Shown in pieces: positions 1-64,000 of a DNA stretch of 64,000 nt. The notes beneath the pieces are model-generated. The model had not been told where the DNA came from. It was given only the letters and a program-made list of their open reading frames with translations, and did not search any database. The position numbers were made by a program, and so were the translations under genes. Positions within the stretch are counted from its first letter, which is position 1. Each line of letters starts with the position of its first letter. The DNA is from Adenophora triphylla var. japonica (taxonomy: Eukaryota; Streptophyta; Magnoliopsida; Asterales; Campanulaceae), in assembly GCA_022495995.1 (NCBI GenBank), contig JAFEMH010000076.1:1054001-1118000 (forward strand). The letters are read 5' to 3'.

Positions 1-70
1 CTGCATTGCCTTTTCTGTCATCATTTGTTACTGCTGTTGCACACTGAAAACTTCTTGTCTCTGATTTCAG

Positions 71-1268
71 GTGTGGGCCTATGAGGTCTTTGGATGTTAT
101 GCTTGGGCTGTGGCTGATAGGATTGCTGCCGATCTGTTTCTTGCCATCCGCCGGTGGACCTTTCAGGCTAGGGAGAGCAGGAGGGTAGAAGGGGTGAAGC
201 CTCGGAAGATGGCTTGTTATCAGGACACGATGATTGCCCTGAGGGACACCCCGGCTAGATTGAGGCTGTTTCCCTGGCATGGCAGGTATGGTGAGGATGT
301 TGTTGGTGATGCCGCCTTGGTGACTCGGACGAGGAGGCTTCTGATTGGTTTGGAGGGTGATGCCCTGTATCTTGGAGTGAGAGTCTGCCGGCAGCAAGGA
401 TATGGTGCAGCCGCCCGCGTCCCTCACGATCCTCCTGTGGGGATTTGGTATACCCGAGCTCTCCCTGACTTGGAGCGCTTGCGGACTGGTATTGACACTG
501 CTGAGCTGTCTGTTGACGGATATTATGGCCAGTTCGTCTTTACCCGGCTGGTGACTCCTCAGGTCATGGCTGCCAGGAGGGCAGCGGGGATACAGATATC
601 GATGCCTCCCCGATTCTTCGAGTATGAGACCGAGGGTGTCATTTGCCGCTCCTCGTTCGACATGTCTGAGACTCATCCCCACCTACGGCTTCCCCGTGGG
701 ACTACCTCTGTGAGCATTCTTTTCTTTTCTGCTTCATTCAAGCCTTTTACTGCATTACTGTCTGTATTCACTGCTTCTGACTGTCTTTTGTTTTCATTCA
801 ACAGGTCCCAGCCAAAACCTACAGGGTGGTGGCCAAGGCGCTCACTGGGGCTATGAAGATGCTGCGCTAGTTTCAGAAGAGCGCAGAGCATTGGAAGGGG
901 AGATGCAGCTCCCAGCCTGGTGACGTCGTGCCTCCCAAGAAGAGGCATAGGCCAACTTTGGCTCCTTCTAGCTCACAGGCTAGTGGTTCGAGTTAGCAGC
1001 CCCAGCCTGATGATGATGGTGACGAGGACGATCCTTACCAGCCCCTTTCTCTACAGTGCCCGAGTGGCACGGATATTATGGCGAGCCCCGACCTTGGGCT
1101 TTATATGAGGATGATGATGGCTCAGATGGCGAGATTCATGAGGTGCAGGAGGGCGCCAGCGATGGCCAGGAGCAGAGCGGCTCTGAGGAGGAGGTAGGCA
1201 GCGGCCAGGACGAGAGCAGCTCCGAAGAGGATGAGGAGGATTCAGGTGACGACTCCGAGTCGGAGTGA
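71..1268 (+). pseudogene. Antisense gene X of element A, 5' end off-window, degraded
   Basis: I do not recognise this protein with certainty. An exon opens right after an acceptor (tttcag ending at 70) with residues VWAYEVF and runs 213 codons in phase to 709. An intron with GT..AG ends follows (710-804), then a last exon with a basic PPKKRHRP segment and a very acidic tail ending EEDEEDSGDDSESE. The same layout (VWFYEIF exon start, short intron, acidic tail) occurs in E, and the tail occurs in F, so it is a conserved gene. In-frame TAG codons at 868 and 994 and a frameshift near 1050 break this copy. The WAYE-type exon start recalls plant mobile-domain proteins linked to transposons, but that is only a suggestion. 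It lies just upstream of, and on the same strand as, the DUF7745 gene. Confidence 0.6.
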
Positions 1269-1699
1269 TCATGGCGGTCCCCTTTTTCTCATGCTTTGGA
1301 CTCATTAGGGAGAGAGAGGAGATGCATGCACTATTTTTTGTTTTTTTGGGTTGTAAAAACAATTATTTTTTGCATTTTGTAACTTAACAACTAAAATATT
1401 TGCTTATTTGTATATTCGCTTGTTCATATGCACAAGTCCGTCCCAAGAAAGGCACAAAATGATGGCTTTTGATGTGATTGGGTATTTTTTGTGATTTTGC
1501 ATGTATTGGGTGCTGTTTATGTGTCTGTGGATGTATGGGGTACGCCAAATCCTCTCCCATGGGCTTGATGAGTGAAAGGGATTGTATATATATGGTTTTT
1601 GGATGTTTTGGACAGGTTTGGGCAGGCTTTGAGCAAGCATTGGATCACTAAGGGGTTGCTGCACTTGCAGCTGATGCTGGTGTCTGATGGGACTTCCCA

Positions 1700-1798
1700 T
1701 GTCGTCCGACACAGGACATCATGGGATGGCCCTGTCGTCCGACATGGAGAGTCTGAGGGACAGTTTCTTGGGTAGTAAGCCCCCAGCATTTATAAAAG
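1700..1798 (+). promoter_or_regulatory. Palindrome pair and TATA box before antisense DUF7745 gene of A
   Basis: TGTCGTCCGACA occurs at 1700-1711 and 1733-1744, followed by TATAAAAG at 1791-1798 and the start codon at 1894. The same 12-mer, with minor variants, occurs seven times in the A LTR and twice in its leader. The interval 1269-1699 holds no other gene that I can see. Confidence 0.65.
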
Positions 1799-1893
1799 GC
1801 AGACTCATGAAAAACACATTCCAGCAGTCACAGCAGACTTCAAATCGATCTTCCACCTCAAAATCAACTCCAAGATTCAATTTTTGGCCCAGA

Positions 1894-3467
1894 ATGGAGC
1901 ATTATAATGAGAGATCCAATATTAAAGAGCGCCAATTTCACTCCGATCTCATCCATCTAACCCACCACCATCATAGCAACAATAGGAGGGTTATCAACCA
2001 ACGGTATGGGCTGAGATGCCTTTGGACACTAAAGGAATGGGCGGTAGATTGGAATCTTCTCCGAGCCGCGTCCAGATATTGGAACCGCGAGAGGCATGTC
2101 TTTACCCTCTCATACAACGACCTTACACCCACTATTGAAGAGTTCCGTGCACTGACTGGGGGATCTGAGCTCAGAGATGTAGTCTTCCCACGAGATTCAC
2201 GACCCTTGACTGAGCAGCTGGCCGATTTCTTGGGTTTGCCCGTAGAGCAGGTACCTGATCTGATCCTCGACCTGTCTTTCATTGACCTGGCCCAGATAGC
2301 CTGGTTAGCTGTATCCCGTCCAGAGCTGTTTGACCTATCCACGGCCATGGACATTTTCATGCTGATTATGATCTCCCTATACTGCTTCTGTGAGTATGAT
2401 GGGATATGCTCCGGCTTGCTGTTAGGAGTCGTTAGGCAGATGCGGGGTTACCGGGGTACCACACTGACTGAGATTCAGCCCGGGCAGGGAGAGAGAGACA
2501 TAGTACCCATTTTACTGGCAGAGACGTATCATGGGATGGACCGACTGGCTGGAGGGTTATTATACATGGGACGCGACAACCCCAGTCTCTTATCATTGTG
2601 GCTCTTTGAGCGGTTGGGACTTATTTCCCTACTACCCGCAGGCGTGACCGCAAAGACCCCTGGGTTACACAAATAGAGGCGAAAGTGGTTCCTGGAGGCT
2701 TCGCAAGAGAGTTGGCAGAGGCGATTGACCAGGTATACCACCACTGATATTCAGTATTGGGTTCCCGGATGGAGTCTTGAGATCATGAGTGGCAGACAGA
2801 ATGATTCTGTCATCGTGAGACTGCCGGGGTTGCACTTTTCATCATTTAGCATCCCCTTACTTGTTCTGAGGCAGTATGGGTACCCACAGCAGGTTATTGG
2901 CGAGTTCATAGAGCAGATGACCCGGGATACCGTTCCTCTTGACATGACTGATGGCCAGACCATTAGATTCTTTACCAGGGTCTTTTCGGGAGCAGCCTTT
3001 CCCACTCGCACACTGATACGGAAGACCTGGGGCATCACATATCTGTCCACTTTGTATCTCATTTGGTACGGGGAGCAGATGGGGCCGGTTCAACAACCAT
3101 TGAGGCACATTGCCAAGGAACCCGATGAGGAGACCAGACTAGCCGGGAGCTACGTGATGCTGAGGCACTGACTGACCCAGACAACGTGACCGACGATCCG
3201 GCAGCAGATTTTGAGAGACTCGTAGAGAGAAGGGCCAAGATGAGGGATGACCCTGAGGTTATAGCCCGGAGGACAGCTTTGAGGGAGGAGAGGGCTACCC
3301 AGGCAGCACTGAGAGCTGCCGGATTTGTTGACTCGCTGACTCGTAGCATTCCTAAGCCAGGACGACGGGAGACAGAACTGTTTGGGATACCTAGGCCAAA
3401 GACCTCCCGAGTACCGAGGAAGAGGAAGAAGAAGAGCGCTAGTTCGGGAGTGGGAACGAGCGACTAG
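1894..3467 (+). pseudogene. DUF7745-like antisense ORF protein of element A
   Basis: The start (MEHYNER) aligns with the starts of the B homologue. The first half carries the conserved block DWNLLRAASRYW, HVFTLSYNDLTPTIEEFRALTG, typical of plant DUF7745-like proteins found beside Tat retrotransposons. The middle has the TYHGMDRLAGG and SLWLFERL motifs. The C-terminus is basic and disordered-looking (RKRKKKSASSG). An in-frame TAG at 2674-2676 and one frameshift near 3130-3170 split an otherwise alignable reading frame of about 520 codons. It is antisense to A's gag-pol and converges on integrase. Function is unknown. Extra ORFs in this position are described for Tat elements, some related to plant mobile-domain proteins. 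The basic tail would suit a nucleic-acid-binding or nuclear protein, which is inference. Confidence 0.8.
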
Positions 3468-3558
3468 GATTAGGTGACCGATCATTGTATCCCTTATTGC
3501 TAACACAGACGGTCTAGACGTACTTTTAAAAGATGTACTTTTGCTTAAGTTAATGAGT

Positions 3559-3774
3559 CGAGAGTGGACCGTGCTTGAAATCATCAACGAATGTATTATT
3601 TTAATGAAAGTTGAAATTACTTCAGAACTTAATCAAGACACATTTTGGCATTCTCAAATATAACTATTGACAGGATTTGGTGATTTTTATGTTTTTTAGA
3701 CCGAACCGCAAGCGGCTGCCTACGTTCCCCTTTTACAAAAAGAGGACTAAGGGGCTCAGGTCTTCGTAGTTCGA
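3559..3774. other. Conserved noncoding tail and foldable block between convergent genes (A)
   Basis: In the 575-bp gap between the DUF7745 stop and the integrase stop lie two blocks also present in B, E and F. The first is an approximately 28-bp sequence around GTGCTTGAAATCATCAA (3559-3587). The second (3697-3774) has AGACC..GGTCT and CTACG..CGTAG complementary arms around a CCCC..GGGG stem. The role may be 3' processing or an RNA cis element; this is inference. Confidence 0.6.
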
Positions 3775-3987
3775 CCCAATTAACTTGTGTTTAAGAAAGG
3801 GATAGATAGAAGGGGGACAAGTGGTGCAACCCTGTTTTTTACCTAGACCGCCCGTTTTTAGGGTTTTCAGTCTAGCTGGGTATATTCTTTAGCACCGAGC
3901 GCGCCCTTTGTTTTGCACGGACTGCCTTTTGAGAGGTTTTCGCCTCGTCTGGGTACATTATTTTTGCACTTTTATTATTATATTTTT

Positions 3988-3990
<3 letters not shown>

Positions 3991-4023
<33 letters not shown>
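3991..4023 (+). repeat. Poly(T) tract
   Basis: Uninterrupted run of T just downstream of the integrase stop in the direction of pol transcription. The B copy has a similar, shorter T-rich tract near 12900-12950. Confidence 0.9.
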
Positions 4024-4026
<3 letters not shown>

Positions 4027-4042
4027 GAGGGGGAGACTCGAT

Positions 4043-6943
4043 TCAAACATAATAGCGGCGCAGCTTGTCGCCGTTCACCGGGTGCATGAAGGGATTACCA
4101 TCCAAATCCGTCAACTTCATTTCTCCACCAGAGAAGATCTCCTTCACCAAGTACGGGCCAACCCAGACTGGTACCCACTTGCCCAATGGACTGAATTGAT
4201 TCGGCGGCTTCTCTTTTAAGACCAAATCACCCACCTTAATGTCGCGGGGATGTACCTTCTTATCAAAGGCCCTAGCCATACGCTTCTGATAAGCCCGGAT
4301 GTGCTCCATTGCCTTGAGCCTTCGCTCATCTAGAAGAGCTAACTCGTCGTGCCGACTTTGAAGCCAGTCTATCTCATTGACCTCATTTTCGAGCAGAACC
4401 CGAAGAGAGGGAATCTCTAATTCAATGGGAAAAACGGCATCCATCCCAGATGTCAAAGCGAACGGGGTTTCACTGATGGCTGTTCTCACTGAAGTACGGT
4501 AGCCCCATAATTTTAAGTGAAGCTTTTCAGGCCAATCCCGGCTCCTTTCAGCCATTTTCCGGATGATCCTTTCTAGGTTCTTGTTCGCGGCCTCGACAAC
4601 ACCATTGGTTTGAGGGCGATAAGGGGATGACTTATGTCGCTTGATCCTGAATTCTGCGAGCAGTCTATCCGCGTCTCCTTCGAAGTGCGAGCCGTTGTCG
4701 GAAATAATCTCATTTGGAACTCCATACCGGCACAGAATGTTCTCCTTTATAAAACGGGCCACCTTTTTGGAGTTTAAGACCTTGTAGGAGCTGCTTTGAC
4801 CCACTTGGTGAAATAATCGACATCGACCAGCACAAATTCGTGACCATTACTACCGGCAGGAGTTATCTTTCCAATAACATCGATTCCCCAAGTCGCGAAT
4901 GGCCAAGGAGTGCTCATACAGTAGAGATCATGGGGAGGTTTATGGTTGAGATTGGAGAACCGTTGACATTTATCGCAGGTCCGCACAAACTGAATACAAT
5001 CAGTTTCCATGGAGATCCAATAATAGCCCATCCTGAGTATGCTGAACATCAAAGCTCGGGCGTTCATATGTGGTCCACATGCACCACCATGGACTTCTTC
5101 CATGACCTTTCTAGCTTTAGACCTGCTGATACAGAGAAAAAGTGGTCCTCGGTGTCTTTTCTTCCATAAGTCATCTCCCAGAATCACATACTGTGCAGAC
5201 AACCTCTTCAAAGCTTGCAAGATTTTGGCGCGAAGACCCTCTTTTAGCTTACCATCCTCCTCTGTCGGGAACGAGGCTTCGCCATGCTTAAGATACTGGA
5301 AAATCTGGCTATACCACAAGTCATCGACCTTTTCCAGTTCAATTTGACAACAGTAGGCGGGATTCTCACGCCTCCCAACCCTGAATGGCTTTACCCACTT
5401 TCCCTCCGGAATATCTACCAAAGAGGCTAAGGTGGCCAGGGCATCCGCGAACCTGTTCTTGTCCCGAGGTAGGTAATGGAACGTGACCTCCTTAAATTGG
5501 TTGATCAGATCCTCCATATAGGCATAGTACATTTGCAAGTATTGGTCTACGATTTTCCACTTATTGGACACCTGATTGATGATTAGCTGGGAGTCTCCGT
5601 ATACCTCCAACTCTTCGACATTTCTTTCCAAAGCTGCTTCGAGGACGGCTATCCAGGATTCATATTCCGTGGCGTTGTTAGTAGCCGGGAAGTTTAACTT
5701 GATAGCAATGGGGGTGTGCACATCCTTCGGATCAACCAACACCATACCGATACCATTGCCTCTCTTATTGGCGGCACCATCGAAAAACAATTGCCAACAG
5801 TCTGTACCTTCTACCATGAAAATCCCATCATTCGGAAACTGGGGTTCGATCCACGCGCTTCTGAACTCGAGAAATCTGCCAAATGATCTGACAGAGCTTG
5901 GCCTTTGATTGCCTTGCGAGTCACAAACTTGATATCGAATTCGGCTAGAAAGAAGGACCACTTCGCAAGCCTCGATGACAGAGAAGGCTTATCGAATAGG
6001 CATTTGATGGGGTCCATCTTTGACACCAGGTGCACTGTATGCGCCAACAGATAATGTCTTAACTTGCTGACCACCCATACCAAAGCTGCACAGGTTTTCT
6101 CTAAAGCTGAATAGTTCAACTCGCTGCCCTGAAGCTTCCGGCTGACGAAGTAGATGGCATTCTCCACTTTTGAATCTGGCTTCCCTTGTGCAAGCATGGC
6201 GCCGATAGCCATATCTGTAACTGTCAAATATAGCAACAATGGCTTGTCCTTATGAGGAGGACAGAGGATTGGGGGATGGACCAAGTAGGCCTTGATTGTC
6301 TCAAAGGCGATCTGACATTGTTCGTTCCATTCAACCTCCTGATTCTTCTTGAGTAGCTTGAAAATCGGCTCGCAAATAGAGGTTAACTAGTGGATGAATC
6401 GGCTGATATATTGGAGGCGGCCCATGAAAGCCTTCACCTCTGTGACTGTCTTTGGTGGCTTCATCTCCATAATGGCTTTGATCTTTCTCGGATCGGCCTC
6501 GATTCCCTGCTCCGTGACCATATATCCCAAAACTTTTCCTCGGACGACGCCAAAAGTGCATTTTGATGGGTTTAGTCTCATATCATGCTCCCACAGCCGG
6601 TTAAAGAATTTCCTCAAGTCGACCAAGTGTTGACCATCTGATCCCTTGGAATGGATAATCATATCATCAACATAAACCTCAATCTCCTTATGGATCATGT
6701 CATGAAAAAGCGCAGTGATCGCTCGATGATAAGTGGCGCCGGCATTGTTCAGACCAAAGGGCATAACCGTGTAAGAAAAGGTTCCCCAAGGGCTGGTGAA
6801 GGCAGTCTTCTCCTGATCCTCTTCGGCGACTTTAATTTGATTGTAACATGTAAAGCCATCCACAAATGACTTGACTTTGTAACTGGCAGTAGTATCCACT
6901 AACAGATCGATATTGGGCGAGGTAAAATCGTCCTTCGGGCTAG
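4043..6943 (-). pseudogene. Pol of element A: RT C-terminus, RNase H, second RNase H, integrase
   Basis: Read on the minus strand from 6943. RT has the catalytic YVDD (EVYVDDMIIHS) and the thumb. A gypsy-type RNase H/connection region follows (YFVSRKLQGSELNYSALEKT). Next is a second, archaeal-like RNase H (WQLFFDGAANKRGNGIG, TEYESWIAVLEAAL, GDSQLIINQ), then an integrase zinc-binding region with H-H-C-C spacing (VHGGACGPHMN..CDKCQRF). The DDE core shows SDNGSHF and NGVVEAANK, and the C-terminal region ends at LRRYYV. The frame is broken near 4800, 5900 and 6300, so no full polyprotein is encoded. It would carry out reverse transcription and integration of the element. The N-terminal RT lies at 33563-34164 beyond element B. 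Confidence 0.93.
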
Positions 6944-8080
6944 TGAATGTGCGCTCGCCCGAAAAAAAATAATGAAATGAGAGTCGCCACGCCGTTTTAA
7001 GAGGAAACATTGAAAACCTTTTTTAGAGAGAAAATGGGTTCGGGGGTCAGGTTACGTGTTGGGAAGAACCGAGAGTTCACCCAACACGCCTCGTCCGTAG
7101 ACGAGTCTTTCTAATCTAGACATCCAAATAATTCAAAAGATGTGCAAACGATGATAATGAAACAAAGTGTGATAAACATGCATTTTATTAAATAAAAGAG
7201 ATCATTACAACTTGTAGACCAATTGTCTGGGAGGCCACATCCCTTTACATCAACTAGAGACAGATTACAAGAACAAAAGGTCCTCTGCAAAGGATCACAT
7301 ATGTCGCGTGACATATGACTCCTTTGTCCCGATATGTCGCGTGACATATGTTCACCTTGCAGAGGCTCACAAATCAAACAGATCACCAAATCTCTAGATA
7401 AAATGAACAGAAGCCAGATCTAGGAACTAAACAACATGAATACAAAACTACATTCTAGAAAAACTGAACAAAACAAGCTACAACTGAAATATGGTCCCTG
7501 CAGATGGTCACAACATGTCGCGTGACACAGGACTCCTCATGTCCACATTTGTCGCGTGATATATGTTTACCATCCGCAGGTACCTCACAAACTGAGATGC
7601 AGATCCAACAATAACACAACAATTATATCATAAACAGTAATAACAATACGAATTAAACACGAATCAATCAAAGGAGTGTGGATATGGGAGATCCACACTC
7701 CCTTGATGCCCAAATTGCAAATCCAAATAGATCACATCAATATCAAGCAATTGGACTCAAGTATAAGCTATTAAACAGAGAGATTGCAGTTGCCACTTGA
7801 TAATCTGAGGCAGAAGAGGCCTGATTATCAAGTGGAGAAGGATAGAGAGTAATTAGAACAAAATGGATGAGAGAGAGAAGGGGGAGAGTGTTACCCTTGT
7901 AGTCCTCAACTCTTACACCAAGTTAGGTGTAGGAGCCTTCAATTCAACTTCGAGATGGAAGATCTGAGCACTGGTTGAGAGCTGAATCAAGGGGCTTCAA
8001 GTGTATAGGGGAGTAGAGATGGAATTAGTTTGAAGAGAGATGAGAGGTGATGGAATTGGAGGGCAATTGGGAGGTTTTGG

Positions 8081-8122
<42 letters not shown>

Positions 8123-8535
8123 TGGCGTAATTTGGGCAGAGTGGCTTTAGGGAGGTCGAAAAGGGATCCAAAACTGAGAGGGATAGGGTCTTATTTATAG
8201 CTGTTGTCTATGGTCACTTTGTGTCGCACGACGTAACGTTACTACTTTCCATGCTTCAAGTTGTCGCGTGACACAAGGTGACAATAACCATTTTTGGCGC
8301 CAAAATTGATTCTGGAAGATTCCTAGGTAATACCCAAAAAGTCCAAAACAGTTTTATTCCCTCTAGGTCCTTTAACTCGAGCAAAGTACAAAAAAGTACT
8401 TCCTTCGCGAGAAACATATGAAATGTTTCCGGAAGTCTCGGGATGGACCGGGAATTTACCAAAATGCCCCTAAATGCAATTTTATTATTTAAAATGCATC
8501 TGGAAAGGTCGTGAATTTGGATTGGCGTACTTACA
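6944..8535 (-). repeat. 3' LTR of element B
   Basis: 1592 bp, starting TGTAAGTACGCC and ending CATTCA in sense orientation. U3 contains two palindromes (8262-8273 TGTCGCGTGACA and 8222-8233 TGTCGCACGACG) followed by TATAAATA (8192-8199, minus strand). The gap from the nearer palindrome to the TATA box is 22 bp. Further copies of the palindrome lie at 7302, 7335, 7516 and 7550. GAGTCGCCA at 6981-6989 is a minus-strand copy of the first nine PBS bases. Confidence 0.94.
8084..8118. repeat. (GA)n microsatellite in LTR of B
   Basis: About 17 GA units. The matching tract in the other LTR (from about 33124) is shorter, so the two LTRs have diverged here by slippage. Confidence 0.95.
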
Positions 8536-8547
8536 GAGCCCCTCGGC
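8536..8547 (-). other. Polypurine tract of element B
   Basis: On the minus strand GCCGAGGGGCTC directly precedes the 3' LTR start TGTAAGTA, the position expected for the plus-strand primer of reverse transcription. Element E has a closely similar tract. Confidence 0.75.
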
Positions 8548-8673
8548 AACGTCACTTATGGAAGAAGTGAGGTTATCGATAAAATAAGACCCAATCCCAA
8601 TGAGCGGCTGGGAAATGAAGCGGAGGGCTAGGAAAGTAAGCTGGGGGAAAGGATGGCTGGACCTTTTGAGAAA

Positions 8674-8720
8674 GGATTCCTACGTATCTCGGGGAGGGAA
8701 TCAAGCCAAATTGTAGTTCG
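8674..8720. other. Foldable GATTCCTACG block in B 3' region
   Basis: GATTC and CTACG arms are followed by GAATC and a TGTAG that pairs imperfectly, in an a-b-a'-b' order that could form a pseudoknot. The same block occurs twice in E (45529 and 46056), and a relative lies beside integrase in A, B, E and F. Confidence 0.5.
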
Positions 8721-8805
8721 GACTAACTACAAGCAAGAAAGGGGTAGAGATGTATCTTCATACCTTTGCTGTGCTTACCTGTGACTTCTTGAGGGTTTTT
8801 AACCT

Positions 8806-9724
8806 GGTGGAAGACTGTTTTGAGGCGTCTGAACCTGATGGAGAGGCTATTTTGAGGCATCCGAACCTGATGGGAGACTGTTTTGAGGCGTTCGAACCTG
8901 ATGAAGAGACTGTTTTGAGGCGTCCGAACCTGATGAAGAGACTGTTTTGAGGCGTCTGAACCTGTCGGAGAGACTGTTTTGAGGCGTCTGAACCTGATGG
9001 AGAGACTATTTTGAGGCGTCTGAACCTGGTGGCAAGACTGTTTTGAGGCGTCTGAACCTGGCGGCGAGACTGTTTTGAGGCGTCTGAACCTGGTGGCGAG
9101 ACTGTTTTGAGGCGTCTGAACCTCAGTGGAGGGACCGCTTGAGGCGTCCGAACTCGATGAAGAGAGGCTGAGGCGTCTCGAACTTGACGGAGAAGCTGAG
9201 GCGTCCCGAACCCGATGGAGAAAGCTTGAGGCGTCGAACCAGTGGCGAGGCTGTTTTGAGGCGTCTCGAACCCGGTGGCGAGACTGCTTTTGAGGCGTCC
9301 AAACTCGATGAAGAGACTGAGGCGTCGAACTCCAGTGGAGAGACTGCTTTGAGGCATCTCGAACTCGATGGAGAGATTGTTTTTAGGCGTCTGGACCTGG
9401 TGGGAGATCGTTTTGAGGCGTCCGAACCGGTGGAGAGACTATTTTGAGGCGTCCGAACACAGTGGCGAGAGCATTTTGAGGCGTCTGAACCTCGATGGAG
9501 AGACTGCTTGAGGCGTTTGGACCTGGTGGGGAGACTGTTTTGAGGCATCTGGACCTGGTGGAGAGACTGTTTTGAGGCATCTGAACCTGATGGAGAGACT
9601 GTTTTGAGGCGTCTGGACCTGGTGGGGAGACTGTTTTGAGGCGTCTGAACCTGATGGAGAGACTGTTTTGAGGCATTTGAACCTGATGGAGAGACTGTTT
9701 TGAGGCATCTGGACCTGATGGAGA
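8806..9724. repeat. 32-bp tandem repeat array in 3' untranslated region of B
   Basis: Nearly thirty degenerate copies of a 32-bp unit built around TGAGGCGTCTGAACCTG and GAGAGACTGTTT. Several long frames across it are by-products of the periodicity, not genes. Tandem repeats in this region are typical of Tat elements, where the 3' UTR is known as a source of satellite repeats. Confidence 0.93.
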
Positions 9725-9853
9725 GTGTAGCTGCCGGAGGGGTTGATGCTACTACTGCTGAGGATAGGTGTAGCTGCCGGAGGGGTTGATGCTACTACTG
9801 ATGGGGATAGGTGTAGCTGCCGGAGGGGTTGATGCTACTACTGCTGCTGACAA
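9725..9853. repeat. 43-bp tandem repeat, three copies
   Basis: Three copies, starting at about 9725, 9768 and 9811, of a unit containing GTGTAGCTGCCGGAGGGG and GATGCTACTACTG, directly after the 32-bp array. From here to about 10348 I recognise nothing further. Confidence 0.85.
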
Positions 9854-10348
9854 GGACTTTTGCTTGCTGGGCAGCGACTCTTGTTGACGGCTGACGGTGG
9901 GGCTTATGGCTTTTTGACGTGCTCTAGGAGTTTCAGGTAGGCACGGACTTTTTCGTCTCGGCTCTGCTTTGAGGGGCAATCTTGTAGATCTGCTCAGTTA
10001 ACTGTTGTACCTGCAGGGGAAAAGCGACACTCGAAACACTATAGTCTAATTATGCTAGCTTGTTAGCAAAGGTTAAACTATGTTAGCTTGTGTGCATGAG
10101 TCTGTTCATTCTGAGAGTGAGAGAAAGGTGTTCAACTTATTATATGGAAAGGTTGGCTTTGCCGGATTTGTACATAAGTTTCTGGAATTTCCTTTCGGGG
10201 TAATTGTGTATAGTGGTACATATAGTGGGGAAAGTTCCTCTCCCGTGTAGTAACATATGGGTGCAAGGTGTATTGCAGCGACGGCGAGTCAAAGGATGTC
10301 ACGGAAATCACTTGCAGGACCTTGGTGCTTCCTGATGCAGACCAAGTA

Positions 10349-10425
10349 TGTCACCCGACACTATGTGTCTGTCTGTCAATATCTGTCGCACGACTAGACG
10401 AGGCTCGCGACAGGGTCTATTTAAA
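10349..10425 (+). promoter_or_regulatory. Palindrome pair and TATA box before antisense DUF7745 gene of B
   Basis: Variant palindromes TGTCACCCGACA (10349-10360) and TGTCGCACGACT (10384-10395) precede TATTTAAA (10418-10425). The gap from the second palindrome to the TATA box is 22 bp, identical to the gap in both B LTRs. The start codon follows at 10540. Confidence 0.65.
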
Positions 10426-10539
10426 ATCAGTTCCGGGCCCAAATCTGCAGGTCATTGCTTTTTCAGCAAAAGGGGCAATAGTAGTCTCAGCTTGACAAAT
10501 AGGCGACTTTGGCAACAAAGGTTGGAACTTTCAATCATC

Positions 10540-12335
10540 ATGGAGCAATATAACGAGGAAATAGCTTCTCGGGAACATCAATTTCGCCAAGACTTTATCG
10601 GGGTTTCACAATTTCACCAAAAGCATCATGGGAAAATCATTGACAAGCGATATGGTATGCCGTGCCTCTGGCCTCTGAAGAACTGGAGAGTAGATTGGGA
10701 CTTGCTCCGAGCAGCTTCACAATTTTGGGACTCAGAGAGGCATGTGTTTACTTTCTCATACAATGATCTGACGCCAACCATGGAGGATTTCCGGGCATTG
10801 ACGGGTTTGAGTGATGTGGCAACTGTGGCATTTCCTCGGGATAGGCGGCCAGTTGTGGAGCAGTTATCAGACTTCTTGTGCCTGTCGGTAGATCAGGTGG
10901 CTCCCATGGTTCTAAACAGTGAGTTTGTAGACTTGACCCGGATGGCTCGTCTGCGATCTTCTAGCCTGGCATTGTTCGATCTCTCTACTTCGCTGGATAT
11001 GTATGTATTGTTCACCTTGTCGGCATACTACTTCTGCGGTCATGTCGAAGTCTGCTCAGGTGCGCTGCTGGAGGTTGTTAAATAGCTTAGGGGTGACCGA
11101 GGCGTGGATCTTTCTCAAATTCGGTTCGGCCAAGGGGAGATGGACATTGTACCCCTGCTATTAGCTGAGACTTATCATGGCCTTGATCAAGGTTCTAAAA
11201 AGCGCTAGGCGGATGCTAGGCGGCGAAGCCGGGCCTAGCGCCTAGGCGGGGACTAGTCGGGGACTAATCGGGATTAGTCGGGATTAGTCGGGATTAGTCA
11301 GGACCTAGGCGGGGCTTAGAACTAGGCATTGGAGAGGGGCCTAGCGCCTAGGCGGGGCCTAGGCGCCCTTAGGCGGGGTCTTTTAGAACAGAGGCCTTGA
11401 TAGACTAGCCGGAGGATCTGACTTCATGGGCGCGGGCAGCCCCACTCTGTTATCTTTATGGCTTTCTGAGAGACTGCGCTTGGTTGGGCCATTACCTGAG
11501 GGTTAAACAGCAATGCCTTGGGTGACCAGACAACGCAAATTACTGAGGGATGCAACAGCTGATAGTTGGCAGGTGAGATTGACAGGTGAGATTGACACGA
11601 TACGAGACTGCTGATCTAAACTTCTGGATTCCGACATGGGGATTAAAGACCATGAGAGACGTTCAGGACGGGTCGGTAGTAGTCAGACTGCCGGGGCTAC
11701 ATGTGTCCTTATTCTGTATCCTGTCATTGGTAAGCAGGCAATATCGGTACCCTCAGCAGATTATCCGGGCTTTGAGAGAGACCGACGGTTGATGTGTTCC
11801 AATGATCATGACCGAGCCCTGCATCGTGCATTTCTGCAGCAGATCTTTCTTGGAGGGCTTTCTTCCCACACGGACGCTTCTTCGTCAGACCAGAGGGTTT
11901 ACATTCTTGACCACGAAGTATCTGATTTGGTATGAAGAGCAACGGGGTCCCGTGCAATTGGCTATAGAGGCTCGCCGAAGGGAATACTTAGGAGCAGAAT
12001 ATCCATCCAGTCGATCCTTTCAAGATGCAGAAGCCAGAGGGAATCCAGATAATGTTACCGGCGATACTGTGGAGGATTATGAGAAACGAGAGATCCGGAG
12101 GGCTGCTCTGAGGGATGATCCAGATGTGAGTGCTCGCAGAGAGGCCTTGCGACAAGAGAGGGCTGTCAGGGCTGTTTTGAGGGAGACTGGCCTAATCGAA
12201 CCACCAACACGCAGTATACCAGAGCTGGGGCAAGCTTAGACCGATTTATTCGACATTCCTAAACCAAAGACCTCCCGAGGACCAAGGAAGAGGAAAGATA
12301 GGGGTGCGAGTTCGGGAGCGGGAACGAGCCTCTAG
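10540..12335 (+). pseudogene. DUF7745-like antisense ORF protein of element B, interrupted by a MITE
   Basis: Starts MEQYNEE and shows the family block DWDLLRAASQFW, HVFTFSYNDLTPTMEDFRALTG, then TYHGLD and RLAGG, which are separated by a 206-bp insertion (11188-11393). It ends in a basic tail (RGPRKRKDRGASSG). Breaks: an in-frame TAG at 11083-11085, the insertion, a stop near 11505, a frameshift around 11790, a TAG at 12237-12239, and a short direct duplication of AGGTGAGATTGAC near 11570-11595. It is the homologue of the A, E and F genes and lies in the same antisense position. It is not functional as it stands. Its biochemical role is unknown. Confidence 0.82.
11188..11393. mobile_element. 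hAT-like MITE inserted in the antisense gene of B
   Basis: A 206-bp insertion between exact 8-bp duplications GCCTTGAT (11180-11187 and 11394-11401). The ends are imperfect inverted repeats sharing GTTCTAAAA (CAAGGTTCTAAAA left, complement of TTTTAGAACAGAG right). The interior is rich in AGGCG/CGCCT and GGATTAGTCG repeats. An 8-bp duplication with C-A-type ends suits the hAT superfamily. No coding capacity. Confidence 0.8.
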
Positions 12336-12503
12336 ACGCTTTTCTGAGAGATGGAGGACTCTTTATTTTTCTTTCACTTGCTCTTTGAGAGAGAGATATT
12401 TATTTGAAGATAATTTGAGTATCCCTTAATTACCTTAATGCAGACAAAACAGATGTTGAGATCTTATTATTATTTTTTTATTCGCAGCAAGTTATTTGAA
12501 TCA

Positions 12504-12695
12504 AAAGTAGGCCGTGCTTGAACTCATCAAAAAGAATATTAACTCCAAATAAACCTTTGAAAAAGCTTTAGAACTGTAGTCAAAACACATTTTGGCAAGA
12601 TATACAATTTTGCAGCGATTTAGACCGAACCACAAGTGGTTGCCTACGTTCCCCTTTTGTAAGAGAACTAAGGGGCTCAGGTCTCTGTAGTTCGA
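12504..12695. other. Conserved noncoding tail and foldable block (B)
   Basis: Counterpart of the A blocks: CCGTGCTTGAACTCATCAA at about 12512-12530, and the AGACC..CCTACG..CCCC..GGGG..GGTCT..TGTAG block at 12622-12695. They lie in the gap between the convergent DUF7745 and integrase 3' ends. Confidence 0.6.
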
Positions 12696-12967
12696 CTCAA
12701 TTAACTTTGGTGTTTAAGAAAGGGGAAGGTAGAAGGGGGACATGGTGCGACCTTGTTTTTTACCTAGACCCCCCTTTTAGGGTTTTCGGCCTAGCTGGGT
12801 ATATTCTTTTAGCACCGGGCGCGTCCCTTATTTTTGCATGGACTGCCTTTTGAGAGGTTTTCAGTCTCATCTGGGACAATTTTGTTGCTCCTTTATTTTC
12901 ATTTCTTTTCTTTTTTTTTATTATTATTTATTATATTTTTTTTATTTACAGAGGGGAAGAGACTCAA

Positions 12968-13194
12968 TTACACATAATACCTCCGCAACTTATCTCCGTT
13001 GACGGGGTGCAAAAAGGGATTACCATCCAGATCCGCTAGCTGCATTGCTCCTCCGGAGAATATCTTCTTGACTAGAAACGGTCCGACCCAAACAGGTGCC
13101 CATTTACCCAACGCACTGCTTTGATTTGCAGGCTTCATCTTGAGAACCAAATCACCGACTTTGATGTCTCTGGGCTTTACCTTCTTGTCAAAAG
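12968..13194 (-). pseudogene. Integrase C-terminal piece of element B
   Basis: Encodes FDKKVKPRDIKVGDLVLK and the ending HPVNGDKLRRYYV, the chromodomain-like or GPY-type end of Tat integrase. It joins the rest of B pol at 23045 across element C. Flanking bases AAAAG (13190-13194) and AAAAC (23045-23049) are the target duplication of C with one mismatch. Confidence 0.92.
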
Positions 13195-13771
13195 TGTTTT
13201 GGTCAAATTTCAACAATTATATTTTTATGATGGGAAAAGTGACTAAAGTGATATGAATCTAGGTACAATGACTATCAAGTTGAATAGAAATGGACACAAG
13301 ACATTTGTTGACTAGGGAAAGCCCTTGAACAACTTGTTCGCCGGCACAAAACCCCGGGAGGATGTGGCTCCTGCCTTGACCGAAAGTTTACTAAGAATTT
13401 TCTTGAGATTACAATGCTAAGAGCGTATGAAAAGGGAGCTTAGACTAGTGTAGTGCGTGTGTGAATTTACAGTGTATGTCCCCTTTTATACCTCAAGAAT
13501 AAAACTAAATAACAATGAGGGCCTACAAACTCGGAATTGAGGTTTATCCTTGGAGATTTATCCGCACTCATCCGTTGGGAAAGAGATAGTCGTTGGCTTG
13601 CTGAAGAAACGTGGTTGAACTGGTCTTTGGCACGTTCCCTATAAAATAGGAAAAGCGTTATGCGTCCCAACCTGTAAAAACCAAGTTGTAAACAGAACAA
13701 CCCAAGTTGTTAGTACCAAGTTGTTTAGGCGTAAGTTGCAAACATGTTGATTGAAAATGTAGGGCCCAACA
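13195..13771 (-). repeat. 3' LTR of element C
   Basis: 577 bp, TGTTGGGCCC..CCAAAACA in sense orientation. Three CAACTTG motifs lie in U3 upstream of a TATAAAAGG box (minus strand near 13480-13490), with one more in the downstream half. It differs from the 5' LTR by two C/T changes. Confidence 0.96.
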
Positions 13772-13790
13772 ATTGCCCCCAAACTTTTTG
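13772..13790 (-). other. Polypurine tract of element C
   Basis: The minus strand carries AGTTTGGGGGCAAT immediately before the 3' LTR start, the expected place for the plus-strand primer. Confidence 0.65.
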
Positions 13791-14140
13791 AATTAAAAAA
13801 GAAGAATAGAAAGAGACAAAAAGAATTCAAAAGGTTTGCCAAAATAAGAAAGGAACGACGGTTTAAAAAAAGAGACGCGATGGGACGGTTTTCAGGTAGT
13901 TTCTCGAGGCAAAAAGGCTTGATTGTTTTTTTTTTTTTTTTAAAGTTCCAACCACCTTCAAACCCTTATTTAATAAGCGGTCTCTCTCTCCAACTCTCCC
14001 TTTCACCAAATCAAGAACGTCACTTTCTCAGAGGTTTCTAGGAGAAGAGCCAAGGAAGCGAAAAATCGAATAAGTAACTACGGTGAGTTTCTTGTTTTCT
14101 CTTCAATTTCGTCTTGATTTCTTGTTTCTAAGTTGAAAAA

Positions 14141-15914
14141 ATGGGTCGGAAGAAGGTAGTTGCGTTTGAGAGCGACGAGGGTTTGCCCAAAGGTTTCAAA
14201 ACCCAAAATTTGTTGAAGGAACCCGACAACGAGAAATGTCTAATGCCTAAGGTAAACCTAGAGGTTATCAAGAAGAACCACGCCATGCCTGATGAAATGG
14301 TGTACTTCACCCATCCTGACTTGACCTCCGAATGTTACTCTTCCACTTGGGTATGTTTTCCGGAATATCCCTTTGTCATAGGTTTGCGATTCCCTTTTCC
14401 ACCCTTGATTACGAATTTCTTTTCTTCTACTAAACTCAATTACGCCCAAATGATGCCTCAAGGATGGAGGTACTTGCAAACCCTAGTTAGGTTAGGAGAG
14501 AGGGATGATTTGGTTGCCGGGTTAGAAGAGTTGACGTATACTGTTGATTTGAGAAGTTTTGGTCCAGGAAGGTTTGGTTTTAGGGTCAAAAGTGGTGAGC
14601 CTATTCTGATTTCCAACCATGACATTGCGGATAGAGGGTGGAAAAATAAATTTTTCTTTGCAAGGAGGGACACCTTGGGTCAGGAGGAAGGTGTTTTTTC
14701 CAAATGGAGGTTTGAAGGTAGTGAAAATAGCTCCTCTGTTTTACGGAATGCTTCTTAATACTACGGTGGCTAACTCTCAAAATTTCCCTTCGCAGAATTC
14801 CTAAACCTGTCGGACTTGTTTCCGCACAAGAAGGGACTAAAGTGAACGTGAACCGGCTTCTCCGAGTTGGGTGTAGGCGATAGATCCTTCAAGGCCTTTC
14901 TGTTGAGTTTTTGTTGAAGTGACCGGAGGCGAAACAGAGGTTGAAGTCGAAGAAGATCTACCCTCAACTCTACCCGAGATGTCCACAGGTTCTAAGTCCT
15001 TAAATATCTTTGTATTTTTTCACGAGCATTTTGATTGCCTTAACTCCCTGTTCTTGTTGTAGCTACGCGATCCAAGTCTACCGTAAGTGCCTCTGAGTTG
15101 ATGGCTGCCGCTAAAGCAAAGAAAGTTGTCAAGAAAGACAACAAACCTCCAACTCCAATGTCCATGGCCTCTAGTTCAGATGTGAATGCTTCCAAGAAAA
15201 AGGAAGAAGTAAAGAAAAGAAAGTCATCGATACCGAGGTTTTGGATGGAGGAGAGCGGGAATAGCAAGGGAGAAATTGAAGGATGCTATAGCCAACTTTG
15301 TTGACGAGGTAAAAAATGAGAAAGACTGAGATTTACCTAAGCTCTTTTAAGGAATGCTGATATTTCTTTTGCTTAGGTTGCGAATATTATGTGTCCCATT
15401 ATGGACCGACTTGATCTTTGTGAAAATCAAGGCAGCCAGGTACAGTTTCGAAGCTGAAGAACTCAAGGAGCAAGCTGCAAAAGATGTTGAGGATTTCAAG
15501 AAGCAGGCTACCAAAAATGCTGAGGAGATTGAGAAGTTGAAAAAAGATCTCCAAGCTGAAAAGGAGGAGTTGAAAGTCGTTAAAGCTGAAAAGGCGAAGG
15601 AGCATGAAGCCCATGAGAAGGAATTGGATGCTGCGAAGAAGGATTTTACGTTCAATGCCACCAAAGTGGTGTTTGAAGCTAGGATTGGACTCATGGAAGA
15701 ATATAAGAACGGGCTGGCTTCGGAATGGGATGTGGAAGCAGAGAGAAAGGTTTTGGAGGATTTCGTTGGGGAGCCAGTAGATGCAGAGGAAGTGAATTCT
15801 GCAGCTTTGGAGGCTCTAGTTGAAGACACTGATAAGACCTTGAGTGCCCTGGTGGTGGCTCAGAATGGTCAAGAAGAAAATGCAACACCGGCGGCAGCGG
15901 GCCAGGAAGTTTGA
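14141..15914 (+). CDS. Multi-exon antisense gene of element C, Transposase_28-like with coiled coil
   Basis: The first exon starts MGRKKVVAFESDEG and includes the segment around FPEYPFVIGLRFPFPPLITNFF, LNYAQMMPQGWRYLQTL, which resembles the Transposase_28 (putative gypsy-type transposon) family of plants. A lysine-rich, serine-rich middle follows (about 15098-15304). A last part (from about 15371) then has a glutamate/lysine heptad-like stretch (EELKEQAAKDVEDFKKQ and onward) likely to form a coiled coil. Candidate introns end at tgtag (about 15061) and cttag (about 15377). The parts are not joined by one open frame, so the exon model is tentative and the gene may be decayed. It is antisense to C's gag-pol, the same relative place as DUF7745 in A, B, E and F but an unrelated protein. 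Role unknown. Confidence 0.6.
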
Positions 15915-16403
15915 AGAATGTTTTAAAACTTTTGGTATTTTGAAAAACAATTTTTTGCTTTATTTGTGTACCTCTATTGGTACAACAAATGGGGGGAGTG
16001 TCCCTTTAAAACAATGTTTTTTAGTTTGTAATGGTTCATAAGAACCGAGACAATTTCTTTTGGGGGTACTAGGTTGGTCTAGTACTCAAGCTTTTTTAGG
16101 TTTTTAGGGACTTGTTGGCTTATCCAACTTGTCCTTTAACTGAAAAAATCTTTTGAAAAAACATTTAACGGTTTTTAGCAAAGTAAGTTATGTCCCTGAG
16201 GGACGCTTGGTTGTTCTTTGGATAACATGTAAATGTTATAAACCGAAGGTAACATGAAAATGTTACAACCAATAGTTCACAACTTGATGAAGTGTGAAAA
16301 CGTGCGCCCAGGCGAAGGTGTCAAAACCTTAATTCGTAAGAAAAGATGTAAATCTTTTAACCAATAGTACCTTTGATCAGAGGTAAATCGTTTGAAGGGA
16401 TAG

Positions 16404-16675
16404 AGCAAGTATCAGCCGTCCGGGCGTGTCAACAAGCTCTATACCTCTCCAGCTAGAATTCCAACATGTATCGGCCGTACTGGCGTGTCAACATGTTGAA
16501 ATTTTCTTCTTCAGGTTCAAACATGTATCAACCGTACCGGCGTGTCAACATGCTTGACCTTTGTCCTCCTCAGGCTCAAACATGTATCAGCCGTATTGGC
16601 GTGTCAACATGTTTGTCCTGTTCCAGCTTAGGTCTCAACAAGTATCAGCCGTACTGGCGTGTCAACATGTTGAGC
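16404..16675. repeat. About 57-bp tandem repeat in 3' untranslated region of C
   Basis: Five degenerate copies sharing GTATCAGCCGTACTGGCGTG and TCAACATG. The 490 bases before it (15915-16403) hold no gene, only scattered CAACTTG motifs and related short repeats. Confidence 0.85.
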
Positions 16676-16863
16676 CTACTCCGTTTGATCAAGTTGCACC
16701 TCGCAAAACAAATTTATGTTAGGGCTGGGCGTTAGCATAGCTAACGCCCCTCCGACGCTCAAGTCAGTAATGTTTTAATAAGAGTAGAAAAAATTGAAAT
16801 GCGTAATTGAACTTGACATAAATTTAAACCGTACCTGAAGAGTCTAGTTATAAATAACTGGAC

Positions 16864-19800
16864 TTACGTGAAATAAAGTTTCAAGTGGATAGCGTTCCAA
16901 CTTCTAGGGATTCTGTCTCCACTCGGGGTTGACAACCAGTATGCACCTTTGCCAGCTTCAGCATCGATGAGATATGGGCCTTCCCACTTGGGAGCCAGCT
17001 TACCTGCATTCAATTCTCTTGTATTTTGAAATACTTTTCTCAAAACTAAATCACCAACCTGGAACTTTCTAACTCTGACATTCTTGTTGTAAGACCTAGA
17101 AATTCGCTGCTGATAAGCTGCCATCCTTATCTTGGCTAAATCCCTGATCTCATCAATTGTATCTAAATCTTGAGTTAGCAAGAGGTTATTTTCATCTTGA
17201 GTCAATAAGCCATACCTTGCCGTGGGGACTGTTGCTTCAACTGGAATCACAGCTTCAGCTCCGAATACTAAAGAATAGGGAGTCCTACCTGTGGCTCCTT
17301 TAGAAGTAGTTCTATCTGCCCATAGCACAAGTGGTAATTCTTCAACCCATTTTCCCTTCTTCTGGTCTAGACGCTTCTTCAAGTTGTTGATGATCAACTT
17401 GTTGCTTGATTCAGCTTGGCCGTTGGCTTGAGGGTGGACAGGTGTGGACATGATTAACTTGATGCCCCAGCGAGCACAAAAATCCCTGGTCTTTTTACTT
17501 ATGAACTGTGACCCGTTGTCACATACAATCTTTGATGGTACACCAAACCTGCTAATGATATTTTTCTTTAAAAATGAAATTACCTCTTTATCCCTTACTT
17601 GCACATAAGCTTCTGCCTCGATCCATTTCGAGAAATAATCGGTTAGAGCCAACATGAATACTTTGCCTCCTGGAGCTTTGGGCAACTTGCCTACAATATC
17701 CATGCCCCACTGCATGAAAGGCCAAGATGAGACTATAGGATGTAGAGGTTCGGCAGGTTGATGCAAGATGTTGCTATGTCTTTGGCAGGCGTCACATTTC
17801 TGCACATAGTTCATGGCATCTTGACGCATGGTTGGCCAGTAATATCCCGTCCTGAGGGCCTTTGATGCAAGTGCCTTTCCTCCAGAATGGTTCCCACATA
17901 TTCCTTCATGGATTTCCTTAAGTACCAGTTCAACTTGCTCATTATCGACACATCTCAAGTAGTGCCCTGCAAAAGACTTCTTGAACAGCACATTATCTAT
18001 TACAACGAAAGTTGAAGTTCGAATCTTAAATGACCTAACATTCTTAACATCAGGGGGAATAGTTCCAAGTTGAAGGAACTCAATGACGGGTTGGGTCCAA
18101 GAAGGCTTAGCATCTTGTGTCCCAATAGGTGGAGTAACCACTTGAGTTTCTTCAACTTGGTCTATCACCGGGTACTTAACATAAATAATGGGGATATTAG
18201 TATGCAACATTGATTTGCAAGTTGAACCCAAGTTGGCCAAGGCGTCTGCCTCTGTATTTTCTTCTCTGGGGACCTGTTCCAAAGAGAATGATAGAAATCT
18301 CGAAGCTAAAGCTTTAACATGTTGGAGGTACAGGGTCATCTTGGAATGCTTCGCCATATAACTGCCATTAAACTGGTTAGCTAGTAATTGAGAGTCAACA
18401 AATACATTTAAATGTGTAATATTCAAACTCAAAGCTGTAGTTAAACCCATGATTAGGGCTTCATACTCAGCTTCATTATTTGTTGCATTAAATTCACAAG
18501 ATACAGCTTGAGGTATGATATCACCTTGAGGGATTTTAGGACTATTCCCAAACCAGTTCCCTTGGAATTTGAGGCTCCATCTGTAAATAATGTCCAAAAT
18601 CTAGGAATAGTTTTACCTTCAAGTTGTTGCACTTCCAGTTCTACCTCAGGTTGCAAACTTGGACTGAAGTCAGCTACAAAATCGGCTAGGGCCTGTGATT
18701 TGATGGCTGTTCTTGGCTCGTATGATATGTCATACGTGCTCAACTTGACTGACCACTTGGCCAACCTGCCCGACATCTCCGGAGTCCTTAACACATTCCT
18801 CATAGGATAATTAGTTCTAACAGTTATGGAATGTGTTTCAAAATAATGACGTAATTTGGTAGCAGCAGTAGTTAAGGCTAATATTAATTTTTCAAGATGA
18901 GAGTACCTTGTTTCGGCATCTAATAAAGACTTACTCACATAGTAAACAGGATGTTGCTCACCTTGGATTTCCTTCACTAATACTGCACTAACAGCATTTT
19001 CAGATACAGCTAAATACAAATAAAGATGCTCACCATGTTCGGGTTTAGCGAGTAGGGGTGACGTCATCAAATATTCTTTAAGTTGTTTGAAAGCTGCCTC
19101 ATGTTGGTCGGTCCATTGAAAGAGTTTGTTTTTTCTCAAGACTTCATAGAATAACCTGCACTTATCAGATGATTTGGATATAAATCTGTTCAAAGCAGCT
19201 ACTCTACCTGTTAACCTTTGTACGTCCTTGATGTTTTTAGGGGATTCCAAGTTGAGAATGGCTTTGATTTGTTCGGGACTTGCTTCGATTCCCCTCTTGG
19301 TTACCATATATCCCAAGAATTTGCCTGCTCTAACTCCGAAGTTGCACTTCGCCGGATTGAGCTTCATGTTGAAGGCTTTCAAGATGTTGAATGCCTCAGC
19401 AAGGTGCTCTACATGATCCTCAATGTGTTTGGATTTGACCACCATGTCGTCTATGTAGACCTCCATCGTCTTGCCAAGTTGATCTTTGAACATCTTGTTT
19501 ACCAACCTTTGGTAGGTTGCCCCTGCATTTTTAAGACCAAATGGCATAGAAATATAACAATATATACCTTCCGGAGTCATGAATGCTGTATCTTCTTGGT
19601 CCGAAGGTTCCATTTGAATTTGTTGATATCCGGAAGATGCATCCATGAACGTCAAGATGTCGTGGCCAGCTGTCTCATCAACAAGAGAATCAATATGAGG
19701 GAGAGGGAATGGATCCTTTGGACAGGCCTTGTTCAAGTCGGTGAAGTCCACGCATACTCGCCACTTGCCATTCTTCTTCTCCACCACTACAACGTTAGCC

Positions 19801-20073
19801 AACCACTTTGGATACTGAACTTCTCTGATCATCTTGGACTTCAAAGAACCTTTCAACTTCATCCTTAATGATCTGATTCCGCTCTTGGGCAAACTTCCTT
19901 CTTTTTTGACGGACAGGACGGATGGTCGGATCGATGTTCAACTTGTGAGTAATAATATCCTTGCTTATCCCTGTCATGTCCTCATGTTTCCAATCGAAAC
20001 AGCATCTCTGGCTTTTCAGGAACTCGATCAACTCCTCTTCGATTTCGGACGGTAGGTCTATCCCAACTTGCAC
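16864..20073 (-). pseudogene. RT, two RNase H domains and integrase of element C
   Basis: RT shows the fingers (PKWLANVVVVEKKNGKWRVC), the MPFGLKNAGATYQRLV block and catalytic YIDD (EVYIDDMVVKSK). A gypsy RNase H follows (YYVSKSLLDAETRYSHLEK), then the second RNase H (WTLFTDGASNSKGTG, NEAEYEALIMG, DSQLLANQ). Integrase has the H-H-C-C region (GICGNHSGGKALASKALRTGYYW, CDACQRH), a DDE core with CDNGSQF and ANGQAESSNK, and the C-terminal end PRSWNAIHLKLYFT. Frameshifts near 19840 and 18540 break the frame. The 16676-16863 gap downstream holds only the 3' leader to the repeats. Confidence 0.94.
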
Positions 20074-20162
20074 TTGGGCCTCGTGTTTTGATGCATCAAC
20101 AGAACGCTTTTTGTATCGTGCTCCACCGCTTCAAGAATGTCCTGGGCCTTTTTCTTTAATTG

Positions 20163-20753
20163 CTATGCTTGCCGAGGGGTCGAGCTTGCTTTCATGTTGA
20201 TCTTGTAACATTCCTTAGAGACTTGCTGGTTTCCCTTCAACTTGGCAACACCCCAAGGTGTTGGAAACTTGACGCATTGATGGTAAGTCGATGGCACGGC
20301 CTTCATGTTGTGGATCCAAGGCCTTCCCAATATGACATTGTATGAAGAAGAGCATTCAATCACACAAAACCTCTCCATGGAATTCATACCTTCTAGGTAG
20401 ATGGGCAACTTGATCTCACCGACTGTCTGTTTCACCTCACCACTGAACCCTACCAGTACGGATGAGTTCTTCACAACTTCAGACAAAGGAATACCCATAT
20501 CTTCAAGAGCATGAGTAAAGATGATGTTGACTGAACTGCCACCATCGATCAGGATCCGCTTGACCACACAATTAGCAATCTGCACCTGAACAACTAGACC
20601 ATCATGATGAGGGTCCAACGTGTTGTCTTTATCTTCATCTTCAAAAGAAATGATATGACCGTCTGTGAAGTCGCGGCGCCTTATAGGCAATTCTGATTGA
20701 TCTTCCTTAGAGCTCTTGGCATGACGCTGGCGGCAGAGTAAGTTGTGCCGCAA
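20163..20753 (-). pseudogene. Aspartic protease region of element C
   Basis: The retropepsin motif appears as RILIDGGSSVNIIF (D-G-S instead of D-T/S-G, usual for this lineage), with a downstream YNVILGRPWIHNMKAVPSTYHQ block that is a hallmark of plant gypsy proteases. It would mature the polyprotein. It lies between gag and RT and is separated from both by frame changes. Confidence 0.88.
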
Positions 20754-20849
20754 ATATGAGACCCACCTGAGATAACATTCACTACCTTGGTGGCCGGAGG
20801 GTGCAACTTTCTCGGGCCTAGATTGCTCCTCGAACCGGGTTCTTTGGAC

Positions 20850-22425
20850 TCACTCGACCCTCTTCTTGCCCAACAAATCCTTGAGAAGACCCTTGGACAA
20901 CAAATGAGCAATCTCCTTCCTCAAAGCGAAACAGTTCTCGGTGGTATGCCCGAAATCTTCATGAAATGCGCACCACTTGGACTTGTCCTTCCAAGTTGTT
21001 GACTGGTCATTCTTCTTGGGCCATCTCGCTTTATCTCCAAGATTTCCCATGGCGCATAAGATTCCTGCAATGTCCACAGAAAAGCAGTATTCAGAGATTT
21101 GTGGATAATCATTATCATCACCTTCCCGATCATCATCTACAACATGAATTCTAGAAGGTTCGGCTTAACAGGGGGTTTGCCCTGTTGGACTTAGGGTGAT
21201 GGGAGTCCGATCGTCCGTCGAGGGTTCAAATAGAGGAGTAGGAGTCCTCCCGGTTGATTTCCCCATTGCCAAGCTATCTTCCTCCAATCGGATGTAAGGC
21301 AAGGTCCGGGTTCTGATTTCTTCAAGTTGTTTCGCAGGGGTCATCACCAACTCGTTGTAAAACAATGAGCGCTTCTTCAAGCCTATGCGGAATGCCTCCG
21401 TTGCTTTGTGGACACGTCCAAGTTGGGTATAGTCACCGCTCCTTATTGAACCTGTGCAAATACTCTTTGAGACTTTCATTAGGCTGTTGTACAATTCTAT
21501 AAAGATCACTAGTCAACTTGTCAAATGCCCTGTTGCATGAAAACTGATTAATGAACATATTGACAAGTTGAGCATAAGATGAAATAGAGTTTAGAGGAAG
21601 CCCTGTTAGCCATTTTAAGGCCGGTCCTGACAAGGTTGAGCCAAAGCCCCTGCAAAAACATGCTTCTTTAAACATTGGAGGGATACTTATGATATCCATT
21701 GACTCTTGATACAGCAACACGTGCTCTGCTGGATCGGTACTCCCATCATACTTCTTCATATGAGGGACTGAGAATTTCTTCGTGATCTCCACACTGGCTA
21801 TCGCTGGCACAAAACGAGACTCGTTGTAGCAAGTTGGAGAGACTTGGTGATATGGCAAGTTGACTCCAGGTACGCTTCGGAGCAACTCCTTAATGGTTTG
21901 CATTTCCTTAACAAGTTGGTTTTCTGCGAAAAGAGGAGCATTATTAACTTGAGGTGCCAAAGTATCGAAAGTATTAAAGAAACTTCCTGTTTTCCCCACT
22001 GAGGGTGTAGCATAAGTGTAGCAAGATGATAGCGCGGATTGGCTAGCTGATAGGCCGAATCTTGGTTGCTCAATTGGAATGGATGTCACAATCGTGCTTT
22101 CCGCTGGCAAGGTGTTGGACATCGGGATATCTCCAACATGGCTCGGTCCTGTACCTGCACCAAACAAAGATCTAGGAAGTAAAGGTGAAAATGGAGCAGG
22201 TACTTGAGTCTCCGCTTGCTTCCCTTTACGCAGACTATCAATGGCATTGAACATCATTGTATTCGTACGCTCCTGATCATCCAACCGATCGCCTATTTTC
22301 CTCATCATGTCCGCCATGTTGGACATTATCTCCAAGTTGACAGCTTCTGTACTTGGAGGAGGGTTGCCTTGGGCATTGGAAACAGGAAGCGGCCGACTCT
22401 GACTGCTGGAAGATGGATTAACCAT
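20850..22425 (-). pseudogene. Gag of element C
   Basis: The start MVNPSSSSQSRPLP follows the PBS by 22 bases. The capsid-like core has MKKYDGSTDPAEHVLLYQ and GPALKWLTGLP..FINQF, typical of Tat gag. The C-terminal part has the variant knuckle WCAFHEDFGHTTENCFALRK (C-x2-H-x5-H-x4-C). Frameshifts around 21430-21510 and 21160 break the reading frame. It would form the particle. Confidence 0.9.
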
Positions 22426-22446
22426 TTCTACTTAGATAATCAAAGT

Positions 22447-22464
22447 TTCCCACAGACGGCGCCA
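22447..22464 (-). other. Primer binding site of element C
   Basis: TGGCGCCGTCTGTGGGAA on the minus strand, three bases after the LTR end CA. The identical start occurs in element D. The cognate tRNA is not assigned here; Asp and Arg tRNAs are candidates for TGGCGCCG-type sites. Confidence 0.85.
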
Positions 22465-22467
22465 AAT

Positions 22468-23044
22468 TGTTTTGGTCAAATTTCAACAATTATATTTTTA
22501 TGATGGGAAAAGTGACTAAAGTGATATGAATCTAGGTACAATGACTATCAAGTTGAATAGAAATGGACACAAGACATTTGTTGACTAGGGAAAGCCCTTG
22601 AACAACTTGTTCGCCGGCATAAAACCCCGGGAGGATGTGGCTCCTGCCTTGACCGAAAGTTTACTAAGAATTTTCTTGAGATTACAATGCTAAGAGCGTA
22701 TGAAAAGGGAGCTTAGACTAGTGTAGTGCGTGTGTGAATTTATAGTGTATGTCCCCTTTTATACCTCAAGAATAAAACTAAATAACAATGAGGGCCTACA
22801 AACTCGGAATTGAGGTTTATCCTTGGAGATTTATCCGCACTCATCCGTTGGGAAAGAGATAGTCGTTGGCTTGCTGAAGAAACGTGGTTGAACTGGTCTT
22901 TGGCACGTTCCCTATAAAATAGGAAAAGCGTTATGCGTCCCAACCTGTAAAAACCAAGTTGTAAACAGAACAACCCAAGTTGTTAGTACCAAGTTGTTTA
23001 GGCGTAAGTTGCAAACATGTTGATTGAAAATGTAGGGCCCAACA
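22468..23044 (-). repeat. 5' LTR of element C
   Basis: 577 bp, identical to the 3' LTR except for two C/T positions (near 22618 and 22742). It holds the same four CAACTTG-type motifs and a TATA box. Confidence 0.96.
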
Positions 23045-26000
23045 AAAACCACGGGCCATTCTTTTCTGGTATGCCCGATTATGCTCCATGGCTTTTAATC
23101 TGCGTTCATCTAGCAGAGCCAATTCATTATATCGACTTTGGAGCCAATCAATCTCATTCACCTCATTCTCAAGCAACACTCTGAGGGATGGAATTTCTAA
23201 CTCAATTGGCATGACCGCCTCCATTCCGTAGGTCAAAGCGTAAGGGGTTGCACCGGTGTCCGTTCGAATAGAAGTGCGGTAGCCCCATAATGTTAAATGC
23301 AGCTTCTCTGGCCAATCCCTTCCTCGTTCGGCCATTTTCTTAATGATCCTTTCCAAATTCTTATTAGCAGCCTCAACAGCACCATTAGTCTGAGGTCTGT
23401 AAGGCGAGGACTTTTGGCGCTTGACTCTGTATTCATTAAGCAGGCGATCAGTTTCTCCCTCGAAATGGGTTCCGTTGTCGGAAATAATCTCATTTGGGAC
23501 TCTGTAGCGGCAGAAGATCTTTTTTTTATGAAGCGGGCCACTTTTTTAGCTGTGAGCACTTTGTAAGATGCAGCTTCTACCCATTTCGTGAAGTAATCCA
23601 CAGCAACCAACACGAATGAGTGCCCATTGCTCCCGGATGGAGTTATCTTCCCAATGACGTCGATACCCCATGTTGCGAAGGGCCAGGGAGTTGTCATACA
23701 GTAGAGGTCATGAGGAGGGATATGGTTCAAGTTGGAGAAGCGCTGGCATTTATCACAGGTCCGCACAAATTGAATACAATCGGTTTCCATAGTAATCCAG
23801 AAGTAGCCCAGCCTGATAATGCTATGCATAAGAGATCTAGCGTTCATATGGGGTCCGCAAGCACCGTTATGAACATCTTCCATTACTCTTTGGGCCTTTT
23901 CCTTGCCGATACAGAGTAGGAGAGGGCAACCTTCCCTTTTCTTCCACAATTCATTGCCGAGTATAACGTACTGAGCTGACAGCCTTTTCAACGCTTGCAG
24001 ACTCTTGGCATGAATATCTTTTAGGTCTCCTTCTTTATCAACGGGGAAAGATGCTTCACCATGCTTGAGATATTGGAAAATCTGATTGTACCACGGCTCA
24101 TTGACGGTTTCAACCTCTATTTCATAGCAGTATGCAGGGCTCTCTCGCCTATCGACCCTGAATGGTTTGATCGACTTTCCTTCCGGGATTTTTACCAAAG
24201 AAGCTAAGGTGGCCAGGGCATCAGCAAATCTGTTCTTGTCTCGCGGTAGGAATTGAAATGACACTTCCTTGAACTGACCGACGAGCTCTATAATGTAAGA
24301 ATGGTACTTCTGGAGACATGGGTCTGAGGTTTTCCATCTATTAGCTGCTTGGTTGATTATCAATTGGGAATCCCCGAACACTTCCTATTCTTCCACATGT
24401 CGCTCAAGGGCAGCTTCTAGACCGGCTATACAAGCTTCGTACTCGGCCGCATTGTTGGTAACCGAGAAGTTCAACTTGATAGCGATGGGGGTATGCATAT
24501 CGTTCGGGTCTACAAGTACCATCCCAATGCCATTTCCTCTTTTGTTTGTCGCCCCATCGAAGAACAGCTGCCATCGATTGCTATTTTCTATAACAAAAAT
24601 CCCCTCATCCAGAAACTGGAGATCCGGTCCTCGGGGTTCTGTGCTGGGGAAATCAGCCAATTGATCTGCCAGAGCTTGTCCCTTGATTGACTTCCGGATC
24701 ACGTACTTGATATCAAACTCAGCCAAAAAGAAGGTCCACTTCGCCAATCTGGTGGAAATGTTGCCTCTATCACCTTGAAACAAATATCTGATCGGGTCCA
24801 TCTTGGAAACCAGGTGCACTGTGTGAGATAACATATAGTGCTTCAATTTTCCGACTACCCAAACCAACGCTGCGCATGTCTTCTCGAGGGCAGAGTAGTT
24901 CAACTCACTCCCTTAGAATTTGCGACTGACGAAATATATGGCATTCTCGATCTTAGAGTCTTTCTTCTCTTGCGCTAACATGGCTCTGATAGCTGTGTCT
25001 GTGACCGTCAGATACAGAAGTAAAGGCTTGTCTCCGTGAGGTGGGAAGAGAATAGGAGGATTAACAAGGTAAGCTTTAATTCTCTCGAAAGCTAGTTGGC
25101 ATTCCTCATTCCAAACCACTTCCTGATTCTTCTTCAATAGCTTAAAGATTGGCTCACATATAGAGTTCAACTGGTTGATGAATCTGCTGATATACTGTAA
25201 ACGGCCCATGAAACCCTTCACTTCAGAGACAGTTCTGGGTGGCTTCATCTCGACGATCGCTTTGACTTTTCTGGGATCTACCTCAATGCCTCGCTCTGTG
25301 ACCATGTATCCCAAAACTTTACCCCGGATAACCCCAAAGGTACACTTGGCTGGGTTTAACCTCATAGAATGCTCCCGGAGTCTGTTGAAGAACTTCCTTA
25401 AATCTGTGAAATGCCGCCCATCCGTCCCTTTCAAATGAATAATCATATCGTCCACATATACTTCAATCTCCTTGTGGGTCATATCGTGAAACAGGGTGGT
25501 GACTGCTCTCTGGTAGGTAGCCCCAGCATTTTTCAACCCAAAAGGCATCACAGTGTAACAGTAAGTACCCCAAGGAGTAGTGAATGCTGTCTTACCCTGA
25601 TCTTCTTCTGCCATCTTAATCTGGTTATAGCCTGCGAAACCATCGACAAAGGATTTGACTTCGTAGTTTGCGGTTGCATCTACCAGCATGTCGATGTTCG
25701 GCAAGGGGAAGTCATCTTTGGGACTAGCCTTGTTAAGATCCCGGAAGTCTACACAAACTCGAACCTTCCCATTCGCTTTTGTCACTGTCACAATGTTGGC
25801 TAGCCAAGTCGGATATTCGATCACCTTGATAAAACCCACCCGTAAGAGTTTCTCAATCTCTTCTTTGACTTGTAGGGACCACTCGGGCTTGATCCGCCTC
25901 AATTTTTGCTTTATCGGCTTGATTTCTGGATCCAGGGGTATCCGGTGTTCTACAATGGAAGTATCCACCTTGTGCATACCTTTGTAAGACCAAGCAAAGA

Positions 26001-26120
26001 CATCCATATACTCTTAAGCGCAACCAGTGGCAACCTCGTTCATCTCCGGAGAAGAAGCTACCAATCTGTGTTTCTTTGGGTTCTTCGGCCGTTCCTGCAT
26101 TCACCGTTGTAAATACCTCA
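23045..26120 (-). pseudogene. Pol of element B: RT, RNase H, second RNase H, integrase (main part)
   Basis: Reading leftwards: EEPKETQIGSFFSGDE linker, then RT with VCVDFRDLNKASPKDDFPLP, MPFGLKNAGATYQRAV and YVDD (EVYVDDMIIHLK). RNase H follows (YFVSRKF, LNYSALEKTCAALVW), then the second RNase H (WQLFFDGATNKRGNGIG, AAEYEACIAGLEAAL, GDSQLIINQ). The integrase zinc region (VHNGACGPHMN..CDKCQRF) and core (GYRTSIRTDTGATPYALTYG) come last. It stops at 23045, where C is inserted, and the C-terminus is at 12968-13194. In-frame stops include TAA at 24913-24915 (where A keeps a Gln-type codon) and TAG near 24382. A frameshift in the integrase core near 23500 also breaks it. Confidence 0.94.
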
Positions 26121-26742
26121 TCGGCAGCCTTGGGCCCGGCTTTCCTTTTGTTCGCAAACCCGCTTTGAATTATTTTCTAAAGTTTGTTCATCTATTAGGT
26201 TCGCATTATCTTCAATTGAATCGGCTTAATTATTTTTAAATCTTGATGATTAACTTTATTTAAGCGTTCAATTGTTAGATTGGCAATTACGGGATACTCG
26301 TAAAGATCGATCATTTTATTCGTAGCATAGGAAACACGGTGTTTACAACTCGAAGACGATCTTCTCGTCGTGAGGACATCGGATCGATCGAAGACTCAAA
26401 TTCAATCACAAGAGACTCGGGACTCGACTCAGACACGGGGACAGATTTAGACTTAGATGGACAAGGACGAGGTTTGAGCCCCACTTTTCGATCATAGTCT
26501 CCTGTCTCGCAACCGGTCCCCGAAATGAAGTCCAGCTTACGTAGCGGCTCCTCTGCGACGGTCTTCAAACCATTCAAATCTGCCACTAGCCCCTTTTCAA
26601 ACTCCAAAGCATGGCTACCACCTCACCATCGGAGGAGAAGTCAATCAAATCTCCGAGATTTTCAATCGTAACAACCCCTTCGCAGTAACTTTTCTCGTAG
26701 ACACATCATTCTCGAATTCCGATGCCCCTGATTCTCAAACAA
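26121..26742 (-). other. Spacer of element B between RT and protease regions
   Basis: No clear domain. A short frame (26311-26607) rich in Ser and acidic residues may be a remnant of the linker between protease and RT. A weakly similar stretch is seen in A near 34180-34330. Confidence 0.4.
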
Positions 26743-27264
26743 TTATGCCAAATCACCATCAATATCTAAAGGATCTGCGCCACAGATCTTGTGCACAACA
26801 GGTTCATCCAGAGCGAGCTTCTCAAGCTGGTTTACGTAATCGGGCCCCCAGACATGGTAACTATTCTCATAGTTGGCGGTCACACCTGGCCTTTTGGGCG
26901 AACTGTCAAACATTTCTTTCATCGGGTTTTGGCTGCTGGCAAACTTCCGGATCATCCTCGTTCTATCTTCCACTTGACTTAACTTAGGTTCAGGACAGAT
27001 AAACATATCACCATCTTCCTTGACAAAATGCTGATTTAAGGACCAACTGTACGGGTGCATCTCGAGCCTCTTGTACCTCTTTCCAGCTGCTGAGGTCATC
27101 TTTTCTTTAAAAGCTTCAGTTCTGTCATACATCTTATCTTCTTTCGTCACAACATACCCCAGGCCTCGTTTATTCCTCTTAGCTTCTGGCATCATAAGGT
27201 GACATGGTCCCTGCTGACGCTTTCCCAGCCCCAATCCAGGGATATAACTCATGCCTCTCATCAT
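26743..27264 (-). CDS. G-patch-like linker segment of element B polyprotein
   Basis: The segment starts MMRGMSYIPGLGLGKRQQG, a glycine-rich pattern like a G-patch, followed by charged sequence without a recognised fold (YSWSLNQHFVKEDGDM, YHVWGPDYVNQLEK). It directly follows the protease, offset by a frameshift at about 27265. G-patch-type sequences after retroviral-type proteases are known. Here it is likely part of the polyprotein between protease and RT. Confidence 0.6.
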   Translation of the reverse strand: MMRGMSYIPGLGLGKRQQGPCHLMMPEAKRNKRGLGYVVTKEDKMYDRTEAFKEKMTSAAGKRYKRLEMHPYSWSLNQHFVKEDGDMFICPEPKLSQVEDRTRMIRKFASSQNPMKEMFDSSPKRPGVTANYENSYHVWGPDYVNQLEKLALDEPVVHKICGADPLDIDGDLA

Positions 27265-27266
27265 TT

Positions 27267-27896
27267 TTAATCTGGAGGGATCTTGTCAGAGGAAGTCGTC
27301 AAATCTATAGTGCAGACCTGTCCCTTGGGCTTCTCAATCGTAAAACCGCTAAGCATCAAGTTCTCCTGATCGAGTTTAATTTCCATCACTTGCAAGGTAT
27401 TAATGCTGGTTTCTCCAATCGTAACACTATCACCATAAATGGTCGTCAGGACTCCGTCTTGCATAAACTTTAGGCATTGGTGAAGAGTAGAGGCTACGAC
27501 TCCAATCTCATGAATCCAAGGTCTGCCCAATAACGCTGAGAATGTGACCGGAATATCGATAACTTGAAAATCTACCATCATCTCTTTACCTCCAAACATC
27601 AAATTCAAAGAGATTATTCCCAATACTGCCCTAGACGTGGAATCATAGGCTTTTATGGTTTGGTTGGATGGTTTAAGGTTTTGCGCATTGATATCCAACA
27701 TACTCATCATTTTAGCTGGGAGCACATTCATAGCCGACCCATTGTCTATCAACACATGGGGAATCCATCGTCCTTCTAGGGGTACCGTGATGTGCAGGGA
27801 TTCATTATGTTTTACACCAAAAGCAGGCAGATCAAGATCTGTGAAAGTAATGATGTTCCCATATTGCGCGATTCCGATCACCGTGCAAAGCTTCAT
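27267..27896 (-). CDS. Aspartic protease of element B
   Basis: Motif HVLIDNGSAMNVLPAKMM, then AVLGIISLNLMFGG, and the conserved VTFSALLGRPWIHEIGVVASTLHQCLKF block. Open for about 209 codons. It overlaps the gag C-terminal frame by four bases and is in a different frame. Protease of the gag-pol polyprotein. Confidence 0.88.
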   Translation of the reverse strand: MKLCTVIGIAQYGNIITFTDLDLPAFGVKHNESLHITVPLEGRWIPHVLIDNGSAMNVLPAKMMSMLDINAQNLKPSNQTIKAYDSTSRAVLGIISLNLMFGGKEMMVDFQVIDIPVTFSALLGRPWIHEIGVVASTLHQCLKFMQDGVLTTIYGDSVTIGETSINTLQVMEIKLDQENLMLSGFTIEKPKGQVCTIDLTTSSDKIPPD

Positions 27897-30425
27897 CCGG
27901 GTGGCATTGGATGTAAACTTTTGTTTTGGACAAGGCTTCTTCTAATTTCAACTTGTGAGGATACGAGGATGTGAGGAGAGACCATAAGGAAATATCGGCT
28001 TGGGTTCTCTTCAGTTGTGTCAAGATTGGATCTTCCTGCTTCTTCATCCTTGGTTGATCTGTATGGGTGCTGAGAAGACTGGGGATTCGCAATTGCTACA
28101 GCTTTACCTTTCCCGGATGGATCTATGTTATCTGCTCCCAACATTCTTCCGGATCGAGTCAACAAATTAATTTCTGAATCTTTTTCAACCACAAAATCTT
28201 TACTGGCTTCCTTGAGCTCTGTTAATGAAATTGGAATAGGACGAGTGCTGTAAGGCCATGCTGCCTGCCTTATCTCATTTATAGACAATGGCGCCTCTAC
28301 ATCTGCCGCTAGCCTGAGCTCCTCTAGAGAGATCGGAGAATCTCTAGGAATCACAGAGGACATAGTGGTGGCAATCACATGCTCTTCATAATCGTCAAAA
28401 TCAGCAGCATTATTCAAACCATAGAGATCATCAATATACAAAACATAACAGAAGTTATCTTTCATTTCACCAGAAAAAGGGATTACATCAGTCACATTCT
28501 CATTACAACCAGTATTATCACTTTCAACTATCGACTTCTCAAACTCTATTACATTAACATAGTGATCTTGGCCAAAATCCATGAGGTTCACGGCGTTGTT
28601 AGGAAACGGGTTGTTGACGACATTAGGACGAGGGGATTTCTCAATTTTCTTCTCATCTACAAGCCCTTGAATGATTCTCTTGAGAGTGAGGCACATGTTG
28701 GTGGTATGTCTTGGGAATTGGTGGAACCGACAATACTTGCTTGTATCCAGATTAGGGTTGGGATTAAAAGGTTTGTAATTCTCCAGTGGCTTTATCATTC
28801 CTGTCCTGAGCAATCCATTGTAGACTTCCTCTGTAGTCATTCCCAAATCATTAAACTTTCTTTGCGGCCTGGGCTGGAATTTTCCTCCATTAGAACTGTT
28901 ATTAACCACTCCTTGCAGGTTGTTGACGATATTATCCTTCACTGTTTCCCTTCCTCTTGGTGCCGTAGCTGAGACTGGATTTGCTATCCTAAGATCTCGA
29001 AACCACTACTACCGCCGTTTCCACTCACAATCGGGGTTTGATTAAACAACTTATTTTCGCTTCTGGCTCCCATGCCGACCATCTCCCGCAAGTCTGGATA
29101 CCATCCTTTCCCAATTGCTTCTCTAAGCACTGGCTTCACGCATGACAAAAATATGTCCTTTTGGTCTTGGAGGGGGATTGGTTCCGATAACTCATTGAGC
29201 TTAGCATTCCATCGCTTGTAAAACTTTGTAATTGACTCATCTGCCTTCTGGATAGTTCCCACCAAATCATCCCGAGTAGTGCGCCATTCCAAGTTACCTC
29301 TATATTTCTCCAGAAAAGTCTCTGTAATCTGACTCCAAGTAGAGCGACATTCTTGCTTCAGGGCTAAAAACCATGTAAGAGCTGGTCCTTTCAAAGTCAA
29401 GTGGAAGTGGGAAGCCATGAACTCGGGCGTACAACCCATTGCACCCATAGTCATCACATAGGTATCTACATGCGTCTTCGGACAAGCAGTGCCATCAAAA
29501 TCCATTTTCGGCATCTTGAATTTGTGAGGCAAAGGAGTTACTTGGGTTGGATCTACCACTCTGAGACCGCTGGAACCAACAGTCAGCTTGTCTATCTGTT
29601 GCTGCATCTGTTTTAGCAAGGTTGTTACTCGAGTCATCCCCGGACTGGGATGGCGGGAGCCACTGTTGAGGAAGGTATAGGGAAATTGGAATTAGGCCCA
29701 ACAGGTAAAGCGACCGGAGGGAGACCGAGGGTGCTGGAAATGCCAATATTACTGTCCAACAAACTAACAGAGCTAGGGATTCTGTTTCCGTACATATCAT
29801 AGCCATTAAATTACATGCTGGGGTTCTGGGAACTGTACTGCGCCGACTGATCCCTGAATTGACCAAAAGGAGTGACACCTGCACTAACACACGGAGCTGA
29901 ATACGGGGTGGAGCCATAGAGATGCTGAGTAAGGGTAGTGCACACTGCTGGCTGAGGAAAACTGCCTTGGAGTTGGGACGGCTGATACTTCGGAACACTG
30001 TCTTGAATTATCTGATTTCCCGAGAGACGGTACTGACCATTCTGCTGCACACCATACTGACCACCCTGATATCCTTCGGGATACACACTGTATTGAGGTT
30101 GGGAGTAACTGGCTCGGAACTGAGACCCATGCTGAACTTGTGGCATCGGAGCATTGGGAGCCAGAGAAGAAGTAAGGTCAAAGAAGCTCACTGGATGACC
30201 ACCATTCTTGCTAGGACCTTGCTGAGCCACCTGGTTATATGCTTGGGAGGAAGGGGAAGGAAACTTTCCTTGGACACTCGGGATCAATCCTGAAGATGGT
30301 ACTTGTTCGGGCGAGGAACATAGCCGGTGGGAGGAGGCATAGCATTGTAGCCGGTTGGAACAGCCGGATAGGGAAATAGATCCGGTCTCATTGTTGCCCT
30401 CTTCGCATTTCCTCATAGGAACCAT
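27893..30425 (-). pseudogene. Gag of element B
   Basis: The N-terminal part (30425 to about 29640) is Gln/Gly/Ser/Tyr-rich (YPEGYQGGQYGVQQNGQY). The capsid-like core has MPKMDFDGTACPKTHVDTYV, GPALTWFLALK and FLEKYRGNLEW (29550-29150). The C-terminal part has the variant knuckle CRFHQFPRHTTNMCLTLKR. There are frame changes near 29640 and 28960, so it is broken. Structural protein of the particle. Confidence 0.88.
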
Positions 30426-31967
30426 CCTCTCTACGGAGCATTGCTATCCCTCGGGCTCTCATAGCCTCCACAAAACGGTTATGGGCCTCTTCTTCTGGAT
30501 CTTAGCGTTCGAGCCGACAGCGGGCTTCACGCTCTCGGGTCAAAGCGGCTTCCAAGTTCAACCTCAACTCCTCTCAGACAAATCATTCAGCTTGGCTGAT
30601 TCATCGGACTTGAACCTCCAGCGGATTGAGTAGCAAACAGATCTCCATTCCCTGCCATTTCGGATTCTATACTGACTAAAGCTTCGGAAACTGCTAAAAC
30701 TTCTCTAACAACCCGAATTAAACGAGCTCCTGGTACGGATGATCGACTCCAACTCGCCGTAGCTGCGGGGGTATATATACGGGTTTATGAGGTAGGGAAG
30801 GAAGAGTGGATACGGGAGAGGGAGAAGAAATGGAGAGACAGACTCACACAAACAATTTATTTATCTTCAAGTATAAATCAATGATTTAAATCCTAAGAAC
30901 GGTTGGAAAAGGCTAACCCTTTATTTATGCTAACTATACCTTGGGGGAACCTAGGGACGTAACGTTCAAATTACACTAAATGTTTTGTATTTGAAATTAA
31001 TAATAGGTAATGTTACCTAGCCAAAACCTAACACGATGTGAGACAGACGTGTAGCCCCAATTTCTAGGGAAATTTGGGCAGCATAACGGGTATTCTCGGG
31101 GAATTTCCAAGAAAAATCCGGTATGACCTCTCGTCGGTGCATGGTGACAATGCGGCATGATCTCTCGTTTAGGACACGCCACGGAAGTGACATGTCCTCA
31201 TGTGAAACCATGTTGCATTGGCAACATGCCCACAAGGTGTGGGGTTTTGAGGGAGGTAATAGAACTTATTTGGAAATTTCAAAAAACAAACCATTTTGGT
31301 GTAGTTAAAACAACATGTCAAAAACCAACCGTGGGTAAGGTTATAGTGTGGTGCCACCTAAACGCGCTAGGGGGATAGGTTTGACATTAGGCGCTCAAAC
31401 GTAGGCGAATATTATCACCGTCCGCGATGCCGTCCGTCGCACCCGAGGGTTCTAGAACTATGTGATGTAGTGTGCGGATGTCTATATTCTTTAATTTCAA
31501 AAAAAACAAAATTTTTCATTTATCTATTTTATTTATTAAGAAAAAAGGAAGACACACACACAACTCTCAAGGAAGAAAGGGAACAACAGTCAGCTGAGCG
31601 ATCTCTTCATTGATTCAAGGGACTGCCCTCAAACCAGAACCAGAACCTATCCAGTGACTGAACTTGTCGCGTGACACAGGACAGCAAAAGACAGAGCTGT
31701 CGCACGACTAAGCAAGTCGCTGAATCAAACCCCCTGCAAAATTGAGATTAGCCCCTGCCTTTCGTTGGCAAGGGATGAGACCAACCAGCAAGGCAACCAC
31801 ATATAAAGCACAATCCACAAACAATGGTCTACAAATTGCAAGATCACCTAAAATGCATGTATCGCACATGATTATCAAGGATGCACATAGAATGAACACA
31901 TTGGATGTCTAAACGAATGAAAGCATGACCCACTTAGTTTTGAAAAACAGGTTTTCAAAAGGCATTG
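30426..31967 (-). other. Leader of element B between PBS and gag
   Basis: About 1.5 kb without a gene. It contains palindromes TGTCGCGTGACA (31665-31676) and TGTCGCACGACT (31698-31709), and a degenerate repeat region around 31100-31230 (ATCCGGTATGACCTCTCGTC and relatives) that resembles the repeats in A's leader. Confidence 0.7.
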
Positions 31968-31985
31968 TCCCCAGCGGAGTCGCCA
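31968..31985 (-). other. Primer binding site of element B
   Basis: TGGCGACTCCGCTGGGGA on the minus strand, directly downstream of the 5' LTR. F has the same site, and A differs by one base. Confidence 0.88.
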
Positions 31986-31986
31986 C

Positions 31987-33562
31987 TGAATGTGCGCTCG
32001 CCCGAAAAAAAATAATGAAATGAGAGTCGCCACGCCGTTTTAAGAGGAAACATTGAAAACCTTTTTTAGAGAGAAAATGGGTTCGGGGGTCAGGTTACGT
32101 GTTGGGAAGAACTGAGAGTTCACCCAACACGCCTCGTCCGTAGACGAGTCTTTCTAATCTAGACATCCAAATAATTCAAAAGATGTGCAAACGATGATAA
32201 TGAAACAAAGTGTGATAAACATGCATTTTATTGAATAAAATAGATCATTACAACTTGTAGACCAATTGTCCGGGAGGCCACATCCCTTTACATCAACTAG
32301 AGACAGACATAAGAACAAAGGTCCTCTGCAAAGGGTCACATATGTCGCGTGACATATGACTCTTTTGTCCCGATATGTCGCGCGACATATGTTCACCTTG
32401 CAGGGGCTCACAAATCAAATGTATCACCAAATCTCTAGATAAAATGAACAGAAGCCGATCTAGGAACTAAACAACATGAATACAAAACTACATTCTAGAA
32501 AAACTGAACAAAACAAGCTACAACTGAAATATGGTCCCTGCAGATGGTCACAACATGTCGCGTGACACAGGACTCCTCATGTCCACATGTGTCGCGTGAC
32601 ATATGTTTACCATCCGCAGGTACCTCACAAACTGAGATGCAGATCCAACAATAACACAACAATTATATCATAAACAGTAATAAAAATACGAATTAAACAC
32701 GAATCAATCAAAGGAGTGTGGATATGGGAGATCCACACTCCCTTGATGCCCAAATTGCAAATCCAAATAGATCACATCAATATCAAGCAATTGGACTCAA
32801 GTATAAGCTATTAAACGAGAGATTAGCGGTTGCCACTTGATAACCGAGGCAGAAGAGGCCTAATTATCAAGTGGAGAAGGAGAGAGAGTAATTAGAACAA
32901 AATGGATGAGAGAGAGAAGGGGGAGAGTGTTACCCTTGTAGTCCTCAACTCTTACACCAAGTTAGGTGTAGGAGCCTTCAATTCAACTTCGAGATGGAAG
33001 ATCTGAGCACTGGTTGAGAGCTGAATCAAGGGGCTTCAAGTGTATAGGGGAGTAGAGATGGAATAAGGTTGAAGAGAGATGAGAGGTGATGGAATTGGAG
33101 GGGAATTGGGAGGTTTTGGTATGAGAGAGAGAGAGAGAGAGAGAGTTTCTGGCGTAATTTGGGCAGAGTGGCTTTAGGGAGGTCAAAAAGGGATCCAAAA
33201 CTGAGAGGGGTAGGGTCTTATTTATAGCTGCTGTCTATGGTCACTTTGTGTCGCACGACGTAATGTTACAACTTTCCATGCTTCAAGTTGTCGCGTGACA
33301 CAAGGTGACAATAACCGTTTTTGGTGCCAAAATTGATTCTGGAAGCTTCCTAGGTAATACCCAAAAAGTCCAAAACAGTTTTATTCCCTCTAGGTCCTTT
33401 AACTCGAGCAAAGTACAAAAAAGTACTTCCTTCGCGAGAAACATATGAAAAGTTTCCGGAAGTCTCGGGATGGACCGGGAATTTACCAAAACGCCCCTTA
33501 ATGCAATTTTATTATTTAAAATGCATCTGGAAAGTTCGCGAATTTGGATTGGCGTACTTACA
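31987..33562 (-). repeat. 5' LTR of element B
   Basis: 1576 bp. Palindromes at 32343, 32376, 32556, 32590, 33249 and 33289. TATAAATA (minus) at 33219-33226 lies 22 bp from the palindrome at 33249. The PBS-like GAGTCGCCA is at 32024-32032. Differences from the other copy include the shorter (GA)n tract and several point changes. Confidence 0.94.
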
Positions 33563-34164
33563 GCTAGCCTTGTTTAAGTCCCTGAAGTCTACACAAACCC
33601 TGACTTTGCCGTTTGACTTGGTCACCGTCACTATGTCGGCCAACCACTTCGGGTACTCGACCACTCTAATGAAACCCATCCTGAGCAGCTTCTCTATTTC
33701 TTCTTTGACCTGGGGAGACCATTTGGCTTAATCTGGCGAAGCTTCTGCTTGACAGGCCTGGCTTCTGGGTCTAGGGGTATTCGGTGCTCAACAGTTGAAG
33801 TATCCAATCCAGGCATATCCTTGTAGGACCAGGAAAACACGTCCACATACTCCTTGAGCAAATCAATGAGGGCTTCCCGCTCTTCCCCGGTGAAGAAACT
33901 GCCAATTTGTGTCTCTTTGGGCTCTTCAGTAGTTCCCAAATTCACCATAGTCAATACCTCATCGGCAGCTTGGGCCCGATTGTCCTCTCGCTCAAAAACC
34001 TGCTTTAGATTATCATTTAAAAAGTTTTCATCTAGAAGGTCTGTGTCCCCTTCAAATGAATCATTATTAACCACTTTTAAGTCATTAAGATTTGTTTTAG
34101 TTAACTTATCATTTGTTAAGGTGGCAATTAAGGGATACGCAGAAAGGTCAACCATTTCATTCAA
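33563..34164 (-). pseudogene. RT N-terminal part of element A
   Basis: Encodes NRAQAADEVLTMVNLGTTEEPKETQ in several steps, FSWSYKDMPGLDTSTVEHRIPLDP, then after a frame change the RT fingers ending DFRDLNKAS at the junction with element B. It continues at 6943. No protease or gag lies upstream. Confidence 0.9.
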
Positions 34165-34428
34165 AGCAAAAGAAAGACAATGACATTGACTAATTATTCA
34201 TAATCCTCTTGCATGAGACCTTCGGATGACTCGAAGGATCGAAATTCAAAGATTCTTGACTCAAATGATTCTTGACCCAAATGACCCTGGACCCTACACT
34301 ACTTATTTGATTCGAAGCGCTTGACACGGGTTGTACTGGGTTTACTTTCTCTCGCTGTTGCCCCGGGTAGTAGCAGTCTTGTCAGCGTTCTTCAAAAGGC
34401 GGGAGACTTCAAGTTGATTGAAAATTTG

Positions 34429-35172
34429 TCAAAAATCACTGGTAGGCCGGTACCTTGGAAAGATGGTGCGGGAAGCTAGAGAAATCTGATGCAATTCCTT
34501 GGCGAGCTCGTCCATGACAAACGGACCTGTTGACTGAAGGTCCTGGCTCTCCTTGTTAGTACGCTGCTGATAAATCATCTCCTCTCTACCAATCTTCGAC
34601 ACCACAACTTTACCTGAGTATCCAAAAGGAGGGTTGACCTGGATGATGCTGATGAAGTCTTCCTCGGGAGATACTTTGATTCTGCCTTGGTCAAACCTAC
34701 ATTCCATGGGAGTCTTATATTCTGCTTCCAAATCTGCCAGCTTTTTGTTGAACTTCGCAGTGGCAACAAACTCAGAGCTCTTTGCCTCAAAAGGATCAAT
34801 GATGACGGGAGTGTCTAGCTGGACTTTGTTTTGGCCAACTGGTTCCTTGGTAGATTCCTTGGCGTAACTGACGTAATAGTCAAATTTGCCTGAGGGTTCT
34901 CCTAACGTTCCCACACTCTTGTCTCCAGCTTCATACCTCTCCTTCAATTTCTGTTGCATGAAATTCCTCTTCTTATTCTTTCTTAGAGGTGCATCTTCGT
35001 TGATCCAGTTTTGATAATCATCTTCCAAACAGTCCTCACAATCACACACATCATACCAGATGTGAGGTATGGGTTGAACTGGGACGGCCCCTCCTAATAC
35101 TTGGTTATCACCATCGTTGATTACCACATTGGCCATTCTTAACACTGGAAAGTTGAAACCGATGATTTTCAC
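34429..35172 (-). CDS. Unrecognised 248-codon ORF in the gag/protease position of element A
   Basis: I do not recognise this protein. It is open from MKIIGFNFPVLRMANVV to FPRYRPTSDF. It has a Cys/Asp-rich segment (WYDVCDCEDCLEDDYQNW), a basic stretch (RKNKKRNFMQQKLKERYE) and a mixed alpha/beta-looking second half (ISIIQVNPPFGYSGKVVVSKIG). It has no capsid motif, CCHC-type knuckle or protease motif, and no evident similarity to the gag, protease or G-patch regions of B, C or F. It sits between leader and RT, where those would be. It may be a captured host sequence or an element-specific gene replacing gag-protease. Being open while the rest of A is broken is notable, but it may be chance. Confidence 0.55.
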   Translation of the reverse strand: MKIIGFNFPVLRMANVVINDGDNQVLGGAVPVQPIPHIWYDVCDCEDCLEDDYQNWINEDAPLRKNKKRNFMQQKLKERYEAGDKSVGTLGEPSGKFDYYVSYAKESTKEPVGQNKVQLDTPVIIDPFEAKSSEFVATAKFNKKLADLEAEYKTPMECRFDQGRIKVSPEEDFISIIQVNPPFGYSGKVVVSKIGREEMIYQQRTNKESQDLQSTGPFVMDELAKELHQISLASRTIFPRYRPTSDF

Positions 35173-36873
35173 GGATTATTTGAGACTGCTGGAAACGACC
35201 CTTTGACCGGAGAGAAACTGATTAACCGACCACCCGGAACTCTGACCCAATACTTGCTCGCTGAAAGGGGGAGAGAACTGTTTTAGGTAGGGGAGAGGAT
35301 AGGCTTAGGGCGGACTCATGAATATGATTTATTTGAAAGATTTAATAAAAACAATTTTTATTAATCCTAGGAACGGTTGGAAAAGGGGGACACCTTCTTT
35401 TTCGCAGTCTACACTATTCCTGGACTAGTGGGTTCCATCACTACGTCTATAGACCCCCTGTATTCCACCTGTATTGCACCTCCGGGATGGACAATCCCGG
35501 CAGAGGTCCTATAGGGCACGTGGAACCCACCAATCAGAAGGCAAAACGGACCTATAGGCATACAAGTCAAAACAAGTCAAACTCAAGATTTTCAAAACCA
35601 AGTCCAAGTCAACGTCTTGACTCGGGAGGAGAGAGGGTCGAAAGTACGTTTGAATGTACGAGACCGCAATTTGCAGGTAAAATCCTAAAAAAAATCTGGC
35701 ATGACCTCTCCTCATTTCGAGTCGAAAATCCGGCATGGCCTCTCATCACTTCATGGCGAAATTTCGACATGACCTCCCGTTAGTATGTGTCCAGAATTTG
35801 ACATGATCTCGCGTTAGCACATGTCGAAAACGCATCATGACCTCTTGCGAAGTCAAGTCGAGAAATCGACATGTACCCACGTCGAGACATGTCAAAGCTT
35901 TGACATGTACTCACGTTGGGTTATGTCGTAATTTCATCATGAAGAAAGGGGAGTATGCCAAGACTTTAGAGACGAAGTATGACTCGGACTTGGTGAGAAA
36001 ATTTTGAAAACCGAGTTTGAAAAATGTTTTGAAAAGTATTTTGCCAAAAACCAACCGGTCACGGTAGAAAGTGTGTCACGGACAAGTGTTGGCTCCTACT
36101 CTATTGGCTAGGAGGACTTTAGGCGCTCAAGCATAAGTAAACACGTCACTGTCCGCGATGCCATCCGTACACTCCCGGGTTCTAACTCTATGTGCGGGTA
36201 TCGTGCGAGTAGTGTGAAGATATCTTCTAGGAAAATATATTTTTGCTTTTTTGTGAAAAAAGATTATTGTTTGTTTTTTTTTTTTCAAAATGCAATTTTT
36301 ATGAATATGCAAAAAGGAAAAACAAGAAAATGAGTCCAAAAGCACGACAAAAGGGGACTACCCCAAATGCCAAGAGATCACCAGCAACTGCATTTTCAGG
36401 ATTGCTCCCGCCCTGTTCTCCTGATCAGCTGAACCTGCTCCTGCACTGCATTCCTATGTCGTCCGACACATGACTTTCCAGGAAGGGGATGTCGTCCAAC
36501 ACAGGGGTTCTCACCAACAGAACCAAGCAAACTGCAAGGGGGAAGCCCCCACCATCCAAAATACCACATACCAAGGCATATAAAGCATATAGGCACAGAA
36601 GCATGGCATGGCACATAGGAGAACACACAATGACGCAAATTACACACAAGGAGAATGAAGAAATTGTCCAAGTTTGATTTAAAGAAAGTTAGACCCTCTT
36701 AGGAAAAGCTTTTTTCTTTTTCAAAAAAAGAGGAATGATACCGGTACGTGGAATTGTTAGACCACAATTTATCCCAAGCCCCGGGTTAGGGAGTGATACA
36801 GGAAATTTAGTGGTTTCCACCTATATACCCAACATCAATCCTTTTTTATTAAAACAAAAGCTTTTCAATGTTT
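35173..36873 (-). other. Leader of element A
   Basis: 1.7 kb without a convincing gene. It has a hairpin with arms CCGGGAT (35482-35488) and ATCCCGG (35494-35500). Five or six degenerate repeats of about 45 bp around GGCATGACCTCTC and ATGTCGAAA lie at 35690-35940. Palindrome copies lie at 36457-36468 (TGTCGTCCGACA) and 36490-36501 (TGTCGTCCAACA). Confidence 0.65.
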
Positions 36874-36891
36874 TCCCCAGCGGAGCCGCCA
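36874..36891 (-). other. Primer binding site of element A
   Basis: TGGCGGCTCCGCTGGGGA on the minus strand, one base different from the B and F sites (GGCGG for GGCGA), directly after the LTR end. Confidence 0.82.
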
Positions 36892-36892
36892 C

Positions 36893-38616
36893 TGAATGAA
36901 CGCCCTTCGAAAAAATCAAATCAAAACAATCCGATCGATGTTTGTAAAATCATTTTTTTATGGATTTTGGGAGTCGCCACGCCGTTTTAAAGGAAAACAT
37001 TGAAAAACCTTTTTAAAGAGAAAATGGGTCCGGGGTCAAGTTACGATGTGGGAAGAGAATTATGAGCTCACCCACATCGCCTCTTTCGAGACTTTCAATC
37101 AAACAGTGGACAATTATAAACATTCAAAGTGTGTGCAATTTGTGTCAATAAACGAGGCATGCAAACTTGGATTTCATTGATGGTATTCAGAATGGATACA
37201 ACTTGTGAGCCATCACAGGGGGCCACACCCTTTACAAATGATGACTTGCATTACAAGGCAAGAGCCGACATACCGTCAGAAGCTCGAATGTCGTCCGACA
37301 CAGGACTTCCTCAGAGAGGGATGTCGGACGACATGAAGCCTCCTGGTCAGATTGCCTCTTACAATACCAAGGCTATTCTAAAACTAAAACAAGATTATTT
37401 AAACTGATGAGAGGCACTATTCAGGGTCTAAGACCAATTTGGGGTTGATTGGAGTGAGCAAAGTCATAAATGACCTTTAATGATACGGATGTCGTATGAC
37501 ATAGGACATCCAAAGCTGTCCATGTCACACGAAAAACCGCCCCCATCAATAGATCACACCCAAACAGATCTTAGGCTTCCCAAACAGTGATGAACGAACT
37601 AAACACTATTTAAACCCAGCTTTGAGTCACAAAGGGAGATCAATCTTGGTAGATCTGAAGTCCTTGGAAGCCAAACAGCTTTCTGGGAACTCTATGTCGT
37701 ATGACACATGATCCTTTGAGGGGTCCTGTGTCGTCCGACACAAGCGGCCTGTTTTAGTGCCCTTCAGTCAGATTGATCCCACCTTGCTCTCAATGCAAAA
37801 CTAAGCTATATTATTAACTGAAAGTAGTAAAATAGTAACACTATGTGAGTATTATGGGAGGATCACATGGCTTTAATGGCCAAATGTGATGAATCACATG
37901 TTTTTGGCCATTATTATGTAGCCATCTCCTCCTAACTAAAACAAAACTAACCAAGATGCAAGCTTTAAAGCAATTAAAGCTACCTAATGTCCAGATCTGA
38001 GGTGTGGAGGTGTGAATATTGAAGATTCACACCTCTACCACCTTTGTCATGCAAAAATCCCAAATATATCACATAATATCAAACCATGTAAGCATGCAAG
38101 ATGAAATGAACAAGTATATAAGATGTAATCAGAGAGAGAGGGAGTTTAGGGACTACCTATTGTAGTACACAAGGTAGAATCACCAATAGTATGGTGTTCA
38201 CCCCTTCAAAACACCAACAAAGGAGGTCCTTCTTTGGATCTTGGCTTGGATGTGTGTATGTGTGAGGAGGGAGGTGAGTGTGTGTGTATGAGAGAGAGAG
38301 AGAGTGAGTGTGTATTTCTGCAGAGTTTCCTTCCTTGCCAAGAGTCTCTTTAAAATGATCAGCCATGCCCTTTATTTATAGGCAGGCTGATGGGAGGTCC
38401 CATGTCGGACGACAGAGGGCGTTAACCGCCTTTGGTGGTCCTATGTCGGACGACATCGGTCAACATTATGACAAAGCTGGGCTGCAGGAAGGCAGGCCCA
38501 ATTGATTGAATAAACAAAAGGATAATTGGGCTCAAAAATGCATTTTAGCAAATAAATGAGCCCAAAAATCAAGGAAAGTGGACCCAAAAACACGAGTTCG
38601 GGTTGGGGTACTCACA
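36893..38616 (-). repeat. 5' LTR of element A
   Basis: 1724 bp with TG..CA ends. Palindromes TGTCGTCCGACA or close variants lie at 37289, 37322, 37490, 37695, 37729, 38403 and 38444. TATAAATA (minus) at 38373-38380 is 22 bp from the palindrome at 38403. PBS-like GAGTCGCCA is at 36971-36979. A (GA)n tract lies near 38290. The partner LTR is left of the window. Confidence 0.9.
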
Positions 38617-39261
38617 CAAGGTGACTCCTGGAACCTTCATAAGGTTATCCTTGATCTGTTGCACCTCCCTTGCAAGATTGGTATCTGTACCAGGGTTAGT
38701 AGTAACAAATGGATGAAAAGGAGTATTAAACGTATTAAAACTTCCTATTTTCCCCATTGGAGGTGGGGTCGCAAAAGTAAAACATGATGACAGCGGCATC
38801 GGGTTGGACGCAATGGTGGTGCTTTCAGTCTGAACAGTGCTAAACATGGACACGTTGCCATGACCACCTCTTGCACTCGTCCCAGCATTCAAAAAAAGAG
38901 TCCTAGGCTGCAAAGGCAAGGTCTCCGACATGCTGACTATTGGAATGCTGCGCCCTGAAGCTGATTAATCATGGCGTAGTCTATTGATGTGATTGAAGAT
39001 CATCTGATTGGTATGCTGCTGGCCGTCTATCTGGTCCTTCAACTGTTGCATCATGGACATCATGGCAGTGATAACTTCTATCGAAATTCCAGGCAGCGTT
39101 ATGGATGAAGATCCACCCAGATTGAGCCCTTGATTTTGAGATGTGACAGCACCAGACCCAATAGGCGAATGCACGCTGGACGCCATAGGCAAGCTTGATG
39201 TATTGGTTCTTGCCTCAGTCGTAATGATGGGGGTAGACATTGCCGAAGTAGGATTGCTCAT
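38617..39261 (-). pseudogene. Gag N-terminus of element D
   Basis: Starts MSNPTSAMSTPI. It has a QQLKDQIDGQQHTNQMIFNH segment matching the same region of C gag (DDQERTNTMMFNAID), and it ends at QIKDNLMKVPGVTL, the counterpart of ELLRSVPGVNL in C. A frameshift near 38950 and the insertion of A disrupt it. Confidence 0.85.
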
Positions 39262-39287
39262 CTTGATTGAAATCTAAAAAACCAAAC

Positions 39288-39305
39288 TTCCCACAGACGG
39301 CGCCA
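39288..39305 (-). other. Primer binding site of element D
   Basis: TGGCGCCGTCTGTGGGAA on the minus strand, the same as in element C, just downstream of the LTR. Confidence 0.85.
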
Positions 39306-39308
39306 AAT

Positions 39309-39885
39309 TGTTTTGAACAAATTTCAACAATCAAATTTATCTTATCAAGGATGTTTGGGCACAAATGGAATATAATTCACAAAGCAAGATGAACACGAGG
39401 ATGTAACGAGGAAAACCTTTGAACAAATGTTCGCTGGGAAAAACTTCGGGAGGCTTTTGGAAAAGCCTACCTAAACCAAAAAGTGTTATTGATTTTAGTA
39501 GTTTGCGTGTACAAAGTGCAGTACAAGAGTAAGAGAGAGTGTGTAATGTGAATACATGTGAATTCTAAGGATAATATATATACATGATTGTAACTGAAAA
39601 TAACAACTTGAATGACATACTGATATTTCGCCTAGAATCTCGCCATTTGTTGATGAGGATCAACCGTTATCCCTTTGGTTGATAGATGGAGTTGATATGT
39701 CGTCGTTTGACCAAGTCCAAATGGTCATGTGAGTGAATTATTTTATTCATAATTTTGTTCCTGAAAAATAGGAAATATACAACAAACAGTTTCAAGGCGT
39801 TAGTCTAAGATGTAAGTCAAGACGTTACCTCAAGGTAGATGACCAAGATGTAGAACATGCTGAATGGAAATTTTAGGGTGAAACA
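39309..39885 (-). repeat. 5' LTR of element D
   Basis: 577 bp, TGTTTCACCC..CAAAACA in sense orientation. It is collinear with the C LTR but diverged: the U3 motifs read ACATCTTGG, ACGTCTTGA and ACATCTTAG where C has CAACTTG. Confidence 0.9.
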
Positions 39886-39966
39886 ATTAAAAGATCTTCA
39901 GCAAACCTCAGTTCAATCAGATTTACCCCCGAGGTTCGTGAAGTCAGCAGTCACCCTCTCACAAAT

Positions 39967-41566
39967 GTGATTGGTGATTTATTTTCTGGAGTTCAAACAA
40001 GGAGATCAAACTATGACGAGCATACTTCTTTGTTATCTCAAATTGAACCCAAGAAATTTGATGAAGCACTCCAAGATTCCAGTTGGGTCGTTGCTATGAA
40101 AGAAGAACTCAACCAATTTGAAAGATGCAAGGTTTGTACATTAGTGCCTAGACCTCATGATCAAGGAGTGATAGGAATAAAGTGGGTGTTTAGAAACAAA
40201 ATGGATGAGAATGGAAGCATCACCAGAAACAATGCAAGGTTGGTTGGGCAAGGATATAGGCAAGAAGAAGGAAAAGACTACGACGAAACTTTTTCTCCAG
40301 TTGCAAGACTAGAAGCAATCAGAATTCTTGGCATATGCATCTTGAAAACGTTTCAAGCAATATCTAATGGACGTTAAGAGTGCTTTCCTCAACGGTGAAC
40401 TTCAAGAAACTGTGTACGCTGCTCAACCTCCTGGATTTGAAGACTCAAAATTTCCAAATCATGTCTACAACTCCAAAAAAGCTTTGTATGGACTCAAACA
40501 AGTTCCAAGGGCATGGTATGAGACTCTATCTAAATTTATTCTAGAAAAAGGCTTCAAACGTGGTAAAATCGATACAATTCTATTTATTGCTAAATATAAT
40601 AATCATTCATTACTTGTTCAAATTTATGTTGATGATATTATTTTTGGCTCTACTAATGAATTATTGTGTAAGCGTTTTGAAAAGCTAATGAAAAGAAAGT
40701 TTGAGATGAGCATGATGGGAGAATTGACATTCTTCCTCGGGCTTCAAATCAAACAATGTGATGAAGGAATCTTCCTCAGCCAAGCCAAATACACAAAGGA
40801 GTTAATCAAGAAGTTTGGACTGGAAAATGCAAAAGCATATGATACCCCCATGACTACCGGCAGTAAACTAGATAAAGATCTAAAAGGTAAGAAGGTTGAT
40901 CAAACCTTATATCGAGGTATGATTGGCTCATTACTTTATTTAATTGCTAGTAGGCTAGATATTATGTTTAGTGTTTGTGTTTGTGCTCGTTATCAAGCTG
41001 ATCCTAGAGAAGCACATTTAAGTGCGGTCAAGCGTATAATCTGCTATCTCTCTAGAACTACTAATCTTGGACTTTGGTATTCTAAATATTCGAATTTCGA
41101 GCTTGTAGGTTATTCAGATGTAGATTATGCTGCTTGCACCATTGACAGAAAAAGCACTTGGGACTTGTTACTTCCTTGGAAATAGACTAGTTACTTGGGT
41201 CAGCAAGAAGCAAGCTTCAGTTTCAGTGTCAACTACAGAGGTTGAATACATTGCTGTTGGAAGTTGGTGCTGCCAAATTCTTTGATGAAGCAACAGTTGG
41301 TGGACTATGGGATTAATGAAGGAAACTGCCCAATCATGTGTGATAACACATCAACAATTTCAGTCTCCAACAACCCTGTCATGCACTCAAAGACCAAACA
41401 CATAGACATCAAGTATCACTTCCTTAAAGACCATGTGGAAAAGGGGAACATCCATTTAGAGTATGTGGGGACAGATAATCAGATTGTTGACGTCCTCACC
41501 AAAGCTCTTAACTTCAAGAGGTTTTCATTCCTCAGAGGAGAAATGGGTATGCTTGAACTTAAATAA
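39967..41566 (+). pseudogene. Copia RT and RNase H
   Basis: [53 protein letters not shown], then after a frameshift near 40370 [17 protein letters not shown] and the catalytic YVDD ([11 protein letters not shown]). RNase H/C-terminal: [17 protein letters not shown], a frameshift near 41160, then NKLMKQ-type residues, SKTKHIDIKYHFLKDHV and the ending RGEMGMLELK. This order and these motifs identify Ty1/copia, close to SIRE/Maximus. The 5' part was separated by element D. Confidence 0.93.
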
Positions 41567-41644
41567 GTCCATACTTTTTATTACTAACTTGTGTGTTAAG
41601 TATGTGGATTTTAGGTTAAAATTCATGTTGAGATTTCAAAACCT

Positions 41645-43230
41645 AACCCCTGTTGAAGCCGCGTGATCAAAACCGCATGTAGTCAAGATCGCATGCAACT
41701 CCTGACCGCGTGCAATGTCAAGACCGCATGATTCTCAACCGCGTTTCAACACTTAGAGATTTTTCAAAGTTTTTCAATTCTTAGCTTTGAAGAAGCTTAG
41801 TAAGAGGTTTGATATTTCCTTATTAAATTTTTTTTGTCAAACCGCATGCATGTCACGTGGACCCATGTAAGTTTTCTATATTTATTATTGTGTCCTTATT
41901 TTTTAATCTATTTAGTATAAGGGTATTTTTGCAAATATTTTCCCACATTTATTTGAAATTTAAATGCATTTAATGCAAAAAGAATATTTGCATTAAAAAC
42001 CCTCTTGTCAGCCGTCATGGGACAGTGTGCAGAAGTTGAAAGGGTGCAACAGTTAGTGAAACCATCATCACCTTTCTGCACACCAGCCTAGACACCACCT
42101 ATATAAACCCATTTGGTGCAACGGTTGACTCTTTAGACTGCCTTCTCTATCACTATTCATTTTCTCTCTCTACTTCTCTCTATAAATCTTCATTTTTTCA
42201 AAAACACACACCATTAATGACTCCTAAACCTAGAGATACAACTATTCCTAGGGTTCCAAAGAAACCATTCAACGATATAGTACGTTTTTATGCACCTTAA
42301 TCTTCTTATTTCTGCAAACTGCCATTGATGAACTTGAAGAAAACCTCTTCGTATGCCATGAACTGTTTTTACTTGGTTGATGACTCGTTTCTTGCTCATT
42401 TTGAATGATTCCTGTTAGGTTTTGTTCGAAATGATTTTAGAATTTAGATTATGTAACTTATTTCATGATCTACATACATCTTGGTTGCTAATTTTTGAAT
42501 TCTCAATTTAAGGGTTTTCGAAACCCATTTCATGTTCTTAGTGATTTCGTGATGATTCTGGACAAAGGTTGAATTTTTATTGTTATATTAATGATCTACA
42601 ACTTGTTAGGATCATTTTGATGTATTATTTGTCGATTTTGGTGAACTTTCATGTTGCCTCTGTTCTTCATGCTCAAACTGTTGTTCGTGTTCTTCATTTG
42701 TTCATATGCTTTTTTGAAAATCTTTTATATGTTGGTTAGCATAATTTCCAAAATCTTTTTTTCCACACTTAGAATTTTTTTTAAAAAAAAATTATATTTG
42801 AATATGCATTAGAACCTCATCTCTCAGACCGCATGCCTCCTTAGGTTAAACCACATAGGTCAAACCGCATGCTTTCTTAGGTCTAAACCGCTTAGGTTAA
42901 ACCGCATGTTGAAAATACTTGTTAGAAACCGCATGTCTATATCATTTGAAACCGCATGTTCTTCTCTTAAATCGCATGCTATTTTTCACTTATCCTTGTG
43001 TTTATCCTAAGTTTTACTTAGTATATAGGCTGGAAACCATAACCTTCTCCTTCAACACTTCATGAAAGTGTGAGATAACATTGGTTTAACAATGACACGT
43101 ACTAGTAAAAATGCTATTAGGTTCTCATATTTACTTCCTTGCCTTATATTCACAGTTTACTTGGAGTTTGAGGTATTTCACTTCTCAAACCGCACCATTA
43201 CTAAACCACATGGGTGCTTAAACCGCACGT
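41645..43230 (+). repeat. Dispersed ACCGCATG motifs
   Basis: About 18 copies of ACCGCATG or near variants in two clusters: 41650-41850 (after pol) and 42826-43230 (inside the intron of the downstream gene). All those I found are in the same orientation, many with the prefix AA. Apart from these motifs I saw nothing else in 41567-42090. Confidence 0.75.
42100..42107 (+). promoter_or_regulatory. TATA box of the copia-linked gene
   Basis: TATATAAA, 110 bases upstream of the start codon at 42217, followed by a CT-rich leader, a common plant core promoter arrangement. Confidence 0.65.
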
Positions 43231-43877
43231 GAACTGTGAAATCTTAAAATGGATCTACTTTTGAAGTTTTCATTTTGTAGGATCCTCATTTCTTCCTACC
43301 AGGCTGGGAGATAAATGAAGATGAACTGAAGCATGATGCCCTTGGTAGAGAGATGATCAGAAAGATGAAAGCCTCTGGAATCCTATCCCTATTCACAAAG
43401 AAGCAGACATACACAATTCCCTCTTTTGTGGATCAGTTCTACTCCAATGCCAAGCTAGAGGTTCGAATTCTAGAAGATGGCAGAAAAGACTCTTGCCTAA
43501 CCGCCAATGTAGAAGGGTTAGATATTACAATTGATTACCTAGACATCAAGGGAACTTTTGTATTTCATGTTCCAAATGCCCCTGAGAGAGTTGATCAAGA
43601 CGTTCAGGATGCAACCACGTCAACAACCGCAAGGATTCCAACTTTGGTGGGGAAGTATAAAGATGTCCCTAGAAAAGATTTTGGTGAGCTGATGAGCCAC
43701 CTATGCTTTCTAGTGGGCAAGTCTGATTGTGGGAAAAATGGCAACCACAACAACTTTACAAGCCAGCAGTGGATGTATTGCTCAGCCATTTTCAATGAGA
43801 TTTCTCTACACTTACCAAAGATCCTATTTCAAGAACTCTCTGCTCACATTAATACCTATCAATCAAAGAAAAAGTAA
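42217..43877 (+). CDS. Spliced gene of the copia element, putative plant transposon protein
   Basis: Exon 1 (42217-42279) encodes MTPKPRDTTIPRVPKKPFNDI. A 1001-bp intron with GT..AG ends (42280-43280) follows. Exon 2 (43281-43877) continues in phase: DPHFFLPGWEINEDELKHDA and onward to YQSKKK, giving about 219 residues. The segments PSFVDQFYSNAKLEVRI and SSQQWMYCSAIFN-like region recall the 'putative plant transposon protein' family found beside plant retrotransposons. The match is by eye and moderate. The frame is intact, with its own TATA box, in contrast to the broken pol before it. Position and orientation equal the env-like gene of SIRE elements. A captured host gene is the alternative. 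No signal peptide or membrane segment is seen. Confidence 0.6.
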
Positions 43878-43914
43878 TTGATCAACGGTGGAGGCCATTC
43901 TGCAGACTCCTAAC

Positions 43915-45359
43915 TGAAATAGCCCGGATTTGGCTCGTGCGCGGAGCCCCGACATCTCGCATTCGTTCGTGTTTGGGAGTCGCCCGGATCCGAGAGGCAG
44001 CGCGATCGCGCCCCGGCATCTGGCTATTCCGTTTACATTGGAGGTGTCTCACTGTGTGTTTGCTTTATAGAGTCGCCACGCCATTTTTATTAAGCCCAAA
44101 ACATTAAAAAAGGGCATCATTTTAAAAATAAACTATTTTTATGTGATGAGATTTTAGGTTCGGAGGTCAGAAGGTCAGATGACTCCTCGGGAAGAGAATA
44201 TTAGAATATTAGAGCTCACCCGAGTCGCCTCGTAAAAACGAGTCTTTCGGTACCCCTTATATTCTCTAACTGTTGTGTGTGTGTGTGTATGTGCTTTTAA
44301 AAATGCATGCTTTATCGGATGTCTACATTGTACACTGCTTTATTGAAATGTATTGAAATAGTGTAGGAAGGAAGCCTTACCAATGTTGGTTCGTGTCTGT
44401 CTTCCGCTGAGGAATAGTGTTTGAGGATGGAATAGTGTTTTGGGATGAGCCGGTTGTCTGCGGACAGAGTTTCGGCGTGCGTCGGGATCATAGGGGTTAC
44501 TCGGGCAGAGGTTCGGCGTGCGTTGGGATCACAGGGATCACTCGGGCAGAGGTTCGGCGTGCGTTGGGATCGCAGGGATCACTTGGGCAGAGGTTCGACG
44601 TGGGCCGGAATTGCCAGTTTGACTCGGAAAGAGCCGGGATGCCTCGGGAAAGATCAGGCAAGGCCTCGGAGTACCACGAGGGGCCTCAGAGTACCTCGAG
44701 AGTGCCTCGGGGCAGCGCGGGAGCGTCACGGGAGCGCTCGAAGAGGCTTCGGAGCGCCACAAGGGAGCTTAGAAGGCCTCAAAAGGATCCGAAGGGGCCG
44801 AGATTGCCCCGAAGGGTCTTAGAGGGGTGCCTGAAGGCTGGGGGAAGAGGAGAGAAGAGGGGGATGTGTGAAATGAGGGAGGGGGAGCCCTCTATTTATA
44901 GTAAAAAATTTCATCCAAGAAGGTCCGTACGGACCTTCCATGTAATCCAGGATTTTGGTTTTCCTCGATTTGAGGGAATAAGTGGACTTTAAGAAGATTC
45001 AGCAATGATGGTGTCTGGTAACAAGAAGGTCCGTACAGACCTCCTTGCATGCATAAAGGTCCGTACGGACCTCTCATGAAGCTGAGTAATGATGCCTTTC
45101 GGGATTTGAGGGAATATCTTGGACTTTAAGAGGATTCAGTAATCATGGCAACAAAGAGGTCCGTACGGACCAATTCTGCATTTTTACATAATTCCTCAAA
45201 GGTCCTTTTGTCCCTTTTTGTTCCAGAAAGGCCCCTCCCTTGTTTTGGTTGGTGGTTTTGTGGTTTTTGAGGGTTATGGGTATTCGAGACTGCATTTGTG
45301 TGAGTCTGCGGTGTTTCCCTGGTGCTCGGAAGAGGGTGATCCAGATTGGGGTGCTTACA
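43915..45359 (-). repeat. 3' LTR of element E
   Basis: 1445 bp, TGTAAGCACCCC..CTATTTCA in sense orientation. GGTCCGTACGGACC palindromes lie at 44922, 45058 and 45158, with a one-base variant at 45028. TATAAATA (minus) at 44893-44900 is 21 bp from the palindrome at 44922. PBS-like GAGTCGCCA is at 44070-44078. A (GT)n tract lies near 44275. Confidence 0.92.
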
Positions 45360-45372
45360 GAAGCCCCTCGAC
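45360..45372 (-). other. Polypurine tract of element E
   Basis: The minus strand carries GTCGAGGGGCTTC immediately before the LTR start TGTAAGCA, nearly the same as the tract of B. Confidence 0.72.
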
Positions 45373-45528
45373 GACGTCACTTACGGAGGAAGTGGGGTCG
45401 TCGATAAGATAAGGGTCCTGATCTGGATTGCGTACTGGGTGAGGGAGTGACCGTGTAGGTTGGTTCGTGAGGACATGGCGATGTCCTGTTGTGTGACCGT
45501 TTAGGTCAGTTGGCTGGACCCTGTGATA

Positions 45529-46100
45529 GGATTCCTACGTATCCCTAGCGGGAATCAAGCCTGATCGTAGTTCGTATGTGGGGTGAGTGTCATTGTGTAC
45601 GAGGACGTGAGATGTCCTCTGACTGAAACTCTGTGTGTGGATGTGATGGTATCCTGTGGGTGACCGTGAGGGTCGGCTTGTGAGGACGTGGTGGCGTCCT
45701 GGGTGATGTGACTGCTAATGGTAAGGACGTGGTGGCATCCTGGGTGACCGTATAGGTCGATGGTAAGGACGTGGTGGCGTCCTGGGTGACCGTATAGGTC
45801 GGTGGTAAGGACGTGGTGGCATCCCGCGACCGCATAGGTCGGGTAAGGACGTGGTGCATCCCGCGTCGATGGTAAGGACGTGGTGGCGTCCTGGGTGACC
45901 GTATAGATCGGTGGCAAGGACGTGGTGGCGTCCTGGGTGACCGTATAGGTCGGTGGTAAGGACGTGGTGGCATCCTGGGTGACCGTATAGATCGGTGGTA
46001 AGGACATGGTGGCGTCCTGGGTGACCGTATAGGTCGATGGCTGGACCCTGTGATAGGATTCCTACATATCCCTAGCGGGAATCAAGCCTGGTCGTAGTTT
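45529..46100. repeat. 42-bp tandem array flanked by two copies of the foldable block
   Basis: GATTCCTACGTATCCCTAGC-type blocks lie at 45529-45573 and 46056-46100. Between them, mainly 45650-46035, are about nine copies of a 42-bp unit containing GGTAAGGACGTGGTGGC and GACCGTATAGGTCG. The two block copies suggest the array arose by duplication of a segment. 46101-46610 holds scattered relatives of the repeats and no gene. Confidence 0.8.
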
Positions 46101-46616
46101 AGAGGTCGTGAATTTGTGAGTGTATGCGGACGTGGTGGTGCCCTGAAGTGTCGTGTGACCGCCGAGGTCGACTGTGAGGACGTGGTGGCGTCCTAAGATG
46201 GAAATTTTACAATTTTCCGAATCGGTTGGTTTAAAGCCTTCCGGGCTAGGGATGATAGTAATTTGGGAGGTTTATATGGTCTTCCGAACCGAGTGGTTTA
46301 GAGCCTTTCGGGCTGGAGATGAGGGCATGACTTGTCCTCTGGCTGTGGCTTGCGGAGGCGTGACTGCCTTGTGCTTTGATTGTGAGAGGCGTGAATGCCT
46401 TGTGTTTTGTCCGCTGGGGGAAAGGTTGGACTTACGATGACTGCCGGTGTTCATCTGCTGGGGATATGTGGCCTCGTAGGGGCTTTGTTCGCTGAGATGG
46501 TGACTTCAGGTTTACTTTGATGGCCGGTAGTTGATTCACCGTTTGGCATTTTGGAAGCGTTTTGTGCCTTGAGATTTGTGCCTGGAGGCGCTGGCTCCTT
46601 TTGCGCTTGTCTTACC

Positions 46617-47235
46617 GTTTAGTGGGCGAGGTCCAGGCTTATGATGACGGCCGGTGTCTGAGTGGCCGTTTAGTGGGCGAAATTCGGGCTTACAATGACG
46701 GACGGTGTCTGAGTTGCCGTTTAGTGGGCGAAATCTGGACTTACGATGACGGCCGGTGTCTGAGTTGCTGTTTAGTGGGCGAAATTCGGACTTACGATGA
46801 CGGCCGGTGTCTGAGTTGCCGTTTAGTGGGCGAAATCCGAGCTTACGATGACGGCCAGTGTCCGAGTTGCCGTTTAGTGGGCAGAATCCGGGCTTACGAT
46901 GATGGTCGGTGTCTGAGTTGCCTTTTAGTGGGCGAAATCCGGGCTTACGATGACGGCCGGTGTCTGAGTTGCCATTTAGTGGGCGAAATCCGGGCTTACG
47001 ATGATGGCCGGTGTCTGAGTTTCCGTTTAGTGGGCGAAATCTGGGCTTACGATGACGGCCGGTGTCTGAGTTGCCGTTTAGTGGGCGGAATCTGGACTTA
47101 CGATGACGGCCGGTGTCTGAGTTGCCGTTTAGTGGGCGAAATCCGGGCTTACGATGACGGCCGGTGTCTGAGTTGCCGTTCAGTGGGCGAAATTTGGGCT
47201 TACGATGACGGCCGGGGTTGGTGTTGCCGTTTAGT
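46617..47235 (+). repeat. 51-bp tandem repeat, open in one plus-strand frame
   Basis: About twelve copies of a 51-bp unit (CGTTTAGTGGGCGAAATCCG, TTACGATGACGGCCGGTGTC). Because 51 is a multiple of three, one frame stays open from 46562 to 47266 and spells a 17-residue repeat (CRLVGEIRAYDDGRCLS). It lies directly before gene X on the same strand. I read it as a noncoding satellite-like array, but coding cannot be excluded. Confidence 0.85.
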
Positions 47236-47345
47236 GGGCTGCTTTGATTTTGCTTTGGAGGTATGAGTTTATTGCTGTTTTTGATTTAGCAATTTGTCAT
47301 TCCTCCGTTTTCTTTTGCACTGAGCCTTTTTTGCTTTTGTCGCAG

Positions 47346-48553
47346 GTGTGGTTTTATGAGATCTTCCGGTGCTTTCCATGGGATCGAGATGCTGAGGCCA
47401 TAGCGGCCTATCCTGCTATGTTGGGCTGGGCCCGTCCGTTGAGGAGGAGGAGGACTAGTAGGGGGAAGCTCACCATCGCCTACGGGGATGTGCAGGATCA
47501 CCTGGGGAGAGATAGCCCGGCGGAGTTTGATCTGTACCCCTGAGCTCGGTATGGGGATGACGAGTTTGAGAGTGGTCCCGTGGTGACGGCGCAGAGGAAG
47601 ATGCTGCGGGGCCTAACCTGCGATGTCATGTATTTGGGGGAGAGGGTCTTCTGGCAGCATGGCCCGGGTATGCTCCCCATGGCTCCGAGGGACCTGCCTT
47701 TTGGGATGATGGATTCCCGTGACATGGACGTGCTGGAGTTTGAGAGATATCTTGGCGGCGTGAGCGCCGATGAGTTTGTTTTGTATGGAGAGGAGTATGG
47801 GGCCTTCGTTAGGAGGAGGTTGAGGACGCCATAGGTGTTGGCGAGGGAGAGGCAGGATGGCCCGCCGCGTCCCCAAGATGTTCCGGTGCCTGGGTCGGAC
47901 TTCACATATGTTCGTGGGGATTCGTCGAGGCAGAGGGTGTCAGTACCCGTCCCCGAGCAGGCTCCTCCTGCCTATCGGGTTGACCCGGATATGCCGGTGA
48001 GTGTGCTTACTCTTTTCCATCTTGGCATCTTTTCTGTATTTTTCTCTTTTTGTATGTGTGTATCTCTTTAGCTGAACGTTTCTTTGGCTGTTTGTTTGTG
48101 CAGGTCTCGGGAGAGCCTTTGACACGCTGACCCGCCGTTATGTGGCGATGCAGTCTTTTGCGAAGAAGATGGCGGGGAAGCTGTCTTGCAGGTCTTCGCG
48201 ACGTGTGCCGGCGTACGAGCCGATGCCTTCGAGGCATTCTGTGGATGTTCCTCCGCCGAGGGCTGAGCCAGGGCAGCAGTTAGAGGGGGCGGCATAGCAT
48301 GGATGCCGGGACGTCTTCGGGAGTCCAGAGGCAGCCGATCTTTCACCAGTTATGGCCTTCGCAGGAGGCACCGGGAGAGAGTTCGTCAGAGCCCTCCTTC
48401 TTTGATCCTTTCGCCGGGTTTGACCCTTCAGAGTATTTTGAGTACCCACCCCAGGAGGGGGTTCAGTATTCTGATGACGAGGGTGTGGCTGGCGAGTTTG
48501 CCGAGGTGCCTGACTTCTCGCTTGGTGATGATGATGATGAAGAGTCGGATTAG
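47346..48553 (+). pseudogene. Antisense gene X of element E
   Basis: The first visible exon begins after an acceptor (cgcag at 47345) with VWFYEIF and runs 217 codons in phase to 47996. A GT..AG intron (47997-48103) follows, then the last exon with KKMAGKLSCRSSRRVPAYEPMP and an acidic end FSLGDDDDEESD. Breaks: TGA at 47541-47543, TAG at 47832-47834, and a one-base loss at the start of the last exon. It is homologous to X in A by layout and to X in F by sequence. Function unknown. Confidence 0.65.
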
Positions 48554-48857
48554 GGCTCATTTACTTTCCCTCTTTCCATATCTCCTTTCTTTTTTTTTGT
48601 TTAGCAACAGACATTATGGGTACCTGTAATAAAATATTTGCATTTGCACCGCAAAGTATTTTATTTTAAGATGTAATGCCGTATTTTGTGATTCCCGGGA
48701 ATTGTCCTAGGAATTGTTGAGCTGGGAGTGCGTTTGTGGGTAGTGTATGCTTGTCGGGAATGGCTTTGGCCAGAATTTGGACAGTTTGGAGCAAGGTCCT
48801 GCTGGGAACAGTGGCTGTTGTACTGTTTGCTGGAAACGTGGGACCATGGTACAAGAA

Positions 48858-48930
48858 GGTCTGTACGGACCATTTAGGCATGCAAAGAGGTCCGTACGGA
48901 TCTCTTCTGCTTTTGGGAAGGGATAAGTGT
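48858..48930 (+). promoter_or_regulatory. Palindromes before antisense DUF7745 gene of E
   Basis: GGTCTGTACGGACC (48858-48871) and GGTCCGTACGGATC (48889-48902), each one change from the LTR palindrome. They are followed about 20 bp later by GGATAAGTG at the place of a TATA-like AAATAAAT in F. The start codon is at 49019. 48554-48857 holds only the X 3' end and an AT-rich tail. Confidence 0.6.
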
Positions 48931-49018
48931 TTTCCGGATGTCTGGACTTTCCCCATTTCCCATTTGCAGTCATTTCGAGCCTTCTTCCCCATTTTCTCTA
49001 GGAACCTCCATTTTTGCC

Positions 49019-50536
49019 ATGGATTCTTCGTATGTTCCAAGAATTTTGCCAAGGCTTTCGAAGGAGCGGCAAGCATACTTCCTTGAGCGGCTGAAAATGT
49101 GGATGCGACACCATATGAGGCATCAGAGGCGGGCTTTCGAGGTAAGGTTTCGACTTTGCTCGGTTTGGTCCCTTAAGGAGTTGGTTCCTGATTGGGAATT
49201 GTTGCGGGCTGCCACGAAGTTCTGTGATGTTAGGAGGCATGTGTATTGCTTCTCCTACAATGAAATGGTGCCCACCTTTGAGGATTTTCGGGCTTTGGTT
49301 GGAGGACCGGAGGTGGATGCCATCTCGCTTCCTTTGATTGGCGGTGCTGCCGTGAGCGTGAAGCTTGCATGCTTTCTTCCTACTTCATTGGGAGAAGTGC
49401 AGGGCATGATCCTTGATTCAGGTCATATTGACATTTCTGCGTTGCCGGAGCGGTTTATGATTGATGATGAGAGCGATGTCTCGTGGGATACATTTGCCTT
49501 GTGCGTGATAGCAACGCTTTTCATGGTCAGCTCCCTTGGGGTTTGCGATGGCGCTTTACTAGATGTGGTTGGGCACTGCAGAGCTGGAGAGGATATTGTC
49601 CCGTTGGTGCTGGAGGAGACTCTTCACGGTATTGACCGTCTGGCGACTGAGGATAGGTTCATGAGAGGGGGAAGCCCCGCTTTGCTCACCTTGTGGCTGC
49701 GAGAGAGACTTCAAGCCATGCCCGAGGCTCCGACGTCGTTTAGCCCGTGGACATTTGTTCAGCGTCCTCTTGTGTTGGATATGGATCAGTCCGCCTGGGA
49801 GAGATGGATGGCACGGCTTGGTACGCATCAGATCCGTTGGTGGGTTCGGCACTAGAGGATTGAGACTAGGAGGGCCTTCCAGGAAGGGTCCTATGTTGTC
49901 AGAGTTCCAGGTTTGTCTTGGTCCTCCTTCTATATTCCGTCGCTTGTTTCCTGGCAGTTCGGGATGAAGCAGGAGCCTTTGTTGGGCTGGGATGACCTTG
50001 CCACTGCGGAGGTGGCTCTTCTTTGTATGGCAGCTCCAGGTGCTCTTTTGTATTTTCTGAGGGTATGGAAGTATTCCGCTTTCCCTCCTATGGTGCTCCT
50101 TAGATGTCGGGAGAATGTCGTGTTGACCACCCAGTACTTGGGCTTGGTATGAGCAACAGGTCAAGGCCCCAAGTGATTTTGGGGAACATGCGTGAAGCGA
50201 TTCTGGGCCCGATTGCCGTAGTAGCTATTGCCTTAGGAGTGCCGAAGCTCGGTCTCGACCTCAGATGTCACGGAGACGCTTTGTTTGACTACGAGACCAG
50301 AGTTGACCGACCGATGGAGAGAGGTCCTCTTTACGTGATTCGCAGGGAGTGAGATCCGAGCCGAAGCACGGCGAATGAAGCCCCGAGAGCCGCCGGATTG
50401 TTTGACTCTACGGGAGGACCCCTAATCTCGACCGAGAGACGCAGAGCTGGCTCGCGTGGAGCGAAAGAAGACTCGCCGGGGACGAGGGAAGAAAGGGAAG
50501 AATGGCGAGGGGACAAGCGCAGATGGTGCGGAATGA
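49019..50536 (+). pseudogene. DUF7745-like antisense ORF protein of element E
   Basis: Starts MDSSYVPRILPRLSKERQAYF and contains DWELLRAATKFCDVRRHVYCFSYNEMVPTFEDFRALVGG across adjacent residues, LHGIDRL, LTLWLRERLQ, and the basic tail (KKTRRGRGKKGK) ending at 50536. A TAG at 49853-49855 replaces a Trp codon kept in F (WWVPHWG). A frame change around 50145-50400 follows. It is the same family as in A and B but a distinct branch, closest to F. Antisense to E pol and convergent with integrase. Function unknown. Confidence 0.82.
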
Positions 50537-50616
50537 CCTCCTAGGTATCCATTCATTGCATTGTAAACACATTATTTGTTAAATGTATTAAGCTGTCTTT
50601 TAGCATGTTGTGAACT

Positions 50617-51306
50617 TGAGAGTAGACCGTGCTTGAACTCATCAAGAAATGTTGTAATCGTTAGTGATTTGTGATTTACTTTTAAAGCTTTTTCGAGACG
50701 CAAGATCTCTTGTTCGCTTTTTGTTTCTTTTGTGAGCCTTGGCAGCGTCCATCTTTGGACCTTCTGTTGTATTTGCGGACTGAAGCAGCCTGGGCCTTGA
50801 CGGCAATCCCTTTTGCTTGGGCTTTGTGTTTGGATGGGAGGTTGGATAATCCCCTGACAAGTCGTTTTGATGGTCTTTTCCGTAGCTTCCTTGCCTCTTG
50901 TTTGTTGGCGTCAGGCTCTTGACCTCTTTTGCAGCTTCTGCTTGAGCTTTTTGTATTATTATTTTTTTTGTAAGCGTCTGCTTGAGCTTCTTTTTTTTTG
51001 TAAGCTTCTGCTTGAGCTCTCTTTTTTTTTTTGAAGCGTGTGAGGGCGAAGACAAGCCCTTAGCTTGGAAGTTGACACGGGTCAGTCGTTTGATGTTGAG
51101 TGACCTTCGGATGTCTTTTGATGTTGCCGCCATCGTTTGACTTGGTCAAGGTGATGGTGGGGGCATGCTCTTGGAAAGTGTGTAGTCTGATGGAGGTCTT
51201 GATTGACAATCAAACTTTTGACTTTTTTTTGTGTGTTTTTAGACCGGACCAATTAAGGTTGCCTACGTTCCCCCGGACTAGAGGGCTCAGGTCTGCGTAG
51301 TTCGAC
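50617..51306. other. Convergent gap of E: conserved tail, AGCTTCTGC repeats, foldable block
   Basis: The GTGCTTGAACTCATCAA block is at 50617-50644. Three degenerate approximately 33-bp repeats (GCTTCTGCTTGAGCTTNNT followed by T runs) lie at 50930-51040. The foldable block AGACC..CCTACG..GGTCT..CGTAG is at 51241-51306. No gene seen. Confidence 0.6.
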
Positions 51307-51345
51307 ACTACATGGAGTGCCAAGAGATGCACAGTTTGTTCTTCT

Positions 51346-52740
51346 TTAGGCGAAGTATCTGCGAAGTTTGCTTCCGTTGACTGGATTCACGAAGGGATTG
51401 CCGTCTAGGTCTGTCAGCTTCATGGCACCTCCGGAGAAGATCTTTTGAACCACGAAAGGGCCGATCCATGTTGGTTCCCATTTTCCCAGTGGGTTGGTTC
51501 GAGTGGGAGGCTTTTCTTTGAGTACCAGATCGCCTTCCCTGATGTCTCGGGACTTGACTTTCTTGTCGAAAGCTCTAGCCATCCTGCTTTGGTAGGCTCG
51601 GACGTGTTCCATGGACTTTAGTCATCGCTCGTCCAGCAGAGCCAGTTCGTCGTGTCGGCTTCGGAGCCATTCGACTTCGTTGATTTCGTTTTCCAGTAAC
51701 ACTTGGAGTGAGGGAATTTCCAGTTCGATGGGAAGGACTGATTCCATCCCGTATGTCAGGGCGAATGGAGTTTCTCCCGTGGCTGTTCTGGCTGATGTTC
51801 GGTAGCCCCAAAGTGCGAGGTGCAGCTTCTCGGGCCAATCTCGTCCTCGGGTGGTCATTTTTCGGATGATCCGTTCGAGGGTCTTGTTTGCTGCTTCTAC
51901 GGCGCCATTTGTTTATGGCCGGTAGGGAGAAGACTTGTAGCGTGTGATCTTGAATTCGGCCAGCAGTCTGTCGCATTCTCCTTCGAAATGGGAGCCGTTG
52001 TCTGATATGACTTCGTTCGGGATGCCGTATCGGCAGATGATGTTTTCCTTGAGGAAATGTGCGACTTTCTTGGAGGTGAGTACCTGGTAGGACTTGGCTT
52101 CGACCCATTTGGTGAAGTAGTCGATGGCTACTAAGACGAACTCGTGGCCGTTACTGCCTGGCGGAGCAATTTTCCCGATGACGTCAATTCCCCATGTGGC
52201 GAAGGGCCAGGGCGTAGTCATGCAGTAGAGATCGTGAGGAGGTAGGTGACTGAGATTGGAGAACCGTTGACACTTGTCGCAGCTTCGGACAAAGTGGATG
52301 CAGTCTGCCTCCATGGAGATCTAGTAGTTGCCCATCCGGAGAATGATTTGTACTAGGGCCCTGGCATTCATGTGGGGGCCGCAAGCCCCGTTGTGGACTT
52401 CGTTCATGAGCTCGCTTGCTTCTTCCTGGCTGATGCAGCGTAGGAGCGGTCCTTGGTAGCGTTTTTTGTATAGCATGTCCCCAAGGATGACAAAGTGAGA
52501 GGCGAGGCATTTTAGGGCCATGATGCTCTTGGTTTTGACTCCTTCCCTGCGTTGACCTTCCCCATCCATGAAAGTAGCTTCCCCGTTTTTGAGGTGTTGG
52601 AAGATCTGAACTGTGCTGGTAAATAGGCTTCGGACTTGCGTCTCTTTGGCTCTTCAGCAGTCTCCCAAATCGCTGTGATTAAAACCTTCTCGGCAGCTTG
52701 GGCCCGGTTTTTCTCTCGTTTGACAACATGCTTAAATGTT
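51346..52740 (-). pseudogene. Truncated pol of element E: integrase without RT
   Basis: From right to left: VVKREKNRAQAAEKVL, AEEPKRRKSEA, then directly the region before integrase (FQHLKNGEATFMDGEG in another frame). After that come LASHFVILGDMLYKKRYQGP, the zinc region (VHNGACGPHMN, CDKCQRFSNLSH), the core (SDNGSHFEGECDRLLAEF) and the end VNGSKLRRYFA. The whole RT and both RNase H domains are missing at the same place as in F. Further frameshifts or stops near 51620, 51915 and 52320 break the integrase. Confidence 0.9.
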
Positions 52741-52992
52741 TGCTTAATGCATTTATTCAATTAATGTGTTTGCTTCTTTGTTTAGATGAATTGTTATTAA
52801 CCGTTGCGTGTTAGTTAACTAATCATTTGTTAAAGATGCAATGAAAGGATATTTAGAAAGGTCGGACCTTTTACTGAAAGCGTAAAGACTGTACATTATT
52901 GATTATGGACTCACGATCTTCCGGCGTAGAGCCATCAGATGACTCGAAAGACATGAATTCACAGACAACACGACTCGAAGCTAGACTATAGG

Positions 52993-54380
52993 TGTAAGTA
53001 CCCCAATCTGGATCACCCTCTTCCGAGCACATGGGAAACACTGCAGACTCACAAACACAGTCTCGAAGACCTATAGCACTCAAAACCCTCAAAAACCCTC
53101 AGCCAAACCACGGGAGGAGCCTTTCTGGGATAAAAAGGGACAAAAGGACCTTTTGGGAATTTTCAGGAAATTGGAAAAGCAAATAAGGTCCGTACGGACC
53201 TCTTTGTTGCAATAATTACTGAATCCCCTTAAAGTCCACAATATTCCCTCAAATCCTGAAGAAAATCATTACCCTCATGCATGGTTGGTCCGTACGGACC
53301 TCTTTGCATGCCAAGATGGTCCGTACGGACCTCTTTGCACAGGGGACACCATCATTCCAGAATATTCACAATTATCACAGATTTCCTCAAATCGAGGAAA
53401 ACTAAAATTCTGGATAACCTAGGAGGTCCGTACGGACCTCTTTGCACGAAATCTACCACTATAAATAGAGGGCTCCCCCTCCCATTTCATTCACACCTCC
53501 CTCTTCTATCTTCTTCCCCTAGCCTTCAGGCTTCCCTCTAAGACCCTTCGGGGCAATCCCGGCCCCTTTCGGATCCTTCCGAGGCCTTCCGAGCTCCCTC
53601 GTGGTGCTCTGAAGCCTCTCCCAGCGCTCCCGCGACGCTCCCGCGCTGCCCCAAGGCACTCTCGAGGTACTCTGAGGCCCCTCGTGGTACTCCGAGGCCT
53701 TGCCTGGTCTTTCCCAAGGTGTCCCGGCTCTTTCTGAGTCAAACCGGTAGCTTGAACGCACGCCGAAACTCTGCCCGAGTGACTCCTGCCATCCCAACGC
53801 ACGCCGAAACTCTGCCCGAACGCAGCCTACAATCTCAACTCACGCCGAAACTCTGTCCGCAGACAACCGGCCCCTCCCGAAGCAATCCCGGTCTGTACCG
53901 GAACACTATTCCATCCTCAAACACTATTCCCCAGCGGAAGACAGACACGAACCAACATTGGTAAGGCTTCCTTCCATTACTATTTCAATACATTTCAATA
54001 CATAGTGTACAATGTAGACATCCGATATCGCATGCATTTTTAAAAGCACACACACACACACACACAACATTTAAAGAATATTAGGGGTATCTGAAAGACT
54101 CGTTTTTACGAGGCGACTCGGGTGAGCTCTAAGATTCTAATATTCTCTTCCCGAGGAGTCATCTGACCTCCGAACTCAAAATCTCATCACACAAAAACAG
54201 TTTATTATTATTTTTAAACTGATGCCCTTTCTCAATGTTTTGGGCTTAACAATAAAAACGGCGTGGCGACTCTACAAAGCAAAACACAGCGAGACACCTC
54301 CACCAACGAAAACGCTGCAAAGCGGGAAATGCCAGATGCCGGGGCGCGAACGCGCTGCCTCTCGGATCCGGGCTATTTCA
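52993..54380 (+). repeat. 5' LTR of element F
   Basis: 1388 bp, TGTAAGTACCCC..CTATTTCA. GGTCCGTACGGACC lies at 53187, 53287, 53318 and 53425. TATAAATA at 53460-53467 is 21 bp after the last palindrome. TGGCGACTC (PBS-like) is at 54264-54272. An (AC)n tract lies near 54045. Confidence 0.92.
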
Positions 54381-54382
54381 GT

Positions 54383-54400
54383 TGGCGACTCCGCTGGGGA
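54383..54400 (+). other. Primer binding site of element F
   Basis: TGGCGACTCCGCTGGGGA two bases after the LTR end, identical to element B. Confidence 0.88.
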
Positions 54401-56386
54401 TCTTTTTGTTTTAAAATATTTTTAAACAAAACAAAAGATTTTTAAAACGATGATGAGGGTCAAACTTTCATTTTACCCCTTTCTTTAACTGTTGTGTGTG
54501 TGTGCACGTGCTTCGTTTTTATTTTACAAAAAAAAATAAAAATACAAAAAAAAAAATGCATTAATATACATCTGTGCATACATTTAAAATTCTTCGAAAA
54601 CTTCGTTTTACTCGTAAAAGAATTTTAGAGACCGCACACTACTCACTCGTTGCCTCGGTTACACCGCACACTACGCACACCGGCCGCCTCGGTTACACCG
54701 CACGCTACGCGCACTGCTGCCTCGGATACACTGCACACTACAACCCTTAACCCGGAGTGGTCTCAGTTGCAGTCCGTTTGGTCTTCCTAGGCCTCTCGGA
54801 TGCGCACGGGATCATTCCAAACATCCCATCCTAGCCAAGCGTCAACCTTGCACGTTTGAGTCTTGAGTCACACTCTGTCCAGACTCGGTTGGTTTTTACC
54901 CAGTCCGTGTCATACAGCCTGGATACATATACCATGCCAGCCATTTTCTGAGTCAAGGCTCGGAACTCAAGATCCCTTGCGCAAGCAAAGCGATGAAAGG
55001 TCATGCTAAAATCTTGACGTGATCTTGATTTCCGAAGCTATACCCAGAAAATGTTCCGTCCCGGATATACATCCATGCTCACATGACACCATGTCATCAC
55101 GCCTTTGATACGTCAGCCATGACAATATGACCCAGCCAACGCCTAACGTCACAGATCCCTTGCGCAAGCAAGGTAAAGAGAGCTCATGCCGAACTCTTGA
55201 CCTGATCTTGACTCAGTGGCCGGCTCGGTTCACTATTCACATGGCTAACGCATCAAAACGAACATGACAGCTCGGTCCTTAGGTTCGATTTTTCTTTTTA
55301 GGCCGGTGGAAACCGCTTGCCCTATAGGACCCTCGCCCGGGGCTGTCCACCCCGGGATGTCGAAATACAGGTGCAAAACGAGGGGCTTATAGCCGCACAG
55401 ATGGTCTCCACTGACCCAGGATCTAGCATAGTTGCGAAAAAGAAGAGCAATCTTTTCCAACCTACCTAGGACTCTGAGAAAACATGTTTTAAGTAAATTA
55501 AAACAACGGAAACCGCATGTCACGTGAGCTTTCCCCCTCTTATCCCGAAAGGCATTCCTGTGTCTAAACCTTGCCCGTCACCCCCTCCAGCGAACCGAGA
55601 GTGGTTGAGAATACCCGGGAGCCGCCTTTTCAGTATCGAGGTCACAAGGTCCGACAGCCCTTCCAGTTCAACGGTCTGCACCGTCCGCTACTCCCCCATG
55701 ACGGGATCAACGTATAACAGCTGAGGGAAACGGAACCCCGCCACTAAGGAACCTCCATACAATGGAGGAGGTGCCGCGAGCCTTCGAAACCATTAAGAAG
55801 CGCCAAGAAGAGCAAAGCAAGCCAGATCGTAGGCACTTGCGTCTTCGAGGAACAGCAGCCTCCCCAACTCCGACGGAACCTTTGTTCTCATAGAGGACGA
55901 AGACATACCGCCCCCCCGGTTTCTCAAAGCTATCAACAGGTTCCGCCTCGGCCAGGTTACGAGATCCCGGCAACGCTAAGCAGCTCTCGCTCAAAGCTCC
56001 CTTCGGGGCGTCGGCCAGCAGCCCGGCATGCCCGCCTCGGCAAGCGATCGGTTCCGGCTGCGCACATCAAGCTCGGCATCAACAAAGCACACATACGTGC
56101 TCGCTTCGCTGTATCCCAATGCATCTCGGTATCCCCCAAGATTCAATCATTTGCCTCTATACGAGCCTCACAGCCATAATCAGAAGTCCCCATGCCTACC
56201 GGGGACAGGCATCCCGAGTGGATATCCCGACATCTCAAGCTTGCCACCTGCTAATCGCCACTTGGGGCTAATGAATCATTTCCCAATTCCCAAACACAAC
56301 CCTTAGCGGTCCCGGCAATCACGCCCTAACTTCAAGACTCCAGGTATGGGTTGGTATACACTCAACTACCTCCCCAAGACTCCCGA
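54401..56386 (+). other. Leader of element F
   Basis: 2 kb without a convincing gene. It contains a strong hairpin (CCCGGGG 55336-55342, CCCCGGG 55350-55356). An approximately 60-bp direct repeat containing GATCCCTTGCGCAAGCAA lies near 54979 and 55155, with the palindrome CTTGCGCAAG. CACACTACNC-type repeats lie around 54640-54740. Confidence 0.6.
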
Positions 56387-57738
56387 ATGGCTATCCCATC
56401 AGCCAATCCACCTCCATCTTCGGTTTCTATCCCCGAAAACGGTAACCCACCTCAACCTGCCGATCCCCACATGGCTTGGCTGATCGAGCAAATGAAGGAC
56501 ATGCAAGGCAAGCTAGCTAGTTCCCGAAAAGACTCCCTCCTGCCTACTGATCCAAGCAAAGTAGTCCCGCTCCCTCCAAAATTCAGGATGCCGAAAATGG
56601 AAAAGTTTGACGGGACAGAATGCCCAAAAACCCACATCGACACCTATGTCCTGGGTATGAGAGCCAAAGGGGCAACCCCTCAACAGATGGTGGATCACTT
56701 TCAGCATTCCCTCAAATCCACGGCATTAAGGTGGTTCCTCAACGTGAAGGCAGAAAACTGCTCCACGTGGGACCAAATCAGTGAAATCTTCCTGGAAAAG
56801 TACCGCGCCAACCTTGAATGGGAGACAAACCGCCATGACCTGCAAGCCACCGAACAAAAGGATGACGAACCAGTGAGCGAGTTCTACAAAAGATGGAATT
56901 GGAAGCTTAGTGAGATAATGGATCCACTTTCCAAAGAAGAGCAGATGGACATCTTCCATTCCTTCCTCAAGCCATCTTTGAGGACCTTGATCAGCCACCA
57001 TTTCTATCCAGATCTCCGTGCCATAGTCAATGTCGGGACAAAGTTTGAGAAGACTCTGAGTCTTCAAAAGACAACAGCAACCCCTGCCTCGTCTTACCGC
57101 TATCGAACAAACCTGGCAACTTCAACTCCTCCCCCGAACAAAGGAAAAGAAGCAAATGAACAAGACACTACATCCGTAATGGAGCTCAAGTAAACCGCGA
57201 TCAAGCAGCTCCAAAGAATAACAATCCCCCTCGCTTCCCACAGTTCCAGCATTTAGACAACCTCGAAATGCCCCTGGGCCAAGTATTTGAAGCTTTGGTA
57301 AAGCGAAATCTTCTCAAACCTCTCGAGAATTTCCAACCAAAGACTCCCAAACCCAACATGGATATGAGCAAGCACTGCGCCTTCCACAACTACCCCGGCC
57401 ACACCACCGACAATTGCTTCGTGCTCAAGCAGGTGATCCAGGGGCTAATTGAGGAGGGAAAGTTGGAACGCCCTCGTGGTCCCAATACCATCGGAAATCC
57501 ATTCCCCCGGAACGACAGGGTAAACACGATAGCCTTTGACGAAACTCCAAGCGAGAGCAGACCCGCTGCAATTTTCGAAACCGTCAGCATGCTGTCTCGC
57601 TATGACTGGGAGCGTGAAACCAGAGTCAAAAGGTCTCGGGACCGGGAATTCAGACAAGAACGCCCCAGGGCAACTGTCTCCCTACGATCTTTGCCCCAAC
57701 CAAGGCATACAAATGGATGGATTGAACGTTCCCCATAA
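56387..57738 (+). pseudogene. Gag of element F
   Basis: Starts MAIPSANPPPSSVS. The capsid-like core has FRMPKMEKFDGTECPKTHID, LRWFLNVKAENCSTWDQISE and FLEKYRANLEWETNRHDLQA. The C-terminal part has the variant knuckle HCAFHNYPGHTTDNCFVLKQ and an Arg-rich tail. One frameshift at about 57190 separates the two parts. The first ATG after the leader was chosen because homology begins soon after it. Confidence 0.88.
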
Positions 57739-57792
57739 GAGACTGAGTCAAACGGTAGCACGGGAAGCGGTTTAGCCTTCACAGACGATGAC

Positions 57793-58398
57793 TTGCCGAC
57801 ATGTGAGAACCGGCACAACGAAGCCCTCCTCATCCTCATAAAAATAGAGATGTTCTTCCTCCCGAACGTCTTGATTGATAACGGCTCCGCAGTCAACATC
57901 ATCGCTTTGAGCACACTGAAACGACTCCGTATCGACCGCTCCCTGATAAGGCCTTCACCTTGGGTAATTCGAGCCTACGACTCCACTGCACGACCAATCG
58001 TAGGAGTCATCAATCTGAGGATCCAATTCGATGCACAACTGGAGTCAGTAGAGTTCCAAGTTGTGGAAATCAAACCGACCTTCTCTGCCTTGCTGGGACG
58101 ACCTTGGATACATCAGATGAAAGCAGTATCATCTACTCTTCACCAATGCGTGAAATTCATCAACGCCAATGGGGTGATCGAAGTGATCCGCGAAAGCAGT
58201 ACAATGGCAAGTGCTTGGCCGGCAAGCTACGACCCAGAAGAAGGTCCCGACATGACCGAATACTCTTCTCCAGATGAGTCTCCTACCCTGTCCCGCTACG
58301 AAGTGGATCCTTACATCCACGCTCTAAGCCGCGACGAGCTGGAAATCGAAGAACTCATGGGTCAGGATGACAACTCTGATATATGCGACTGTGAATAA
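57793..58398 (+). CDS. Aspartic protease of element F
   Basis: Open for 201 codons. NVLIDNGSAVNIIALSTLKRL is the active-site region, and FSALLGRPWIHQMKAVSSTL and HQCVKFINANGVIEV are the conserved C-terminal half. It ends with an acidic tail (MGQDDNSDICDCE). It follows gag in a different frame and no RT follows it. Confidence 0.85.
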   Translation: MPTCENRHNEALLILIKIEMFFLPNVLIDNGSAVNIIALSTLKRLRIDRSLIRPSPWVIRAYDSTARPIVGVINLRIQFDAQLESVEFQVVEIKPTFSALLGRPWIHQMKAVSSTLHQCVKFINANGVIEVIRESSTMASAWPASYDPEEGPDMTEYSSPDESPTLSRYEVDPYIHALSRDELEIEELMGQDDNSDICDCE

Positions 58399-58601
58399 TT
58401 CTTAAGAGAAGATCAAGAGATGGACGCCCAGATGGAGATTGATCGAGGAGTAGACCCTTACTTCGCCGAAAACCCTCTTGCAAACTGGCTCATCACCGAT
58501 CCCCCGGTACAAGACAACCCTCTGGCCGACACTCTCGGATCTTACTGTGGACAAACCCATCACAAGCATAGTTCAATTCAACATTCCAAGAATCGACCTA
58601 G

Positions 58602-59030
58602 ATGAACAAAGGGCGCAACCTCCTCCAAGGCCTAATCAAGGAAGGAGATATAGCATGCCCCCTCGAATCGGACATTGTAAATGTTGTCCAAGCAAAGATC
58701 CCAGATAAAGAGGCAGATTCTATGAAAATGATCAACATCAGCAAGAATCAACTCCGAATCAGCGAATGCTTCGCCCTCTTAGAAATAGCCCTCAGCGACT
58801 TCTATCATCAAAGACCCCCAAGGACTGGTGGCAACACTAATGGAGGGACATCATCAGGGGAGCAACCAAAAACCTCCGCGATCTGGTTTGAAATCGAACC
58901 ACATGCGAGTTATTTTCCGGGACTCGTGCCAAGGGAAGATTGGCCACCTGAGCCATCACCACTACCTCTAGAGCTACAGCCGGCCAAGAGTAATGAAGCC
59001 TGGTCCAATCCCTCGTCGCCTATAGTCTAG
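58602..59030 (+). CDS. Linker segment of element F polyprotein, unrecognised
   Basis: 142 codons (MNKGRNLLQGLIKEGDIACP to SNPSSPIV) between protease and the truncated pol. It probably belongs to the region between protease and RT. No known domain recognised. Sequence matching its end and beyond (59010-59290) is found inverted in E at 52740-52990, where F is inserted. Confidence 0.45.
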   Translation: MNKGRNLLQGLIKEGDIACPLESDIVNVVQAKIPDKEADSMKMINISKNQLRISECFALLEIALSDFYHQRPPRTGGNTNGGTSSGEQPKTSAIWFEIEPHASYFPGLVPREDWPPEPSPLPLELQPAKSNEAWSNPSSPIV

Positions 59031-59249
59031 CTTCGAGTCTTGTTGTCTGTGAATTCACATCTTTTGAGTCTTTTGACGGCTTTACGCCCAACGATTGTGA
59101 GTCTTTGATTAACAATGTACAGTCCTCACGCTTTCAATAAAAGGTCCGACCTTTCTAAAAAATCATTTCATTGCATCTTTAACAAGTGATGAGTTAACTA
59201 ATCAAAACAGTTAATAACAATTCATCTATACAAAAGGCAAACACATTAA

Positions 59250-60661
59250 TTGAATAAATGCATCAAGCAAACATTTAAGCATGTTGTCAAACGAGAGAAA
59301 AATCGGGCCCAAGCTGCCGAGGAGGTTTTAATCACAACGATTTGCAAGATTGCTGAAGAGCCAAAGAGACGCAAGTCCGACGCCATTTCCAAAGACAGAC
59401 TGATCTTCCAATACCTCAAGAACGGGGAAACCGCCTTCATGAACAAGGAAGGCCAACACACATAAGGGGTCAAAGCCAAGAGCATCATGGCCCTAAAACA
59501 CCTCGCCTCTCACTTCGTCATCCTTGGGGACATGCTATACAAGAAACGCTACCAAGGACCACTCCTACGCTGCATCAGCCAGGAAGAAGCAAGCGAGTTC
59601 ATGAACGAAGTCCACAATGGGGCTTGCGGTCCCCACATGAACGCCAGAGCCCTGATGCAAATCATTCTCATGATGGGCTACTACTGGATCTCCATGGAGG
59701 CAGATTGCATCCACTTTGTCCGATGCTGCGACAAGTGTCAACAGTTCTCCAACCTCAATCATCTACCTCCCCATGATCTCTACTGCATGACTACACCCTG
59801 GCCATTTGCCACTGGGAATTGACGTCATCGGGAAAATCGCTCCGCCAGCAAAGAATCGGCCACGAGTTCATCTTAGTAGCCATCGACTACTTCACCAAAT
59901 GGGTCGAAGCCAAGTCCTACAAGGTACTCACCTCCAAGAAGGTCGCGCATTTCCTCAAGGAAAACATCATCTGCCGATACGGCATCCCAAATGAGGTCAT
60001 ATCAGACAACGGTTCACACTTCGAAGGGGAATTCGACAGACTGCTGGCCGAATTCAAGATCACACGCCACAAATCTTCTCCCTACCGGCCACAAACAAAT
60101 GGCGCCGTGGAAGCAGCAAACAAGACCCTCGAATGGATCATCCGAAAAATGACCACCCGAGGACGAGATTGGCCCGAGAAGCTGCACCTTGCACTTTGGG
60201 GCTACCGAACATCAGTCAGAACAGCCACGGGAGAAACACCATTCGCCCTGACATACGGGATGGAAGCAGTCCTTCCCATTGAATTGGAAATTCCCTCACT
60301 CCGAGTGCTGTTAGAAAATGACGTCAACGAAATCGAATGGCTCCGAAGCCGACATGACGAATTGGCTCTGCTAGACGAGCGACAACTAAAGGCCATGGAA
60401 CACGTCCGAGCCTATCAAAGTAGGATGGCTAGAGCTTTCGACAAGAAAGTCAAGTCCCGAGACATCAGGGAAGGCGATCTGGTACTCAAAGAAAAGCCTC
60501 CCACTCGAACCAACCCACTGGGAAAATGGGAACCCACATGGATCGGCCCTTTCGTGGTTCAAAAGATCTTCTCCGGAGGTGCCATGAAGCTGATAGACCT
60601 AGATGGCAATCCCTTCATGAATCCAGTCAACGGAAGCAAACTTCGCAGATACTTCGCCTAA
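59250..60661 (+). pseudogene. Truncated pol of element F: integrase without RT
   Basis: HVVKREKNRAQAAEEVLITT and AEEPKRRKSDA are followed at once by IFQYLKNGETAFMNKEG, which in B and A lies after the second RNase H. RT and both RNase H domains are therefore deleted. Integrase: zinc region VHNGACGPHMNARALMQ..CDKCQQFSNLNH, and core with VAIDYFTKWVEAKSYK, SDNGSHFEGEFDRLLAEF and NGAVEAANKTLE. The C-terminus is EGDLVLKEKPPTRTNPLG to LRRYFA. A stop at 59463-59465 and a frame change near 59815 break it; the last 280 codons are intact. Confidence 0.92.
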
Positions 60662-60700
60662 AGAAGAACATCTGTGCATCTCTTGGCACTCCATGTAGTG

Positions 60701-61340
60701 TCGAACTACGCAGACCTGAGCCCTCTAGTCCGGGGGAACGTAGGCAACCTTAATTGTTCCGGTCTAAAAATACACATAAAAAGTCAAAAGTTTGAATGTC
60801 AATCAAGACCTCCATCAAGCTACGAACTTTTCAAGAGCATGCCCCAACGTCACCTTGACCAAGTCAAACGACGTCGGCAACATCAAAGGACATCCGGAGG
60901 TCACTCAACGTCAAACGACTGACTCATGTCTACTTCCAAGCCAGGGGCTTGTCTTCGCCCTCACGTGCTTCAAAAAAAAAAAGAGCTCGAGCAAGGGCTC
61001 ACAAAAAAAAAAAGCTCAAGCAGAAGCTGCGAAATTGAGGTCAAGAGCCCGACGCCAACAAAGGGCAAGGAAGCTACGGAAATGACCGTCAAAACGACTT
61101 GTCATGGGATCATTCAACCTCTCAGCCAAGCACAAATCCTAAGCAAAGGGGATTGCCGTCAAGGCCTGCATCGCTTCACCCGCAAATGCAATGTAAAAGT
61201 CCAAAGATGGACGCCGACAAGGTGCACAAAAGAAACAAAGGCAAACAAGAGATCTTGCGTCTCGACAAAGCTTTAAAAGTAAATCACAAATCACTAACGG
61301 TTACAACATTTCTTGATGAGTTCAAGCACGGTCTACTCTC
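60701..61340. other. Convergent gap of F: foldable block, AGCTC repeats, conserved tail
   Basis: Mirror image of the E gap: CGTAG..GGTCT-type foldable block at 60701-60765, A-rich AGCTC/AAGCTC repeats near 60970-61030, and the GTGCTTGAACTCATCAA block (minus strand) at 61312-61340. No gene seen. Confidence 0.6.
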
Positions 61341-61421
61341 AAGTTCACAACATGCTAAAAGACAGCTTAATACATTTAACAAATAATGTGTTTGCAATGC
61401 AATGAATGGATACCTAGGAGG

Positions 61422-62945
61422 TCATTCCGCGCCATCCGCGCTTGTCCCCTCGCCATTCTTCCCTTTCTTCCCTCGTCCCCGGCGAGTCTTCTTTCGCTCC
61501 ACGCGAACCAACTCTGCGTCTCTCAGTCCGAGATCAGGGGTCCTCCCCGTAGAGTCAAACAATCCAGCAGCTCTCAGGGCTTCATTCGCCCGTGCTTCGG
61601 CTCGAATCTCCTCCCTGCGAGTCTGTAAAAGAGGACCTCTCATCGTCAGTCGGTCAACTCTGGTCTCGTAGTCAAATAAAGTGTCTCCCGTAACATCCTG
61701 GGGGTCAGACCAGGCTTCGGCACTCCTAAGGCAATAGCTACTACGGCAACCGGATCCCAGAATCGCTACACGCCTGCTCTCCAAAGCCACTTGGGACTGC
61801 CCAACACGCTGCTCATACCAGGCCAGGTACTGAGTCGTCAATACGACACTCTCCCGACGTCTAAGGAGCACCACAGGAGGGAAAGAGAAATACCTCCATA
61901 CCCTCAGAAAATACAAGAAAGCACTTGGAGCTGCCATACAAAGAGGAGCTATCTCCGTAGTAGCAAGGTCATCCCAGCCCAACAAAGGCTCCTGCTTCAT
62001 CCCAAACTGTCGGGAAACAAGCGACGGAATATAGAAGGAGGACCAAGACAAACCTGGAACTCTGACGACATAGGACCCTTCCTGAAAGACCCTCCTAGTC
62101 TCAATTCCCCAGTGGGGAACCCACCAACGGATCTGATGCGTACCAAGCCGTGCCATCCATCTCTCCCAGGTGGACTGATCCATATCTAACACAAGAGGTC
62201 GCTGAGCAAATGACCACGGGCTAAACGACGTCGGAGCCTCGGGCATGGCCTGAAGTCTCTCTCGTAGCCACAAGGTGAGCAAAGCGGGGCTTCCCCCTCT
62301 CATAAACCGATCCCCAGTCGCCAGACGGTCAATACCATGAAGAGTCTCCCCCAGCACCAATGGGACAATATCCTCTCCTGCTCTGCAGTGCCCAACCACA
62401 TCTAGCAAAGCGCCATCGCAAATGCCAAGGGAGCTGACCATGAAAAGCGTCACCATCACGCACAAGGCAAATGCGTCCCAAGAGACCTCACTCTCATCAT
62501 CAACCATAAACCATTCCGGCAGCTCAGAAATGTCAATATGACCCGAATCAAGGATCATGCCCTGCACTTCTTCCAACGAAGTACGAAGAAAGCCTGCAAG
62601 CTTCACGCTCACAATAGCACCACCAATCAAAGGAAGCGAGATGGCCTCCACATCCGGTCCTCCAATCAAAGCCCGAAAATCCTCGAAAGTGGGCACCATT
62701 TCATTATAGGAAAAGCAATACACATGCCTCCTAACATCCCAGAACTTCGCGGCAGCCCGCAACAACTCCCAATCAGGAACCAACTCCTTAAAAGACCAAA
62801 TCGAGCAAAGACGAAACCTTACCTCAAAAACCCGTCTCTGATGCCTCATACGGCGTCGCATCCACGTTTTCAGCTGCTCAAGGAAGTGTGCTTATCTCTC
62901 CTGCGAAAGCCTCGGCAAAATTTTGGGAACATACGAAGAATCCAT
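61422..62945 (-). pseudogene. DUF7745-like antisense ORF protein of element F, nearly intact
   Basis: 508 codons from MDSSYVPKILPRLS to GEGTSADGAE. The only visible break is TAA at 62892-62894, where E has CAA. From 62861 the frame is open for 479 codons. It carries DWELLRAAAKFWDVRRHVYC, FSYNEMVPTFEDFRALIGGP, LHGIDRLATGDRFMRGGSPA and LTLWLRERLQAMPEAP. Its VSWDAFALCVMVTLFMVSSL stretch is hydrophobic, possibly buried. It ends in a basic tail (RVERKKTRRGRGKKGKNGEG), a possible nuclear-localisation or nucleic-acid-binding segment. It is the best copy for structure prediction. Antisense to F gag-pol. Function unknown. Confidence 0.85.
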
Positions 62946-63035
62946 GGCAAAAATGGAGGTTCCTAGAGAAAATGGGGGAGAAAGCTCGAAAATGGCTGCA
63001 AATGGGGAATGGGGAAAGACCAGACACTGGAAAGC

Positions 63036-63107
63036 ATTTATTTCCTTCCCAAAAGCAAGGTTGGTCCGTACGGACCTCTTTGCAACCTAGGTCTGTCCGT
63101 ACGGACC
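63036..63107 (-). promoter_or_regulatory. Palindromes and TATA-like box before antisense DUF7745 gene of F
   Basis: On the minus strand, TGTCCGTACGGACC (63094-63107, first base changed) and GGTCCGTACGGACC (63063-63076) are followed by AAATAAAT (63036-63043). The palindrome centre to AT-box distance is about 27-28 bp, as in the LTR. The start codon is at 62945. 63108-63443 holds no gene. Confidence 0.6.
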
Positions 63108-63443
63108 TTATTGCATCTTGGCCCCACTTTCTCAGCAAACAGTACAACAACCACTGTTCTCAGCAGGACCTTGCTCCAAACTGCCCAAACACTGGCCAAA
63201 GCCATTTCCGGCAAGCATACACTACCCACAAACGCACTCCCAGCTCACGTGGCATGCACAAATAAAAAAAAATATATAGCAACCATTCCTAGGACAATTC
63301 CCGGGAATCACAAAAACAACATTACATCTTAAAATAAAATGCGTTTGCCATGCAAATACGAGTGTTTTATTACAGGTACATCTAATGTCTGTTGCTAAAA
63401 AAAAAAAAAGAGAAGATATGGAAAGAGGGAAAGCAAATGAACC

Positions 63444-63917
63444 CTAGTCCGACTCTTCAGCATCATCATCCTCCCCAAGATCATCAAGGGAGAAGTCGGG
63501 CATCCCAGTGAACTCGCCAGTCATATCCTCGTCATCAGAGTACCAAGCCCCCTCCGGAGGCTGGTACTCAAAGTAATCAGAAGGATCAAATCCGACGAAA
63601 GGATCGACGAAGGAAGGCTCTGACGAACCCTCACCCTGTGCATCCTGCTGAGGAAAGAACTGATAAAGGGTCTGCGGCCTCGGAGCTCCCGAAGACGTCC
63701 CGGCATCCATGCTATGTCGCCCCCGCGAAGGTCCCTCCTGCTGTGGCTCCGGCTCGGCTCTCGGTGGAGGAACATCTACAGAATGCCTCGAAGGCATCGG
63801 CGTGTACGCCGGCACACGTCGCGAAGACCGGCAAGACATCTTCGACGCCATCTTCTTCGCGAAAGACCACATCGCCACATAACGGCGGGTCAGCATGTCA
63901 AAAGCCCTCCCCGGGAC
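63444..63917 (-). CDS. Last exon of antisense gene X of element F
   Basis: Begins right after an intron acceptor (TTGTGCAG on the minus strand, boundary at 63917/63918) with VPGRAFDMLTRRYVAMWSFA. It is open to the acidic end DLGEDDDAEESD. The middle is Pro/Ser/Gln-rich (VDVPPPRAEPEPQQEGPSRG) and probably disordered. It matches the last exon of X in E, and the intact frame shows the true reading. Upstream exons lie outside the window. Confidence 0.65.
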   Translation of the reverse strand, partial: VPGRAFDMLTRRYVAMWSFAKKMASKMSCRSSRRVPAYTPMPSRHSVDVPPPRAEPEPQQEGPSRGRHSMDAGTSSGAPRPQTLYQFFPQQDAQGEGSSEPSFVDPFVGFDPSDYFEYQPPEGAWYSDDEDMTGEFTGMPDFSLDDLGEDDDAEESD

Positions 63918-64000
63918 CTGCACAAGCAAGCAGCCAAAGAAACGCTCAGCAATACAGTCATACTCATTAACAAAAAGAGGAAAATACAGAAAAGATGCCG

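Follow-up and report, generated by a model that had tools for sequence, protein, structure and literature searches.

Palindromic sites in the LTRs and antisense promoters

The 64,000-nt stretch of Adenophora triphylla var. japonica DNA analyzed here (the window) contains four elements, A, B, E and F, with an antisense DUF7745 gene, and it raises the question of what such a gene is for; sections of two papers treat the role of antisense genes in Ty3/gypsy elements of plants as open (PMC7264820, PMC11963269). Our analysis showed that the LTRs of all four elements contain family-specific near-palindromic sites and that the antisense DUF7745 promoter carries its own family's sites too (4 of 4 elements). 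The positions located agree with a sequence-only reading that had placed sites in the LTR U3, at the antisense promoter and, for A and B, also in the leader.

Elements A and B:
38403..38455, minus strand: A 5' LTR U3 pair (38403, 38444; spacing 41 bp); its proximal site has its centre 28 bp from TATAAATA
38373, minus strand: A LTR TATA box, TATTTATA in forward letters, reading TATAAATA on the minus strand
37695..37740, minus strand: A LTR pair (37695, 37729; 34 bp), downstream of the TATA box
37490..37534, minus strand: A LTR pair of diverged copies (37490, 37523; 33 bp)
37289..37333, minus strand: A LTR pair (37289, 37322; 33 bp)
36457..36501, minus strand: A leader pair (36457, 36490; 33 bp)
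1700..1744, plus strand: A antisense DUF7745 promoter pair (1700, 1733; 33 bp), TATAAAA 46 bp downstream
1894..2676, plus strand: first open stretch of the A antisense DUF7745 gene (called ORF, 1687-2676)
31987..33563, minus strand: B 5' LTR, 96.6% identical to 6944-8536
33249..33300, minus strand: B 5' LTR U3 pair (33249, 33289; 40 bp), centred 28 bp from TATAAATA; 3' LTR copy at 8222-8273
32556..32601, minus strand: B LTR pair (32556, 32590; 34 bp); 3' LTR copy at 7516-7561
32343..32387, minus strand: B LTR pair (32343, 32376; 33 bp); 3' LTR copy at 7302-7346
31665..31709, minus strand: B leader pair (31665, 31698; 33 bp)
10349..10395, plus strand: B antisense DUF7745 promoter pair (10349, 10384; 35 bp), TATTTAAA 22 bp downstream
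10540..12329, plus strand: B antisense DUF7745 gene, with interruptions and some out-of-frame parts

Elements E and F:
44922..45171, minus strand: E LTR U3 with a single site (44922, 28 bp from TATAAATA), a pair (45028/45058; 30 bp) and a single site (45158)
48858..48902, plus strand: E antisense DUF7745 promoter pair (48858, 48889; 31 bp)
49019..50533, plus strand: E antisense DUF7745 gene, frame-disrupted
52993..54373, plus strand: F 5' LTR, 82.6% identical to the E LTR (43982-45359)
53187..53438, plus strand: F 5' LTR U3 with a single site (53187), a pair (53287/53318; 31 bp) and a single site (53425)
63063..63107, minus strand: F antisense DUF7745 promoter pair (63063, 63094; 31 bp)
61422..62945, minus strand: F antisense DUF7745 gene (Pfam PF24924, E value 7.4e-10)

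The window contains 8 exact copies of the A consensus TGTCGTCCGACA (on either strand), 9 of the B consensus TGTCGCGTGACA and 8 of the E/F consensus GGTCCGTACGGACC. When A and B variants with up to two mismatches to either consensus were counted in place, we obtained 12 A and 16 B sites, and E and F together have 12 sites, each within one mismatch of their consensus; the earlier counts of 16 and 12 thus held for B and E/F, while that for A (11) was one too low. At 37490 the site has two mismatches to both the A and the B consensus, and that at 37523 has two to the B consensus only. With at most one mismatch, A, B and E/F gave 9, 12 and 12 matches, against means of 0.17, 0.13 and 0.00 in 100 simulations of an order-3 Markov background (maxima 2, 1 and 0). 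Throughout the window, every such match falls within an LTR, a leader or an antisense promoter, and the tandem arrays D1-D3 contain none of the sites. Stray matches with two mismatches, at 2567 and 46149, are at background level.

The description of all sites as GTC-N4-GAC or GTC-N6-GAC was accurate for 25 of the 28 A/B sites and 11 of the 12 E/F sites, the remainder departing from it. Both patterns are loose: 21 of 46 window-wide matches to the former and 18 of 29 to the latter lie outside the sites. Only the E/F consensus is perfectly palindromic; the central base pair matches in 2 of 12 A sites and the fifth pair in 4 of 10 B sites, and the B variant at 32376 is also a perfect palindrome.

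Distance to the TATA box and pairing of the sites

In all five LTRs (A, B twice, E and F, where 53425 faces TATAAATA at 53460), 28 bp separate the centre of the TATA-proximal site from TATAAATA, with a gap of 22 bp in A and both B LTRs and 21 bp in E and F, exactly as had been read from the letters. These five LTRs represent about two to three lineages, since B contributes two, the E and F LTRs are 82.6% identical, and A and B share an 81% block. At the antisense promoters the gap measured 46 bp in A, 22 bp in B (to TATTTAAA), 19 bp in E (to GATAAG) and 19 bp in F (to AAATAAA), in line with the earlier values of 46, 22 and about 20 bp for A, B and F; the boxes of B, E and F are weak and were assigned during this analysis. 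This variable distance counts against an operator model, as does the small number of lineages.

Pairing of the sites is a new observation beyond the earlier reading. All 28 A/B sites are paired, 33-35 or 40-41 bp apart, as are 8 of the 12 E/F sites, 30-31 bp apart. The LTR and leader contain five pairs in A and four in B, compared with 0.39 and 0.28 expected under uniform random placement; for the E/F U3 alone, one pair per LTR is unremarkable (0.24 expected, up to 3 in simulations). The spacings run in the same order in A and B (41/40, 34/34 and 33/33, with 33/33 in the leader), and outside the sites their LTRs are alignable in short blocks only. E and F agree at 55 of 56 bases in the U3 sites, at 317 of 401 (79%) in the remaining U3, and at 789 of 866 (91%) in the LTR downstream of the TATA box. 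The hexamer GCATGC occurs in three of the four E/F spacers and 20 times in the window, and the notion of a higher-order palindrome spanning the E/F pairs was accordingly toned down.

Site cores and element C

In a relabelling test on the modules, site cores group by element (2 of 462, counting the observed labelling). The view that cores differ by family while architecture and LTR TATA distance stay constant is supported. The spacers show a weaker grouping by element as well (6 of 462), and some of the family signal may thus stem from module duplication. The pol-region segments common to A, B, E and F are 71-91% identical in DNA, and the A pol pieces contain RVT_1, RNase H and integrase zinc-binding domains, not the copia RVT_2.

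Clear DUF7745 matches are confined to these four elements. The nested element C is without DUF7745, and a search of its LTR for a repeated palindrome revealed no such sites; C is a single control, and its LTR (582 bp) is far shorter than the others. The co-occurrence of the palindromes with DUF7745 is supported: 4 of 4 elements having the gene have the sites, and C has neither the gene nor such sites in its LTR. In the internal region of C, TCAACATGTTGA occurs twice (16488 and 16662), inside a local duplication.

DUF7745 and a possible operator mechanism

The palindromes may be operators for a dimeric DNA-binding factor that would act on two promoters at once, namely the LTR promoter, which yields the genomic RNA, and the internal antisense DUF7745 promoter of these Ty3/gypsy elements. 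Mostly, two dimers would sit on neighboring sites separated by approximately three helical turns (30-35 bp) or four (40-41 bp), and contact with the basal machinery would be made at the TATA-proximal site, whose centre lies 28 bp upstream of the TATA box of the LTR and which is paired in A/B or single in E/F. Most likely this factor would be the element's own DUF7745 protein or be recruited by it, and DUF7745 would thereby exert feedback both on its own gene and on the element as a whole, as foamy-virus Tas does. We assign this explanation as a whole a probability of about 0.42. The enrichment, position and pairing of the sites, the conservation of the E/F sites, the kept A/B spacing and the presence of sites at the antisense promoters argue for operators, and the grouping of cores by element, the restriction of DUF7745 to these four elements, its divergence relative to pol and its weak likeness to the plant mobile domain also favor the explanation. 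Binding by a dimer is quite probable, that DUF7745 itself is the binder is a tentative proposal, and activation is slightly favored as the regulatory effect.

The DUF7745 proteins were compared with Pfam cut-offs of 26 for DUF7745 (PF24924) and 34.9 for the plant mobile domain (PF10536). F (38.8) and B (31.7) scored above the former, and the partial ORFs scanned for A (25.2) and E (23.7) just below it. PF10536 matched A, B, F and one database relative, P0001, at 17.8-19.7 bits (E values 0.0005-0.002), below its cut-off, and gave no match in the piece of element E scanned. Protein searches returned four relatives, P0001-P0004, all proteins without DNA context, of which P0002 bears precomputed labels for both domains. 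DUF7745 weakly resembles the plant mobile domain, whose family has been linked to a promoter motif. The AlphaFold model of DUF7745 has a mean pLDDT of 32.8, too low to read a fold, and no solved-structure relative was found by sequence.

All four DUF7745 copies look disrupted. The A ORF stops at 2676, with homology running on to about 3461, and F has an in-frame stop after the likely start, upstream of a 479-aa ORF (61422-62861) with a basic C-terminus. Between A and B, DUF7745 is 54.8% identical and pol 76.5%; between E and F, DUF7745 (82.2%) is hardly more diverged than pol (84.6%); and between A/B and E/F, DUF7745 diverged further than pol.

Other candidate factors and functions

Host transcription factors might instead bind the sites, each family being tuned to another host factor (an idea also considered for the Sirevirus palindromes) and the antisense promoter sharing the enhancer type of the LTR; we regard this as somewhat less probable than the explanation above. 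The Sirevirus palindromes match mainly sites of stress-related factors, according to part of PMC2829016, and the A sites contain TGTCGG, given in a section of PMC10690724 as the preferred ARF hexamer. That section also gives 7 or 8 as the gap preference of ARF inverted repeats, and three A/B contexts form gap-7 TGTCNN inverted repeats (one in the A LTR and leader, one in the A antisense promoter and one in the B LTR and leader). However, the window contains 23 TGTCNN inverted repeats at gap 0, 5 at gap 7, none at gap 8 and 5 at gap 10; the A/B sites are gap-0 repeats, and two of the 23 lie outside the sites, in the E and F LTRs. TGTC is moreover absent from 11 of the 12 E/F sites, the other (63094) having it on one side. 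A single host factor therefore hardly explains all the cores, and an ARF, which the sequence-only reading had offered as its alternative, was rejected as the common factor. The joint change of the core across one element's scattered sites is also easier with an element-encoded partner, and the one DUF7745-free LTR tested, that of C, is without such sites.

In A, E and F, a second antisense ORF, with an acidic C-terminus, ends immediately upstream of the sites. It could equally encode the factor, which counts against DUF7745 as the binder, and antisense ORFs of Retand have predicted DNA binding through TRP28, as stated in part of PMC11963269. A Pfam scan of the A part (71-856) found no domain, TRP28 (PF04195) was absent at E<=5 from the 10 proteins scanned, and only the stray match at 46149 lies between the E LTR and this ORF. 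That this protein, or a complex of both antisense proteins, is the factor rather than DUF7745 alone is improbable.

A role in RNA, as stem-loops or genomic RNA dimerisation signals, is very improbable. Transcripts would include the sites of the leader and of the LTR downstream of TATA, and the palindromes could pair with each other; however, partners are no more complementary than non-partners (1.83 vs 1.80 mismatches in A, 2.6 vs 2.4 in B), on which ground RNA pairing within pairs was rejected, and both the fixed LTR TATA distance and the occurrence of sites at the antisense promoter suggest that they act in DNA. Least probable of all are functionless repeats spread by duplication inside each LTR: the spacers do share the family signal, but the E/F sites are conserved above their flanks, A and B have order, spacing and TATA distance in common, and the same site type recurs at two promoters.

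Comparison with known systems

No relative was confirmed in viral contigs scanned with the A RT piece, the F DUF7745 and a DUF7745 alignment, or found in bacterial and archaeal genome contigs with the A RNase H/integrase piece and the alignment, and the three motif patterns had no match in viral contigs. Literature searches did not find a Ty3/gypsy, antisense-DUF7745 version of such sites; DUF7745 returned no match, and the motif strings only papers with unrelated titles.

A close published precedent is the RM box of Sireviruses, for which, in the portion of PMC2829016 consulted, family-specific palindromes lie upstream of the TATA box and of the extra gene, and no common binder was identified. 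Like them, the sites described here are family-specific palindromes upstream of the LTR TATA box. In that account, however, Sireviruses are Ty1/copia elements with a sense ENV gene, a CGG-CCG core in all but one, and between 8 and 32 copies, whereas here Ty3/gypsy elements with an antisense DUF7745 gene have GTC/GAC arms (in E/F with CCG-TA-CGG, the reverse order), sites set in spaced pairs and a single exact distance to the LTR TATA box.

The earlier analogy with VANC proteins of VANDAL transposons stands in part. A section of PMC5735166 describes element-specific short non-coding motifs that vary from one related family to another and evolve together with the protein that the element encodes; self-targeting and family specificity are thus shared, but VANC motifs are often tandem repeats, not spaced pairs, and VANC binding has been demonstrated for DNA transposons, whereas here site layout in retrotransposons alone is seen. 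Regulatory roles have been proposed for Retand and Grande antisense ORFs in parts of PMC11963269 and PMC7264820. As in Retand, the antisense ORF lies here between pol and the 3' LTR (the 3' LTRs of A and F are outside the window or not seen); the Retand ORF, as described there, encodes a TRP28 domain instead of DUF7745, and a term search of the available text of PMC11963269 found no cis palindromes.

The interpretation read from the letters is, as a whole, partly supported. Foamy viruses are animal retroviruses with a sense internal promoter. Their Tas is an accessory retroelement protein that acts on both the LTR and the internal promoter, as excerpts of PMC8670036 and PMC4929722 describe; its function is demonstrated there, whereas here only the site layout at both promoters is seen. 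It seems rather unlikely that DUF7745 is a plant mobile domain-related, sequence-specific regulator that co-evolved with its paired operators, each family controlling itself in a plant counterpart of the Tas circuit. A cis site common to the LTR and the antisense promoter makes the purpose of the antisense gene directly testable. If the operator explanation is true, relatives of the plant mobile domain would gain a DNA target, and there would be an explanation of how regulation across related retrotransposon families could be avoided.

Retrotransposons and their antisense genes

The window holds a nested group of LTR retrotransposons (A, B, C, E, and F), most likely from a plant, judging by DUF7745 and the element type. 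A gypsy-type pol was common to A, B, E, and F, each of which carries an antisense DUF7745 gene 3' of pol, and clear tblastn matches to DUF7745 were confined to these four elements. Judged by this layout (PMC11963269), they are likely affiliated with Tat or Retand. C is a recent element nested in B and served as the DUF7745-free control; tblastn of DUF7745 against it gave a single match at background level (E 0.19). The A and B LTRs shared one well conserved long block (81-84%) close to the LTR 3' end.

Features of the elements
A: minus strand; contains B
B: minus strand; inside A, itself containing C
13191-13772 and 22464-23045: C LTRs, 99.5% identical to each other
E: minus strand
F: plus strand
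6978-7102, 32021-32145, 36968-37092: conserved A/B LTR block
71-1268, +: second antisense ORF, A
about 47300-48553, +: second antisense ORF, E
63444-64000, -: second antisense ORF, F
8783-9725: 32-bp tandem array in B, toward the 3' LTR from the DUF7745 gene
46612-47239: 51-bp tandem array in E, toward the 3' LTR from the DUF7745 gene
1712-1717, 31677-31682, 32568-32573, 37301-37306: CAGGAC or variant in A/B pair spacers

The second antisense ORF, upstream of the palindromic sites in A, E, and F, has a strongly acidic terminal tail and shows frame changes in A and E; that of E may contain an intron. A Pfam scan of part of the A ORF (71-856) gave no match.

Enrichment of palindromic sites

The sites are short near-palindromes, mostly of GTC-N4-GAC type in A and B and of GTC-N6-GAC type in E and F. 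At no more than one mismatch, A held 9, B 12, and E and F together 12 (simulated means, 0.17, 0.13, and 0.00); the totals were 12 (A), 16 (B), 6 (E), and 6 (F) when variants with up to two mismatches to the A or B consensus, whichever fitted, were included. The consensus of the E/F sites is fully palindromic; the A/B sites have mostly intact TGTC/GACA arms and asymmetric centres. The same families emerged in the A, B, E, and F LTRs when near-palindromes occurring three or more times were sought without supervision; the C LTR yielded none, nor did 40 simulations run for each LTR and word length. There were 13 perfect palindromes of at least 14 nt (30 simulations: mean 4.4, maximum 8), nine of them sites.

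Other palindromes were also observed. In A, the 22-nt perfect palindrome ACATGTCAAAGCTTTGACATGT (35887-35908), downstream of the leader pair, again has TGTC/GACA arms, with a wider centre than the sites. The perfect palindrome TCAACATGTTGA occurs twice in the internal region of C (16488-16499 and 16662-16673), within or adjoining a local duplication, and is absent from the C LTR. Adjoining the E LTR, 42-bp tandem repeats (45676-46059) hold four imperfect GTC-N6-GAC copies (GTCCTGGGTGAC), which are arrayed, whereas the putative operator sites are not.

Pairing and distance to TATA boxes

The sequence-only reading placed one palindrome at a fixed distance from the LTR TATA box, and measurement bore this out: the centre of the TATA-proximal site was 28 bp from TATAAATA in all five LTRs. 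At the antisense promoters, the nearest TATA-like box lay 52 bp from the site centre in A, 28 bp in B, and 26 bp in E and F, distances derived from the measured gaps; the boxes of B, E, and F are weak.

All 28 A/B sites were paired, at spacings of 33-35 bp, or 40-41 bp for the pair adjoining the LTR TATA box; E and F had four pairs at 30-31 bp and four singles 100-107 bp from a pair. These pair spacings approximate three or four helical turns (2.9-3.3 and 3.8-3.9). Under uniform random placement, 0.39 pairs were expected in the A LTR and leader (5 observed) and 0.28 in B (4 observed); the single pair in each E/F U3 (0.24 expected) is unremarkable alone. Pair order along the LTR and leader was the same in A and B, with matching spacings and one extra pair in A; outside the sites, alignment of the two was limited to blocks, the main one spanning 127 columns at 81%.

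CAGGAC or a variant follows the palindrome in 7 of 11 A/B pair spacers, forming a third GAC one 7-bp step past it. GCATGC lies within three of the four E/F spacers (45047, 48878, and 53306).

Conservation and family specificity

Between E and F, 55 of 56 bases were identical in the U3 sites, compared with 317/401 in U3 outside them and 789/866 in the LTR downstream of TATA. The A/B sites clustered by element (mean difference 1.37 within, 2.56 between), and A-B sites matched by position differed by 2.5 on average, barely below all A-B pairs. Counting the observed labelling, 2 of 462 module relabellings reached this extreme; since the spacers showed the same tendency (6/462), local duplication may contribute to the family signal.

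DUF7745 protein identity was 54.8% (A-B), 36-40% (A/B to E/F), and 82.2% (E-F), and pol identity 76.5%, 66-79%, and 84.6%, respectively, with broken copies and some short alignments (B-F pol, 160 columns only). The split in site type, A like B and E like F, matches the DUF7745 split, a consistency among few lineages rather than a test.

Candidate binding factors

The dyad symmetry of the sites, their occurrence at two promoters of opposite orientation, their helical pairing, and their constant distance from the LTR TATA box point to a dimeric DNA-binding protein as the putative factor. Among candidates, the DUF7745 protein encoded by the element itself is preferred (probability about 0.4), since the sites lie both at the promoter of its gene and in the LTR, and the DUF7745-free C LTR lacks them. 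Similarity to the plant mobile domain was weak and below the cut-off for DUF7745 of A, B, F, and the relative P0001 (E 0.0005-0.002); the E piece gave no match to that profile. For comparison with the GCATGC of the E/F spacers, the motif published for the plant mobile domain-dependent MORC1 promoter is CATGCAGTTT, which had no occurrence in the window. Counting against DUF7745 as the binder, its gene copies look disrupted, and the control is one short LTR. Sireviruses carry palindromic boxes at the promoters of the LTR and an extra gene (PMC2829016), a precedent for which no binder was found and which also counts against DUF7745. Host factors might instead bind the sites, an alternative rated only slightly less probable than DUF7745.

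PMC11963269 and PMC7264820 describe antisense genes in Retand and Grande, for which regulatory roles have been proposed. Among the literature matches listed, with subscription papers mostly outside coverage, no report joined palindromic boxes to antisense genes. The combination of these two known features appears new, and the bolder reading, in which DUF7745 would regulate its own element through these sites and have co-evolved with them, is testable.
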